This document shows positions 1 to 64,000 of a stretch of DNA of 64,000 nucleotides, in pieces; within the stretch, counting starts at the first letter, position 1; every line of letters begins with the position of its first letter. Both the position numbers and the translations under genes were made by a program. The notes beneath the pieces were generated by a model. It did no database searches. It was not told the DNA's origin and saw nothing but the letters and a program-made list of their open reading frames with translations. The stretch is from positions 1,054,001-1,118,000 of the forward strand of contig CM057058.1 of assembly GCA_029945375.1 (NCBI GenBank), read 5' to 3'. This DNA is from Agaricus subrufescens (taxonomy: Eukaryota; Basidiomycota; Agaricomycetes; Agaricales; Agaricaceae).

Positions 1-2
1 TC

Positions 3-680
3 GTAGCCGAACACTTCAACAGGATCCTCTCAGAATTGAACAAAATAACCAGCACCCACATTGAATTCAACGCCCACTCTATCGCCTGTCACTCAGCCAG
101 AATGCTCGACGTCTTAGATCGAGTCGGATCTGCCGAAGAACTAGCCGCCGCTGATGCTATCTGTAAACTCTACCGACTGGAACCCGAAACCAGACCCAAC
201 ACTCCGCCAGCCGAGGCCATACCCGTTCCCGACCCCACCCCTCTATTCATCCCAAAGCGGGAAGATAACCCTATGGATGAGGACTCTGACAAAGAAAATA
301 AACCCCCGGGATTGGAACGTGTTTCCAATATCCACTCCCCCGAATTAGCCGAAGAAGCCGACTGCCTTCACCGCTATCTGAATTTCATGCCAACCGCCAC
401 CGTACCAGCCGAAATCAAACCACCCACCACCTACGCTTTCGCCCACAACAATAACCGATATAAATCCCCCGGAGAAAGAGCTGCATACTGGAACGTCATC
501 CTTACCGTCTTGCTGATGAAAAAAGGAAAGGACGAAACCTTCAAGGGATTGCCTGCACGCATCATTGTAGGAGGACGAGACAACGCCCCTCACTTCATTG
601 GGTTCAACGAGAAAACCGACCAATGGATTATGGCTGACACCAAGAGGAAACTCCTGAACAATCTCTTTGCGCACGTCTAA
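3..680 (+). CDS. 3' part of an LTR-retrotransposon-associated ORF (partial, off left edge)
   Basis: The reading frame is already open at the left edge and runs to a TAA at 678-680, so this is the C-terminal ~225 residues of a longer protein. The apparent internal start is a TTG, not a real start. The protein has a Pro/Glu/Asp-rich middle (residues after PIPVPDPTPL, then an acidic DEDSDKENK stretch) and a more globular C-terminus (YWNVILTVLLMKKGK, ARIIVGG). I do not recognise the family. It ends 40 bases before a purine-rich tract (cggaggg) and an LTR, so it is most simply the last ORF (Gag-like or extra) of an LTR retrotransposon that extends to the left. A host gene ending beside a solo LTR is the alternative. 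Confidence 0.5.
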   Translation, partial: VAEHFNRILSELNKITSTHIEFNAHSIACHSARMLDVLDRVGSAEELAAADAICKLYRLEPETRPNTPPAEAIPVPDPTPLFIPKREDNPMDEDSDKENKPPGLERVSNIHSPELAEEADCLHRYLNFMPTATVPAEIKPPTTYAFAHNNNRYKSPGERAAYWNVILTVLLMKKGKDETFKGLPARIIVGGRDNAPHFIGFNEKTDQWIMADTKRKLLNNLFAHV

Positions 681-720
681 CGTCGCTTCGATCGGAATAC
701 GAAGCCTGAACGGAGGGTGA

Positions 721-1011
721 TGTTACGATCTATTTCTGTTACCGTCCCCTGACCCAGGTCCACATGCTCTCACTCCCCACCCATATGCTCCCCCTGCCTA
801 TCTTGTATACTTGTTCTCACCGTTAGTCAGACACCTCGGGCATACTTACTCAGCCTGCTTTCTACTTCTATTATTAGGTAGTCAACTCTATTATAAGTAG
901 CGTAGTAATACCCTGTATTCCTTACGCTTTACCAACTCGCTATATTCCCTTATCGCTCTCAAGTCTTTGCCTTAAGTTGCAACCTGAGCTAATCGCTATA
1001 AGGTCGTAACA
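721..1011 (+). repeat. 3' LTR of a retrotransposon extending past the left edge
   Basis: The stretch starts TGTTACGA and ends TCGTAACA, an exact 8-bp terminal inverted repeat with the canonical TG...CA ends. A polypurine tract (ggaggg at about 712-717) lies just upstream, and a TATA-like sequence (attataag, near 890) lies inside. Beyond position 1011 the sequence is coding sequence of a KDZ transposase on the minus strand, so the element inserted into that gene. The target duplication should begin atata at 1012; the partner copy lies outside the window. Confidence 0.75.
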
Positions 1012-3656
1012 ATATAGTTTGTGCTCACCAAAAGGGAAAGATGATGGTAGCAACAGGTTTGTGGTATGATGTGATTTGTCACTAACATATGGATGATGCT
1101 TGAGGAAGGGGAAAAGCCTGCTGTGCTCAGCTCTCCATAATTTGAGGATATCTGTGAGGTGATTGTAATCGACATCATTACTCAACTCTGCTGCTTGATG
1201 ATGAGTTAATCTGTAGTAATTAATTAAGACGGACTGTATCTGAAAATAGGAAGACCTACTGCAAATCTTCTATTTCTAGACCTCACCAAATGAGCTCTAT
1301 CAACCTGGTGGGTATAGTACTAGTCTCTTGGGATGCTGGTACTGTTTGTTGCTGTTTTGGCTCTGTAATATATAATGTGAGGAAGATTGAAGAATAGCAA
1401 ATGGGTCGCATACTTTTGCCTTGTGCCAGGTATGAATAGACTTTGACGATCGAGTTTCGTTCATTTGCCATATTGAAATCAGTTCATCAGAGATTGCGGA
1501 TGTCTGTGCATCAAAGGCGCTTTGCTTTGCTACATACAACTTTTTAGTCTGAAGACAGCGCCATGACAGCTCGGAGGCTGGAAGTGATCTTATCAGTATG
1601 ATAACAAGTGATGACGTGGCACCTCACATAGTTGGCAAAGCTTGCAAAAATTGTGGTAGCCATTGAAGTAGTCCAGTGTTTCTTGTCTATGGCCTGGATT
1701 TTGCTCCTTAGTGAAGGAGGCAGCATGATTCTGTTCAGACCATGTGCTCTCTATTGCCTCACCATGAGTCATGCCAGAGTGAGGTTCATAGACAAAAGAG
1801 TGATTGATCTGGCAGTCAACATTGTGGCTGTTGATATGCATCTTGGGTACGGATCCACGGATATGTTTGAGTAGGGGTACAAAATTGGGGAGGTTAGCCA
1901 TAACACGCCTGGAGAGATTTATATGATACTGGCACCATATGTCATAGCTGAGAGATATCCATTGTTGCTTGAACCCCTCCTGTCCAAGAGTGTGCATTAA
2001 TACATAGTCAGTCCTAGTATAACTTTGGGGTGTTAAGTTGATATTGCAGATAATACACGGATGACTTACGCTTCCCCTTTATCAAGATCAGCCATACCTT
2101 GAGGTAAATAGAACCCATGACGGGCACACTGTATCGCAATGATGCCTGACACTTCAGTGTCTCTGAATTTTGACTGATCTTGTTGCCTGACTGCCTTTAG
2201 CTTCGCACACAGAGAAGCCTAAAGACACAGTTTTGTTAGTGTCCTGTGGATACTCAACAACACGCATGTCTACTTCATTCCTCAATGACCCTATATGATG
2301 CCGGTACTCACTTTCCTCCCCAAAATAGCCATTACCAGCATTGAGAGGCTTGTCTGAACGATCATGAGTTTTCTTTTTTCTCTGAAGACAGAAATTTCCG
2401 TCTGCTGAGAGGAAAAGTGTAAATTTATGCCTGTGAGTGTATATTATATTCAGCAAAGATATTTGGAGTGTGAAATTGCGCTTACAAATCGTCATCACAA
2501 GCCAAAGCAATTGTCCCTTCATCAATATTAAACCCAACTTTGGGACACACAGGGCATCTTAAAGCAAAACACCCTGCTTGCCTATGGGACAGTATATTAT
2601 TCTTGCCTGGAACAACAACAGAGCATCAGGGGAGCATCAGGTAGTGTCAAAGGTGCATTACTATTTTGAACTCCTTATAGCAATGCTATGACACGTTAAC
2701 TAACCAATAATTGATATATAGCAGTATGCATGTATGGTTGTTTTCCCAGGAAAGGCAGCATCTGTATAATTGTTCAAGGTTTTGCAATAGTCATAATTCG
2801 AAGATTTCGCATTCAGAGAATGATGATCGAAATTGTCAAGAACTGCAAAAGTGAATGCAGTTGCCGGAAGGTCGAGGGTTGGAGGGAAAAGTTGGTGATG
2901 GACAAGTTGAAGGGCCTTATCTTGCCGATGATAGAGAGGTTGACAATGACAGTAGAGGATCTTGCATTCATGAGTTCCATTTGTGTGTACCACAATGAAA
3001 TTGTTGGGACCGTTGATGTTTCTTGGACAATGATTGCCTTGATGACCGAAACATAAGACATACCCTAAATCACATAATGCTACGTTCTTGAAGAAACATC
3101 CTGTCCATCTTTGAATACAATGAAAGGGTTGGTCACAGTGGCATTTTACTATGCAATCAGAGCAGAGGGCCGTGTGGGTGAAACATTCAAGACATCAGTA
3201 GATAGCATTCAGCTTGCCACCAGCAATATTGCCTTTCACCTGACTAAGACATGTGATGCAGTGCTTCTCTATCACGTTGTTGGTTTCAAGAGACAAAATC
3301 TCGTCCTGGATTTCTTTCAATACTTCAGGTGTGAAAGGTTGCATTTTGGTTGACGCTTCCCAGAAGAGCAATCAGGTAACACACAAAGGACAGACTGCTA
3401 CTTGTGGTTCAGGACCATGTGCAGCTTTGGTATTTTGCAGGTCAATTTCTGGCGTGGGCTCAATATTGTCAGTGTTGGTCATGTATTCAAGTTCCTCAAG
3501 GAAGGTCTTTAGAAATTTTGCTGATGGTAGAGGTTCTAAAACCTTGAGAGAGACAATCCCTGATTGCAGTTGTTTGCACTTTTGGCCTGGCATAATGTCA
3601 AGAGGTATCAGAGTATGGGACAACACAATGGGTTTGAAACAAAATTGATTGAACAA
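1012..3656 (-). pseudogene. CxC2-type KDZ transposase, 3' end cut by LTR insertion
   Basis: Successive minus-strand exons give the landmarks of a CxC2-associated Kyakuja-Dileera-Zisupton transposase. The cysteine cluster lies at about 3300-3060 (EKHCITCL ... CLECF, CSDCIVKCHCDQPFHCI, LCFGHQGNHCP). It is followed by TNGTHE and the FPPTLDLPATAFTF segment (about 2870). The RNase H-like core shows SADGNF (about 2410, first Asp), ARHGFYLPQGM (about 2100), YDIWCQYH (about 1930, second Asp) and HGEAIESTW (about 1760, the Glu). The C-terminal part (LLLPSSFPFGEH, about 1050) stops at the LTR boundary at 1011, so the gene is broken. Family assignment rests on motif order, which is distinctive; exon borders were not all resolved. 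It belongs to a different KDZ subfamily from the CxC5/CxC6-like transposases further right. Confidence 0.72.
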
Positions 3657-3659
3657 AAA

Positions 3660-4381
3660 AAAAATGCTTTCAACGACTTACAAAATCCATCAAGATGCTA
3701 AGGCTGATTCAACAGTTGAGACCAATTGTGTCACCTTTCCCTTGTTCCAACCCTGGTAAGTGGTAACGCTGCACTCAGTATTCCCAGACAATACAGTGGG
3801 AACTGAAATACCAATCTTTGGATAGTCAGAAAATGTAATCATAAACTTGCGTGGATAGGTGGGCAATGCATAGAGATAAGGCACTAAGATCATGCCTTTC
3901 CCCAGAAATTAGACCAGGACATTTGCGCCATCAAGGGCTTTATAAGTTCCGATTTGATTGTCCCATTTGCCATCATCAAATTATCCACCACTTTGGACCA
4001 TTATTTGGAGGCCACCAAATGAATCCCTATGCTCTAACCTTACCAACCAGAAGTCAGGTGCTATGCAAGACATTAATAATTCATTAAGAGCACAAGAAGG
4101 TGGTGCCACTTACGAATGGCTGGTAGAGCAACCTCAGGTGAGATTAGGGGCCAAAGTCCGAAAGCATTGGGTACTCCAGCCTCATTGTCAGGCAGTGGTG
4201 CCAGAGATCATCAAATGACATGTGCCTCTCTGAGTATCAAGCAGTCATGTGGAATGCCATTGACACAATGCAGGGATGTGTTGTTTTTGTCCTTCATCTC
4301 AAACTGAAATGATATTAGGATTCAGAGGTGGGGATGCCAGCTGGAAATGGTCAGCAAGTTTGACATTAATATAAGATATTG
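3660..4381. other. Stretch between KDZ transposase and KOW-like gene
   Basis: No convincing gene. Short minus-strand frames (for example 3690-3893) could be terminal exons of the upstream Spt5-like gene, but I could not join them with good splice sites. Confidence 0.3.
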
Positions 4382-5590
4382 TTAAATGCTAGAGATGATT
4401 ATGAGAGTATGATGGTCATATATGAAACAATAGCATACCATAGCACTAGAATTACAAATGACCATCTGATCTAATAGATCATCAAGCTTTGTGATGTAGC
4501 CTGTGGATCCAGCCGATTCACCAAACTTGACCCAAACATTATTGCCAATCTTGAAGTGGCAATGAACAAAATGGCTGGGAACCTGTATTGATTTTGGGTA
4601 GACTTGGACCCGGGTGGTCACTGAGGTGTAGATAGATGTGAGTATCAAGAACAGCTTTGGCCTCACCAACTTGACTGGCATGTTCTGATACAACAATCAT
4701 GACTTGATCCCCTATTTGAAGTTGGCAGCTCTTGACACAACAAAAGGCCTTCTTTGGTGTTGATAGATATTGATATATTGTTTGCGAATAATTTGACTTG
4801 AGAGACATTGGGGGATACATCAGTAGAGTAATAGTCATCAGCTTGAGAGTGAGTAATAGATAGCCAGAAGAATCAAATACACATTGACGGTAGCAATATT
4901 TCACAGAGGGACCAGTTCCTTCAACCCAAAAACAATGACCTGACTCGATCCAAGCCTGCAAATCAATGGGTTGAGGTGAAGGTTTTGTATGTCTTCTGAT
5001 GCTTGCACTGTTCTGTTGTGACACACTACAAGGAGGTATCATGTGAACATACATGCCTTGTATGCATTGCTGAAGTATACAGATTGTGCATTGTGATTCA
5101 GATCCAATCTGATTTAGATTAAGATAATGGTTCAATAGACAAGGGTCTGCTTACATTCATGGGTACCTCCCACATCTCCCAATCATTTTCCTGATGAAGT
5201 CTATTACCATTTAATGACTCTTGTCTGGAAGAAACAAGCCCAGAAATTGCAGAAGGCTGAGTATACTTTTCAACAAGTGGAGACAGAAAGTCCTCTGTTC
5301 TAGAGACCTCTTGTAAACATAAGCAATGATTGAACCCATTAGCATCTTGGGAACCCTCGTCTTCATCATCTGGCGCAATGAATCCTTCACCTATAAATTG
5401 TTAGGTTATTTTATTTTGATATTACGTGTACCTACAGTTGTCTTCTTCTTTGCTTGTTTCCTCTGCATCATACTCAGTTGTCTCATAGTCTATGAATTGT
5501 AATGTTTCATCTATCTCTGATAATCAAACCTTTATGTAAGTTAATCTACTTTGTTACAGGAATAACTGCATACCATTAGTTAGGTATTGT
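4382..5590 (-). CDS. Possible Spt5-like protein with KOW-type segments
   Basis: The minus strand reads first an acidic N-terminal stretch (ETTEYDAEE, then APDDEDEGSQD near 5370), then NDWEMWEVPM (about 5180). A C-terminal part follows in which two segments look like KOW/Tudor-type barrels: GDQVMIVVSEHASQVGEAKAV (trimmed: GDQVMIV, about 4700) and KIGNNVWVKFGESAGSTGYI (about 4530). In mushroom genomes, multi-copy proteins with an acidic head and serial KOW motifs resemble the elongation factor Spt5 and often lie beside transposons. Introns interrupt the gene near 5150 and 5400-5560. The match is by motif feel only; it could be another KOW or chromatin-related protein, or a relic. Confidence 0.35.
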
Positions 5591-6950
5591 TATTATTGTT
5601 CTTGGTAGTTCACAATGCTTAGGAAGAATAAGTAAGTCGATTGTTGGTGGGTGTACTGATAGTGACGAGTTCAGGTTACTAGTGCTATTCTATTGTGATT
5701 GAGAATGTTCTGCCTCCTACAATTTAGGGTTGGCTGGATTTAATCAGGTGTAGCAATTATTGTGGGAACCTTTGCCCATAATAACACCAGGGTGGTTTGT
5801 TGGGTGTGAGAGCATATTTCCATAATGGCTGCCACTGTGTAGCACTTTTAAGAAAGGTTCTGAGTAATGATAATTTTTGTTCATACACAACACCTAAGTC
5901 CTTATGAACTAGACTGGAAGTTTTACCACTCCATTAGCCTCCAAAACCTCTGAACCTTCTCCCTGACCTCTCCCTGACCTTTGAATTGTGCCACTCACCA
6001 ATGATCTCTAGCAGTGATAGCATATTTGCTGATGTTTCAGTTCATGAACCCATACTCCGTGGGTGCAAAGGAGGCGTAACCACAAAATTTGAGATGTTCT
6101 AGTCTGACAGTTGTTCCTGATTGGTGTTGATTGGTAAGCATCCTTTCACAGATTGGAATTGAAGTTCATTGCAATCTTCTCAATATGTCTAGTCAGTTCA
6201 CACTAATCTACTCAATATGTCTAGTCTTTTGGCAGCGACACTTAAAAATCACTCTCGCAACTAGAGCCATCAAGGACTGAACTGCGAAAATTTTCTTGAT
6301 AAGAATTAAGATCTGAATACACTGGGCCATACAGAGAGTTTTTCTTTCTGATTATAATCAAGAGGTTGCTAGATTTGACTCAACATGTCTAGTACTTCTT
6401 TCATAAAGCAGTGCTTGGAGCTTTACTTACCCTTTATACTTCCGCTGACTTATAGTACAACGTTTGAACTGGGCCTATATACCACACATGGGGATACTCT
6501 AGTGGAAAGGATATGTGAAAAGATTACCCTTATCTAAGATCATGTATGTGTCTTTCAAAAACTTTCATCACCCTAAATAATTTGAACAGATCTCATCTGG
6601 ATGTATTTGTTTGCTCTTGGCTCACCATGTATATACATCACCAATGCAAACAAATAAATTGTATTCATCTGCAAACCTTTCAATCACAGGAATATGACAT
6701 AGCTCATTATTCAAACTGGTAAAAGTTACACACCCTTTGATTCCTTCATTGAATTGACCTCTCTTAATATGCATCAAGCACGACTTAAGTCAGCATTTAT
6801 ATTGCAAACTGTCACAATCAAGGTTGGGAAATGGAACACCACTAATGACAAGAAGGTGAAATTGAATGATAGTTGTATAGATAACAGAACAAGCGGATTA
6901 AACAGGGATCTAACAATAGACAGAGTATGGATTGCATACCGCTAATGCAA
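5591..6950. other. Non-coding AT-rich stretch with a short dispersed motif
   Basis: I see no gene. The motif CAATATGTCTAGT occurs at about 6180 and 6212, with CAACATGTCTAGT at about 6382. Otherwise the sequence is unstructured. Confidence 0.4.
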
Positions 6951-6952
6951 AA

Positions 6953-8150
6953 CTAATTGTCTATAACAACAATTGGGTCATCAAATGTATCGCCACTGCC
7001 TCCCTTGTAAAACTTCATAACCTTTGTTGGTGGCCCTGAAACTTTACCCTTGATAGCATCAGCATCATGCTTGTGCTTCACTCCCATCACTGCTTCATCA
7101 ATAGTTTGAATGTCTTGATCGATGTATACAGCCACTGCTTCAGTGATAGTTTGAATGCCTTGATTGATGTATACAGGACATTCAATTGAAGGCGAGGTGC
7201 AAAGGGGGACTTGAGTGGATGGAAAGGGGATCTGAGTGAGTGATGGGGTCCTAGCTATCTGTTGGTGCCAGGTGGTATGACAATTCTCATCCATAGACAT
7301 AGCGTCAATAGGATTGCCAAGGTTCTTGATGAGATTTTCAAGATTAGGACAATCCTCGTCACCCAGCCCTTCCTCCCTAAGGATCAAATACCTCTCCCAG
7401 TTATGTTGTTGCCAATATGCAGTAGGAGGTAGGCTGACAAAATTGCCTATCATAGTGTCATACACTTCAAAGGGATGCGTAAAGACATGAGTTTGCCGAA
7501 GGAATAAGTGGCTGTTGAGGAGTGAGAGAAAACCATTGGTTGACAGTATTATAAAGTGCTTCGTACCTTTGCCCGCCTGTTATAGTGGGTGGTCAGGTGG
7601 ATGAGTAAATCTGAGGTGCGTAAACATACCTTGGAATATGAATATACATAGCCAGGAGGTGACTCTCCTTGAGGCAATTCTCTCCAGTGGGACACGCTTG
7701 TCATCAGGGGCAGGAGATGAAAAAGGAGAAGACTTGGGAAGAGGCAAGGTGCTGTTGTCTCTGAGCGATTGCCTCTGTTTGTTGTTATCCAACAACTTGC
7801 TCACACTAGGGAAGTCAGGAGAGGACAGAGGAGATGGAAGAGATGAGATATCATCATCACTTGGTGGAACCAAAATTTCTGCCCCTTTGTCAGTGATGGT
7901 GAGCAGGACCTGCTCAGCCTGAACAACAGAAGGACATTGAATGGGGGGTGCGATTTTGTTTCCAAGGAGGATGAAGTGCATTTCAGGAGACAGAAATTTA
8001 CCAAGAGTGTCTTTCATATAGGCAACTATATTATTTACAAGTAGAGTAACATACTTCATTGAATCTTGTAAATCTGGGCTGTTATCCTAGAAAGTAATGA
8101 CCACTGACCCTGCACAAAGTTTTTCTCCAGCATGATGTACAACAAATCGA
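6953..8150 (-). CDS. Uncharacterised multi-exon protein, Ser/Pro/Asp-rich
   Basis: I do not recognise this protein. Minus-strand frames at 8059-7580 and 7465-6953 can be joined through plausible introns (donor GTATGT near 7628 with a CAG acceptor near 7575, then GTACGA to AAG near 7466). A further upstream exon may end near 8110. The first part has LLVNNIVAYMKDTLGKF followed by a low-complexity SDDDISSLPSPLSSPD tract. The second holds a near repeat, VYINQGIQTITEAV / VYIDQDIQTIDEAV, and ends DPIVVIDN before the stop. There are no catalytic motifs. It sits between the KOW-like gene and a plus-strand gene and may be cargo of the same old mobile element. Confidence 0.35.
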
Positions 8151-8159
8151 GTTTTTTGA

Positions 8160-9960
8160 ACAGAAATCTAGGTATAGGCAATTGAATAGAAAAAATTTAG
8201 CCTAGGTGTGGGGCTTTATATTAAAGTTATACTGCATGAAGATTTGCCCTATGCAGTGCTCCATGTCAAATCAGAAAAGTGTTACCGTCTTGTGGGAGGA
8301 GAATGAAGCCAAAATCTTCAAGTTCCTGCAAGATTGTGCTGGACTGCCTCCTACTGCTTCTCTATGCTCTAAACATTCAGTCAGGTCTAAAAAACTGTGT
8401 ACCAGCAGAATGGATCCTCTATTGACAAATGCTGGAAGATGGTACTCATTTGTAAGTTACTCATAAATTTTCTTCATATCCTTTGGATGACTTGAAATCC
8501 CTAGTGCAAACCATGCAACTGGATGTACTTCTCAAGATGATTGATACATGCTCAAGAGCTTGCTGCAACCAACGAGGAATTTGGAGTTCTCATCGCAAGA
8601 TGCCATGCTCTAAGCCCCAAGCTGAGGCCAAAATGGACTGAGAGGGACACCAGCTCAGTTACCATTCAGGCGCCTCAGGAAAGCTATCCCACCAGGAAGA
8701 TTTTTGTGTTTTGGACAGAGGCATGAACACATAGTCTGTATCAATTACCAGCTCAACATTTAACAGTCTGGCAAATATCCAGCCGACATTGCTTTCCTCT
8801 GTAGCAGTAACAATCATTTCCATCTTGTGGATCACTGGAAGTCATTGGAAGAAAAAGGTATCAAGTATGGGCAGGAAGTTGAGGTATTTGGTACCTTGGC
8901 CAGACTGTGGATACCTCTGAGATGGCGTGCAGAGTATTCCTGTGGAGAGCAGGAGAATGTACTGCTGAAGTGTGCTGAAGTAGATACTGTTACCAGTTTT
9001 GGAATGTACTTTTCCTAATATGGCAATAGTGATTAAAATTGCTTTTTTGTATTCCATATTTTACATTTGTCAGCCAGCTCACGCGAATTCTTCCAGATGG
9101 AGGATTGACACTTTGTACTGTGTAAGATCCAATATCTGATTTAGGTATACTGCCAGAAATAGACAACGAGAAAATTTTCGATCTATGAATTGACATTGAA
9201 GTACAGTCCTGCAGATTAGATCAGGAACAAGCATGGACAACTAGGCATACTTTCAGATCTCTGAGACAATTAGATTCTAACATGCAATTCCGGCAATTTG
9301 ATTAAAAATTTCACTACTCACGGCATGTGTCAGTTTCAAGTGAATCATTAGGAAACAATTGGTGGCCACAAGTTTAGACAAGCAGCTCCAGATGCGGCCA
9401 GAAGGAGCTGCTGAATTTATCAATATTCATAGTGATCTCTCATGTACACTACCAAAAACAATTGGCACTGTTGTAGAATTGATATTAGATTCCCAATTTT
9501 TGGTAAGCAATACTGGGAGGTAGAGGAAAATTTTAAGACTTGTGTTCACATCTGACATATGCTAGTGCCTCCCTACAAACACCGGGACCAATCAGTGGCA
9601 ATGAGTGTTCATTCATCCAGTAGATCTTGAGTAACTTCCAGATTTTTTAGTCAGTGATATCAGCAGACAGAGGAAAATTTTAGGATTCATTTTCACCTCT
9701 GATGCACACTTATGTCCCAAACCAAACACCAGGAGCAATTGGCGGCAATGGGTAGGCTTGATTATCTATGGGATCTCGAGCTTAGGTAATGAGCCTGCAT
9801 CCAATCAGCTTGTAAAAGCTACTTGTAAGGATTACTTGGGATTACCTTAGTGTTCCTTATGCCCCCACCACCACCCATTCCTGTACTTTGACATTGCTCC
9901 TATATTTTGCCATCTCAGTGCGTGTCTACTTTCTGCTAACCGTTCTTCCCTTCAAGCATG
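8160..9960. other. Stretch without a confident gene
   Basis: Short plus-strand frames (8206-8466 and 8541-8726) are flanked by usable splice sites (GTAAGT at about 8451, TAG near 8500). They carry no recognisable domain and are quickly stopped, so they may be gene debris. The right part holds a ~100-bp direct repeat (separate entry). Confidence 0.35.
9522..9765 (+). repeat. Two diverged direct repeats, period 147 bp
   Basis: Copies beginning AGAGGAAAATTTTA at 9522 and 9669 share about 100 bp of similar sequence, including CAAACACC and GGCAATG. They lie just upstream of the plus-strand gene at 9968. Confidence 0.6.
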
Positions 9961-9967
9961 CAATTCC

Positions 9968-11690
9968 ATGGGCCAGAATAACAGCAAGGGCATTGCAGCC
10001 CTCACTACCGATGATACCGCTGTACTTGCTGAACTACTGGATGCATGTTTTGAAACACGTATTGTGGTTGATGCAAGGTCTGGGGCCTCATTGTATACCC
10101 ATCTCACCAAGTGGGTTGAAGCCATTGCCATTCTGCACTTTCATAAAACGTGCACCACTACCCCAGATGAGGACAAGGTACGTGTTAGTCATACCATGAT
10201 TCAGTTTTACAACCTAATGAGTTGTGGTAGCAAATTCAAAATTGGTACAAGAACCAGTGCAAGAAGCACAGGATTACAATCCCACAGAAACCTGTGGAAG
10301 ATACACACCTGGGCGCTGCTAACCACTCAAGCATAGCTCCTTCAGTCAGAAAACTTGTCATTGATAAATATAAAGGAGAGATCTCTCAGTCAGCAAAGGA
10401 GGCTAATGGAAGCACACAGGACAATTATATCAGAAGATGGAATCAAGCACTGTCGGAGAAAGTAGCCCAATTATCTCAGATGGAATGTGAAGCCTTGCAG
10501 GCTTTGGTCAATGCCAAGATCGCAAGACAGGCCAGCCCTCCCACACCAGAGGAAGTGCTTCAGTGAGTTCATTTAACTACCACCTATCCTTCTGCATAGT
10601 GACATGTCACAAAGGATGCAAGAGGAATTGGGCTCCCAAGCTATCAGTGCTGTCCATGCTCTTCTCCGATGGGGATGCAGGCAGTACAGTGACGCCATTT
10701 GTTTTATGACAATAGCATATTGAGATAGCTCAAATGAAGTACAAGAACAAATGTAAGCTATCTATCCTACTAATCAGCATCACCCCTAATCAAATCAGTT
10801 TTTTGGTGAGAAATGAAAGGGACTACCTTGCATATTGCAATCATTTCACTGAGCAATATAACACCTATATGAGCAGTCACCTCAGAATGGCAGCCAATGT
10901 GTCTCTCCCAAGTAAGCAAGGCATAAATACCTAAGACTAATATGATCTCACTACTTTGTAGAACATGATATTGCTACACATCACCTGGACAAAACCTCTT
11001 CGACACCCACCATAAAGTAAGTCCTGATTCAATCTTGATTTATGTGCGTTCTAATATTACAGTAGCAATGAAGCCACTATATTACAGTTTCAACCACCAC
11101 CAGTCACTTCTACTATTCAGCCTCAAGCAACACCCCCCAGCCAACCTCCTTCTCTTGTTCCCCCCTCTTATCCTGCTCCTCCAGCCTTGCTTGTTCCTCT
11201 GCATCCAGCCTCTCCTGTCCCCCTGGCTTCTCCCATTCCTCCGGCCTCTCCTGTTCCTCCACCTCAGGCCTCTCCTGTCCCTCTGGCCTCTCCTATTCCT
11301 GTGCCTTATGCTGTTACTCCACCTGCAGCCTCTATCCCTCCACCTCTAGCCTTTCCTGTCCCTCCAGCTTCCCCTGTCCCTCCTGTTGCTGAGGCTTCAA
11401 CTCTGCTAGGTGACCCTAACCAGAGTCTGCATCACAAATGTGGGTCTCCCACGATCCCTAGGGATGGCGTCTCCCAGGGTTTATTGGTTCAGCCCCAGCC
11501 CCCATCAAATGCAGCAGCTAACACTCAGCCTCTTTCCCATGTCATGCCTCCAAGCTTACCAACGAAGAAACCATGTCAAAAATGTCATGCTGCCAGCACT
11601 CAACCAGCTCAGGCTTCAACTCGCTCTAGAAACCCACCAAAGCAAAGTGGGCCCCTCACTGATAAAAACCAGAAACCACGAGCAAAGTGA
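9968..11690 (+). CDS. Uncharacterised multi-exon protein: possible homeodomain-like segment and Pro-rich tail
   Basis: Exon 1 begins ATG at 9968 and ends near 10178 at a GTACGT donor. After a TAG acceptor (about 10254) the protein continues QIQNWYKNQCKKHR, which recalls the recognition helix of homeodomain-type DNA-binding folds but is too short to prove it. Further exons (donors near 10566, 10754 and 10912) give EELGSQAISAVHALLRWG and RDYLAYCNHF. The last exon, from about 11060, is a Pro/Ala/Val repeat region (PASPVPLASPIPP type) followed by a basic end (RNPPKQSGP, KNQKPRAK) and a stop at 11690. Such genes with a helix-rich head and a proline-rich, basic tail are multi-copy in mushroom genomes. 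Function unknown; exact exon chain uncertain. Confidence 0.5.
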
Positions 11691-11699
11691 GTTTAAGCT

Positions 11700-13310
11700 T
11701 TATTAGATGTATCAATTCTCAAGATATTACTTTAGAATCCCTGTCAGTCAGCGTTGAAGTGACTAGATCGGTGTGAATGTGGAAAATAAAATATAAAAAT
11801 ATAAAATCAAATGCAAATGCAACCCTTTGAATTACACCAAGTCTCGAGTGTGGTTCGTGGGGAGAATAAGTCAGAAAGAAAGTGAAAATAAGAGTCTCAA
11901 TTAAGTATTAAATGAAAATAGGGGTAGAATAGAAATGTGAAACAAGTCTTGACTGAATAGAGACCTCTTCCAGACCTGTGCCATTTCAATTAGAACCTTC
12001 ACAACAAGGGGCTAAGCTCGCGACAACTGTCCTCAATAGGATGGGTTAGACACCTATCTAGGAGGGGTAGCGAGTCCACCCTAGTGATGCCTCAACAAAC
12101 TCGGAGAGCCTTGACCTGCCTTCGTGCTTTGAGACAGACTGCAAGACAAGTCGAGCTAGCACTGAATGCTATCGCGATCCTATTAGACCAGTGAAGATAC
12201 ACTCTTGAGCAGAACACAAGTCCTTCTGAGTCAAGAAAGAACTTTAAGAAATGCTTAGAACACTGAAGTTTAACCAAACTCAATTTCACTTGCACAGCGC
12301 TTGGGCAAAGATTCGATTCTGAACCTTGTACTCAACTGGTGACTATATACAATACACAATAAAAAACTGAGACAAAATAAACAATTATGAAACAAATAAC
12401 CAAGTCCATATCCAGCACTGAATGGGTATAGTCCTCTCAACTCATCTTTCTCCACCAATCAACAGTCTTGACTATTCAGTCTCCTCGACCAAACATCGCT
12501 TTTGCCTAATCCCTTGCTCTCCATTGGCTAACAAGGTTCCAACCCTAGGCCCTAGTCTAAGAATCCTCAAGGCTCATCCCCCACTGATCAACCTGTCAAT
12601 AAGATGTCCTCAATTAGACTAAGTTTCTATCTTGCCGGTAGTTGCTTCAAGATTATCATTATTGCTGCCTGATCCAGAGCCTCGACCAATAATTCTGACA
12701 GTCTCACTTCAGTTCATTCAGTCTCAACATGTGTGAGTCCCCTACCTCCTAGCCTTTCCCTATTAGGCAGGTAGTAGTTATAGAATCAGTCTAGCATAAG
12801 GTCTGCTAAAGGAACCACACTCCGCTAAGTCCTCAAGCCATCCCATAGCCAGTCTCAATAATAATTCCCAATAAAGTTTCCCTAGGCTCAGCCTTGAGGC
12901 TTCCATTTTAAGTCCTTGAACACGATTATATTTCCCCTAGCAGTATGGTTTTCCTGTTAGGAATCGCAGATACAATCTCGACTGATTCCTAGCTCAACCT
13001 ATCTTCACACATGCCCTCAACTGATCTTATCTCTAATGGGGTGACCAATTGTTCATTCTCAAGCCTAATATGTATGCCTAGCCGCCTTAAACATATATTT
13101 TCACACATAAAACGGCTGGGGCCATAACAGTGTTGGGGATATGTATCAGAAGAGGAGAGTATCCAGCCTGCGCAGAAGAAGTCCCGCCATGTGCTTGGCT
13201 GATCAGCTATCAGCTATGCTAGTTTTGGCATACTTAATCAAGTATGTATTGAATTTGAGACAGAGTATTTTAAATATGATTACTTAATTTGCTTCATCTG
13301 GGTGAATAAG
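11700..13310. other. Non-coding stretch
   Basis: AT-rich sequence with only short, shadow-like frames. I find no gene, RNA gene or clear repeat. Confidence 0.4.
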
Positions 13311-13317
13311 TTAGTCG

Positions 13318-13660
13318 ATAATCGTGATTACCAAGTCTGGATAATCACGGTTATCCATGCATCAGGTAGCAGGTACGGACGTCGGACACACTCAGAAGCT
13401 CATGGATCACAATTACTTTAATTGTGATTTGTCCAAACAACAATCTAAAGAAGTACACAACACAAATCATGATTAGTTCGTAATCATGATTTTCCCTCAA
13501 CATATCTATGAGCCTTCAAGTATAAATACATAATCATGATTTTGTTTTGTGCAACACTACGCGCAAGTCACCCATAAACATGATTATTGACTTGTGCATG
13601 GTGTTGCGCAAAATGTAATCATGTCTATCACGATTATATAATCACGGTTATACTTAGTAT
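13318..13660. repeat. Cluster of TAATCATGATTA-type palindromes and a long imperfect hairpin
   Basis: GATAATCGTGATTA (13318) pairs with TAATCACGGTTATC (about 13350). An imperfect ~33-bp inverted repeat lies at about 13530-13625, with arms reading GTGCAACACTACGCGCAAGTC and its diverged complement. TAATCATGATT is repeated near 13470 and 13530. This looks like one end of a decayed small DNA element; its right limit abuts element A. Confidence 0.5.
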
Positions 13661-13669
13661 CTAACATGG

Positions 13670-13770
13670 CAAAGTACCGTGTAGGTGATGATCAAATAAC
13701 GCATGAGACTCACACATTATGTGGAAAAAAACCCACACACGGGGTCGTGTGTCTGTATCCCACGGTAACT
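13670..13770 (+). repeat. Left terminal inverted repeat of element A
   Basis: It starts CAAAGTACCGTGTAGGTGATG, matching CAGGTGACCGTGTAGGTGATG at the outer end of element B, and ends CCCACGGTAACT. The inner ~75 bp are the reverse complement of 35341-35412 with a few substitutions. Confidence 0.85.
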
Positions 13771-13789
13771 AATTGTGCGCTATCAATAT

Positions 13790-15030
13790 CGAGTATGGTA
13801 GTACTAAGCATGAAAGTAACTCTGATACTGTCACCGTCAGAAAAAGGAAAGTATTATAATACTCTCCGTCTTTGAAGTAAGTCAAGACCCCAGTACTGTC
13901 ACCCTCGAGAGCGGACAGTATCATGGTACTCTCTGTCGAGCCAAGACAGTACTATAATACTGCCACTGTCGAGAAAGGAGAGAACTATAATACTCTCCAG
14001 GGTTGAGTATTCAGGTATGGAACAGAGAGTAACACGATACCCTCTGCTATTGAGTTAAGACAGTATCATGATACTCAACATTGTTAAGTACTACAGTATC
14101 ATAATACTGTTGTTTCTCAATAGCAGAAAGTATTATGGTACTGTCCTAACTCGAGGCAGGCCAGTACTATAATATTGTCACCATCAAGCAAGGAGAGTAT
14201 CATCATACTCCCAGCTTGAGTATTCAGGTACTCTCCCTTCTTGAGCAACGGCAGTACACTGATACTGTTACCATTAGGAACAGAGAGTAACATGATACTC
14301 TCTGCCATAGGGGGACGACAATATCAAGGTACTGTCTTACCTCGAGTTAAGACAGTACCACAATACTCTACATTGTTAAGCCCCACAGTATTATAATACT
14401 GTTGTCTCTCAATGGCAGAAAGTATTATGGTACTCTCCCTGATTCAGCGACAACAGTACTATAATACTGTCACCATCCTGCCAGGAGAGTAACATAATAC
14501 CCCCGGGGTTGAGCGACGACAGTACTATAATACTGTTACCATCCAGCAAGGAGAGTAACATAATACTCCCGGGGTTGAGTATAATGTTACTCTCCTTCCT
14601 CGAGCGACGGCAGTACTCAGATACTGTCGCCCTCCGTAACAGAGAGTAACACCATACTCTCTGCCATTGAGCCAAGACAGTACTCTAATACTGTCACCCT
14701 CGAGCAAGGAGAGTATTGTCATACTCTCCGGTGATGAGTATTTGGGTACTCTCCTTGCTCGAGCATTGGCAGTACTCTGATACTGCTGCCCTCAGGAATG
14801 GAGAGTAACATGATACTCTCTTTTGTTGAGGCAGGGAAGTATCCTGATACTGTGATCACTCAACGGTAGAGATCACTGTCTCGTACACTCTCTATGTTAC
14901 AGGCTGTGGTAATATTATACTACCGTCAACACCATATCACCTTTCAGGCATTGTGGTACTTTTATAGACCACACAGTGTGATAGTACTGTATACCCTAAG
15001 AGACAAAACAGTAATACAATACTATATGAG
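13790..15030. repeat. Left subterminal array of the AGTA-N6-TACT palindrome, element A
   Basis: By eye about 25 exact AGTA-N6-TACT sites lie here, with many one-mismatch copies, roughly every 40 bp. Flanking bases are usually complementary (C...G or G...C), giving 16-bp palindromes such as CAGTATCATGATACTC-like and GAGTATCATCATACTC. Spacing and arrangement fit subterminal transposase-binding repeats. Confidence 0.85.
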
Positions 15031-15199
15031 TTATTATGGAAACGAGAAAGGAGTAGTGTCACCTACAACCACCCCTATAAATCCATTTGACTCTCTCTTC
15101 CATCACCCTGAGCGCTTGAAGGTTAGATTCCATGAGTTCACCGTTCCTACTTACAATAATTCATTTGTATCTAGAATGAGTTTACATCACGAAACGTAA

Positions 15200-15517
15200 A
15201 TGGTAGCCATCAATGATTTGCCCAATGAAATTATTCTTCACATAATTTCTGAGGCTATAACGTTTACCGAAATATCCCACAAATGTATTCCATGCACATA
15301 TCAACACTATAGGACACGAGCAGTACTTATGGGTGTGTGCCAGAAATGATATCAGCTGATGGAAGCGTCTCCCAAGCTGTGGACTTCCTACACTATTGGA
15401 AATCCCTGGGGTGATCCAAGCGAGGCCAATGTTACAGTGCCAAGCCGGGAACTCCTTGATATTTGGCAGGAAAGATCCCAGAATTGGCCTATTGACATTC
15501 ATCTCTATAGTGGACTC
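15200..15517 (+). pseudogene. F-box-like gene relic, 5' part
   Basis: A TATAAAT box lies at about 15076. ATG at 15200 opens MVAINDLPNEIILHIISEA, a typical F-box N-terminus (LPxEIxxHI), and continues through PKLWTSYTI and WPIDIHLYSG. A TGA at 15347-15349 interrupts the frame after VCQK, where related fungal F-box proteins have Trp (TGG to TGA would do it). At 15517 the gene is split by the copia element; its continuation is at 22093. It appears to be cargo specific to element A; element B has no counterpart. Confidence 0.7.
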
Positions 15518-15922
15518 TGTTAGAATAATAATAGTATTAGATGCTTGTATAAGCTCGTACTTTATTTAGATAGATATACTTGTATCTCTCCGAGCATTGA
15601 GCGACTCATAGCTCTGCCTAATCGTGTATGTGGATACCTGTAGCTCATGCTCTTCTAAGCTGAGCAATTATGCTTATAATATGCGACCCACAGTAAAGGA
15701 TTTACCTGTGGATGAACTAGTAGTTTAGTATATAAACCCCATGTATTCACTGTAATCTACATCGTCGAAGATACATCTTCTACATCTCTACTACTCTCAA
15801 CACCTACTTCAGCTCCTTAGAACTATCTCCTACTACTTCTAGTAAGTACTACTCAACCTATCACTACGCTAGTTAGCTGCTAGCATGATGATTCCCTAGA
15901 GGATATCATTATTGTCTTAACA
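15518..15922 (+). repeat. 5' LTR of the copia element
   Basis: TGTTAGAATAATAATAG ... TTATTGTCTTAACA, with TG...CA ends and a TATA box (gtatataaacc, about 15729-15739). It is 405 bp, like the 3' LTR. Confidence 0.95.
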
Positions 15923-15942
15923 GGTTATGGGCCCCGATCGCC
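15923..15942 (+). promoter_or_regulatory. Primer-binding site of half-tRNA type
   Basis: GGTTATGGGCCCCGATCGC directly follows the 5' LTR. GGTTATGGGCCC is the complement of the anticodon arm of initiator tRNA-Met (anticodon CAU), as in Drosophila copia, which is primed by a half-tRNA rather than by the tRNA 3' end. Confidence 0.7.
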
Positions 15943-16161
15943 AGCTCACTATGTGCAAGGGCACTTGCACTGGCAGAGTAGGTTGATCATGTAACCTGGA
16001 ATCAAGTGGTAGTGAGATAGACATATCTCCCAACTACGGTTGACCGCTATTCCGAGTCACCCATATAGGTGTACAGACCTATGACATCAGACTACTAGCA
16101 GCATCGGCTGATTACCCCTGCGCTATAAATTGCTGATTTCTATTATTAGAATCAAGCAAAC

Positions 16162-19100
16162 ATGTCTCACGTCATCGCTCTGCTCAATTCTGTCGAACAA
16201 CTTACCGGAGCCGAGAATTACGGCACCTGGAAGGATGAAATGGCCGATATTCTTATCCTCCAAATCGCTAATGGGTTCTCATACAATGCCTACGACGTCT
16301 GCCTTAACAGGTGGACGATCCCGGCTAAACACAAACTTCCACCCAAGTTGGAAACCCAAACCCAAGAAGCTTATACTGAAGGTATAACCCAGCTTGAAGA
16401 AGAGAATAATACTATCGATGAAGCTATTGAAGAGAGGCATTGTCTCTCCCATACTGCAAGAGCAATGATAAATTCTAGGATTACTAGAGGCTTAGTTGCG
16501 CAGAGATTTGACTCTGCTGCAGACCTTTGGAACTTCCTCGAGAAGACTTATGGTGTAACCGGTCCATCGGCTATCTATGCCCTGTACCGGCAAACCATTA
16601 ATTTCCGGATTTCCGGAACAAAGGAACCATCGGCCGAAATAGCCAGCCTCGAGTTAATCTATTCCAGGCTCCGAAGCACTGGGGTAGATATCCCAGAATT
16701 AGTAATGGCGATGTCCCTGCTCGGTGCCATACCAGAGCATTGGAAAATCGCATCATCCTTCTTAGCCGCCAAAGGAGACGTCCCCGACGTAACCTTCCAA
16801 GCTGTCAGAGCTGCGATTTTACAAGAATATAATCAGCGCCTGTCCAGCAATCACCCCCAGGTGAACCGCTTCTCTGGTGTCAAACAAGGAGGCTTTAAAA
16901 AGCCCCAATGGCAACCATATAAAGGACAACAGCAGCCTATGCAGCGACCTAATAATGGCCAGCAGCAACAGCAGCAACAACAACCACAGCAGAGGAATTC
17001 TGCTGGTCCGCAGAAGAAGACTCGCCGAGGGAGGAAAAAGCCTCAGCCTCAGGTAAATGAAATAATCGCCTCTACTGGCGTTCTGCAGCTTGACGACTAC
17101 TCGCCGCAGACCTCGACTCTTTTTGCCCCTGCCACGGGCCAACCACAGGTTAGCGCTCTTGGAGTTGCAACCTCATCAACGCTCCCAAAGAAGGTAGAGC
17201 ATAATTCAACTTCGCAGATCACCCTTGACCCACGACCCAGACCGTACCCTTCCAGAATGGCACTCGCCAAGGAACGCGCCCTCAAACTCTACGAGGACAG
17301 GACGCAATCCAGGAATGGTGGAGAAACTTCTACTACCCCCTTACAAATTTCGAAAGCAGAAATGCTCCGAAAGTTTTGGGAAGAAGAAGAAGCAACCGCA
17401 ATGCGGAAACACATGGAAAATCCCATGTCTCCATACATGCAAAGGTACACAGAGATGCGCAGTGCCTTCCGATACCAAGCTTTCAAAGAAAAGCTGGAAA
17501 AGGAGGAGCTCCCCCAAGAGCCAATAATCGTCGACCCAATCGACGAGGCAATAAGGGAAGAAGCTCCGAAGAGCTTCGATCTCGAAACCGTGTCCCTGGG
17601 AAGCGAAACTGAGGACGTAAAGATCGATGATTACAAGTATGTGATCCGATCTATAAATGATTATCAAACAGCTAACCTTATACAGGCCGGAGATGTCCCC
17701 TACTATTCAGATGTAGGAAGAGACTCTAGTAGTACACCGGCTGTATATTGTATTAATACATCTCCCTGCTGCTTCGCTTCTATATCTGAGGAAGTAAATG
17801 AGGATCCTGCCGAACCTCAAGAAGCCAGAACACCAGATAATCATAGTACTGGCAATCTGCCTAGTATAAGTGGCGTTACACCTATAAATGACGACTTTCC
17901 AATCAGATGGTTACTAGATTCAGGAGCATCACGACATTTTACAAATAACCTTGATGACTTCCTAGATTATGTAACTGGTGATTACGGAGACGCGGGAACT
18001 GCGCATAACAGCAATGATATAAAAATAACTGCTGTCGGAACCGTAATGATAGAGTACGAAGTCTATAATACGACTGACGGAAATACATACCTCATGCGAA
18101 ACACTGTAACCAAGGTTGAATACGCAGAGGAATTACGAGAAAGGATACTATCAGTCAACACATATTTAAATATGGGTTGGACATCTATTGGCGAAACAGA
18201 TCGAACCATTCTATATGATAGACAGGGAAACCCTGCCTTAATGGCCCAAAAAGTTCCTGGAGGAGCTCAAAACCTCCATTATGTTCGATCCCGCATCATT
18301 AAAAACGATGCTTATAACGTCAATAAAATAAGTGTTAATGAAATCACTTATGAAGTCTGGCATCAAAGATTCGGACACTGTTCAGACTTCGCTCTGAGCA
18401 AAGTATCTGAATGCTCCAGTGAACAGATTAAAATCCCGAAAGCTTCTGATCATGTATGCAAGGGCTGTGCGCTAGGCAAACAAAATCAGAAACCCTTTCA
18501 ACCAAACCCAAAACGAGCTAAGGCAATTGGCGAAATGACACATTCTGATCTTCTCGAAATGCCGATCAAGTCGTACTCCAAATATAAATGGGTACTGACA
18601 TTTTTGGATGACTATTCATCCGCTTGCACAATCGTTCTAATAAGGAACAAAGCTGACGTACCAAGGTACATAGAAGCTTACGTACATAAAATGTGGCATT
18701 CACAAAATGTTCGTTGTTTCCAATTTCGGACAGACAATGGCGGAGAATATGTCTCCCAAGGACTCAAGGACTTCTTCCTTGACAATGCGATGGACCACCA
18801 AACAACAGTCCCCTATGCACACCAACAAAACGGTCGTGCAGAAAGGTTAAATCGCACCTTGCTCGAAAAAGAACAGGCAATGCGGCTACATGCCTGCTTA
18901 CCTGATTCTCATTGGGAATTTGCTATTTCAGCAGCCGTTCATGTATATAATAATACACCAATGCGTCGCCTAAATTGGCAGACTCCACACCAATACTTCG
19001 GATATGAAAAGATTGACTTAAATCACCTCCGAGTTTTTGGATGCGGTGCATATGCATTCATACCAGAGGAAAAGCGAATTAATAAGCTTTCACCTCGATC

Positions 19101-21651
19101 TGAATTCATGACATTCATTGGATATGCTCCGGATGGGAGCTATTTGTTCTTCCGACATAAATCCAATAGAACTGTGTTTAGATCAAGATCTGCAATCTTT
19201 GATGAACGAATCTTTCCGTTCTGCCCAGATTACAAACCTGGTGAACTAGAGAAAAGAATGCTTCGAGACGATGGAACTGACGATTCATCATCCTCAGAAG
19301 AAAATCCTCTAAGACCCTTAGAGTATGATCCTAATTTCTCAGATTCTTTCACACCAAAACCGATGAATAATTTTCGGCATAGCCAATATCATCACCCTTC
19401 TTCCTCTAATCAGGAAAGGCCATCGAATCCCACTCCACCTCGTGATAACAGTCCACCACCTGATGATGACCATGAATCCTTCAGTCATGATATCGGAAGT
19501 GCAGAAGGACATCATCAACCAATAGACTATCACGATGAAAATAGATTTGATCCACAACCGCCGCCGTCTACCCCTTCTGACTTAGGTCCAGGAGAAGTTC
19601 AGCCTCCTCCCAGTACTCCTCCCCGCTTCTCTGCGCAAGAAAAAGGAAAAATGAGAGTACCTACTCCGAGTCCGAGCTCTTCTCCAAGCCCAAGGTCGAT
19701 TCCTAAAGAACGACCCCCAGTCATAAGAAGAGAAAGGTCATTACCTAATAGACCTCCCTTCATTCTTCCAGAGGGATTCCCTCCGAGAAGATCGACAAGA
19801 CAACGGCAACCCCCTGTAAGACCAGGAAATGTCTATGGTGAAAGATCAAATCCTGTAGATATTGAAAGACAAAGTAGCGGAGACTGGCCAAGCTCAATCG
19901 CTTTGAAAGAGCAACCAGACCCTTCCGAACCTCCATCAGAAAGAATCAACCGACCACGTTGGCATTCTGATAGAGAAGATGTCGATGATCCGATGGGAAT
20001 GGTGATGGGTAAAAATAAACCCTTACCTAAAATTCCAGAAACAGAAGATCAACAACTAAAACGTCTTACAAGTGAGGGGGGAAAGGAATTCATTTCCATT
20101 TTATTGGCAAAAGCCATCATTCCAGTCACTTATAGAGACCTTGAGAAAATACCTCGGGACGAACAGAAAGACTGGATTGCAGCATGCCTGGAGGAGCTCC
20201 AAGCCTTAAAAAAGCGAGGAGTTTATGAAATAGTTAAACTTCCGGAAGGAAGAAAAGCTATCAAAAATAGATGGGTCTTTAACGTAAAGTCTGATGGCCG
20301 GAAACGTGCTCGACTTGTCGCTAAAGGATTCTCTCAAATCGAAGGAATCGACTTCGATGAGTTATTTTCCCCTGTTGTACGATATGAAACTGCTCGCCTC
20401 ATCTTCAGTGTTGCAGCACTAGAAGATTGGGAAATCGAGAGCGTCGATGTCAAAGCAGCATACTTATATGGAAAACTCGAAGAAGAGATCTACATGGAAG
20501 AACCGGAAGGTTTCCATGATCATCGAGGAAAAGTCTGGAAATTAAACCGTGCATTATATGGCCTGAAGCAATCTGGCTTAGCCTGGTGGCGTGAATTAAC
20601 CGCCTCTATGAAAAAACTAGGCTTTAAGCGATGTGCATCAGATGCAGGGGTATATTATTACGTTGACAAAGAAACGAAGCAACTCATCATTGCATTAGTT
20701 TACGTTGATGACGTAGCCATAATAGGGAAACGAACTGCAGTCTATATAGACTTAAAACGCAGATTCATGCTAAAATGGGAATGCCGAGACTTAGGTGAAA
20801 CCAAAGAATTCTTAGGAATGAGAATTCAAAGGGATCGAGAAAATCGACGACTATTCATAGACCAAGTTGATTATCTCAATAAAATCCTTGAAAGATTCGA
20901 GATTTCGTCTAAGCCTACCAAGACGCCTCTCTCTTCCGGATTCACCTTTAACAAATTCGAAGGCATTGCGACACCCATCTTTAAACAGAAGTACCAACAA
21001 TTAGTTGGATCACTTATGTACCTTATGATCGGTTCTAGGCCTGACATAGCCTATGCAACGGTCAAATTGAGTCAACAATGTGCTAATCCGGCACAAGAAC
21101 ATTATGATCAAGGTCTACATGTTCTTCGCTATCTATATGCTACAAGCAAATATAGACTCAATTATAACGGTGCTTCTAACGAAGCTATTGTTGCCTATTC
21201 TGATTCAGATTGGGCACAAGATCCAACTGACCGGAAATCTGTTACCGGTAATTATGTCACTTTAGCCCAAGGCTGTATAAGCTGGCTAAGTCGCAAACAA
21301 AAAACCGTTGCCTCTTCTTCCACAGAAGCAGAGTATATGGCAATTTCTGACTGCTCCAAACAACTTGTTTGGATGCATCAATTGCTAAAAGAAATCGGTT
21401 TTAAAGTCCAAATTCCACATTTGAATGCGGACAATGAAGGAGCTATTTTTTGGGGATCTAATCCTGTTCAAGAAAGACGCTCCAAACATATCGACATCCG
21501 ATACCATGTAATCCGTGAATATGTCGAAGAAAAGAAGATTGTTTTGTTATATGTCCCTGGTAATAAAAATCCAGCCGACATATTTACAAAAAATCTTGAC
21601 ACTCGAAAATTTGAATTCATCCGATCATTACTAGGAATTGAGTTCTTCTAA
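16162..21651 (+). CDS. Gag-Pol polyprotein of Ty1/copia element (1829 aa)
   Basis: One uninterrupted ORF. The Gag region covers residues ~1-240, with RFDSAADLWNFLEKTYG typical of copia Gag. Where a CCHC zinc knuckle is expected there is instead a Gln-rich then basic stretch (residues ~255-300: QQQQQQQQPQQ, KKTRRGRKK). The protease motif LLDSGAS has Asp586. The pre-integrase zinc module has HQRFGH and CKGC near residues 734-775. The integrase catalytic triad is D796, D858 and E894 (35-residue DE spacing). A long Pro/Ser-rich linker (about 1060-1270) precedes the reverse transcriptase, with YVDD at 1514-1517. RNase H follows (SDSDWAQDPTDRKS, STEAEYMA, KHIDIRYH). The chosen ATG at 16162 starts MSHVIALLNSVEQLTG. 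Everything needed for copying seems intact. Confidence 0.96.
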   Translation: MSHVIALLNSVEQLTGAENYGTWKDEMADILILQIANGFSYNAYDVCLNRWTIPAKHKLPPKLETQTQEAYTEGITQLEEENNTIDEAIEERHCLSHTARAMINSRITRGLVAQRFDSAADLWNFLEKTYGVTGPSAIYALYRQTINFRISGTKEPSAEIASLELIYSRLRSTGVDIPELVMAMSLLGAIPEHWKIASSFLAAKGDVPDVTFQAVRAAILQEYNQRLSSNHPQVNRFSGVKQGGFKKPQWQPYKGQQQPMQRPNNGQQQQQQQQPQQRNSAGPQKKTRRGRKKPQPQVNEIIASTGVLQLDDYSPQTSTLFAPATGQPQVSALGVATSSTLPKKVEHNSTSQITLDPRPRPYPSRMALAKERALKLYEDRTQSRNGGETSTTPLQISKAEMLRKFWEEEEATAMRKHMENPMSPYMQRYTEMRSAFRYQAFKEKLEKEELPQEPIIVDPIDEAIREEAPKSFDLETVSLGSETEDVKIDDYKYVIRSINDYQTANLIQAGDVPYYSDVGRDSSSTPAVYCINTSPCCFASISEEVNEDPAEPQEARTPDNHSTGNLPSISGVTPINDDFPIRWLLDSGASRHFTNNLDDFLDYVTGDYGDAGTAHNSNDIKITAVGTVMIEYEVYNTTDGNTYLMRNTVTKVEYAEELRERILSVNTYLNMGWTSIGETDRTILYDRQGNPALMAQKVPGGAQNLHYVRSRIIKNDAYNVNKISVNEITYEVWHQRFGHCSDFALSKVSECSSEQIKIPKASDHVCKGCALGKQNQKPFQPNPKRAKAIGEMTHSDLLEMPIKSYSKYKWVLTFLDDYSSACTIVLIRNKADVPRYIEAYVHKMWHSQNVRCFQFRTDNGGEYVSQGLKDFFLDNAMDHQTTVPYAHQQNGRAERLNRTLLEKEQAMRLHACLPDSHWEFAISAAVHVYNNTPMRRLNWQTPHQYFGYEKIDLNHLRVFGCGAYAFIPEEKRINKLSPRSEFMTFIGYAPDGSYLFFRHKSNRTVFRSRSAIFDERIFPFCPDYKPGELEKRMLRDDGTDDSSSSEENPLRPLEYDPNFSDSFTPKPMNNFRHSQYHHPSSSNQERPSNPTPPRDNSPPPDDDHESFSHDIGSAEGHHQPIDYHDENRFDPQPPPSTPSDLGPGEVQPPPSTPPRFSAQEKGKMRVPTPSPSSSPSPRSIPKERPPVIRRERSLPNRPPFILPEGFPPRRSTRQRQPPVRPGNVYGERSNPVDIERQSSGDWPSSIALKEQPDPSEPPSERINRPRWHSDREDVDDPMGMVMGKNKPLPKIPETEDQQLKRLTSEGGKEFISILLAKAIIPVTYRDLEKIPRDEQKDWIAACLEELQALKKRGVYEIVKLPEGRKAIKNRWVFNVKSDGRKRARLVAKGFSQIEGIDFDELFSPVVRYETARLIFSVAALEDWEIESVDVKAAYLYGKLEEEIYMEEPEGFHDHRGKVWKLNRALYGLKQSGLAWWRELTASMKKLGFKRCASDAGVYYYVDKETKQLIIALVYVDDVAIIGKRTAVYIDLKRRFMLKWECRDLGETKEFLGMRIQRDRENRRLFIDQVDYLNKILERFEISSKPTKTPLSSGFTFNKFEGIATPIFKQKYQQLVGSLMYLMIGSRPDIAYATVKLSQQCANPAQEHYDQGLHVLRYLYATSKYRLNYNGASNEAIVAYSDSDWAQDPTDRKSVTGNYVTLAQGCISWLSRKQKTVASSSTEAEYMAISDCSKQLVWMHQLLKEIGFKVQIPHLNADNEGAIFWGSNPVQERRSKHIDIRYHVIREYVEEKKIVLLYVPGNKNPADIFTKNLDTRKFEFIRSLLGIEFF

Positions 21652-21671
21652 GTTATTCCGTAGCTTATTTA

Positions 21672-21682
21672 GCATGGAGGAG
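21672..21682 (+). promoter_or_regulatory. Polypurine tract of the copia element
   Basis: gcatggaggag lies immediately before the 3' LTR, in the plus-strand priming position. Confidence 0.8.
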
Positions 21683-22087
21683 TGTTAGAATAATAATAGT
21701 ATTAGATGCTTGTATAAGCTCGTACTTTATTTAGATAGATATACTTGTATCTCTCCGAGCATTGAGCGACTCATAGCTCTGCCTAATCGTGTATGTGGAT
21801 ACCTGTAGCTCATGCTCTTCTAAGCTGAGCAATTATGCTTATAATATGCGACCCACAGTAAAGGATTTACCTGTGGATGAACTAGTAGTTTAGTATATAA
21901 ACCCCATGTATTCACCGTAATCTACATCGTCGAAGATACATCTTCTACATCTCTACTACTCTCAACACCTACTTCAGCTCCTTAGAACTATCTCCTACTA
22001 CTTCTAGTAAGTACTACTCAACCTATCACTACGCTAGTTAGCTGCTAGCATGATGATTCCCTAGAGGATATCATTATTGTCTTAACA
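21683..22087 (+). repeat. 3' LTR of the copia element
   Basis: 405 bp, identical to the 5' LTR except C at 21916. Confidence 0.95.
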
Positions 22088-23040
22088 GACTCTTTACGGC
22101 CAAATCCGATGACAGTATCTTCATGATGACTGCGTTACTGCCTTCCATCAACCAGTGGAGCCATATTGATATATCCTTCAGCCACAACATGGCCGAATCA
22201 TTTCTTTTTTTGAATTTTCAGGGGCATAGGCTAAAGGAGATTTCTTTTCATTCTGTGGAGCGCAAATAAACGATCAACTCCTATTAGGGATCGGACAATG
22301 CCCCCATTTAGAAAACCTTGTGTGGACTTCTCCTGTCGGGCATCCTGCAACGGGTGAACCAACCTTCCACAAGATACTCGATTGCTTTCCATGGGAACGC
22401 CTCTGCCATATCTCTCTAGAGGTTACATGGACTCAGAGGGAATTCTACTTGTTTTTCAGCGCATCCACTTCCGCCCAAACCATCAAACTCAACCTCCATA
22501 CAACCGGTACCACCGGCGACAGAAACAACCCTATAATCACATTACCACACCTACGGTATTTTGGAGCTTACTTAATTCTGTTTTTACCCGTGCTTACACA
22601 CCATCAGGTGCCTCGGCATAGAGTCCAATTCTCGTCTATATCACTATATTGGATGCCTGCATCTCACAGGCATTCAATACATAGCCCTCTTCGCAAAAGC
22701 TATACCACTAGAGAGCTCTTTTGGGTGGGGAACCCCACCCACCGTTATTCCAAAGCCAAGCTTTCTCGAATTTCTCACTCGGACGGCTCGATCTGCACAG
22801 GCCATGATCATCCATGGACTCCAATTATCCAACTCCAATGTTCTTCAATTTTTCAGCCACGAGGGTACGCTTCGCATCCCTGTATTAGAAATAGAGGTTG
22901 GGGAAATGGCTGCTACTGCCGCTATCGAGTACATCAACTTGAACGCTTTTTTCACGGTTTACAACCAAGGGGGAATAGTCAGTTGGTGCTGCAGTGACAC
23001 GACTTGTCATGCACTCTGTGATCTATTCCCCTCATTTTCT
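22088..23040 (+). pseudogene. F-box-like gene relic, 3' part
   Basis: After the GACTC duplication the frame of the 5' part resumes (LFTAKSDDSIFMMTALL, INQWSHIDISF), then needs a shift near 22260. It continues with GQCPHLENLVW, LDCFPWERLCHISLEVTW and LPHLRYFGAYL, the leucine-rich pattern of fungal F-box proteins. Later fragments (22804-22990, HGLQLSNSNVLQFFSHEGTLRIP) read in yet another frame. Stops and shifts show that the gene was decaying before or after the copia insertion. Confidence 0.6.
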
Positions 23041-23097
23041 CTTAATTATCATACCTCGATACATGTAGTTGAAGATGGTCACCAAGAATGAGATATA

Positions 23098-26000
23098 TTA
23101 CATCCTCAAAATCTTGAGGCAATTCCAGATCGAGATAAAGACTGACGTGTACAGGATTGCCCTATCCTGTCCCATATACCGAAGGGACTTCCGAATTTTA
23201 GCAAGCCCACCGTTTCCACATTCCGCGGCACTTGAATTAATCCTACCAAGTACCGGCTGCATCTGAACATGCGTTTTGAGGAAGAAGGCTGTGGAGCACC
23301 GAGTATGTCCCAGCGCGTGGAAGTCGTCTATGAGAAAGGTCGTGTCTGCAAAAAATTCCGGTTCTCTGGCCCGACAGTATGGGGCCAGTTGGCATGCGAA
23401 GTCGTAAATCACCAGCTTGGGGGCCTTCGGCCACCAAGTAACAAGAGCTGAGAAGACGTCGTTTCAGCCCTCACTTTCCAGAATGAAGTGGAATCCATAG
23501 CAGATGCTATGGGTACACCAAACGTCCATGAGTCCTCCCGTTAATTTGTTCTCACCGTATTCGCCATAGAATTTATTACAAGAGCCTCCACGCTCCTTTG
23601 GTTCCCTCAAGATATTGCTCGGCATATTCAGGTATTGTGGCCGATGACATATTTGTGGTAAGCTGTATCTGCTACCACTCTAATGACGTAGGTCAGCTCA
23701 GGAGTCACAATATAAATTGTCAAAACACACTTTTTTCCAACCACCATCCACAACAGCATCGGAATCAATCTGAATAGGTAGTGGATTGTCACGCGCAATG
23801 GTAATGCGAAGCACATCTTCGACTCGTGTCTTCACCCACTCGAAGGCAGCCAGCAATTCCGACGAGAAAATTTTGTGTTGCGTCTGCTGTTGAACAGCTA
23901 GGTAGTACAGGGAAGGGACCGAGGAGAGTTGGAGCAACGTGGCTTGAGAAGGTGTCTGGAGAAAAGATTGCAGGGCCATCAACGCAGGTCGATTAATAAC
24001 CTGTACGCATGATTCATTCGTCGCTATCTACTATTACTCAAAGTTGTAGATATCCTTCACGCGGTCAAAAATCATAGCAAACCTACCTGAGAAAAGAACT
24101 TTCGAATCTCAACCACTGGCTCTCCATTTGCTCTAAGTTGTGGAAGACCATAGTAGCTGATTAGAAGCCTATGTAGGCCAGTGCATTTTTCGCTCGTAAG
24201 TTGAATTGCTTCCTCGATATCGTGTAGTTTTTGAATTGTTGCATCGATCACTTGTACATCAATTGTTGCATCAATCACCGCCTACAAGCAATGTATGAGA
24301 TCCTTGCTGATACTCATATATTGAAAGACTTACATTCTTAGACTTTGAGAATATGTTTTGAAGAGAAAGCGGCGCATCCATAATTGAAGAAAGTAGTTTC
24401 CGCAGGCGGACATTTTCAACGAATGATTGGTTCTTGGGATATTGCCGGTCCTGTATGATAGCATTGACATGCTTCGAGGTCGGTGGGTAAATTGTTTCTA
24501 AGAGTTGCTTCTTGCTGTATGCCAGAGTTACTCTATCCCAAATTACGGCCTCAGGAGTGGGACCACATCGGGGACATATCATGTCTTTAGACATGTCCAG
24601 CAAATCAACGTACCCAAACCATACCTTTCTGAATATAGATTCCTTGACAAAAGACGGCGATGCGGGTCTTGACCATTTACGATACCTTCTCACGACAAGT
24701 TTGATCCACACGCTGAAGGGAGTTTCCGATGAGGTGAACGCCGATGTGTATTTGTCTAGAAGGTCATGAGAAAAAAGCAGAGTGTTGTTGTAATTAAAAA
24801 TTCCTAGTTCACGACAATCGGGGCCGACGGCTTTGCTGGAGTAATGAATGGATTTGCAGTGAGGACACTTGTGCAGTTGAATACGAGTGGAAAGTGGTCT
24901 GAGTAAGGTAAATACAGTGCATGGCTTCTCGAACACATCATAGTCCGAGTCAAATGGATGGCCACAGCTGCAGCGCCCTTCTTGTGTGAGTAATATGAGG
25001 TTTGGAACACTTTCCACTGGAGGAGGCTCTTCATAAAGTATCCGATCCGTTGGGATGCGTGCCCAATTGGACACCATAATAGGTAGGTACGAAATACAGC
25101 GTTGGCTGCCCTTAGGAGCCAACGAGTGGGCGTGAACTTGTTCTGAGAGGGATATTTAGTGACGCATTACAAAATCAGACTTGTCAAATCACCTGCTAAG
25201 GCTATACTATAATCGCTGTTTTCGTTGTTCGCCGTGAGAAGTTGCCCCAGGTACACCTGGCACTTCGAAACATGAGCACAGCGGTTGATCCCATCTTGCA
25301 AACATCTCCAGCTACCAGACCCTGTGTCAGCACCCATGTATGTCACCACCACTCTATTCTTGGCGGTAGAAGGGTGTCCCTCAACACAAACAGAGAAAAG
25401 ATTGATCCAGCTGTCTTCGGCGGTATCTCTCCAGAACAATATCACTGGCTCGATTGGACCTTTGGGTTCTAATGAAAACATGTAGGATCGAAAAAAACCA
25501 GTACAAACCCTCAGAGATGAAGTTGTTCAGAGGCCCCTCTTCAGTAAGGTAACGCTCATGAACACATGTTTCTTTGTCTTTCGCAATTGGACAATAACAT
25601 ACAGGAAACACGTCCCCAGTCTCATGTCGATCCATCTGGACATGATACCAGTGGTGCTGAGGTCGAAGCTGTTAGCAAGGGAGTTTAATATGCTCCTACC
25701 CACTCACTGTTCTTTTAGCCAGCTTGGGATCCCATCTGGTAACAACGTAGAGCTCCAGACCCAGTTGGAAGAATGGAATTGTGTCAGTCATCACGGCTTC
25801 CGCGAAGAGTTCATAGGTATCACTAGTTCCCATGTGGTCCGGTGGTGGCAGCATGCCTTCAAGATCAAGCAACATGCTTTCCACTTCGTCGCAACTTGGT
25901 TGCAGGGATTGAAGACCATCTGCATCATGGCCACAATCTGCATGCAAGTCAGGCGATACTCTGGTGAGTCCTTGAATATCATCTGACGAGTTGGCGTGGT

Positions 26001-26205
26001 TGGAAACTTCTCATGGCTTAGAATTTTTCTTCGAATGAATGGACACTAGGAGGCGCCTCTTTTTCTGCGGTGAAGGATTAGCCACGGTTTTTGACAAAGA
26101 GTTGGGTCGCGTTGCAGCACTCTCTGATGCATCAGAAGGCCGCTGAAGCGCGATATGGATACCAGGAGGGGGGGTCCGAGGGCGAGGACGTTGAAGGCGA
26201 GGCAT
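23098..26205 (-). pseudogene. KDZ transposase of element A (CxC5/CxC6-like), two nonsense codons
   Basis: Seven minus-strand exons match the element B transposase exon by exon. ATG at 26205 opens MPRLQRPRPRTPPPG. A zinc-binding middle region follows: CSCGHPF ... CPHCKS ... CPRCGP within 25135-24335, and before it YCPIAKDKETCVHERYLTEEG near 25590. The RNase H-like core has VVDGGW (about 23740), YDFACQLAPYC (about 23410), DDFHALGHTRC (about 23345) and NSSAAECGN (about 23240, the Glu). The stop is after KILRM at 23098. An intron of about 50 bases near 25199-25149 (branch-like CACTAAA) explains an apparent frame break. Two TGA codons remain: 26011-26013 after KKNSKP and 23464-23466 after ESEG, where B has CGG (Arg). 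Both are explicable by C-to-T change. The first could alternatively lie in an unrecognised short intron. Confidence 0.85.
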
Positions 26206-26340
26206 GTGATAGAAGATGATACGAACATTTCAAGACATACAGCCATACCATAGTACGTAGTATCCTCGTACTGAATATCGTTTACAAAGCAGCTGACCTT
26301 AGAAACAGATATATAGTTCAAGTTGACATTACATTCCACC
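26206..26340. promoter_or_regulatory. Divergent promoter between transposase and gene 2, element A
   Basis: These 135 bp separate the two start codons. They contain AGTATCCTCGTACT at 26259-26272, an exact AGTA-N6-TACT palindrome like those of the subterminal arrays, with an adjoining partial copy (AGTACGTAGTAT). A TATA-like atatata lies near 26310 for the rightward gene. Element B has an equivalent site in the same place. Confidence 0.6.
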
Positions 26341-27686
26341 ATGGCTCCCGCACAAAACAGGAGGTCAAGCAAGCAACCGAGATCTACCCAGTCTGCTGCT
26401 GTAACACCTGTCCGGGCACCGAGACGGTGTCATAAATGCCCGAACTATCCCTTGAAGTTGACCTGCGGGTGTTCAAAACGATGCAGGGTTGTGCCCAACA
26501 CAGATGTATGTTGTGACCGATCATGATTCGTAACCTCCCTAATTTATTTCATTTCTTATTAGAGTCAAGCTGAGGCTGGTTCAAGTGTCTTGACGGTTTC
26601 CCCTCCAGTAACCGCCTCCCATTTAGTGCGTGGATGCCTCTGCAAAGTTGAAATAAAAAAACTGAATCGTCTACGCTGACACAGGAGAATTCACAAGCTT
26701 ATGCTTCTAGCATTCTATGCCCGGACCTTCAAGAACAATTGGTAGGATTCCATGCTACTGGGTATGCTCTTATCTCTTACTGAAAGGATACGCCGCAAGA
26801 GACACGTGGAACCACGCGGTGTCCCGACGGACCATGATAAGGGTTACTGGACTATAACGGAGGCAGGATTGCCCTCACCCAGCGCTGTTGCGGCGGATAT
26901 TCACAGTGCCATTGATCCAGCTCTGTTGGTCATGGAGCAGTCTCAAGCACTGGGCGCCGGTTCAACGCCCGAGCTGGGTGAAACCGAGGACGAAGGCGGC
27001 GATCATGATGAAAATTCTGTACAGCAAGCAGGAAGGAAGAGGTTAAGGGTGGGGGAAAGAGCCATCAAGTATGGCATTGTGGATGGTGTGATGAGAGGAA
27101 ATATGGTGTACAGTCAGTTATTGACTCTATTCTGAAATGATGTGCTTACATTGAATAGGGATAGTACGGCAAAACGAGAAACAAAAGCCAATTGGGGATG
27201 CATCCTCCACGACTACCAGATATAATTGCGAATTGCCGTTGATCATTTCTCACGTAAGGTTCAATAGCATTGCACAGGATTTTAATATACATTATTCACT
27301 AGGCGGAAAGGCTGGCGCTCGAGACGGATGCCTATGTTCTCATACTAGCGCAGCAGGCTACCGGGTCCTCAGCCTCAATCCATTTTGCATCGGAACGTAT
27401 GAGGCGGGATGCATTTGACCAGTGCGCCGATTTTGTGAATCAATTTCAAGCCCTTATGACCCAGCTGGTTCTCGCCAAACGTTCGACAACATTAGCCCTT
27501 GCACAGAATTTGGAAGTTGCAGAGAAGGCGCGAGCAGAGGCTGAGGCAAAACTGGTGGAAAGAGAGGTTGTCGTCGCGAACACGGAAGCCGCGTTGGCGG
27601 CTTCTCAGAGTGCTAACCAGTCGCTACTAGCTGAATTAGAAACTCTTAGGAACAATGTATCTTGTAGCCCAGAGCGTACTTATTAA
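26341..27686 (+). CDS. Element gene 2 (A): N-terminal cysteine cluster, C-terminal coiled coil
   Basis: ATG at 26341. Exon 1 encodes a basic head and RRCHKCPNYPLKLTCGCSKRC (short motif: CxxC-x8-CxC-x3-C), a possible zinc-binding or DNA-binding cluster. It ends at a GTATGT donor at 26506. Middle exons include an acidic segment (TEDEGGDHDE) and the conserved core VGERAIKYGIVDGVMRGN near 27050-27110. Another short exon reads ASSTTTRYNCELPLIISH. The last exon (from about 27307) starts AERLALETDAYVLILAQQATG and ends in a long Ala/Glu-rich heptad region, likely a coiled coil. A homolog with the same exon order is at 39805 in B. Some A exons between 26590 and 26810 do not join cleanly, so A's copy may be damaged. 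The family is unknown to me; it could be the partner that recognises the palindromes. Confidence 0.65.
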
Positions 27687-27763
27687 TTGATTTTACTGTT
27701 CACATTGATTTCACCTAAATTAATCTATTATGCACCCTAAAGGGCTTTGCTATCCTTTCATAG

Positions 27764-27972
27764 TATGCACCCTTGGCTCCGTGCCTTTTTTGTGGAACGT
27801 TAGCATGCGAGACATGTTATTCCCGGTGCCTTCGACATGAACGCTATCGTCTGCATTATACGGGTAAGCGTTTGCCCCAGCATACTGAGTGACAGTGGGT
27901 CCGGGTCTGCCGCTGACTTTTCCTTCCTTAGCCAGGTATTCGCCTCATCAACTCCCAATCATATTCCGATAA
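27764..27972 (+). CDS. Spliced exon pair encoding a small cysteine cluster; maybe an alternative C-terminus of gene 2
   Basis: A TAG acceptor at 27761-27763 and a GTAAGC donor at 27864 bracket an exon. It reads APCLFCGTLACETCYSRC in frame (C-x2-C-x4-C-x2-C-x3-C) followed by LRHERY. A 68-base intron with branch GCTGAC and acceptor CTTAG leads to a second exon ending TAA at 27972. Gene 2 of A could splice into it in phase from a GT at about 27658. Element B has no counterpart; captured gene fragments lie there instead. A zinc-binding role is inferred only from Cys spacing. Confidence 0.35.
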
Positions 27973-28029
27973 AAGCTTGAAGCTACAGAAAAGCCAACCT
28001 TATTTTTTGGACTGTGACTATCCTGGAAG

Positions 28030-28640
28030 ACGCATGCTGGATATGTCCAGCGCCTTTGAATGCATCATCGCCTGCCATGATTCCAGCCAACGTCGAATGC
28101 ATCCTCACCTGTGCTGACATTCAACGGCGAGTGCATTCTCGTCTGTGACTACTGTCAACAACGAGTGCGTCCTCGCCTGTGATTACACTCAACAATGAGC
28201 GCATTATCACCAGTGATAATGACAATTACAGTCAGCGACAAGTGCATCCTTGCCTGTAACTTATCTCTATGGTGAGTGCATCCTTGCCTGTGCCATTCTA
28301 GGATATTCTCAATGGTGGTGAATGCATCTTATCATCGCTGCGCTATTTTCGGCAGCGCTGTGACTATTCTCTAAGGTGGGCGGCTGGTGCATCATCCTTG
28401 TCATAGAGTCTGCTGATCACGAAGTTCATCCTCACCTGTGACTTATCTCTATGGTGAGCGCATCCTCTCCTGTGCCATTGTAAGCTATTCTCAATGGCGA
28501 GTGTATCTTTGCCTGTGGCTGATCTCATTGGCGAGCGCATCATTGCTGCGCTATTCTCGACAGCGCTGTGACTCTTCTGAAAGGCGGGCGGCAGGTGCAT
28601 CATCGTTGTCATAGAGTCAGCTGATCATAAACTCAATATC
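28030..28640 (+). repeat. Tandem GC-richer repeats inside element A
   Basis: Units of about 45-50 bp (GAGTGCATCCTTGCCTGTG type, alternating with CTATTCTCAATGG) build a higher-order unit of about 190 bp, seen twice (about 28250-28430 and 28440-28625). The second ends with the same GGTGCATCATC...GTCATAGAGTC as the first. Not present in B. Confidence 0.75.
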
Positions 28641-28806
28641 GACCGCCTTGAAGGATAAATTCAATATTCAACCCTAACCCTTGGACAACAGACTGGTGCG
28701 GAAGAAGATAGGTATTCACGTGATAGCCTACACAAACGGATAGCTCTAAGTGTGGAAATCTACAAATGCAGCACAGATTATAACAAAATGATATTATCTA
28801 CAATGA

Positions 28807-28853
28807 CTTAGCATGTAGATTGGTGGGGATCCTCCACCAATCCACATGCTAAG
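28807..28853. other. Conserved 20-bp-stem hairpin with GGATCC loop, element A
   Basis: Arms 28807-28826 (CTTAGCATGTAGATTGGTGG) and 28834-28853 pair with one mismatch around a 7-base loop GGATCCT. The 5' flank ATCTACAATGA is shared with the equivalent hairpin in element B at 42266-42316. Arm positions that differ between A and B change on both sides of the stem. Confidence 0.75.
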
Positions 28854-28859
28854 CCCAAT

Positions 28860-30480
28860 TTAGAATATCTACATAGTAAAAAGCCAGCGGAACACTGTTA
28901 CAAGTAAAGACCTAAGAGACATAAGTGATCGCCCTTATCTCATAACAGATAAATATCTACTCAACTCATGGATTATTCGATGATATATCTGCAGTTGGAA
29001 GTATCGATATTGAAGAGTACAATAGCGTCTGTATTGAGAATTTTTTTAACGAAGTGCAAATTGCGAACAGTGTGACTTAGCTTCTATGTTGCCTTGGCAA
29101 ATCCAAGATGCAGAGTGCCACAAAGAACTGCCCACACTTACCACCAGTACACAAAAATGAGAAGTTATTTGAGCGTGAAAAACTTATAACGAGATATGAA
29201 ATGATTCACGTACTCTTGGCCAATCACCTAACTACGAACGGGGTGTACAAGGCTGCATGGCACAATGACAGTGGTATGATAGATATCGCTCAAGACAAGA
29301 AGTACAAGTGTGAACCTTTTGGAAAACGAGGCTTGAAATCCGAAGTGCGAAGTTGATAACGAAGCGCTAGTTAGATGAAGGTCAGTAGCATGATTGCGAT
29401 GATGGAGAACGTCACACCTTGGAAAAGAAACAAAATTTGACAGACGAGCAATGACAACTAAACAGTCGCGCGTGAAGAATATATCAAAAGAGCCCCCAGT
29501 ATCCATGTCTCGTAATGAGATGTTGGCCAGCATACGCCAACCGTTAACCTTTGCATCGTGCTGCCAGGTGCCCGATGTTGACCGAAGGGAGTCGCGATCC
29601 TCTTGCCCGGGGCTGACTCACCCAGTTCTTCGCATCACTCGCCACATGCCGCGGGCGCTTGGCAATAGATCAAGTTCAACGTCGAGCATGGGAGAAGACA
29701 GCAGAGGGGAAGCAACTAGGGGAACAAAAACCATCCCCGCATGCCTATATATCATTGATGGCGCCATTGATAGGGGACTGAATAGAATACTTGATGGCCT
29801 CGGCAGAAATAGTATGCGAATTCTGGCTCACACAAGTATTCGCCTTCAATCACTTGAAGGCAACGTTCGATGGCCTCGGTGGATAATCCCTGTCTCACCG
29901 CGATTACAGGGGTTTGCCCTCGATCACTTTGAGGCAGCGTGGAATGAACGCATCCGTCAGTGTGGAATGAACGAATCTGTCAGTGTTTGTGCTGCCTGAG
30001 TGAAAGTTGAGCGACAATGAAGAAAACTGAAGGGACACGGTTCACCTGGCCGAATGGTTTCATGAACGGTGCTGGCTGGGTGATCATGTGTGACTGGTGC
30101 CAGGCACATGACACCAAATCACGCCATACTTCACAACTGGTTACCGCGTGTCACTTATTTGCAATCTGAATACATGGTCCCTTACACGCAGTCCATTACG
30201 ACCCCTATCAAGACGCCGGTATCATAGGGTATAAGACTAGAGGGAACAGTACTCCAGTACTACCCCTTGGCGGTACGTGCCCCCTGCTCTTCAATCGAGT
30301 TTTGTCTGACAAGGATCGTCAGAAGGCTTCATATACTACACCTTGACAAGTGCCTCGGGCCTTCCACCCTGTGTATGATGGCTCACGCATAACTCCCCAT
30401 CGTCAAAAGTCCCTCGGTGGACCCCCTACATTCTCACTTTGGCGGTATCACCAAGAGCTACAAATGTCCTAGGCACGTTC
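28860..30480. other. Spacer of element A between hairpin and gene 3
   Basis: No recognised gene. The frame at 29451-29999 has no known domain. The part at about 29590-29700 (TGCCCGGGGCTGACTC, CCGCGGGCGCTTGGCA) is similar to 43415-43500 in B, so it is conserved element sequence, probably regulatory or untranslated. Confidence 0.45.
30248..30261. promoter_or_regulatory. AGTA-N6-TACT palindrome upstream of gene 3, element A
   Basis: AGTACTCCAGTACT followed by ACCCCT. Element B has AGTACTCTAGTACTACCCCT at 43763. A TATA-like GGGTATAAG lies ~20 bases upstream. It is 0.7 kb before the start of gene 3. Confidence 0.6.
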
Positions 30481-30489
30481 CTAGGCACG

Positions 30490-30890
30490 TATGTCTCCTA
30501 TCAACAACGTGCAGACATTCGGCTGATTTGGTTTCCGTTTCAGAGGCAACAATTGGGGCCCCATTGGTCCCATGGTTTCGAGAATACCGCTGATAGAATC
30601 ACCAATTTCCAAGTGGAGAATTGTACAAGTCTCAGTACTCCTGGAATTACAATTACTATCATCTTTGTCAGTGGCAGAACGGCGTGAAAAATCCTCCATG
30701 TATGTCTCCTATGAATAACCTGTGGAAATTCGGCTGAAATAAGTTGCGTTTCAGAGGCAACTCGTGGGATCACTGGTCCCGTGGCTTCGATAATACTGTA
30801 GTATTGAATCGATGATTTCCAAGTCGAGAATTGTAGTACCCTCGGCATCCTTGGAATTGTAATTCTTTGCCAGTTGCAGAACGGCGTGAA
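30490..30890 (+). repeat. Tandem duplication, two ~200-bp copies, period 211 bp
   Basis: Copies start TATGTCTCCTAT at 30490 and 30701 and end CAGAACGGCGTGAAA at about 30689 and 30889. They sit just upstream of the gene 3 TATA box. Absent from B. Confidence 0.8.
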
Positions 30891-30992
30891 AGCCCCTTAA
30901 ATGCAGCAAGAAACGATATAAATGCGCGGCTCGAGTTCCTTTGTCGTTACAAACCTCTCTATCTTCGTTACAAACCGTTCTATCAACAGAAT

Positions 30993-33269
30993 ATGTCCAA
31001 CTGTAAGTCGAGACTTCGGTATTGAGATGATACTTTCTAACATTGTTCTAGGAATCACTTTTCTTCAGCGCAAAGTGGATGAAACCTTTGGGGATTTGGC
31101 TAACCTTATGGCGGAAAGAGCTAATCTCGAGGTAGCTAAATCAGCAGGCATAGTTCGTCGAGGTGCCGGTGGTAACTTAGAATCCGTGGCAGGTTTTTCG
31201 CTCTCTGATGAATCCCTTTCTAGCTAGGATGACGAAATTGCATGGATTGATCAGGATAGCGAAGCTTCATCATGGCAACGCAGAGAAGAGGCTTAACGAT
31301 GCCTTAGTCAGTCTATTTTGCATCAAAAAATCCAGCACTGACGGTTTACCCCCAGTCTCTAAGCCAGCAAGTTGTGGCCGAGACTTCGAACACCCATGGA
31401 CCGCAAGCCACGGTAAGTCATCTGCGTAATGCGTGGTTCGTGTGCTATCAATTTGACTTATTACCATCAGGTCGAAGTTGGCAAAGGATCGGAAGGATCG
31501 AATTTACCTATAGACTTGCCGAGTGCAGCTGCTGAGAATGCCCTTTCTCTTGAGTTGCCTGCCGGTTCTCTGGCTCCAGGTTTTATGCCTTCTTTGTCAC
31601 TCAATGTGTCCAAGATGGTGCTTTCTGAAGGCGCACCAGCAGGCGAAATCTTGGCCCCTGCGGTCGATTCCACGGTCTCTTCCACCACTAAGAATGGAAC
31701 TTCACTTGGCCCCGAGCCTCAAGCCATGCAGGCTATACACGCATCACCCTCTATGCCAATTTCTGATCAGAACTTGGTCTCATTGAAGCGTATTGACCGC
31801 AGCGAATTGGAGGTTGAGAATTCGGTGATTAAAGATGTAGATATGAAGCTGATAACATCAGATGATAGTAAGTCAGCTCATTTTTTGATGTTATATTCAT
31901 ACTGACCTCAAATAATAGAAACGGAACTGCAGCAAGGTTTGTTCGAAAGTAGATTTTCCACGGGTCCCCAGCCTAAAAAAAGTAAGTCTCTCACAAGTAG
32001 TGGAGCTTATGCTAATCAATAGTGTTAAGAAACGAAATATCAAGAAATCTCCGATGACTCTGATGACAAGGGGGACCCTAACATCTTTTGCGATGACGAC
32101 AATGAGATCGGGCCGGCAGATAAAGCTCCTGAATCAATGAATATAGATCCCCCTATTGCTTCCCAACCTATTCCCCTATTGTCGGCAAACAACAGCTGGG
32201 AATCCGGTAGCGCTATTGAACTTGGGCTTTCAAAAGGAAAAGCTGGTGAGAATGTTAGTGAAGGCGGGAAAAGGGCGGTGGTTGCAATCTCAAAGGGTAA
32301 AAAAGCTTCGAAGGATACAGAGGGTATAGGGGTGGCGTCGAAGAAGACTCATGATGCCAATAGTGAGGACTCTGATGAGAATAGGGGCAATCCGGACAGT
32401 GAGATTGCCCTGATTAATCAATTAAAGCTCATTGACAAATAACATTAACAGACTATCATGCGACCGAACACTCCATGGCCAAGGCTGCTCGCAAGGCCAA
32501 ACATTTGGGAAAACAGCGCGAGAAGCTGACCAATCAAGGTATCGTCAGATATATTGCCAAAACTCTTTACAAGAGATTGACGTCGAGTCAAGCCACTCAC
32601 AGGACATTTGCCGAGAATTGGCTCGACGCAAGGACCCTGAACGAACGTCCAGAGTTCCCCCCTGGAATTGCTCTGATCCACTATGACGCGGAATACCTCC
32701 CTGACGTCGCCACGGCCGACTATCAACTTACTAGAGAGCTATTATCCAATCATTGCGGTAATTACCTCTGTATCCCCCATACTCAGCTAAACCGGAAGCT
32801 TGTATCACACGTCGCTAACCTCAAGGGGCCTGTCCGAATTTGGGGAACCCCCTTACCTCAAAATCAGAACCGCAGCATTAAAACCGGCATTCCCCGTCCT
32901 CCTGGCCATTTTCATTGTGGATGCCACGAGAAGGTTGCAATAGCCGGTTTTATTATGTGGAAGACCTGGAAGGCTCGCAGCATGATCAATGGCAAGTTGG
33001 TGACCGAGGGTCTATACAAGCACAAGCCGTTCAGTCCTCGTGAGGTTTTGTTTATTCTACAATTTCTCAAGTCGACCTTTGGTTTCACCGTCGAGGATAT
33101 GTTTACGGGGTCTTTTGATGCAGAGGAAGAGTCTAGAAACGACGGAGAACTGATGAAGAAAACAGCAAACTTCTGCGCACGTCGTTATTTTGAGTGTACT
33201 GGACAAGAATTGGAGTTGGACAGGAGCATCCCAGTGCTCGAGGAGGAGGTTGAGCCTCAGTGGATTTGA
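30993..33269 (+). CDS. Element gene 3 (A): unknown family with FHCGCHEK motif
   Basis: A TATA box (gatataaatg, about 30912) precedes ATGTCC at 30993, in the same place as the B copy. The gene has at least eight exons with clear GTAAGT-type donors. Early exons give a helical LQRKVDETFGDLANLMAER and KLHGLIRIAKLHH. A long low-complexity region (31460-32410) includes KRIDRSELEVE and acidic/Lys-rich tracts. The conserved C-terminal domain spans 32540-33269: PPGIALIHYDAEYLPDVAT, NYLCIPHTQLNRKLVSHV, PRPPGHFHCGCHEKVA (Cys/His-rich), FSPREVLFILQFL, EDMFTGSFD and EPQWI before the stop. The first exon joins its acceptor as T|GA, a stop, so the mapped start may be mutated or a different start used. Function unknown; the Cys/His motif may bind metal. 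Confidence 0.7.
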
Positions 33270-33469
33270 AAGGTGCATATATCCATTCACCTCCTCATGT
33301 CTTTATTCACGATCAGAATTTCATTACCGCTTTGATTTACTAGTAGCCTAGGATATAGCCACGTAGAACCGATCAGTATCATGTACTGCTTCGGTTAAAT
33401 TTTTTTAAATATAAACTTCTGGTATATGCTTGCAATTATGAGTATTAGCTTGTATATTGAGGGAGATGG

Positions 33470-35325
33470 TACCAAGAGTACCATGGTATCATCGTTGACT
33501 TGAAGGAGGCAGTAATAGTATACTGTTGTCGGTCAACTCCAGAGAGTATGACGGTACTTGCTTTCCTTCGAGGGAGGCAGTACCCTAATACCCTTGTCCC
33601 ATGATGCTCTCAGCCGTTGAGGACTGCCACTCCTTTGTTGTAACTCATATAATATTAAGTTACTGTATGTCTGCCGAGGAACGTGGTACTATCATACTGC
33701 TTGGTCCGCAAGAGGATCATGTTACTTGAAGGTGATATAATATATATGTAGTGCTATGATACTCCTCACCCATTAACAACATCAGGATTATAATAGTGTC
33801 CAGCATCATTGACAGAGATTATCATGAGACTCTCGGCTGATCAGGACAATAGTATACCAATACTACTCTCGCAATAAAAAGATGATACTGTAGTACTCTC
33901 AGCCATTGAGCGATGACAGTACCAGAGTACTGGGTCTCTCAACAGCAGGAGAGTATCACAATACTGTCAGCTGTTGAGGATGGCGGTATCATGGTACTCA
34001 CCCTCCTCAGTACCATGATACTGTCCAGCGTTCTGGCAGGAGAGTATCACAATACTCTCAGCCGTTGAGGACGGCGGTATCATGGTACTCACCCTCCTCA
34101 GTACCGTGATACTGTCCAACGTTCAGGAAGGAGAGTATCACAATACTCTCAGCCGTTGAGGACGGCGGTATCATGGTATTCACCCTCCTGAGTACCATGA
34201 TACTGTCCAGTGTTCTGGCAGGAGAGTATCATGATACTGTCAGCCGTTGAGGACGGCGGTATCATGGTACTCACCCTCCTGAGTACCGTGAAACTGTCCA
34301 GTGTTCAGGAAGGAGAGTATTGTAATACTCTCTGTCGTGGCTGGGTAGTATTCTAATACTCCCAGCCTTTGGAGGGAGACAGTGCCATGATACTCTCCTG
34401 CCTAAACAATGTGGAGTACTATGATGCTGTCACTGGTTGAGGGACGAGCGTATCATAGTACCACTGTTGAGCGAGGTGGTATTATAATATTGTCCAGCCT
34501 CAATGACAGAGAGTACTATGGTACCTTCCTGCCTGAAAGCTGGACAGTATCGTGGTACTCATCCCCTTAATGGCTGCGCGGGTATTGTGATACTCTCGCC
34601 CATTGAGCGCGCCAGTACTGTAGTACTATCGTCACACAATGACCAGGAGTATCATAATACCCCCACCTATTGTGAGTGCCAGTACTGTGGTACTGTCTTT
34701 GCTCAATGGCCGGGAGTATTATGATATCTTCGCCCATTGTGAGCGCCAGTACCCTGGTTCTCTCGTCGCTCAATGGCTGGGAGTATCATGATACCTTCGC
34801 CAATTGAGAGCACCAGTACTGTGATACTGTTGTCGCACAACCAGAGTATCATGATACTCTCGCCCGTTGTGAACGCCAGTACTGTAGTACCGTCATTGCT
34901 GTATTATGATGACCGGGAGTATTATGATACCTTTGCGCGTTGTGAGCGCCAGTTCTCTGGTCCTCTGGTCATTCAATCCCCGGGAGTACCAGGGTTTCAC
35001 CTGTCCACTGAGAGTGTGTTTTCATCAGCCAGGAGTACCACACTACTATCATGGCTTGATCGTCTAAAGTATCAGGGTACTCTCCTCTTCTTGATGGCTG
35101 CAGCTGTCCTCATCAGGCGAGAGTATCATATTACTATCACGGCTTCATCATTCGAAAGTATTACAGTACCCTCTTCTCTATGGCTGCAGTACCTTGATAC
35201 TGTTGTCCCACTCGGTGGTGAGTATCAGGGTACTCTCCTTCGAGGACATCCTTATACAGCCCTTGACTGTCTGTCTATTCTCAGTATCATGATACTTTTA
35301 TGCTTAGTACTACCGTACTGGTTAT
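33470..35325. repeat. Right subterminal array of the AGTA-N6-TACT palindrome, element A
   Basis: Dozens of exact or near copies (AGTATCACAATACT, AGTACCATGATACT, AGTATCATGATACT). Within 33930-34340 they form a tandem unit of about 120 bp (CAGCCGTTGAGGACGGCGGTATCATGG type) repeated four times. Confidence 0.85.
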
Positions 35326-35340
35326 GGACTGTGTGCAACT

Positions 35341-35429
35341 AGTTACCGTGGGATACAGACACACGACCCTGCGTGTGGGCTTTTTTCCACATAGCGTGCG
35401 AGCCTCGTGCGTTATTCCACTGTCACCTG
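35341..35429 (-). repeat. Right terminal inverted repeat of element A
   Basis: Reverse complement of 13680-13770 with few changes; it ends ...CCACTGTCACCTG at 35429. It lacks the GTGTAGGTGATG block found at A's left end. Confidence 0.85.
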
Positions 35430-35453
35430 GGGGCAGGGGACAGTGGAATAACG
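35410..35453. other. 44-bp palindrome at the junction of elements A and B
   Basis: CGTTATTCCACTGTC (35410-35424) is exactly complementary to 35439-35453. The 14-base centre (ACCTGGGGGCAGGG) is itself nearly palindromic. It is formed by the outermost bases of A's right end and B's left end, separated by GGGG. Confidence 0.9.
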
Positions 35454-35510
35454 TTGGAAACTCACATGCCCGGTTGATTTGAACACACACAGAGGGTGGT
35501 GTGTCAAAGT
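35434..35510 (+). repeat. Left terminal inverted repeat of element B
   Basis: CAGGGGACAGTGGAATAACG then AAACTCACATGCCCGGTTGATTTG, matched in reverse at 48205-48273 (AAACTCACACGCCCTGTTG). Confidence 0.8.
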
Positions 35511-35559
35511 CTCACGGTCCTTTTATATCCATCATAGCATACAAGGTATATAGGCAGGG

Positions 35560-35870
35560 ACAGTACAAGAATACTTTCACAGTGACACTTCATTGCTAAA
35601 CAGTATCACAGTACTCACATTACAATGAAACTATACATATTTATGTGAAGAGTACCATGTTACTGTGTCCAAATACCACATAACAGTATCACAGTACTCA
35701 CACTCATTTTCTCAGGAGAACATTGTTACACTGTTGCCCACCACAGCAAGAAGGTACCATGGTACTCTCTCCTACCACAGGGAAAGGTACTGTGATACTC
35801 TGGGCAGCCACTGCTGGAAAGTACTATAATACTCTTTCCTACAGTGGCAGCATGACACTATTGTCTACAT
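35560..35870. repeat. Left subterminal AGTA-N6-TACT sites of element B
   Basis: Includes AGTACAAGAATACT (about 35572), AGTATCACAGTACT (twice), AGTACCATGTTACT and AGTACTATAATACT, spaced 40-60 bp. Confidence 0.8.
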
Positions 35871-35871
35871 T

Positions 35872-36535
35872 GGCAGAAGAGTTCTGTGGTACTCCTATCT
35901 GCAGAGTCAGAACAGTTCTGTGGTACTCCTATCTGCAGAGGCAGAGGAGTTCTGTGGTACTCCCATCTACAGAGGCAGGAGAGTTCTGTGATACTCCTGT
36001 CTGCAGAGGCAGAAGAGTTCTGTGGTATCTGCAGAGGCAGAAGAGTTCTGTGGTACTCCCGTCTGCAGAGGCAGAAGAGTTCTGTGGTACTCCCGTCTGC
36101 AGAGGCAGAAGAGTTCTGTGGTAGGCAGAGAAGAGTACTTCAGTTGTGGTACTCCTGTCTGTTCTGCAGAGGCAGAGAGTTCTGTGGTACTCCCGTCTGC
36201 AGAGGCAGAGAGTTCTGTGGTACTCCCGTCTGCAGAGGCAGAGAGTTCTGTGGTACTCCCGTCTGCAGAGCAGAGTTCTGTGGTACTCCCGTCTGCAGAG
36301 GCAGAGGAGTTCTGTGGTACTGCAGAGGCAGAAGAGTTCTGTGGTACTCCCATCTGCAGAGGCAGAAGAGTTCTGTGGTACTCCCATCTGCAGAGGCAGA
36401 AGAGTTCTGTGGTACTCCCATCTGCAGAGGCAGAAGAGTTCTGTGGTACTCCCATCTGCAGAGGCAGAAGAGTTCTCTGGTACTCCCATCTGCAGAGACA
36501 GAACAGTTCTGTGGTACTCCTGTCTGCCAATATTG
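35872..36535 (+). repeat. 34-bp minisatellite derived from the subterminal palindrome
   Basis: About 18 tandem copies of a unit GAGTTCTGTGGTACTC + CCGTCTGCAGAGGCAGAA, mostly with a period of 34 bp and a few shortened units (near 36120-36320). The core is a G-AGTT-N6-TACT-C version of the array palindrome with one half-site fixed as AGTT. Open frames here in all phases are products of the repeat, not genes. Confidence 0.9.
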
Positions 36536-36598
36536 AACCTTGTATGCTTTGAACCAAGAAAGTATCAAAGTGTCTTTAAAGAAATTGAACTACATAGA

Positions 36599-39500
36599 TT
36601 ACATTTTCATTATCTTTAGGCGATTCCAAATTGAGATGAAAACTGATGTATACAGAATAGCCCTATCCTGCCCCATATACCGAACAGATTTTCGAATCTT
36701 TGCTAGCCCACCATTACCACATTCTGCAGCACTTGAGTTTATTCTCCCAAGCACTGGCTGTGTTTGAGCATATGTTTTGAGAAAAAATGCAGTAGAACAT
36801 CGAGTGTGTCCAAGGGCATGGAAGTCATCAATAAGGAAAGTTGTGTCTGCAAAGAACTCGGGCTCTCTTGCACGGCAATATGGCCCTAGCTGGCATGCAA
36901 AGTCATAAATCACATACTTTGGAGCCTTGGGCCACTGTGTGACAAGGGCAGAAAAAACATCGTTCCGACCTTCACTTTCTGGAATAAAGTGAAAGCCATA
37001 GCAGATGCTATGACTGCACCAAGCAGCCATGATACCTCCTGTGAGTTTGTTCTCACCATATTCACTGTAAAACTTGTTACATAAACCACCTCGCTCCTTG
37101 GGCTCCTTGGATATATCACTTGGCATATTTGGATATTGTGGTCTATGTCGTATCTGTGGCAGGCTGTATTTGCAGCCACTCTAACCAAAAAAATCAGTAT
37201 ATACATCTATACAGATATGCAATAAAACAATACCGTCTTCCATCCACCATCAACAACAACACCAGGATCAAATATGGGTGGAGAGTCATGTGGTATAGAA
37301 TCTTGAAGGACATCAGCCACTCTTCTCTTTATCCATTCAAAGGCTGTAAGCAATTCAGAAGTGATTTGCTGATTTTGCCTCCACTGATGAAGTGCCAGGT
37401 GATATAGGCAAGGGATAGGGGAAAGTCGGGGCAATGTTTCATGTGAAGGGGCATTAAGAAAGATTTCCAGTGCCTTCAATGCAGGTCGATTGATGATTTG
37501 AACAGATGACTCGCTTGTTGATATCTAGAACAGTTTAGAGTTACATGTATCAATCATAGTAATTCACAAAAGACATACCTGTGAAAAAAACTTTCTCACC
37601 TCTACAGCAGGCTCTCCCTTTGCCTGAAGTTGTGAAGAGCTATAATACTTGATTAAAAGAGGCTGTAAGCCCCCACATTTCTCCCCGGTGAGTTCAATTA
37701 CTTCCTCAATTTGATGAAGTTTTTGAATCACAGTGTCAATGATGTTAACATCAATTGGCATATCACGGGGGGCCTATATTCTTGTTAAAATCAGGGAAAC
37801 CAGTCAATTCAAATGACTTACATTGTAATCTTTTGTTAAGATAGCATGAAGGGAAAGTGGCACACTTGTGAGCGATGAAAGTTGTTTCCGCAAATGAGTA
37901 TCCTGAATGAAACACTGGTTCTTGGGATAACGCTGATCTCGGGAAATAGCATCATGGTGTTTTGATGTTGGGGGATAAATAGTATCCAGGACCCGTTTCT
38001 TACCATATGCTAAAGTTATACCATCCCAGATGATCGTCTCGGGACTAGGGCCACATCGAGGGCATACCATATCTCCAGAAAGATCCAACAGATCAACATA
38101 CCCAAACCATACTTTCCTGAAAACAGATTCATCCACGAACGAAGGCTGTAGACCACCAGGTGAAGACCATTTCTGATATCTCCTTACAACAACCTTGATC
38201 CATGCACTGAAGGGTGTTTCTGAAGACGTGAAGGCAGAGGTATATTCATCGAGGAGGTCATGGGAGAAGAGTAAGGCATTGTTGTAGTTGAAGATGCCTA
38301 GTTCGCGACAATCGGGACCGATAGCCTTACTTGAGTAGCGGATAGTTTTGCAAATAGGGCACTTCAGGAGTTGAATACGAGTCGAAATAGGCCTGAGTAA
38401 AGTATAAACGGTACAGTCTTTTTCAAAGACACCAGAATCATGATGAAAAGGATGGCCGCAACTGCATCGCGAGGAGTCTGTTAGCATAATAGGGTTGGGG
38501 ACCTTGTCCACTGGTGGCGGCTCATCATAAAGCACAGGATCTGTGGGTATTCGTGCCCAGTGGGAGACCATTATTGGTAGATACGATATGCATTGTTGCT
38601 TTCCCCGAACCAACGACTCTTCACGGACATGTTCTGGGACAATTATTAGTTGACATTTCGAAAGATTGCTCGCCACGTCACCTGTTATCACCACACTGTA
38701 ATCATTATCTCCATGACTTGCCGTGAGAAGTTGACCCAGATAAAGTTGGCACTTTGTTACATGCGCGCAGCCGTTCATCCCATCTCGCGAGCATCGCCAG
38801 ATGCCAAAGCCAGTGTCAGCACCGATATACGTCACGACCACCCTGTTCTTTGCTATAGAAGCCGGGCTATCGACTGAAACCGAGAAGAGATTCATAAATC
38901 CATCTTCAACGACATCCCTCCAGAACAGGATGACCGGCTCGATAAGGCCTTGGAATCGGAATAAGAGCATGCAGTTGAGAAGGGAACGTGGACTAACCAT
39001 CGGGTACAGGACTGTGCAATGGTCCCTCTTCAGTGAGGTAACGTTGATGCACGCACGTCTCCTTTTCTTTCGCTGTGGGACAGTAGCACACCGGAATTAG
39101 GTGGCTGCTTTCGTTTCGATCCATCTGTACATGGTACCAGTAGTGCTTCAGAACAGTAAGTCAAAACATGAAGCCCGCAAGAGCGACTGATCACTTACTG
39201 TTCTCCTTCCCTGCTTAGAATCCCAACCCGTAACAACATACAGCTCAGGAGCAAGCTGAAAGAAAGGTATTGCCTCTGTCATGACCGCTTCTGCAAACAG
39301 ATCGTAGGTGTTTGTAGAGTTGTTCTCGTCATGTGGTTGAGGGATCGTGTCCACAGTAGGCTCTCTTTCCCTCACGTCCCAGTCTACATCCACCTCGTTC
39401 CAGGCTTCATTATCGACAAACTCTCTCTGCCACTCATATGGCGCCTCAGCATTATCTTGTGCGGTCTTGGATGGCTTTGCCTGCTTGGAGGAACTACTTG

Positions 39501-39687
39501 ACTTGGACGATGATGGAGAGTGCAAGGAGACTACCAGGCGCCGTTTTTTCTGGGGCGAGGGCTTGAGGACCGGCTCTGGCTCTTCCCCTTCTACAGTAGA
39601 ACGGCGTGGTATATCAGAAGGGCGTTGCAGCGCGATATGTGTGCCAGGAGGAGGGGTCAGAAGTCGACGAGGGATTGGAGTACGCAT
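36599..39687 (-). CDS. KDZ transposase of element B (CxC5/CxC6-like), apparently intact
   Basis: Seven exons read leftward: 39687-39199, 39145-38998, 38948-38682, 38633-37822, 37773-37579, 37524-37234 and 37180-36599, with introns of 48-60 bases and standard sites. The intron at 38681-38634 has branch CAACTAAT; its length is a multiple of three, so the frame also stays open without splicing. Order of parts: a basic, Ser-rich N-terminus (LLTPPPGTHIALQRPSD, KKRRLVVSLHS); CYCP ... CVHQRYLTEEG; FWRD and GADTGFGIWRC; a cysteine-rich region (RCSCGHPF, LKCPICKT, VCPRCGP); then the RNase H-like core with VVDGGW (Asp), YDFACQLGPYC (Asp), DDFHALGHTRC and NSSAAECGNGG (Glu). It is known for KDZ enzymes that this D-D-E set cuts the element ends. 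The start is chosen by alignment with A (MRTPIPRR = MPRLQRPR). Confidence 0.88.
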
Positions 39688-39804
39688 GATGATGGGGAGA
39701 TGCAAAAATTTTTGTAAGGCATTTAAACCACACGCACAGTATTGTCGTACTCACCTAGTGATGTCTGACAAACCCCAGTTCTCGTGTTCTTGACCTGGTT
39801 TTTG
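39688..39804. promoter_or_regulatory. Divergent promoter between transposase and gene 2, element B
   Basis: 117 bp with AGTATTGTCGTACT at 39738-39751, an exact AGTA-N6-TACT palindrome in the same place as A's AGTATCCTCGTACT (the two share TCGTACT). Surrounding promoter sequence is otherwise diverged. Confidence 0.6.
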
Positions 39805-41089
39805 ATGTCACTGGCTGCACAGAGGAAGTCTACCAGGCAGTCTGGAACAGCCACAGCTACTGTGACCTCGGCTCGGGCGCCCAGAAGATGTCGTGTCTGT
39901 CCTAACAACCCGTTGAAGGCCACGTGTCGCTGCTCTGAGCGACGCAGGGCTGTACAAAATCCACAGGTGCGTTGAACCAGGCATGTATACGTCATTGATT
40001 AACTAAGTACCACGCTCAGACTATTGAGGATGTTCGTGAACCAGTTACTCAACCACCAGCTAGTGTGCCACAAGTAGCACTAGCCGGTCTCCATGCCAGC
40101 ACACACATACCCGCAGTTTCGTTCTCTTCTACCACCTTTTGCGAAGGCATCACTCACTGTCAGGCGCAGGTGAATCACCAGGAATACGCCCAACTACACA
40201 ACGGTTCAATCAACAACTACACACCTGCGCCGGCCGACCATATATCCATACCGACTCCAATTGAAGCTCATGAGATCGCTATCGATCCAGCTCTGCTGGT
40301 TGATGAGCCATCTCGAGCTCCAATCCTGGACTCTATCCCCGATATGGCTGACATCGTGGAAGAAGAAAACCAGGATGATGAAGGTGCTGGTGATGAGTTA
40401 GAAGGTGTAGGGGGAAAGTCAGGCAAACGGCTAACAGTGGCACAAAAAGCAACACTGTACGGGCTCGTGGATGGCGTGATGAGGGGGAATACAGAATACA
40501 GTGCGCCGTCGCTCGTCTCTTTATACCTAAGCAAATAACTAACATAAGTCAGAGGTGGTGCGGCAGAATGCAAAGCGAAGGCCGATGCTGGATGCTTCCT
40601 CAGCAACTACAAGGTACAATCGCGAGATACCATTGGTCATTGCTAGGGTAAGTTTAAAGTGCATACGCGATATTATTGAGCTTGTTCTGACGTTCTGACT
40701 GCCAGGCTGAAAGATTGGCTATCGAAACTGATGCCTATGTACTCATATTGGCTCAGCAAGCCACTGGATCGTCTGCTTCGATTCATTTCGCCTCTGAACG
40801 CTTGAGGAGAGAGGGGTTTGATCAGTGTGCCGACCTGGTCAACTGCTTTCAATCCTTAATGACACAGTTGGTCATAGCGAAACGGTCAACCGCAATGACT
40901 CTTACGCAAAACTTGGAAGCTTCAGAGAGAGCACGAGCCCAAGTCGAGGAGCGGTTGGCAGCTAGCAAAAATGTTGTTGTGACTACAGAAGCCGAATTGG
41001 TAGCAACGAGGAGGGCCAACCAGGCGTTGTTATCGGAGCTAGAGGCTCTGAAGAGTAGCCTAGCAAGCCAGTCTCAACTTAATGACTAG
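39805..41089 (+). CDS. Element gene 2 (B): N-terminal cysteine cluster, C-terminal coiled coil
   Basis: ATG at 39805 starts MSLAAQRKSTRQSG. Exon 1 carries RRCRVCPNNPLKATCRC (CxxC-x8-CxC) and ends at a GTGCGT donor at 39967; the next exon starts after CTCAG at 40019. It includes an acidic run (VEEENQDDEGAGDELEG) and AQKATLYGLVDGVMRGN, the most conserved block with A. A short exon (VRQNAKRR ... TTRYNREIPLVIAR) precedes the final exon (from about 40706), AERLAIETDAYVLILAQQATG followed by a ~100-residue heptad region and a stop at 41089. The reading frames are clean, so B's copy looks functional. It shares a bidirectional promoter with the transposase, suggesting a joint role, for example as a DNA-binding or assembly partner (inference). 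Confidence 0.75.
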
Positions 41090-41144
41090 CTTAGCAATAA
41101 ATAAGTTCTCATTCTTTTGTACCAATGTATATGTTACAAATGCG

Positions 41145-41640
41145 TTAAACCCGATACCACGGTTCCTGACAGACAAGATTGAGCGATACGATACAAAGAT
41201 ACGGTGAAACGTACAAGTCCAATTCAACCTGGAGTGCCAAAAAGGCCATCTTGGGACCTAGTCCTGGTAAAGAACAGAGTTCGTTGAAGGTTTTAGGGAC
41301 GTCAGAGTCGAAATCGTCGCGCAGCATTTGCGCTGTTCGTTTGATGTATCTGTATAGATGTAAGTAAGCAGGATCTTGACAGCAAAGTGCTAACATTACC
41401 CAGTCTTCCGCCACCACAATCTGACTTTGTTTATGGCCTCAGAAACAACAGACTTGTCTGCTGTGATGATGGCGTCTACAGACAACGCTCCACCGACAGC
41501 ACCTCTGAGCTTCGCTACAGCGGCATCCGTCACCTCATCCCTGGTCTGTGACGAGAGCATGAGAGAGACAAGTGTGGAGAATCTTCTATTCTTGCTCAAG
41601 TGAACGTCTGGCGTATACTAGTATCAAGTGGGGACGAACC
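41145..41640 (-). pseudogene. NTH1: Captured fragment of an endonuclease III-type DNA glycosylase gene
   Basis: Minus-strand exons read NRRFSTLVSLMLSSQTRDEV, AAVAKLRGAVGG, then YIKRTAQMLRDDFDSDVPKTF and LCSLPGLGPKMAFLALQV: the helix-hairpin-helix core of endonuclease III with the catalytic Lys in LPGxGPK. The segment that should follow (catalytic Asp in a GVDxHVxR motif and the four-Cys [4Fe-4S] cluster) is missing; the frame instead ends within 25 codons. Upstream (about 41600-41640) the reading needs a frameshift. The fragment can therefore not be an active glycosylase. It lies inside element B where A has no counterpart, so it was captured from the host genome. Confidence 0.82.
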
Positions 41641-41650
41641 TTGAATCTGG

Positions 41651-41905
41651 GTGACCATTGTCTGCACGACCGGAATGACGCTTTTTGGTGAGTGTCGCAC
41701 ATACTTTTTTTTAGTACGTATTCTCATTGCAAATCACAAACACCTAGGTTATGATCAAGGGGTGTTTGGTGGAATCATCGTTACACAGGACTTCCTCGAT
41801 ACCATGGGTAACCCTGACGCAAATCTCCAAGGCACTATCGTATCGTTGTACACAAGGCAACTGACTAGCCAAGAGATACCACCAGATTATTTCCGGTGTC
41901 TGTAA
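41651..41905 (+). pseudogene. Captured fragment of an MFS sugar transporter gene
   Basis: GMTLFG, then an intron (GTGAGT at about 41690 to CTAG at 41747), then YDQGVFGGIIVTQDFLDTMG and LQGTIVSLY. This matches the first transmembrane region of fungal hexose/sugar porters (LFGYDQGVxxGI). Homology ends at about 41860; the rest of the ~500-residue transporter is absent. It is head-to-head with the NTH1 fragment and only a few bases away. Confidence 0.75.
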
Positions 41906-42265
41906 GCCGTAGAAGATCGCTGAAACAAACACGAGCATGTCCCGAACAGGGGCCGACGTCTCACATTGAGATGTGGATCCAAGTTAGAGTTTGGGCTTGA
42001 AGCACATCAACTGTCAATGGAGGAATACTTACACCTGCCATCACCGCATATGCATAACACGACTTGGTTTGACGGCACCTCGCACATGCACCGCAGACAT
42101 ATCTTAGGAGTAAGTAACAGGGGTCGACGTCGGGGTGCCTTACACATGCACAACACACAGGGGGTGAACATAAACAGCTTTTTACAACCACGCATATGTA
42201 CACATGTTTACGATGATACAAACATTTTCAAAAATAGAAACAGTTTCAAAAGATCTATCTACAAT

Positions 42266-42316
42266 GACTTGGGACGTAGATTGGTGGGGATCCACCACCA
42301 AGCTACGTTCCAAGTC
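42266..42316. other. Conserved 22-bp-stem hairpin with GGATCC loop, element B
   Basis: Arms 42266-42287 and 42295-42316 (GACTTGGGACGTAG.TTGGTGG and its complement) pair with two imperfect positions around the loop GGATCCA. It sits at the same distance as in A from the end of gene 2 (about 1.2 kb) and the start of gene 3 (about 2.1 kb). Confidence 0.75.
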
Positions 42317-42752
42317 TATAATCTACTTTTTAAAAGTACATAAGCATATTTCAAGGCGGAGACACTATATATAACGTAGAGCATGGCCAAACATTAGTAT
42401 AGGAGGAAAGTCAAATTCAACAAAGCACTTATCTTGGTTGGGTCGGGAAACCTGGATACAACATAATGTCACTGTATTAGAGTGGAGTTCAGCTCGAAGA
42501 TTAAATGAATACTTAACAGCGCGAAAAAGTAAACCCGTGCACTATCTGAAGGCTAGCAAATTGAAGGTAGAGTGGAGGATATTCGCGGGTATCTGGCGAG
42601 TGTTTGTACCCCTTGTATGTGCGGAAGTTTTCACCAGAGGCTTACCTGAGCGGATATGATAATACAAGGGGTGTGGTCTCTGGTATTTCAAGTTGGATCT
42701 CTTGGTTCGGCATCTATAGAGTCGTTCATTGGCATGCTTGCGTACCAATGAA

Positions 42753-42930
42753 GTGTCATGATAACCGGCATTAGACACGAGATTTTCCCTTTAATAAAGA
42801 ACTTACGAACCTTTAACGGCAAACCTGAATGCGTACTCGAGCAAGCGCAGAAAGCGTCATGGAAACCAGTACTAGACAAGACATTTTCCCATTAATAAAG
42901 CACGTACAGACCTTAAATGGCAAACCTGAA
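42753..42930 (+). repeat. Direct repeat, two 77-bp copies, period 101 bp
   Basis: Copies at 42753-42829 and 42854-42930 share GTCATG, TTAATAAAG and GGCAAACCTGAA. Confidence 0.75.
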
Positions 42931-43762
42931 AAACCAACTATTGACGCGAATAGGACGAAGTAAATAGGACGAAGTAAAAGCAATGAACGGGCGCTAAATT
43001 CTCATGCAAACATCAATAAAACATATTGCTAGATTCAATAGTTCTCACCGGCATACAAGTGCTAGCTCTGAGAGGGCGGGATAGCTGAGGTGGCTAACGA
43101 CGATACAAGTAGAGCCTGCATAAACTCGGCGTGAGTTGCATTGAGCTAGAGTTCGGTGCGGAGGACAAAATACCACGTACTTTCCAATCATAAAAGAGAT
43201 CACCATCCGCGGAGGTCGAATCTCCCAATAGAACAGAAACCCTCGCATGGAAAGGGCTTCAACGAATTCCCCCAGACCCCAAAAATGTCTCACCGCAAAG
43301 ACCAGTCCATCGATAACGCTGGAGCTAGCACCATGCAGAGGAAACATGCCGGCAGAAGCCAAGCAGAGTACCTTCATATCGTGCTTGAAAAAGCCCGATA
43401 AAAGCTGAAGGGAGACCCAAGCCTCCTGCCCGAGGCTGACTCGCCCAAGATCTCAGTCACACTCATAGCATACCGCGGGCGCTCGGCATTACACGGAGAT
43501 GGACTTTGACAATAGTTGAGGACGGCAGAGGTGAGGGATCTAAAGGAAGAGGCATTGTTGTGTCTGAGTATGTTTTTATACGACTGATGGCAGCAGTGAT
43601 AGGAGGCTGGAGACTAGAACAAATAACGTCAAATAGGACTCATGGGGAACGCTCACCTCTCTCCGCCGAAGTCCTATGCCCTCTGCCCTTTACAGCCCCT
43701 ATACGTCCTATTCTACCTCAGGAGTCATTCATTCTATTGGGATATATAAGGATCGAAGAGGC

Positions 43763-43776
43763 AGTACTCTAGTACT
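43763..43776. promoter_or_regulatory. AGTA-N6-TACT palindrome upstream of gene 3, element B
   Basis: AGTACTCTAGTACT, 20 bases after a TATA-like gatatataagg. It is matched in A at 30248, including the trailing ACCCCT. Confidence 0.6.
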
Positions 43777-44403
43777 ACCCCTACACAGTAGCATCCCCTC
43801 CAGTCGTGCGTCGGGCTTTCTGTGTATCATATGTTGACATTATATGCGCTTTACAGTACTGTCAAGGCTCTGGTTAGCAGATGGATTGCTACCCGCCTAG
43901 TGTGAAGTCTTCCTCTCGCGTGTGCACGTTCTATGATCTCCTGGTACGCATACCCCTTATTGCGGCTCCATTTGTTATTGATTGCATATAGATTCGATGC
44001 GATTTCGGCCCCCTATTCAATCACACATGTCTAGCCAGGGACACACATTCGCTTTCATGCTTGTGTAGAGAAGCTCACTGGCACCAACAGAAGTCGTTAG
44101 CGGGCTTCATACCGACACACGTAGTGGCCCAGGGGGGATGAAGTACTCAACATTTCGTTTTCGCACAAGACACTGAACAATGTTCTACGCACCTCCAGTT
44201 CTAAAATAGCATGGCATTCGGTCATTGCTGCCGGTCCAGATTTGCAATTACGGCCGCTACCATTTGCAATCACAGCCGCTACCATCCGCAGAACTGCCGT
44301 ACTGTTCCAGTGTCCCCTACAAAAACCCACCCAGTCACAGAATTGTCATACTGTTCTGGTATCCCCCTTCAGCTAGAACTCAGAGCATTAGCCTGCGAAG
44401 AAA

Positions 44404-46893
44404 TATGTCCCGTGAGTGAAAGCCATCTTGTCGGTGTTAAGAGGTGCTGATGTGGCCATAGAAACCCAGCTCCTTCAGGAAAAGATCGCGGAAATCGTTG
44501 CACAACTCAGCAAGTATGAGTCCGAAATGGTTGACTTGAAGGACTCTCAACCAGCCCGAGGCTCCGGCGGTAAGTGATCTAATAGCTGTCTTTTGTCATT
44601 ACTGACAAATGTTCGTGCAGCTAAAAAGGCAAAATTGCAAAAGTTAATCCAGGGGGCAAAATGTTGGCTCACCAATGCTGAGAAGAAGCTCAAGGAGGCT
44701 CCTGCCTCTCAACCGGTAAGTTTTTTGTTTCATGGCGTGACGTTCCATGAAACTAATGAGCTATAACAGGCGTCTTTAAATGTCTAGCATTCGCTTGATG
44801 TCAGCGATGTAACTCAACCAGCGGTTAGTCCATGATTTAATCAGGACTTCATATCACTAACATCTGTGTAGGCTGCTAACCAAGTAGATCCGGTGCAAGA
44901 GTTGAACACCGATATGGTAAGGCTATATTATATTCAGAACGGGCTTTGCCTGAAGATAACTACATTCTAGGTGGTTGATAACATTACGGACAATCAAGCA
45001 ACAACTCCCCTGATTATATCTGCTGGAGGTGCCAAAGAACTGAACTTGTCATCCAGTGTTGCCGGGGACAGTATCACGCCGGCAGTCGATCCCTTACCAA
45101 TCAGTCCCACGCCCTCTACGGACAATCAAGCAACGACTCCCCTGAATATATCTGCTGGAGGTGCCGAAGAACTGTTGTCATCCAGTGTCACCGGGGGCAG
45201 TATCACGCCAGTTGTTGATCCCTTACCGATCTGTCCCACGCCCTCTTCACCCCCTGAAGCCCTCAACGCATCACCTGAGGATGCGATGATTGTGATTGCT
45301 TCTGGAGCTGCTATCGGTCCACCTGGAGCACTTAAACCAGACATACTCACCTCAGGCATTGCAGCTCCCTCTGATCCAGAGGTTGTCCAAGCTTTGGTTT
45401 CTGAAAATCACTCAACCTCGTTCAAACGTGTCGACCGAAGTGAAAGTGAGAGTGAGGACAAAGAGATGGATCTGACCTTGATTACTATTGAGGATAGTAA
45501 GTTGCATTTTTCTCCCCCGTGTTACACTTGCTGACTTTAAATCAGAAGCAGAATTACAGCAACATTTATTCAAAGGAAGATTTGTCAAAGGCGCCCGGCC
45601 CGTTAAAAGTTTGTTTCAATTTTTATTAAATGTAAATAATGCTAAATTTACCGATACTCAGAACCGAGATATGTTGAGGTTTCCAACAATGATGAGCTTG
45701 GCGGTGACCCTGGCATTTTCGATGATGAGGCCGAGGAGACTGGAGTGACTAAGCCAACAGGGGCGACCCAACCCACTCAACAACCTGGCAACATCAATCC
45801 CACGGTTGAGCCAGAATCTGTACCACCGCATCGTCAAGGAACCCAATCTAGAGGAAGGAAAGGTAAGGGTCGAGAGGGAGATACCAAGGCTCAGAGAAAG
45901 AAGGAGTCTCAGGGCAAAGTTGCAGAGAAAGGACTCCAAAGTGGGGGATGTCAAATGATAGTGCCCAAAGACGGTAATAGTGCAAGCGAGAACACTGAAG
46001 ATGAGAACGAGAAAGGAGGTGCGCTCATAGATGTGAATGTGTCAATGAACGTGCGCACAACTAACATTTATTTATAGATTACCAAGCGTCTCAGTTTTCT
46101 GTTGCCAAGGCCACTTGCCTCAACAATGATTTGTCGAAGAGGCGCGAGCGATGGGCTAATCCAGGTTAGCGTTATCAATTTCAAAGTGTATTGTTTACTC
46201 ATATCAAGTTTAGAAGCTCACTGAGCATGGGCTAAAGCTTGGCTGGACGCAAAAGGCTCAGATACACACCCACCGCCACCCCCCGGTATTGAACTCATAT
46301 GATACGATCCTGATTACCTACCAGACGTTGCCACCATGGATTACGACCTCGCCATCGAGTTGCTGAAGAATCATAGCAACAACTACTTGTGCATTGCACA
46401 TGTCATGCTGAACCGAAAACTTGTATCCCATGTCGACAATCTCAAAGGGCCGGTCAAAATAAGGGGGACCCGGCTACCCCGAAATCAGAACCCAAATGTC
46501 AAATCGGAGATACCCCGCCCTCCTGGTCACTTTCATTGTGGCTGCCACGAAAAAGTTGCTGTAGCTGGATTTGTCATGTGGAAGACGTGGAAGGCAAAAT
46601 GTAAGATTGAGGGAAAGCTGGTTGTAGAGAGTCTCCACCAACATAAGGCTTTCAGCCCTCGCGAGGTTCTATTCATTCTCCAGTTTATGAAATCCAAATT
46701 TGGTTATATGGTGGAGGACATGTTTACAGGGTCATTTGATGAGGAGGAGGAGTTGAGAAATGAGGCTGCCGTGATGAAGAAGACCTCTAAGTTTACTGCC
46801 CATAGTCATTTTAACATGATAGGACAAACCTTTTCGTTGGATGAGGATCCCCTGGAATTTGAGGAGGAAGATATGGATATGGAGTGGATTTGA
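44404..46893 (+). CDS. Element gene 3 (B): unknown family with FHCGCHEK motif, one in-frame TGA
   Basis: ATGTCC at 44404 splices (GTGAGT donor, CATAG acceptor at about 44461) into QTQLLQEKIAEIVAQLSKYE, a probable helix/coiled coil. KKAKLQKLIQGAKCWL follows; it parallels the A copy. A Ser/Pro-rich repeat section holds two ~150-bp direct copies (ITDNQATTPLIISAGGA / STDNQATTPLNISAGGA, 44981-45240). Then KRVDRSESESEDKEMD and a Lys-rich region lead into the conserved C-terminal domain (46200-46893): NYLCIAHVMLNRKLVSHV, PRPPGHFHCGCHEKVA, FSPREVLFILQFM, EDMFTGSFDEEE and MEWI. A TGA at 46300-46302 falls where A reads His (LIHYD). This either inactivates B's copy, is recoded, or is spliced out. A and B domain sequences are clearly homologous but well diverged. 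Confidence 0.68.
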
Positions 46894-47079
46894 GAGTAAG
46901 TCTTTGCTTTTGAGTGTGACGATTTACGCTAATAGTTGTCCATTCATTTGTCTTTTGTATAGCATATGGAGCTTAGCACATAAAATACTATTTCAATGTA
47001 GTCCGTTTTATGAATATAGTAATGCGTGGATTGTCTTGCGAACGCTATTCAGTAACTTGTAATTAGATATTTCTTTTAC

Positions 47080-48175
47080 TGAGGGAGTACGATGGTACTC
47101 TGCACCATAGGGGACAAAAGTACGACAGTACTTTCATCATAGGCTGGCAGCAGGGTACTGTGATACTCCGTCTGTGGGGGAGTATTACTGTACTCCTGCT
47201 GCCCTTCTGGTTGCAGTACCTCCGTACTTGGCACAATTGAGTGTCAAAGTACAGGAATACTGTCATTGTAATTGATCAGAATGTGCTATAATATCCTGTC
47301 TCTCCTGAAACGTGAGTATCAAGATACTCCTTCAGCCCTGATAGACAGCAGTACAACAATACTCCACCCAAGGCTATTAGAATATTGTGGTATTTCTGGT
47401 GGCAGAGTACAATGATACTCCTTCTCTGCGGAGGGGGAGGAGTATCATAGTACTCCTCTAGCCTTCCTATCGACAGTAATTTGGTACTATGCACCATTGC
47501 AGTGTCAGTACAATAATACTGTTGTATTGCGCAGTATCATGCTACTCCTTCTCTTTAGAGGGGCAAAGTATCACAATACTTGCCTCGATTAAGCGATGCA
47601 GTACCATGGTACTCTTTGTCCACAGAGGCTGGGGTATTGTGGTACTCATTCACCACGCTATGTCATTGCGGTATGACAGTACTTGGCACCAAGGGATGCC
47701 AGAGTATGAGGATACTCTCGTCACAACAGAGTATCTTGCTACTCCCACTCTGCACAGGTAGGGAGTATCATAGTACCCCGCTATTCCTAAAGACAGTACG
47801 GATGTACTTTGCACCATTATAGGGGAGAGTATGATCATTCTGTCATTGATCCTTGACAGTATTACATTACTTCCGACAAGGGGAGTATCACAATACTTCC
47901 GATAAGGGGGGGTATCACAATACTTCCAATAAGGGGGAGTATCACAATACTTCCGATAAGGGGGAGTATCACAATACTCCTTCAGCTATGGGCCCCAGAG
48001 TTCAGAAATACTATCACATTCGACTATACAGTACGATGGTACTCAATGCCTTGAGATATGATGCGAGTATCACAATACTCCTTGAGCTATGGGCCCCAGC
48101 ATTCAGAAATACTATCACACACGACTATACAGTACAATGGTACTCAGTGCCTTGAGATATGATGCTGACCGTATA
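47080..48175. repeat. Right subterminal array of the AGTA-N6-TACT palindrome, element B
   Basis: Many copies (AGTACGATGGTACT, AGTATCATAGTACT, AGTACCATGGTACT). At 47868-47985 a 30-bp unit (TTCCGATAAGGGGGAGTATC type) repeats four to five times. At 47985-48165 a ~98-bp unit with AGCTATGGGCCCCAG repeats twice. Confidence 0.85.
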
Positions 48176-48204
48176 CCATATCGGGACTTGACAATCAACC
48201 GGTC

Positions 48205-48273
48205 GTGTGCACTCAAAACAACAGGGCGTGTGAGTTTCAGACGTTATATCACCATCACCTACACGGTCACCTG
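48205..48273 (-). repeat. Right terminal inverted repeat of element B
   Basis: Reads inward, on the minus strand, CAGGTGACCGTGTAGGTGATG then ATAACG and GAAACTCACACGCCC. It contains the GTGTAGGTGATG block shared with A's left end but absent at the A/B junction. Confidence 0.82.
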
Positions 48274-48289
48274 CCCCCGTGGGTGAATC

Positions 48290-49130
48290 ATTAACAGTGA
48301 GAAAGAAAAAAAACAAGCATTAAACAAACATGCGACTTTCAAAAAATCGTTTTCATTTGTTGCCTAGAAACTCTAGGGTTATCCTATTGAGAATCTGGGG
48401 ATGCTTGGACCTCATTGTGAACTTGGATATACTTCCCGATTTTCCCTACTGGTCATTGATTGGAGACCGCTAAGTCTCCTTTCAGTCCCAATTCCGGGTG
48501 TACATACATGTTGCTGCTCTTGGTACTATGTCTGACAATAGGCAGGAACGACGATGAGCAGGCAATGAAACAGTGATCTTGACTTACACAAGTTTGGTAA
48601 GGGCACGATGTGCACGAATAGTAGAGTAGTCACTATATGTATACAACGTGTAATAAGAATATACTCTCACCGATGTTCAAGCCGCTGTTGCCGAAAAATT
48701 ATGGCTTTGAAGAATGCACCCTAAATCCGAGGTTCTTGTGGCAGTAATCTCTTGTACAAACGAAATATCAGTGTCACCGACGCTGAAAAGAGAAATGAAG
48801 AACAAAAATTCATGCTCTTGGTCCAACCGTTGCGAACATGCAGTGAGTGAATAAGATAGACACTACGGTAAAAAAGATTGTTGCGCTTTAGTTGACTTGG
48901 GGGCAGAGAAAGACACGTGAGAGGCAAAGCTGCTGAAGGTGCGGACCAAGCGTCACCTTGATAGCAATGTGACGATGGAATGATAATTTAGGTATTTGCG
49001 GGGGGGTGGCTGGCAATGACCTGTCGTGATGCAGAAGAAACTACCAAACCTTCTGTCCAATTTACAGAAAGAATAAATAAGATCAAATTTCGTCCCCGGA
49101 CTTCTCAACGCTTTAAAGCGTACACTCTAC
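48290..49130. other. Flank between element B and the NACHT cluster
   Basis: No gene or repeat that I can support. It is probably the original host sequence beside the insertion. Confidence 0.4.
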
Positions 49131-49480
49131 TGCTCTGAAGTTGTTCACCCTGTCTAATTTCAATGTATAATGGGTCCAGAACCAATAACTCCGCTCTGAC
49201 ACACCATCCTCCAGATCGGCAATGAACTTTTACACAGGACTCTCCCGCTGAAGCGGTCATAATTATGACAGAATGACCCGGATATCTGCTAATCCAACTC
49301 TCTACTTGATAGTTGAACCATTGAAAGTAGAAAGTAGAATCGCGCGGATCAATGGCAGTCGTCCAATTCTGTATTTTCCCTGATTCCCATTAGCCCACTC
49401 GTTCATGCTGTTGTAGAGACGGCAGATCGGCTGCGCTTGACGCAGTCGATCAACCACTCTCAATTCTCCCACGATGCTCC
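49130..49480 (-). pseudogene. Relic of a NACHT-gene 3' exon
   Basis: The minus strand is recognisably similar to the last exon of the three NACHT genes (compare 50209-50520): tgaacgagtgggc near 49410, then NWTTAI, SWISRYPG and a stretch matching the VDPEDGVSEWTY region. Frameshifts and stops are present, and the rest of the gene is gone. Confidence 0.65.
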
Positions 49481-49499
49481 TTGACCACCAACGTCCTCC

Positions 49500-50200
49500 A
49501 CCAAGCCACGCAAGCCTGGACCGACCTGGAATCAGCAGCCGCCACTCAAGCCTGGACCGACCCGGAGTCAGCAGCCACTCACCATATGACGTGTCTCCGG
49601 CGGCACGGCTCCCACTGGACTTGGAGATGGCTAGGGTGTACGCATAGACAGAACAATGCACGACCATGCGTGCAGTAGTGCGCTCCCCTTCCTTTTTTTT
49701 TCTTTAATCACGCTCACACTCGTTGAACCGCATAGACATTTTCTTTACAATATATAAACCCCCCCTTGTTGTAGCTAGACGCTATCGAATTACCAGCTCG
49801 TTTCTTCCCCCTCGAATTCGGTCAAAACTAAGCTCTCTATTGCTCTCACTGCCTCATCGTCTCAGCCCTCTCTCTCTATCACTGTCTCGTCTTCTCACTG
49901 TCTTTCTCTCTCTGTTTCTACGTGTCACCCTGCCCTTTTGGTTTGCTATCGGTTTTGAAGCCTCGTGACTGTTTCACCAGTCGCATTGTTAGAAGAACTT
50001 ATCCCTCTTCACTGTACAGCACAAAGTCCATGTGCGCGCAGATAAAAGCGAATATCGGACTCACTTTACAAAACGAATGCCATGGGTTAGGTAGATTCGT
50101 CGTTGAAACACTGGGCCCTTGAACGCTTGACGTCAAAGATGTAGAGACATGGAAAATATCCGTAAATTCGTAACTCAGAGATACTAATACCAAAATTTGC
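49500..50200. other. Stretch with promoter-like features but no gene
   Basis: A TATA box (tatataaacc at about 49750) followed by a long pyrimidine-rich tract (49840-49925) resembles a fungal promoter and transcription start, but no supported coding sequence follows. A short duplication (CAAGCCTGGACCGACC) lies near 49515-49560. Confidence 0.35.
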
Positions 50201-50208
50201 AACGTGAC

Positions 50209-53189
50209 CTACTCGGGCGAAAAACAATATGGTATGGAGTGCTCCCTAAGCTCCTTACGCATGCCAGCACTCCCTTGCCAAAGCCAGAGCCAATAGGTCC
50301 ACTCCGATACACCATCCTCCGGATCAACAAGCCGAACTTCAACACAGCTGAAGTCTGCTGAAGTGAGCATAATTGGGGTAGTACGATCCGGATGACGGCT
50401 AATCCAACTCTTGAATTGGCGTTTAAGCCTTTCAAGGCAGGAATGACAGTTAGTTTTCTTAAAGACCGTTGTCCAACTGTGCTCGTTTCCTTGGTCCCAT
50501 TCGCCCACCCGTTCATGCTGTACAGCAAAACTTCAACGGATACACCTAAACAGAAATATTTCACTGACCTCGCAAGATGAATTCCATGGGTCAGGTAGAG
50601 TCATCGTTGTCACGGGACGATGGAACTGGACCTTAAGTGGAACATCCTCATCGATTTCATTGATAGGAATTGCCCGGGTAGGTATTTGCTTGAGTATGCT
50701 GCACATCATAAATTGATGACACCGAGATTTATCCTGATGCATAATTTTAGTCACACAGATATGAAAGAACCAGATTCTGTGGCACTCACAAACACAAATT
50801 CGCAAAACTCATGATATGGAAATTTGGACTCCAAATAATTGTCAAATTGAGTGGTCAGGAGCCGAACGCAGAACTCGGTCTGGAACACCGGATCTCCTCG
50901 TCTCATCCCGGCCGCAACCTCTCCCACAGCCAGCTTATACATAGCTAACCGTGTTTTATCATCATCCCAGTTATCTCCTTCATTAACCTGCCAAGTAATC
51001 GAAATCTGGCCACCAGTACCGCCAGTGCGAGCCAGTGTGCCATAATTGAACCAATAGTCGCGATCACCGAAATCGACACCACCAGGAGCTTCATTTATTA
51101 CCCTAAATGCACATTGGGTCTTGATTTTCTGCGCTTCAAGCACGATATCAGGCGAAAATCCGGATCGGTGTAGGTAGTCAATGAATGATTTATGGAATGG
51201 TTTGAGCGCTTTGAGATGGGCTTCATGGCGTTGGGGCAAATTTAAAACAGACCGGAGGCGATTGAGAGCAGCATATGCTTCATCGGCAGTCATACCTAAC
51301 CAATTGCACAGGACAATCAAGTTCCCTTCATCTTGAGATGCATCGGAAGCAAAATCCCAACCCGATGCCAGTAACAACAAGAGTTTTCGGACATTTATCA
51401 ACACTCTGGGAGGGATATTCGACAGAATTCGGGTATACAACGCATCAAGTAAAACCATCGGATGCTGATCCTGTGGTACATCGTGTAGAGGAAGTTCATC
51501 AATGACATTCAGGACGTCAGAGAGCTGCGTTACCGGGTCTCCAACATTTGGATCTCCGATATATCTGATGGCAGTAGCCGCATATGCGAATAGCCCGCCC
51601 GCAGCACGCGCCAATTTCCACAGATGTTGTTCATCAGGCCATTGAGGACCGAGAAAGTCAAATGTCCTCCTCATCTTTGTCAACTCGTCGCGAAGATATG
51701 ATTCAACGTCTGCCCGAGCCTTGTCCGAATCCACGGCAATTTCCTCCTTCTCATATGCCGGTGCTACTTCGGGTCTAGAAAAGAAAGAAGTGATGTGGGT
51801 TTCGGGGCGGCTAGCGATGAGCCATGCGACGGGTGAGGAAGGGTGTGAGATGCAGAACGTAGAGATAAGTTCGAGGAGCTCGACTTGGATATGGGTTTGT
51901 TTGCACTCATCGAGTCCATCGATGATGATTAGCACCCGCCCAGCAGAGTTCAGGGCGTGGTTGTGGATGAAGGGATCAACAATGAATTTTTGGAATTGAC
52001 GAGGTATCGACGATTCCAGGAGAGATGGTTCATGTGTAATTATGTCCTCGATGACATTACGATAAACCTTAGATTTCGCGGCAAGCTGATAGGAAAATGT
52101 GATAATGGCCTTGGTTCCATCATCACGTCCGTTGATAGAAAAGAAGACCGACGCATTGGAGGCCACTTTAAGTTGGGGAGAGTCGGCTACGCTTTGCATG
52201 ATGGCGGATTTGCCTACACCAGCTGAGCCGACTATCCAGCGCATCTTTTGCTTGTCACTGCAGTGGGCAATGAAATGGAGGCATCGTTTGAGGATATCCA
52301 AACGTGTGCCAGGGTGACAACGCGGTGGTGGATAGCGATCGGAGGAATCAGATGCTGCTCCTCGAATCGTCCTCTCCAGAAGGTCCCTCATGACTGCAAG
52401 TGTAGTGATCAGTAGTGGTAGCGAAAGAGGCGGGCCGCTTACAATTTGTCGGCGTGATGAGATTGTTTGTGACTAAGTATGTCGCATGGTGTTCAGCTCC
52501 TGACACATATTGGCGAACTGGACATCTCTCACCATTGCTCTCAATGAAGGTTGTTCCCACCATGGTAAAGTCATGCGCGTCTTTGAAATTTTCTTGCACC
52601 ATGGACTGTGGCAGCGTTGAACTCTCTCCTGGCATCGTCTTTGAATGCCTCAGCGTCTCGGCTCACAGGCATGATTATTAACAACACTCACGCGCTGGTG
52701 TTCCAAACCAAAAGATTGCTGCGGCACCACCACACGCGAACACGAAGGATCTATGGATTGAGTTGAGTCTTGGGAATCAGGAAGATGGGGGGGATGAGCG
52801 GGCGCATGCGCGATCGAGTCCTGGGGAGTAGGCTGGGACGCAGATTCCGGCCCAACAACGTTGATTGGCTCTAGAACCTGCGAGAGCGGACCACTGCAAT
52901 TTCCTGTTGACCTGTCATCACGACCGCGACCTAGAAAAATTGGAGGATTTGTTAGATCACTTGAGAGTAGCGGACGAGAGGTGCTAGTGGCATGGACGGG
53001 CTGCTCCGGGGCGCCACGTAGAGAGGGAGGACGAGAGGACAAGGCAGGAGACGGGCTAGGATGTAGAGAACGGGATAAGGCTTCGTTATCACCAGGGCCA
53101 GCTGGAGGCGGGTGTGGTGAACGAGAGTGCTGTGAGCGGCGAAAAGGCAAGAGCTGACGGAGGGGGAGACAGAAGGCGGGCATGGCCAA
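50209..53189 (-). CDS. NACHT-domain STAND NTPase 1
   Basis: Start MAMPAF at 53189; exon 1 to 52693 is a Pro/Ser-rich, probably disordered head. Small exons near 52640-52540 give FKDAHDFTMVGTTFIESN, a stretch commonly found before NACHT domains in mushroom NLR-like proteins. The large exon 52395-50788 begins MRDLLERTIRGAASDSSDRYPP, then CHPGTR. Within it are the P-loop GSAGVGKSA (residues 55-63 from that Met), Walker B VLIIIDGLDEC (153-163) and ASRPETH (sensor Arg). Further exons (50739-50580, then about 50520-50209) add DKSRCHQFMMC and a conserved C-terminal module (SWTTVF, CHSCLERL, SWISRHPD, VDPEDGVSEWTY) before the stop. No WD40, ankyrin or TPR repeats are visible. Family knowledge: NTP-driven oligomerising switch, often in fungal self/non-self recognition or stress signalling; the trigger here is unknown. 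Confidence 0.88.
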
Positions 53190-53236
53190 TGCGGGGGGCT
53201 AGCAAGGAGCATCCACTGCTCGACGCATCCACATAA

Positions 53237-55280
53237 GTGCAACGTGCCTTCGTCGAAGGACTAGTGCCCGCGTCTTTCCCACACGGCCGGTGTGTCGGGT
53301 GGTGGGCAATCGGGCGCGCCAATCTACAAACTTTCAAGGCATCAAACTCGCCAACGTCTCCACCCCATGACCTTATCGCAAACTTGACATCACCAGCTCA
53401 ATTGGCATCTCTCCCTACTCATGACCGGTCCTCCGTTCCATCAGACGCTCCTCCCTCCTCCAAATCCCTCACCATCCCTATTTCCCTTGACCCACTCTAT
53501 GCTTCATCGACCACCACTAATGATGCCTTGGGTTCTATAGTTAAAACGAAAAGAAGATCGACTCTGGCGAAGTATCAGAGAACTGGACAGACTCCGATAG
53601 CAACATCCCGTACAACGCTAGATCCTGCCACTCCGATCTCATGCAGCACATCACTTTCCCTCCATTACTGTTGCCTGCAAAGTAAATTTGTCCTGTTTAG
53701 GAAGTTAGACGCGTTCTGAAAGGGCATTGTGTTGGTAGATTGTGATCTGCAAAGTCGGATGTTCTTCCACATTATGTTTCTTCACCTTGCGAGTAGCAGT
53801 GCCATGTGCTCGTGTAGTCACTTAAACAGGTCTGCAAGCGGTGTGACGAGCACGACCAGTAGAGTAATAGTAAGAATAGGCCTCTAACGCGAAAGAGGCA
53901 CTCCTCACCATCGTACATACTTGGGTGGGGGGGCTTCTGCCACTGGAGAATCCGGAGCGTGGCAGCCGAATGAGGGGGTAGGTGCCTATCTCGGTGGTCG
54001 CCTGACTTTGCTGCAAGCGTATCACAGGTCGATAGGACTTGTGGAGGTTGTTGAATAATTCGCATCGAGTTGGTGGCTGTGAAACGGATCGACAATGACA
54101 TGCAAGTTATTTATAGCCTTGTCATCGTTCAGCCTCCCAAGTGTTATCACTCCTGTTCATCAACCTCCTCGAGTTGCTCTACATCCAGCATCCACGATGC
54201 CATTCCGTTTACTATATATTGAATCGCTTCATTAGAGAACTCGAGCCTGTGATTGACCCCTCCCAGCATCACCAAACAGGTCAGCGAAGACACCATTCAC
54301 TGGCACCTGCAGCGCCCTCTCCTATCTTCTCCTCAGCCTCATTCGACAGGCCTGACCAGAAAAAAATCTTATGTTCATTACGGTACGCTCCGGTGACAAC
54401 TTTTTTTGGATCAGAGCGGCCAGCTACACTGACTACGTCATCAAGTCGCACAACTTGCGTTAATGATGGATTGAGCATGTCCGGTACATCACTGTCATGT
54501 AGTGTTAGTATGGTTTTCTTATTCATGTGTTCAACGGAATTACTGTATTCAACTCGACAAAGCCAGCGGCTGCAAGCCTTTCAAGCCGCAGGATGAACTC
54601 AATGAGATACGATAGATGTACCACCGCTTTAGTGGAATGACAACCTTGTCGCAATACACTTGAAATCCCGCCCCCTGTATGGTGTATGCGCTTTAATATG
54701 CCGTGGATCAAGCGTTCCTGGCATTGAGGCCGGACCTGACCACCCGGAACAAACGAGAATCATACGACGTGTCATGTAAAAAACACTGTCCCACTTTTCG
54801 AGATGAAGACAGCGTTTACTCTAGAACGCATGATCGCAGTGCACCATCCCTCATACAACTTTACTAATACTACACACGTCCAGTAACATTCTGCTATTCA
54901 TCAAGATACAGTCGATTATCACATGCGCATATACAACCACCTGGCTACCACAACTTCTGTCCCTTCAAGTTATACCCTCCATGATCACGGAGATTAGACA
55001 CCCTTGCAATATCTATAAGTACACCATGAAGGAACCGGTCAATATTGCTCTAAGAAATTACTCTTCTCGTAAACTGATGGGACCTCGAGCCCCACAAACA
55101 GGAGGGTAGTGTGTGGCTTGGGTGGCTGCGAATGAGTCATACAATACATGAGGAGATACGTGTCACAATGCCAAAGCTAGAGGTAAACTACGAAGTTTGG
55201 GATGGTTAAAGCAGTCACTAAATGCATCAAGGCTAGAATAATGGACAATCCGCGCTACCGTGAAATCGAACCAAACCTGT
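53237..55280. other. Intergenic part of the NACHT repeat unit
   Basis: No supported gene. 53320-53560 is similar to 59300-59520, and 54520-54870 to 59620-59970 (TCAACAGAACCACTGTATTTAACTCGACA type; CATCCCTCATACAACTTTAC). The NACHT unit was thus duplicated together with its upstream flank. The frame at 53237-53719 lies in this duplicated flank and is not preserved in the other copy. Confidence 0.6.
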
Positions 55281-55298
55281 GGAAGAACCTAATTGTCA

Positions 55299-55487
55299 TT
55301 AACAGCCGAAAGACTGACAAACCACTTTGATAACGCGGTGATACATGTCAATCAAACCAGTAGGAAGCGGAATGGCAGCTTGAGTTGTGTCATCTTTGTT
55401 GATCGAAAAGTAGACGAACCCCGGCAAGGTATCAGAGAACTTCAGAGACACCAAAGGCAGCATCCTGCGCAATAGCTGATGAGCCAT
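55299..55487 (-). pseudogene. Possible NACHT gene remnant
   Basis: The minus strand reads GFVYFSINKDDTTQAAI, resembling SVFFSINGRDDGTKAII of the neighbouring NACHT genes, followed by MYHRVIKVV in the place of VYCRIIED. The P-loop and everything downstream are missing. Short and weak. Confidence 0.35.
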
Positions 55488-56063
55488 GCAATTCCAGCCT
55501 CACAGAAGATCCAGCACATCTCTCTCTCGTGGCTGCAGATGTATACAATGACAATACACCATTGTCAGACAGTCAAACGTGTTCCTGTGTTCTGGAAGGC
55601 CAACATGGACGTGAATCGTGAGCTGAAGAATGAAATATTCGCTATTTATTATATCACTAGCGGAGGAGATGAACTAGTGTATTAACATCCACAAGTTCGA
55701 TAGAGCTACCACGAGCACTACTGGCAGAATGATGGATAGAATACGTGCGTAATGTAAAGAACATACTCCTTACTGTGGGGAGTGGTTGTCGCTGAAAAAT
55801 TGGGGACTGCCTTGAGTCCGGTGAGGCTGCCTTTGCTCAAGGTTACGGATTAAAATGGAAATACATTGACCAAGTGCCGGTTGTACATGACACCAGAACT
55901 CAGCCCTGAGACGGAAACAAGAACGAGTTGATAAAAGAAGTATATTGGTGTCATTTAATCAGACTGTATATGCATGACGTCAAAAGTTGTACAGAGATCG
56001 CAGAAAGCATCCATTAAGCACGATGTCAGAGATACTAATTAGTGCCAGAATGTGAAATGAGAG

Positions 56064-59031
56064 CTACTCGGTAGAAAAACATGTTATAGAGTGCTCTCTA
56101 AGCTTCTCACGCCCATCAGCTTCATCTTGCCAAAGCCACAACTGATAAGTCCACTCTGATACACCATCCTCCGGATCAACAAGCCGAACTTCAACACAGC
56201 AGAAGTACGTTGAAGTGAAGATAATGGGGATGGTATGATCCGGGTGACGGTCAACCCAACTCTTGAATTGGCGTGTAAGCCTTTCAAGGCAGGAAGGACA
56301 ATGGCGTTTCTCAAAGACCGTTGTCCAACTGTGCTCCTGTCCTTGGTCCCATTGGCCCACCCGCTCATGCTGTACAGCACAACTTCAACGGATACACTCA
56401 AACACAAATACTTCACTCACCTCACAAGAGGATTTCCACGGATCAGGTAGAGTGGCCGGGGTCACAGGACGATAGAAATGTAGCTTAACTGGGACATAAT
56501 CATCGATTATGCTAATGGGAATTACCCTGGTAGGTATTTGCTTGACTATCCCGCACATCATAAATTGATGACACCGAGATTTATCCTGATGCATGATTTT
56601 AGCCACACAGATATGAAAGAAACAGATTCTGTGGCACTCACAAGCACAAATTCGCACAACTCATGATGTGGAAAATCGTCACCGTCATAATTCGCAAATT
56701 GAGTGACCAAGAGCCAAGCGCAGAACTCGGTCTGGAACACCGGATCTCCTCGTCTCATCCCGACCGCAACCTCTCCCATAGCCAGCTTATACAAAGCTAG
56801 CCTTGTTTTATCATCATCCCAGTCACCTCCCTCATCAACCTGCCAAGTAATCGAAATCTGGCCACTGGTATTACCAGTGTGAGCCAGCGAGCCATAATTA
56901 GACCAATACTCGCGATCACCGAAATCAACACCACCAGAAGCTTCATTTAGCACCCTAAATGCGCACTGGGTCTTGATTTTCTGCGCTTCAAGTAGGATAT
57001 CAGACAAAAATCCGGACCGGTATAGGTAGTCGATGAATGATTTATGGAATGGTTCTGGCGCTGTTCGATGGGCTTCATGGCGTTGGGGAAAGTTCAAAAC
57101 AGACCGGAGGCGATTGAGAGCAGCGTATGCTTCATCGGCAGTCATACCTAACCAATTGCACAGGACAACAAAGTTCACGTCATGTACAAAGAGAGCAAAA
57201 TACCAATGCGATGCCAGTAACAATAAGAGTTTTCGAATATTTATCAACACTCTGCGAGGAATAGTCGATAGAACTTGGGTATACAACGCATCAAGTAGAG
57301 CCATTGGATGCTGATCCTCTGGTACATCGTGCAGAGGAAGCTCATCAATGACATTAAGGACGTCAGAGAGCTGTGTTACCGGGTCTCCAATATCTGGATC
57401 TCCGATATATCTGACGGCAGTAACCGCATAGGCGAATAGCCCGCCCGCAGCACGCGCCAATTTCCATAGATGTTGCTCGTCAGGCCATTGAGGACCGAGA
57501 AAGTCAAATGTCCTCCGCATCTTTGTCAACTCATCGCGAAGATATGCTTCAACGTCTGCCCGAGCGTTGTCAGAATCCACGGCAATCTCCTCCTTCTCAT
57601 ATGCTGGTGCTACTTCGGGGTTAGAAAAGAAAGAAGTGATGTGGGTTTCGGGGCGGCTAGCGATTAGCCATGCAACGGGTGAGGAAGGGTGTGAGATGCA
57701 GAAAGTAGAGATAAGTCGGAGGAGCTCGAGCTGGATATGGGTTTGTTTGCACTCATCAAGTCCATCGATGATGATCAACACACGTCCAGCAGAATTCAGG
57801 CTGCGGTCGTGGATGAACGGATCAATGATGAACTTTTCGAATTGGACAGGCATCGATGACTCCAGGAGGGACGGTTCACGCCTTATCTTGTCCTCAATAA
57901 TCCGACAGTACACTTCAGATTTCGCGGCAAGTTGGTAGGAAAATGTGATAATGGCCTTGGTTCCATCATCACGTCCGTTGATAGAAAAGAAGACCGACGC
58001 TTTGGAGGCCACTTTAAGTTGGGGAGAGTCGGCGACGCTTTGCATGATGGCCGACTTGCCTACACCAGCTGAGCCAACTACCCAACGCATCTTTTGCTCG
58101 TCACTGCAGTGGGCAATGAAATGGAGGCATCGTTCGAGGAGGTCCAAACGTGTGCCAGGATGACAAAGTGGTGGTGGATGGCGATCGGAGGAATCAGACG
58201 CTGCTCCACGGATCGTCTTTTCGAAAAGCTTCTCCATGACTGCCAGAGTGGCGATTAGTAGTGGCAACAAAAGAGGCAGGCTACTTACAGTTTGTCGAGA
58301 TGTTGATATTGTTTGTCAATATGACTAGCAAAGACAACGTTCAACTCCTGACATATATCGGCAAACTGTACATTTCTTACCATTGCCTTCGTTGTGCTCA
58401 ATAAAGTTTGCTCCCAATATCGTAAAATCATGTGCATCTCTGAAGCTTTCTTGGGCCGGGTACCGCGGCAGGGGCGTGCCCCTCTCTGGGTTTGTCTTAG
58501 AACGATTCAGCATCCCAGCTCACAGGCATAATCACGAACAACACTCACGCGCTGGTGTTCCAAGCAGGAAGATTGTTGTGACACCTCCACGAGCGAACAT
58601 GTGGGATGTAAGGATTGAGTCGAATCTTGGGAATCAGGAAGATGGGGTAGAGGAGTGGGCGGATGCGTAATGGAGTCCTGGGGAGTAGACTGGGGCGTAG
58701 ATTGCGGCCCAACAACGGTGATTGGCTGTAGAGCCTGCGAGGGCGGACCACTGCAATCTCCTGTTGACCTGTCATCACGACTGCGACCTACAGAAATTGG
58801 AGGATTTGTTAAATCACTTGAGGGTAGTGGACGAGAGGTGCCAGTGGCATGCACAGGCTGCTCCAGGGCACCGCGTGTAGAGGGAGGACGAGAGGACAAG
58901 GCGGGAGAAGGGTTAGGATGCGGATCGTTATCACCCAGGTCAGCGGGAGGCGGATTTGGTGAACGAGAGCGCTGTGAGCGGTGAGAACGCAAGAACCGAG
59001 GGACATGCAAGGAGAAGGCGGGCATGGCCAA
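56064..59031 (-). CDS. NACHT-domain STAND NTPase 2
   Basis: Same architecture as copy 1. MAMPAFSLHVPRF at 59031 opens a Pro/Ser-rich head; the exon ends at a GTGAGT donor near 58550. A small exon holds FRDAHDFTILGANFIEHNE (about 58465-58390). The NACHT exon 58258-56650 carries MEKLFEKTIRGAASDSSDRHPP, GSAGVGKSA, VLIIIDGLDECKQT and ASRPETH. The last exons include DKSRCHQFMMC and SWTTVFEKRHCPSCL, SWVDRHPD, VDPEDGVSEWTY, with a stop at 56064. It differs from copy 1 by scattered substitutions and a short gap (WYFALFVHD against WDFASDASQDEG). Reading frames are open, so it is probably functional. It lies in the same orientation as its neighbours, with 4-6 kb unit spacing. Confidence 0.88.
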
Positions 59032-59179
59032 TGTGGGGGACTAGCAAGGAGTGTCCGCTGCTCGATGCATTCACGCGGGTGCAATGTACCTCCGTCGAGG
59101 GACTAGTGCCTGAAACTTCCCACACATCCTGTCAGTGCCTCGCGTGGTGGGCATTCAGGCAGGCTCCTTCCCACTGGTA

Positions 59180-60260
59180 GGGTTGCGGAAAAAACCTCCT
59201 GCCCAGTTTTTTACCGGTAGATGACCATAACCTCTATAAGGGGGGGTTTTTTACTGGTAATTGAGGGGCTGGGAAGGTTCGGAAGGAGTCTGGCAATCAG
59301 GTGCGCCAATCTACACGCTTGCAACGCATCGAACGCGGCACCGTCTCCATCCCATGACCCTACAACAAACTTGACATCACCAGCTCAATCGGCATCCCCG
59401 ACCTCCAACGCTCCCTACTCATGACTGTCCGCCGCTACACTCCCCCTCCTTCCTCTAAATCCGTCACCCTCCCTACTTCCCTCAGTGATCCACCGTATTC
59501 TTCATCAACCACCGCTACCGTCTGTGCTTCCTTCGGCCCTCAAAGCATCGTCTGATTTCGAATAAACAGGACCACAAATCCTTGGGCCCTCTTGCAGCGT
59601 ATCTGCTGCTATGGTTTTCTTGAACATACGTTTCAACAGAACCACTGTATTTAACTCGACAAGACCAGCGGCAGTAAGTATTTCAAGTCGCAAGATGAAC
59701 TCCATCAAATACGATAGATATATCACCACTTTAGTAGAAGACCAAAGTGAGAGTGTACATGAAAGTCGCCCGGTGTAGGGCGTATGTGCTTGAGCATGCC
59801 GTGGCCATAGGTCCTCGCTGATAGAGATCTGACTTTACCTCTTGATAAACGAAGATCACACACAATATGACATATGGAAAATGTCACTCCACTTCCCAAG
59901 ATGAAGGAAGCGTATACCCTGGGAGGTATACATCGCCATACACCATCCCTCATACAACTTTACTAATGGCCGTCTTGCAAATAGGAATCACTATTCATCT
60001 AGATACGTTTGTTCACAATATGTACAGACACGAATTTTGCCTGTGCAACATTTACGAGTGTCCCCTAACTCTGTTCCGTTGAGTGATACCAGAACGAAGC
60101 CCGGAGACAGAAACAAGAACAATTTGACAAAAGAAGTCTATTGGTGCAGTGAATATATAACGTCAAGAGTTGTACAGAGATCGCAGTAAACACCCATAAG
60201 TTCGAAGCTTAGATATACTAGTAATGCCAAAATTCGTAACAGGACCTACTCGGCTGAAAA
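59180..60260. other. Intergenic part of the NACHT repeat unit
   Basis: No supported gene. A short imperfect repeat with TTTTTTACCGGTAG and TTTTTTACTGGTAA lies at about 59195-59262. 59300-59970 is the duplicated flank also seen at 53320-54870. Confidence 0.5.
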
Positions 60261-60268
60261 ACAATATG

Positions 60269-63194
60269 TTATAAAGCACTCTCAAGCTCCTTACGGTCGT
60301 TATCCGGAAGCCAAAGCCAGAACCGATAAGTCCACTCTGATACACCATCCTCCGGATCAACAAACCGAACTTCAACACAGCTGTAGTGTGTTGAAGTGAA
60401 CATAATTGGGACAGTATGATCCGGGTGGCGGCTAATTAAACTCTCGAATTGGCGTTCAAGCCTTGCAAGGCAGGAACGACACTGGCGTTTGGCAAAGACT
60501 GTTGTCCAACTGTACTCCTTTCCTTGGTCCCATTGGCCCACCCGTTTATGCTGTACAGCAAGACTTCAACGGATACACATAAACAAAAATATTTCACTCA
60601 CCTCGCAAGATGGATTGAATGGGTCAGGTAGAGTCGTTGTTGTCACGGGACGATAGAACTGCAGCTTAAGTGGGGTTCTAGTATCGATTTTGCTGATGGG
60701 AATTACCCTGGTAGGTATGTGCCTGAGTATGCCGCACATCACAAATTGATGACATCGAGAATTATCCTGATGCATAATTTTAGTCAAATAGATATGAAAG
60801 AAACAGATTCTGCGGCACTCACAAACACGAATTCGCACAACTCGTGATATGGGAAATCGCCATAATCCTCAAATTGAGTGATCAAGAGCCGAATGCAGAA
60901 CTCGGTCTGGAACACCGGGTCTCCTCGTTTCATCCCGGCCACAACCTCTCCCATAGCCAACTTATACATAGCCAACCGTGTTTGATCATCATGCCAGGTA
61001 ACTCTCTTAATCCGCCAAGTAATCGAAATCTGGTCACCAGTACCACCAGTGCGAGCCAGGACGCCATAACAGAATCCATAATGTCTACTACCGAAATCAA
61101 TACCGCCAGAGGGTTCGTTTAGTACCGTCAATGCACATTGGGTCTTGATTTTCTGCGCTTCAAGTACGATATCAGGCGAAAATCCGGACCGGTATAGGTA
61201 GTCGATAAATGATTTATGGAATGGTTCGAGCGGTTTGAGATGGGCATTACGGCCTGGGGGAAAATTCAAAACAGACCGGAGGCGATTGAGAGCAGCGTAT
61301 GCTTCATCTGCAGTCATACCTAACCAATTGCACAGGACAATGAAGTTCGTTTCATCAGAGGTGAGAGCAAAACCCCAACGCGATGCCAGTAACAGTAGGA
61401 GTTTTCGAGTATTTATCATCACTCTAGGAGGAATCTTCGCCAGAATTTGGGCATACAGTGCATCAAGTAGAGCCATCGGATGTTGATCCTGTGGTATATC
61501 GTGTAGAGGAACTTCATCGATGACATTCAGGACATCACAGAGCTGTGTTACCGGGTCTCCAACACGTGGATCTCCGATATATCTGATGGCAGTATGCGCA
61601 TACGCAAATAGCCCGCCTGCAGCAATGGCAACTTTCCACAGATGCTGTTCGTCAGGCCATTGTGAACCGAGAAAGCCAGACGCTTTCGCGATCTCCGTCA
61701 ACTCGTAACGAAGATATTGTTCAACGTCTGCGCGAGCTTTGTTAGAATCCACGGCAATCTCCTCCTTCTCATATGCTGGTGCTGCCTCGGGTCTAGAAAA
61801 GAAGGAAATAATATGGGGCTCGGGGCGGCTAGCGATGAGCCATGCGATAGGCGAGGAAGGGTGCGAGATGCAAAAGGTAGAGATAAGCCGGAGGAGCTCG
61901 ACCTGGATATCGGTTTGTTTGCACTCATCAAGTCCATCGATGATGATCAACACACGCCCAGCAGTGTTCAGGTCGTTGTTATGGATGAAGGGGTCAACAA
62001 TGAATTTGTCAAACTGAACGGGAATCGACGACTCCAGGAGGGATGGTTCACGCCTGATCTTGTCCTCTATGAGCCGACAGTAAACTTCAGATTTCGCGGC
62101 AAGCTGGTAGGAAAATGTCATAATGGCTTTGGTTCCATCATCACGTCCGTTGATAGAAAAGAAGACCGACGCGCTTGGGGCCACTTTAAGTTGGGGAGAG
62201 TCGGCTACGCTTTGCATGATGGCTGACTTGCCTACACCAGCTGAGCCGACTACCCAGCGCATCTTTTGTTTGTCACTACAGTGGGCGATGAAATGGAGGC
62301 ATCGGTCGAGGATTTCCAAACGTGTGCCTGGATGACATCGAGGGGGCGGATAACGAGCAGAGGAATCAGATGCCGCTCCACGGATCGTCCTCTCTAGAAG
62401 TTTTTCCATGACTGCTCGAGTGACGATCAGTAGTGAAAATGAGATAGGAAGGCCGCTTACAGTTCATCGACACGTTGAAATTATTCGTCAATGTGACTAT
62501 CAAGGATAGCGTTCAATTCCTTACGCGTGTTGATAAATTGTGTCTCTCTTACCATTGCCTTCATTGTGCTCAACGAAGTTTGCTCCCGATATTGCAAAAC
62601 CATGCGCGCCTCTGAAACTTCCTTGGGTCGGGTACCGCATCGGGGGCGTGCCCCTCCCTGGGTTTGCCTTAGAACGCCTCAGCATCCCGGCTCACCGGTA
62701 AGATCACGACGAACACTCACACGCTGGTTTTCCAAGCCAAATCGTTGCTGCGGCACCGCCAGGTGCGAATACGAGGGATCCATAGATTGAGTTAAGTCTG
62801 GAAAATTGGGAAGATGTGACAGATGAGCCGGCCGACGCGCTATCAAGTCCTGAGGAGTAGGCTGGGGCAGCGCACCAATGTACATTGGTGTGTTTGCCTG
62901 TCGAACCTGCGAGGATTGACTACTGCGATTTCCTGTCCGCCGGTCATGACGACCGCGGCCTACAGAAATAGGAGGATTCGTAAGGTCGCCTGGAGTTAGT
63001 GGACGAGAGGTACCAGTGGCAGTATGCGCGGCCTGCCCCAGGATACCGCGTGTAGAAGAAGGACGAGAGGACGAAGCAGGAGGAGGCCTAGGATGCGGGA
63101 AATAGGATGAGGCTCGGTCATCACTAGGGCCAGCTGTAGATGGATTTGGTAAGCGAGAGTGTCGTGAGTGGTAATAGGGCGAGGATGGAGGCAT
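60269..63194 (-). CDS. NACHT-domain STAND NTPase 3
   Basis: The start is chosen at MPPSSPYYHSRHSR (63194) by alignment with the other copies; an upstream in-frame Met at 63239 is possible. The Pro/Ser-rich head contains LTNPPISVGRGRHDRRTGN, as in copies 1 and 2. The NACHT exon 62407-60800 has MEKLLERTIRGAASDSSARYPP, GSAGVGKSA, VLIIIDGLDECKQT and ASRPEPH. It is more diverged after the NACHT domain (ELTEIAKASGFLGSQ against ELTKMRRTFDFLGPQ). Final exons give DNSRCHQFVMC and SWTTVFAKRQCRSCLARL, SLISRHPD, VDPEDGVSEWTY, with a stop at 60269. Open frames suggest a functional gene. Confidence 0.87.
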
Positions 63195-63425
63195 GGAGAA
63201 TGTGGGGGGCCAAGGCAAGGTGCATCTGCCACTTAACACGCTAATTTAAACATACGATTTATTGCACTGCCCCCCATGGGCAGTGCCGGGAGAAGCCAGG
63301 TTATATATAGACATATCTTCTCTGGTCATTGTGTATAATACCATCATTCATGATCACAGGCGAAGTTTACCGGAGACTCACACTTGCATGTCGGCATGTC
63401 CTATGATCCAGATCGCTGTGAACGA

Positions 63426-64000
63426 CTAACGGGTGGATGATGTGAAGTGGAATATGGGACACATGTGAAGATAAGTCCACTCCGGCAAATCATTCTCCAG
63501 ATCAACAAACCGAAGTTCTACACACCACTCTTCCGTCGAAGCGAACATGATTGAGGCAAGTTCATCTGGATGCCGAACAACCCAGCTTTCCAATTGCCGT
63601 CTCAGCAGGAAGTACAATTGCCAGGAACGACTGTTGTCCAGTTCTGCTCCTTTCCTTGGTCTCATCGGCCGACCCGCTCGTGCTGTACCACAGAAAAGTC
63701 AGAAATAGTCCGCTTACCTTGCAGGAAGAATCCCACGGATCAGGAAGAGCCGTCGTTATGACTGAACGATGGAAGAGCAACCTACAATCAAGATACGTGC
63801 TGACCTGGACATCGCGAATTGACTTAGCGGATATTTCCTTCAATATGCCCTGCAGCATGAATTTTTGACATCGAGATTTATTCTTATATATATATGTTTA
63901 GTTACATAAAACGGGAAGAGAAAAATTATGCGGTACTCAAACACGAAATCAGATAACTCACAACATGGAAAGTTACTCCAATAATTGTCAAACTGCGTGG
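63426..64000 (-). CDS. NACHT-type STAND protein 4, 3' part only (off right edge)
   Basis: The last exon reads NSRSWQLYFLLRRQLESWVVRHPDELASIMFAS and CVELRFVDLENDLPEWTY (conserved C-terminal module, shown here in pieces), ending at 63426. Upstream exons continue to the edge: KSRCQKFMLQGILKEI near 63860 and TQFDNYWSNFPCCELSDFVF at 63945-64000, matching the region just before the last introns of copies 1-3. It is the most diverged copy. Confidence 0.7.

Follow-up and report, generated by a model that had tools for sequence, protein, structure and literature searches.

KDZ (Kyakuja-Dileera-Zisupton) transposons form a group that was reportedly named by Iyer et al. in 2014. Two Kyakuja families are described in the accessible text of Kojima 2025 (PMC12730594) with a 7-bp target-site duplication (TSD), CA..TG ends and no TIR. 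In maize, the TNPA protein of En/Spm attaches to subterminal repeats; transposition requires it, and it also regulates the element that encodes it, according to the part of the account available to us (PMC2613891). The Drosophila P element, as portrayed in the accessible text of PMC7776569, makes an 8-bp TSD, has internal transposase-binding sites near its ends and encodes a 66 kDa repressor.

Two KDZ-type DNA transposons, A and B, are found in a stretch of 64,000 nt of Agaricus subrufescens DNA, hereafter the window (C2:1054001-1118000, in a genome of 44.65 Mb and 44 contigs). Their features are collected in Table 1. Both have the same gene layout, with the transposase on the minus strand and the divergent gene 2, followed by gene 3, on the plus strand. 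The elements have ends of the form GGGGCAGG..CACCTACACG and imperfect TIRs, and the 8-bp TSD of B, GTCACCTG, lies at 35422-35429 and 48266-48273. B entered A within the last ~12 bp of the right end, so that A's final four bases lie past B. The TIRs of A (13695-13830 and 35282-35416, inverted) are 84% identical, and no TSD of A was found. Compared with B, the outermost ~20 bp of A at both ends look swapped relative to A's genes. The Copia-type element within A is a recent insertion; it contains one open frame of 1,829 aa and a probable 5-bp duplication, GACTC. A relative of B on contig C9 is 98% identical in the CxC4 part and has an 8-bp duplication of its own, ATCATCTT. Between genes 2 and 3 of B a short open stretch (41645-41902), which we take to resemble the start of a sugar transporter, is possibly a captured host fragment; a Pfam scan of this stretch found nothing. 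Beside the elements, 50125-63171 holds three copies of ~3 kb, 81-84% identical to each other, with NACHT-domain genes.

Table 1. Features of transposons A and B in the window (positions counted from the first base of the window).
Feature	Position	Strand	Remarks
Transposon A	13678..48277	.	KDZ-type; own DNA 13678-35429 and 48274-48277; ends placed by comparison with those of B
A left array	13792..15023	.	27 exact and 7 one-mismatch sites
Copia-type LTR retrotransposon	15518-22087		inserted in A; 99.75% identity between LTRs over 406 bp
A transposase gene	23101..26205	-	homologous to that of B by exon matches; exon limits approximate
A divergent-promoter site	26259..26272	+	between predicted starts of transposase (26205, minus) and gene 2 (26341)
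A gene 2	26341..27686	+	
A gene 3 upstream site	30248..30261	+	TATA box starts 18 bp before site
A gene 3	30922..33269	+	approximate start
A right array	33511..35319	.	25 exact and 20 one-mismatch sites
Transposon B	35430..48265	.	KDZ-type; 12,836 bp; nested in last ~12 bp of A's right end
B left array	35562..36518	.	5 exact and 19 one-mismatch sites, 17 being AGTT-N6-TACT in a 34-bp tandem unit
B transposase gene	36602..39687	-	KDZ domain 36602-37180; CxC4 cluster 37804-39000; exon limits approximate
B divergent-promoter site	39738..39751	+	midway between predicted starts of transposase (39687, minus) and gene 2 (39805)
B gene 2	39805..41089	+	candidate binder
B gene 3 upstream site	43763..43776	+	TATA box starts 18-20 bp before site
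B weaker one-mismatch sites	44290..44352	+	sites at 44290 and 44339, near gene 3 start; matrix scores 10.1 and 13.3
B gene 3	44416..46893	+	approximate start; exon structure partly resolved
B right array	47086..48144	.	24 exact and 8 one-mismatch sites

The transposase of B matches PF18758 (E=4.6e-7, 30.2 bits, cut-off 26.6) and PF18717 (E=1.4e-44). That of A matches PF18717 (E=9.8e-43) and reaches 26.4 bits for PF18758 on one exon, just below the cut-off of 26.6. Thus the elements resemble KDZ transposons in the PF18758 catalytic domain, over the cut-off in B and just under it in A, and in the PF18717 CxC4 cluster of the transposase.

The preliminary description of this DNA had noted a 14-bp palindrome, AGTA-N6-TACT, with a strict 6-base centre, and this is confirmed. 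When AGTA-Nk-TACT was counted for k = 0-20, k = 6 gave 85 exact matches and any other k at most 4, so that a single one of the 21 centre lengths is enriched. In 100 dinucleotide-preserving shuffles of the window, the comparison that the description had called for, the mean was 0.80 matches and the largest count 3. The sites divide into 81 in four subterminal arrays, 4 in element interiors and 0 in the flanks; equal frequency outside and inside the elements, which the description had named as refuting its proposal, is thus not seen. The four single interior copies that had been pointed out (26259, 30248, 39738 and 43763) were all recovered. The further claim that the motif fills all four arrays needs correction; the exact motif does not fill the left array of B, as 17 of its 24 sites read AGTT instead of AGTA. 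A segment of that array (35880-36518) is homogenised for AGTTCTGTGGTACT, one mismatch off the core, and this variant also occurs in the C9 copy. The arrays are poor in CpG, with observed/expected ratios of 0.10 in the left array of B and 0.42-0.57 in the other three, against 0.71-0.78 for the interiors of the elements; a low value is also seen in the left flank (0.33) but not in the right one (0.86).

Between neighbouring array sites, exact or one mismatch off, most spacings are 33-34 bp (70 of 131), and pooling of the array sites yields a longer palindromic consensus of 20 bp, GASAGTAYYA/TRRTACTSTC. When the non-array places of the window are scored with a matrix derived from the array sites only, the four interior exact sites take ranks 1, 2, 3 and 5, and rank 4 goes to 44339, the one-mismatch site inside B near gene 3. 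The half-sites are fixed in the window's arrays, and the centre and flanks vary. The three inner centre pairs are complementary in 34, 32 and 31 of 81 sites against expectations of 35.5, 30.1 and 37.4. Since these pairs do not covary, the conserved thing is not a DNA hairpin. The flanking pair -1/+14 does covary (43 complementary, 28.4 expected), which counts against our main reading. The half-sites lie 10 bp, or one helical turn, apart, so that a dimer could contact both on the same side of the helix. Taken together, the one-turn half-sites, the fixed centre length and the lack of covariation in the inner pairs indicate a symmetric protein dimer and not a hairpin.

The site in the divergent promoter lies ~50 bp from each predicted start in B, and about 53 and 68 bp from them in A. 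In the 24 loci of the A/B subfamily it is placed identically by alignment, being exact in 18 and carrying one mismatch in 6. After removal of the near-duplicates L004, L013, L016, L019, L020, L022, L023 and L024, 16 of the 24 copies were kept for a count of alignment columns. Mean identity is 0.977 in the eight core columns and 0.628 in 120 columns around them (p = 8e-6, for rows that are related to each other), and 10 of these 120 equal the core in conservation. Over the ±60 bp flanks the median pairwise identity of these 16 copies is 0.53.

Similarly, 12 of 16 copies have an exact site upstream of gene 3, namely A, B, the C9 copy and 9 of 13 further stretches, which were chosen from roughly 30 subfamily loci to avoid duplicates. 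The remaining four copies (L054, L057, L058 and L059) lack an exact site. With added flank, L057 and L059 (upstream only) showed neither an exact nor a one-mismatch site, L058 (both sides) showed one one-mismatch match, and L054 one-mismatch matches only. In all 12 copies having the exact site, the distance from it to the start of an upstream TATA box is 16-22 bp. In TATA promoters transcription is expected to start a short distance 3′ of the box, and hence the gene 3 site sits where transcription is expected to begin. The C9 copy reproduces the layout of B in full, with two arrays and one exact site at each of the two promoter positions; near it, one more exact match falls outside the element limits.

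A six-frame search of the genome identified 39 CxC4 loci, of which 24 belong to the A/B subfamily, 2 (L025 and L026) to a 50% identical one and 13 to a 46-47% identical one. Some ~300 kb of sequence seems to be present twice, at C1:1.51-1.83 Mb and C2:0.41-0.73 Mb, in inverted order and with element copies at matching distances; these mirror regions look like a segmental duplication or uncollapsed alleles. The L025 subfamily has an array of the same half-sites (11 sites) and three exact promoter sites. Its site upstream of gene 3 lacks a TATA box at the customary spacing. At the sixth base, purines occupy 3 of 3 promoter sites and 10 of 11 array sites, whereas 65 of 81 sites of the window's family have a pyrimidine there. 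The fifth base is a purine in 3 of 3 promoter sites but in 3 of 11 array sites of the L025 subfamily, and this counts against the main reading.

Subfamily 3 is more distant, with identities to B of ~47% in CxC4, ~32% in gene 2 and ~30% in gene 3. Its arrays consist of TGC-AGTAGAATTCTACT-GC at a spacing of 34-35 bp with centres that differ from those in the window, and 331 exact sites were counted in the stretches examined, a few of them outside arrays. The arrays flank gene 2 on its outer side, and gene 3 likewise in the one case examined. In L032-L044 gene 3 is on the transposase side, so that the gene order differs from that of A and B; with the arrays still terminal, the gene order has been rearranged without moving them. 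The diverged subfamilies share with the window's arrays only the core and the ~34-bp spacing. No exact site was found in the divergent promoter at any of the 11 subfamily 3 loci examined. Four copies (L027-L030) and the one at C6:40k have the same one-mismatch site at the expected place; these five are near-identical, and one such match per ~300 bp is within chance. The absence of exact divergent-promoter sites from subfamily 3 is the chief result against a universal promoter role. Conservation of the promoter sites in further copies, which the description had asked for, accordingly holds for the most part at both positions in the A/B subfamily, and no exact match supports it in the divergent promoter of the 11 subfamily 3 loci.

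The bases outside the core were compared separately. Scoring against the array matrix of the site's own family was confined to the 12 positions outside the core in a 20-bp stretch; it used exact sites (the one-mismatch L007, L008 and L021 being left out), without the eight near-duplicates and L026. By these bases, 21 of 28 promoter sites rank within the top 10% of positions nearby (median 0.02), and 7 lie outside, the worst being the divergent site of A at 0.308. When families are compared, 25 of the 27 promoter sites listed score highest with the matrix of their own family, the exceptions being A (L010) and L012; in this comparison identical strings were taken once for the divergent promoter, the gene 3 sites comprise 12 rows with 9 distinct strings, and the L025-subfamily matrix was built from just 11 array sites. 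That the ends and the promoters carry one shared recognition site is well supported by these sequence comparisons. Because the families have different non-core preferences, which the promoter sites of a family mostly share with its arrays, binding by an element-encoded protein is supported indirectly.

Dozens of sites at each end, with one in each of the element's own promoters, suggest that one element protein may hold the ends and control the genes. In the mechanism we consider rather probable, an element-encoded dimeric protein, probably the product of gene 2, binds both ends and promoters and represses the genes of the element. AGTA-N6-TACT would be recognised by a protein that the transposon itself encodes and that binds DNA as a symmetric dimer. 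Tens of sites per end, spaced by ~34 bp, would load the protein and may help to bring both ends together for the transposase. At the single sites, in the middle of the divergent promoter and just 3′ of the gene 3 TATA box, the same protein would most likely repress the element's genes. Repression is the likelier effect because the gene 3 site lies over the expected start of transcription. The preliminary description had likewise proposed a single element protein on ends and promoters that autoregulates transposition; its shared recognition site stands and its element-encoded binding gains indirect backing, while protein binding as such, the origin of the binder in the element and repression are steps that we infer, the choice between repression and activation being read from the position of the site.

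As the binder, the product of gene 2 is most likely, followed by the transposase. The gene 2 protein is small, with a basic N-terminal C-x2-C-x9-C-x-C cluster and a long C-terminal helix that is a probable coiled coil. It is the better candidate because all 39 CxC4 loci have a gene 2 match nearby, the distant subfamily retains its basic four-cysteine cluster, and it has the long C-terminal helix. In A. bisporus, homologs of genes 2 and 3 carry consecutive locus numbers. Three of four annotated A. bisporus homologs of gene 2 are without the C-x2-C-x9-C-x-C cluster, which counts against the main reading. Pfam and Foldseek comparisons recovered no recognisable DNA-binding fold in gene 2. The MADS domain of SEPALLATA3 (7nb0) appeared in Foldseek at rank 37 with E=1.9; no SRF-TF/MADS family was listed in Pfam scans of four homologs, and a six-frame genome search with PF00319 listed three places, none near gene 2, although the region concerned is split by an intron.

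It is possible, though doubtful, that the transposase itself binds the ends and the promoter through its N-terminal part or its CxC4 cluster, and that gene 2 has another role, e.g., bridging. Transposases of many families bind subterminal sites, and this one carries the CxC4 cysteine cluster. Gene 2, however, has a basic four-cysteine cluster of its own, conserved as described above, and a C-terminal helix suited to a dimer. Alternatively, the protein may activate the element promoters instead of repressing them, through a bidirectional upstream activating site in a positive feedback loop. Its central place in the divergent promoter would allow the site to act on both genes, and En/Spm TnpA is described, in the accessible part of PMC2613891, as a positive and a negative regulator. 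The gene 3 site over its expected start, with the TATA box before it in every copy having the exact site, fits repression better, and we regard activation as unlikely.

The motif could also be the site of a host transcription factor that the transposon recruits for its expression, with the arrays either acting as a sponge for the factor or having multiplied its site by accident. Dimeric regulators of fungi typically recognise half-sites placed symmetrically around a spacer, and single copies occur genome-wide (a count of 3,188 matches for the motif, with places listed for a minority of them, versus 1,278 for the reversed control pattern). This explanation is nevertheless improbable, in that the bases flanking the core differ by subfamily and the promoter sites mostly follow their own arrays, as if binders had diverged family by family, and in that subfamily 3 has arrays without exact divergent-promoter sites. 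We find it hardly credible that the arrays are ordinary tandem-repeat satellites, with promoter matches kept merely through recent copying. Near-identical tandem units do occur in the left array of B, the right array of A and the subfamily 3 arrays, and certain copies resemble alleles or segmental duplicates. Against this, the arrays of the window keep their half-sites constant but vary in centre and flanks, the promoter core columns are far more conserved than those around them, and core and spacing are all that the diverged subfamilies have in common.

An extension of the repressor reading, which is speculative and on balance not what we expect, would make the arrays a copy-number sensor that titrates the repressor, with the gene 2 product as a new DNA-binding family whose specificity has co-diverged with the arrays in at least three subfamilies. 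Each extra element would then titrate repressor, any dimer sitting at an end would be missing from the promoters, and array length and copy number would set the rate of transposition, in a manner that may be likened to the iterons of bacterial plasmids.

The 8-bp TSD, seen in B and the C9 copy, and the TIRs are as in Cryptococcus KDZ1 in the accessible text of PMC12810828. The present elements differ from KDZ in having three genes and operator-like arrays of ~1-2 kb at both ends, and a TET/JBP gene was not found in them. For this reason they do not match the TET-positive fungal transposons either; Tet_JBP (PF12851) gave three matches in the genome (C2:3846077, C7:2235142 and C14:163711) and none in the window, with a model that could miss a very divergent TET. 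Nor do they match Kyakuja as given in the accessible part of Kojima 2025 (PMC12730594), having instead an 8-bp TSD, ends of the GGGGCAGG..CACCTACACG type and imperfect TIRs. In the main text of PMC12730594, a term search for 'subterminal', 'tandem repeat' and 'AGTA' returned nothing, and no mention of such arrays was found in the accessible text of the Cryptococcus KDZ paper (PMC12810828). A search of the open-access literature on KDZ, Zisupton and Kyakuja for subterminal features, a scope that subscription papers mostly fall outside, likewise yielded no description of such sites or of self-regulation.

The site, the arrays and the promoter copies are now defined well enough for a direct test, and a small candidate protein can be named. 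The natural families, with a shared core and a shifted flanking preference, also provide a series in which the joint change of protein and site in transposons can be studied.

Among the regulated transposons, the P element, as far as the accessible text describes it, differs in having few sites of 10-11 bp in place of arrays, a repressor that is a form of the transposase, and no second or third genes. In maize En/Spm and other CACTA elements, a small element-encoded protein binds many short subterminal repeats and also regulates the element (PMC2613891, in the part accessible); the likeness seen here is one of sites, and the proposed binder would extend it. Their transposase belongs to an unrelated superfamily, and there is no sign of a related binder. 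Moreover, the site here is a spaced palindrome that is repeated singly in internal promoters, kilobases away from the terminal arrays. By analogy, the regulatory logic of these elements may work like that of En/Spm TnpA, but in the KDZ superfamily.
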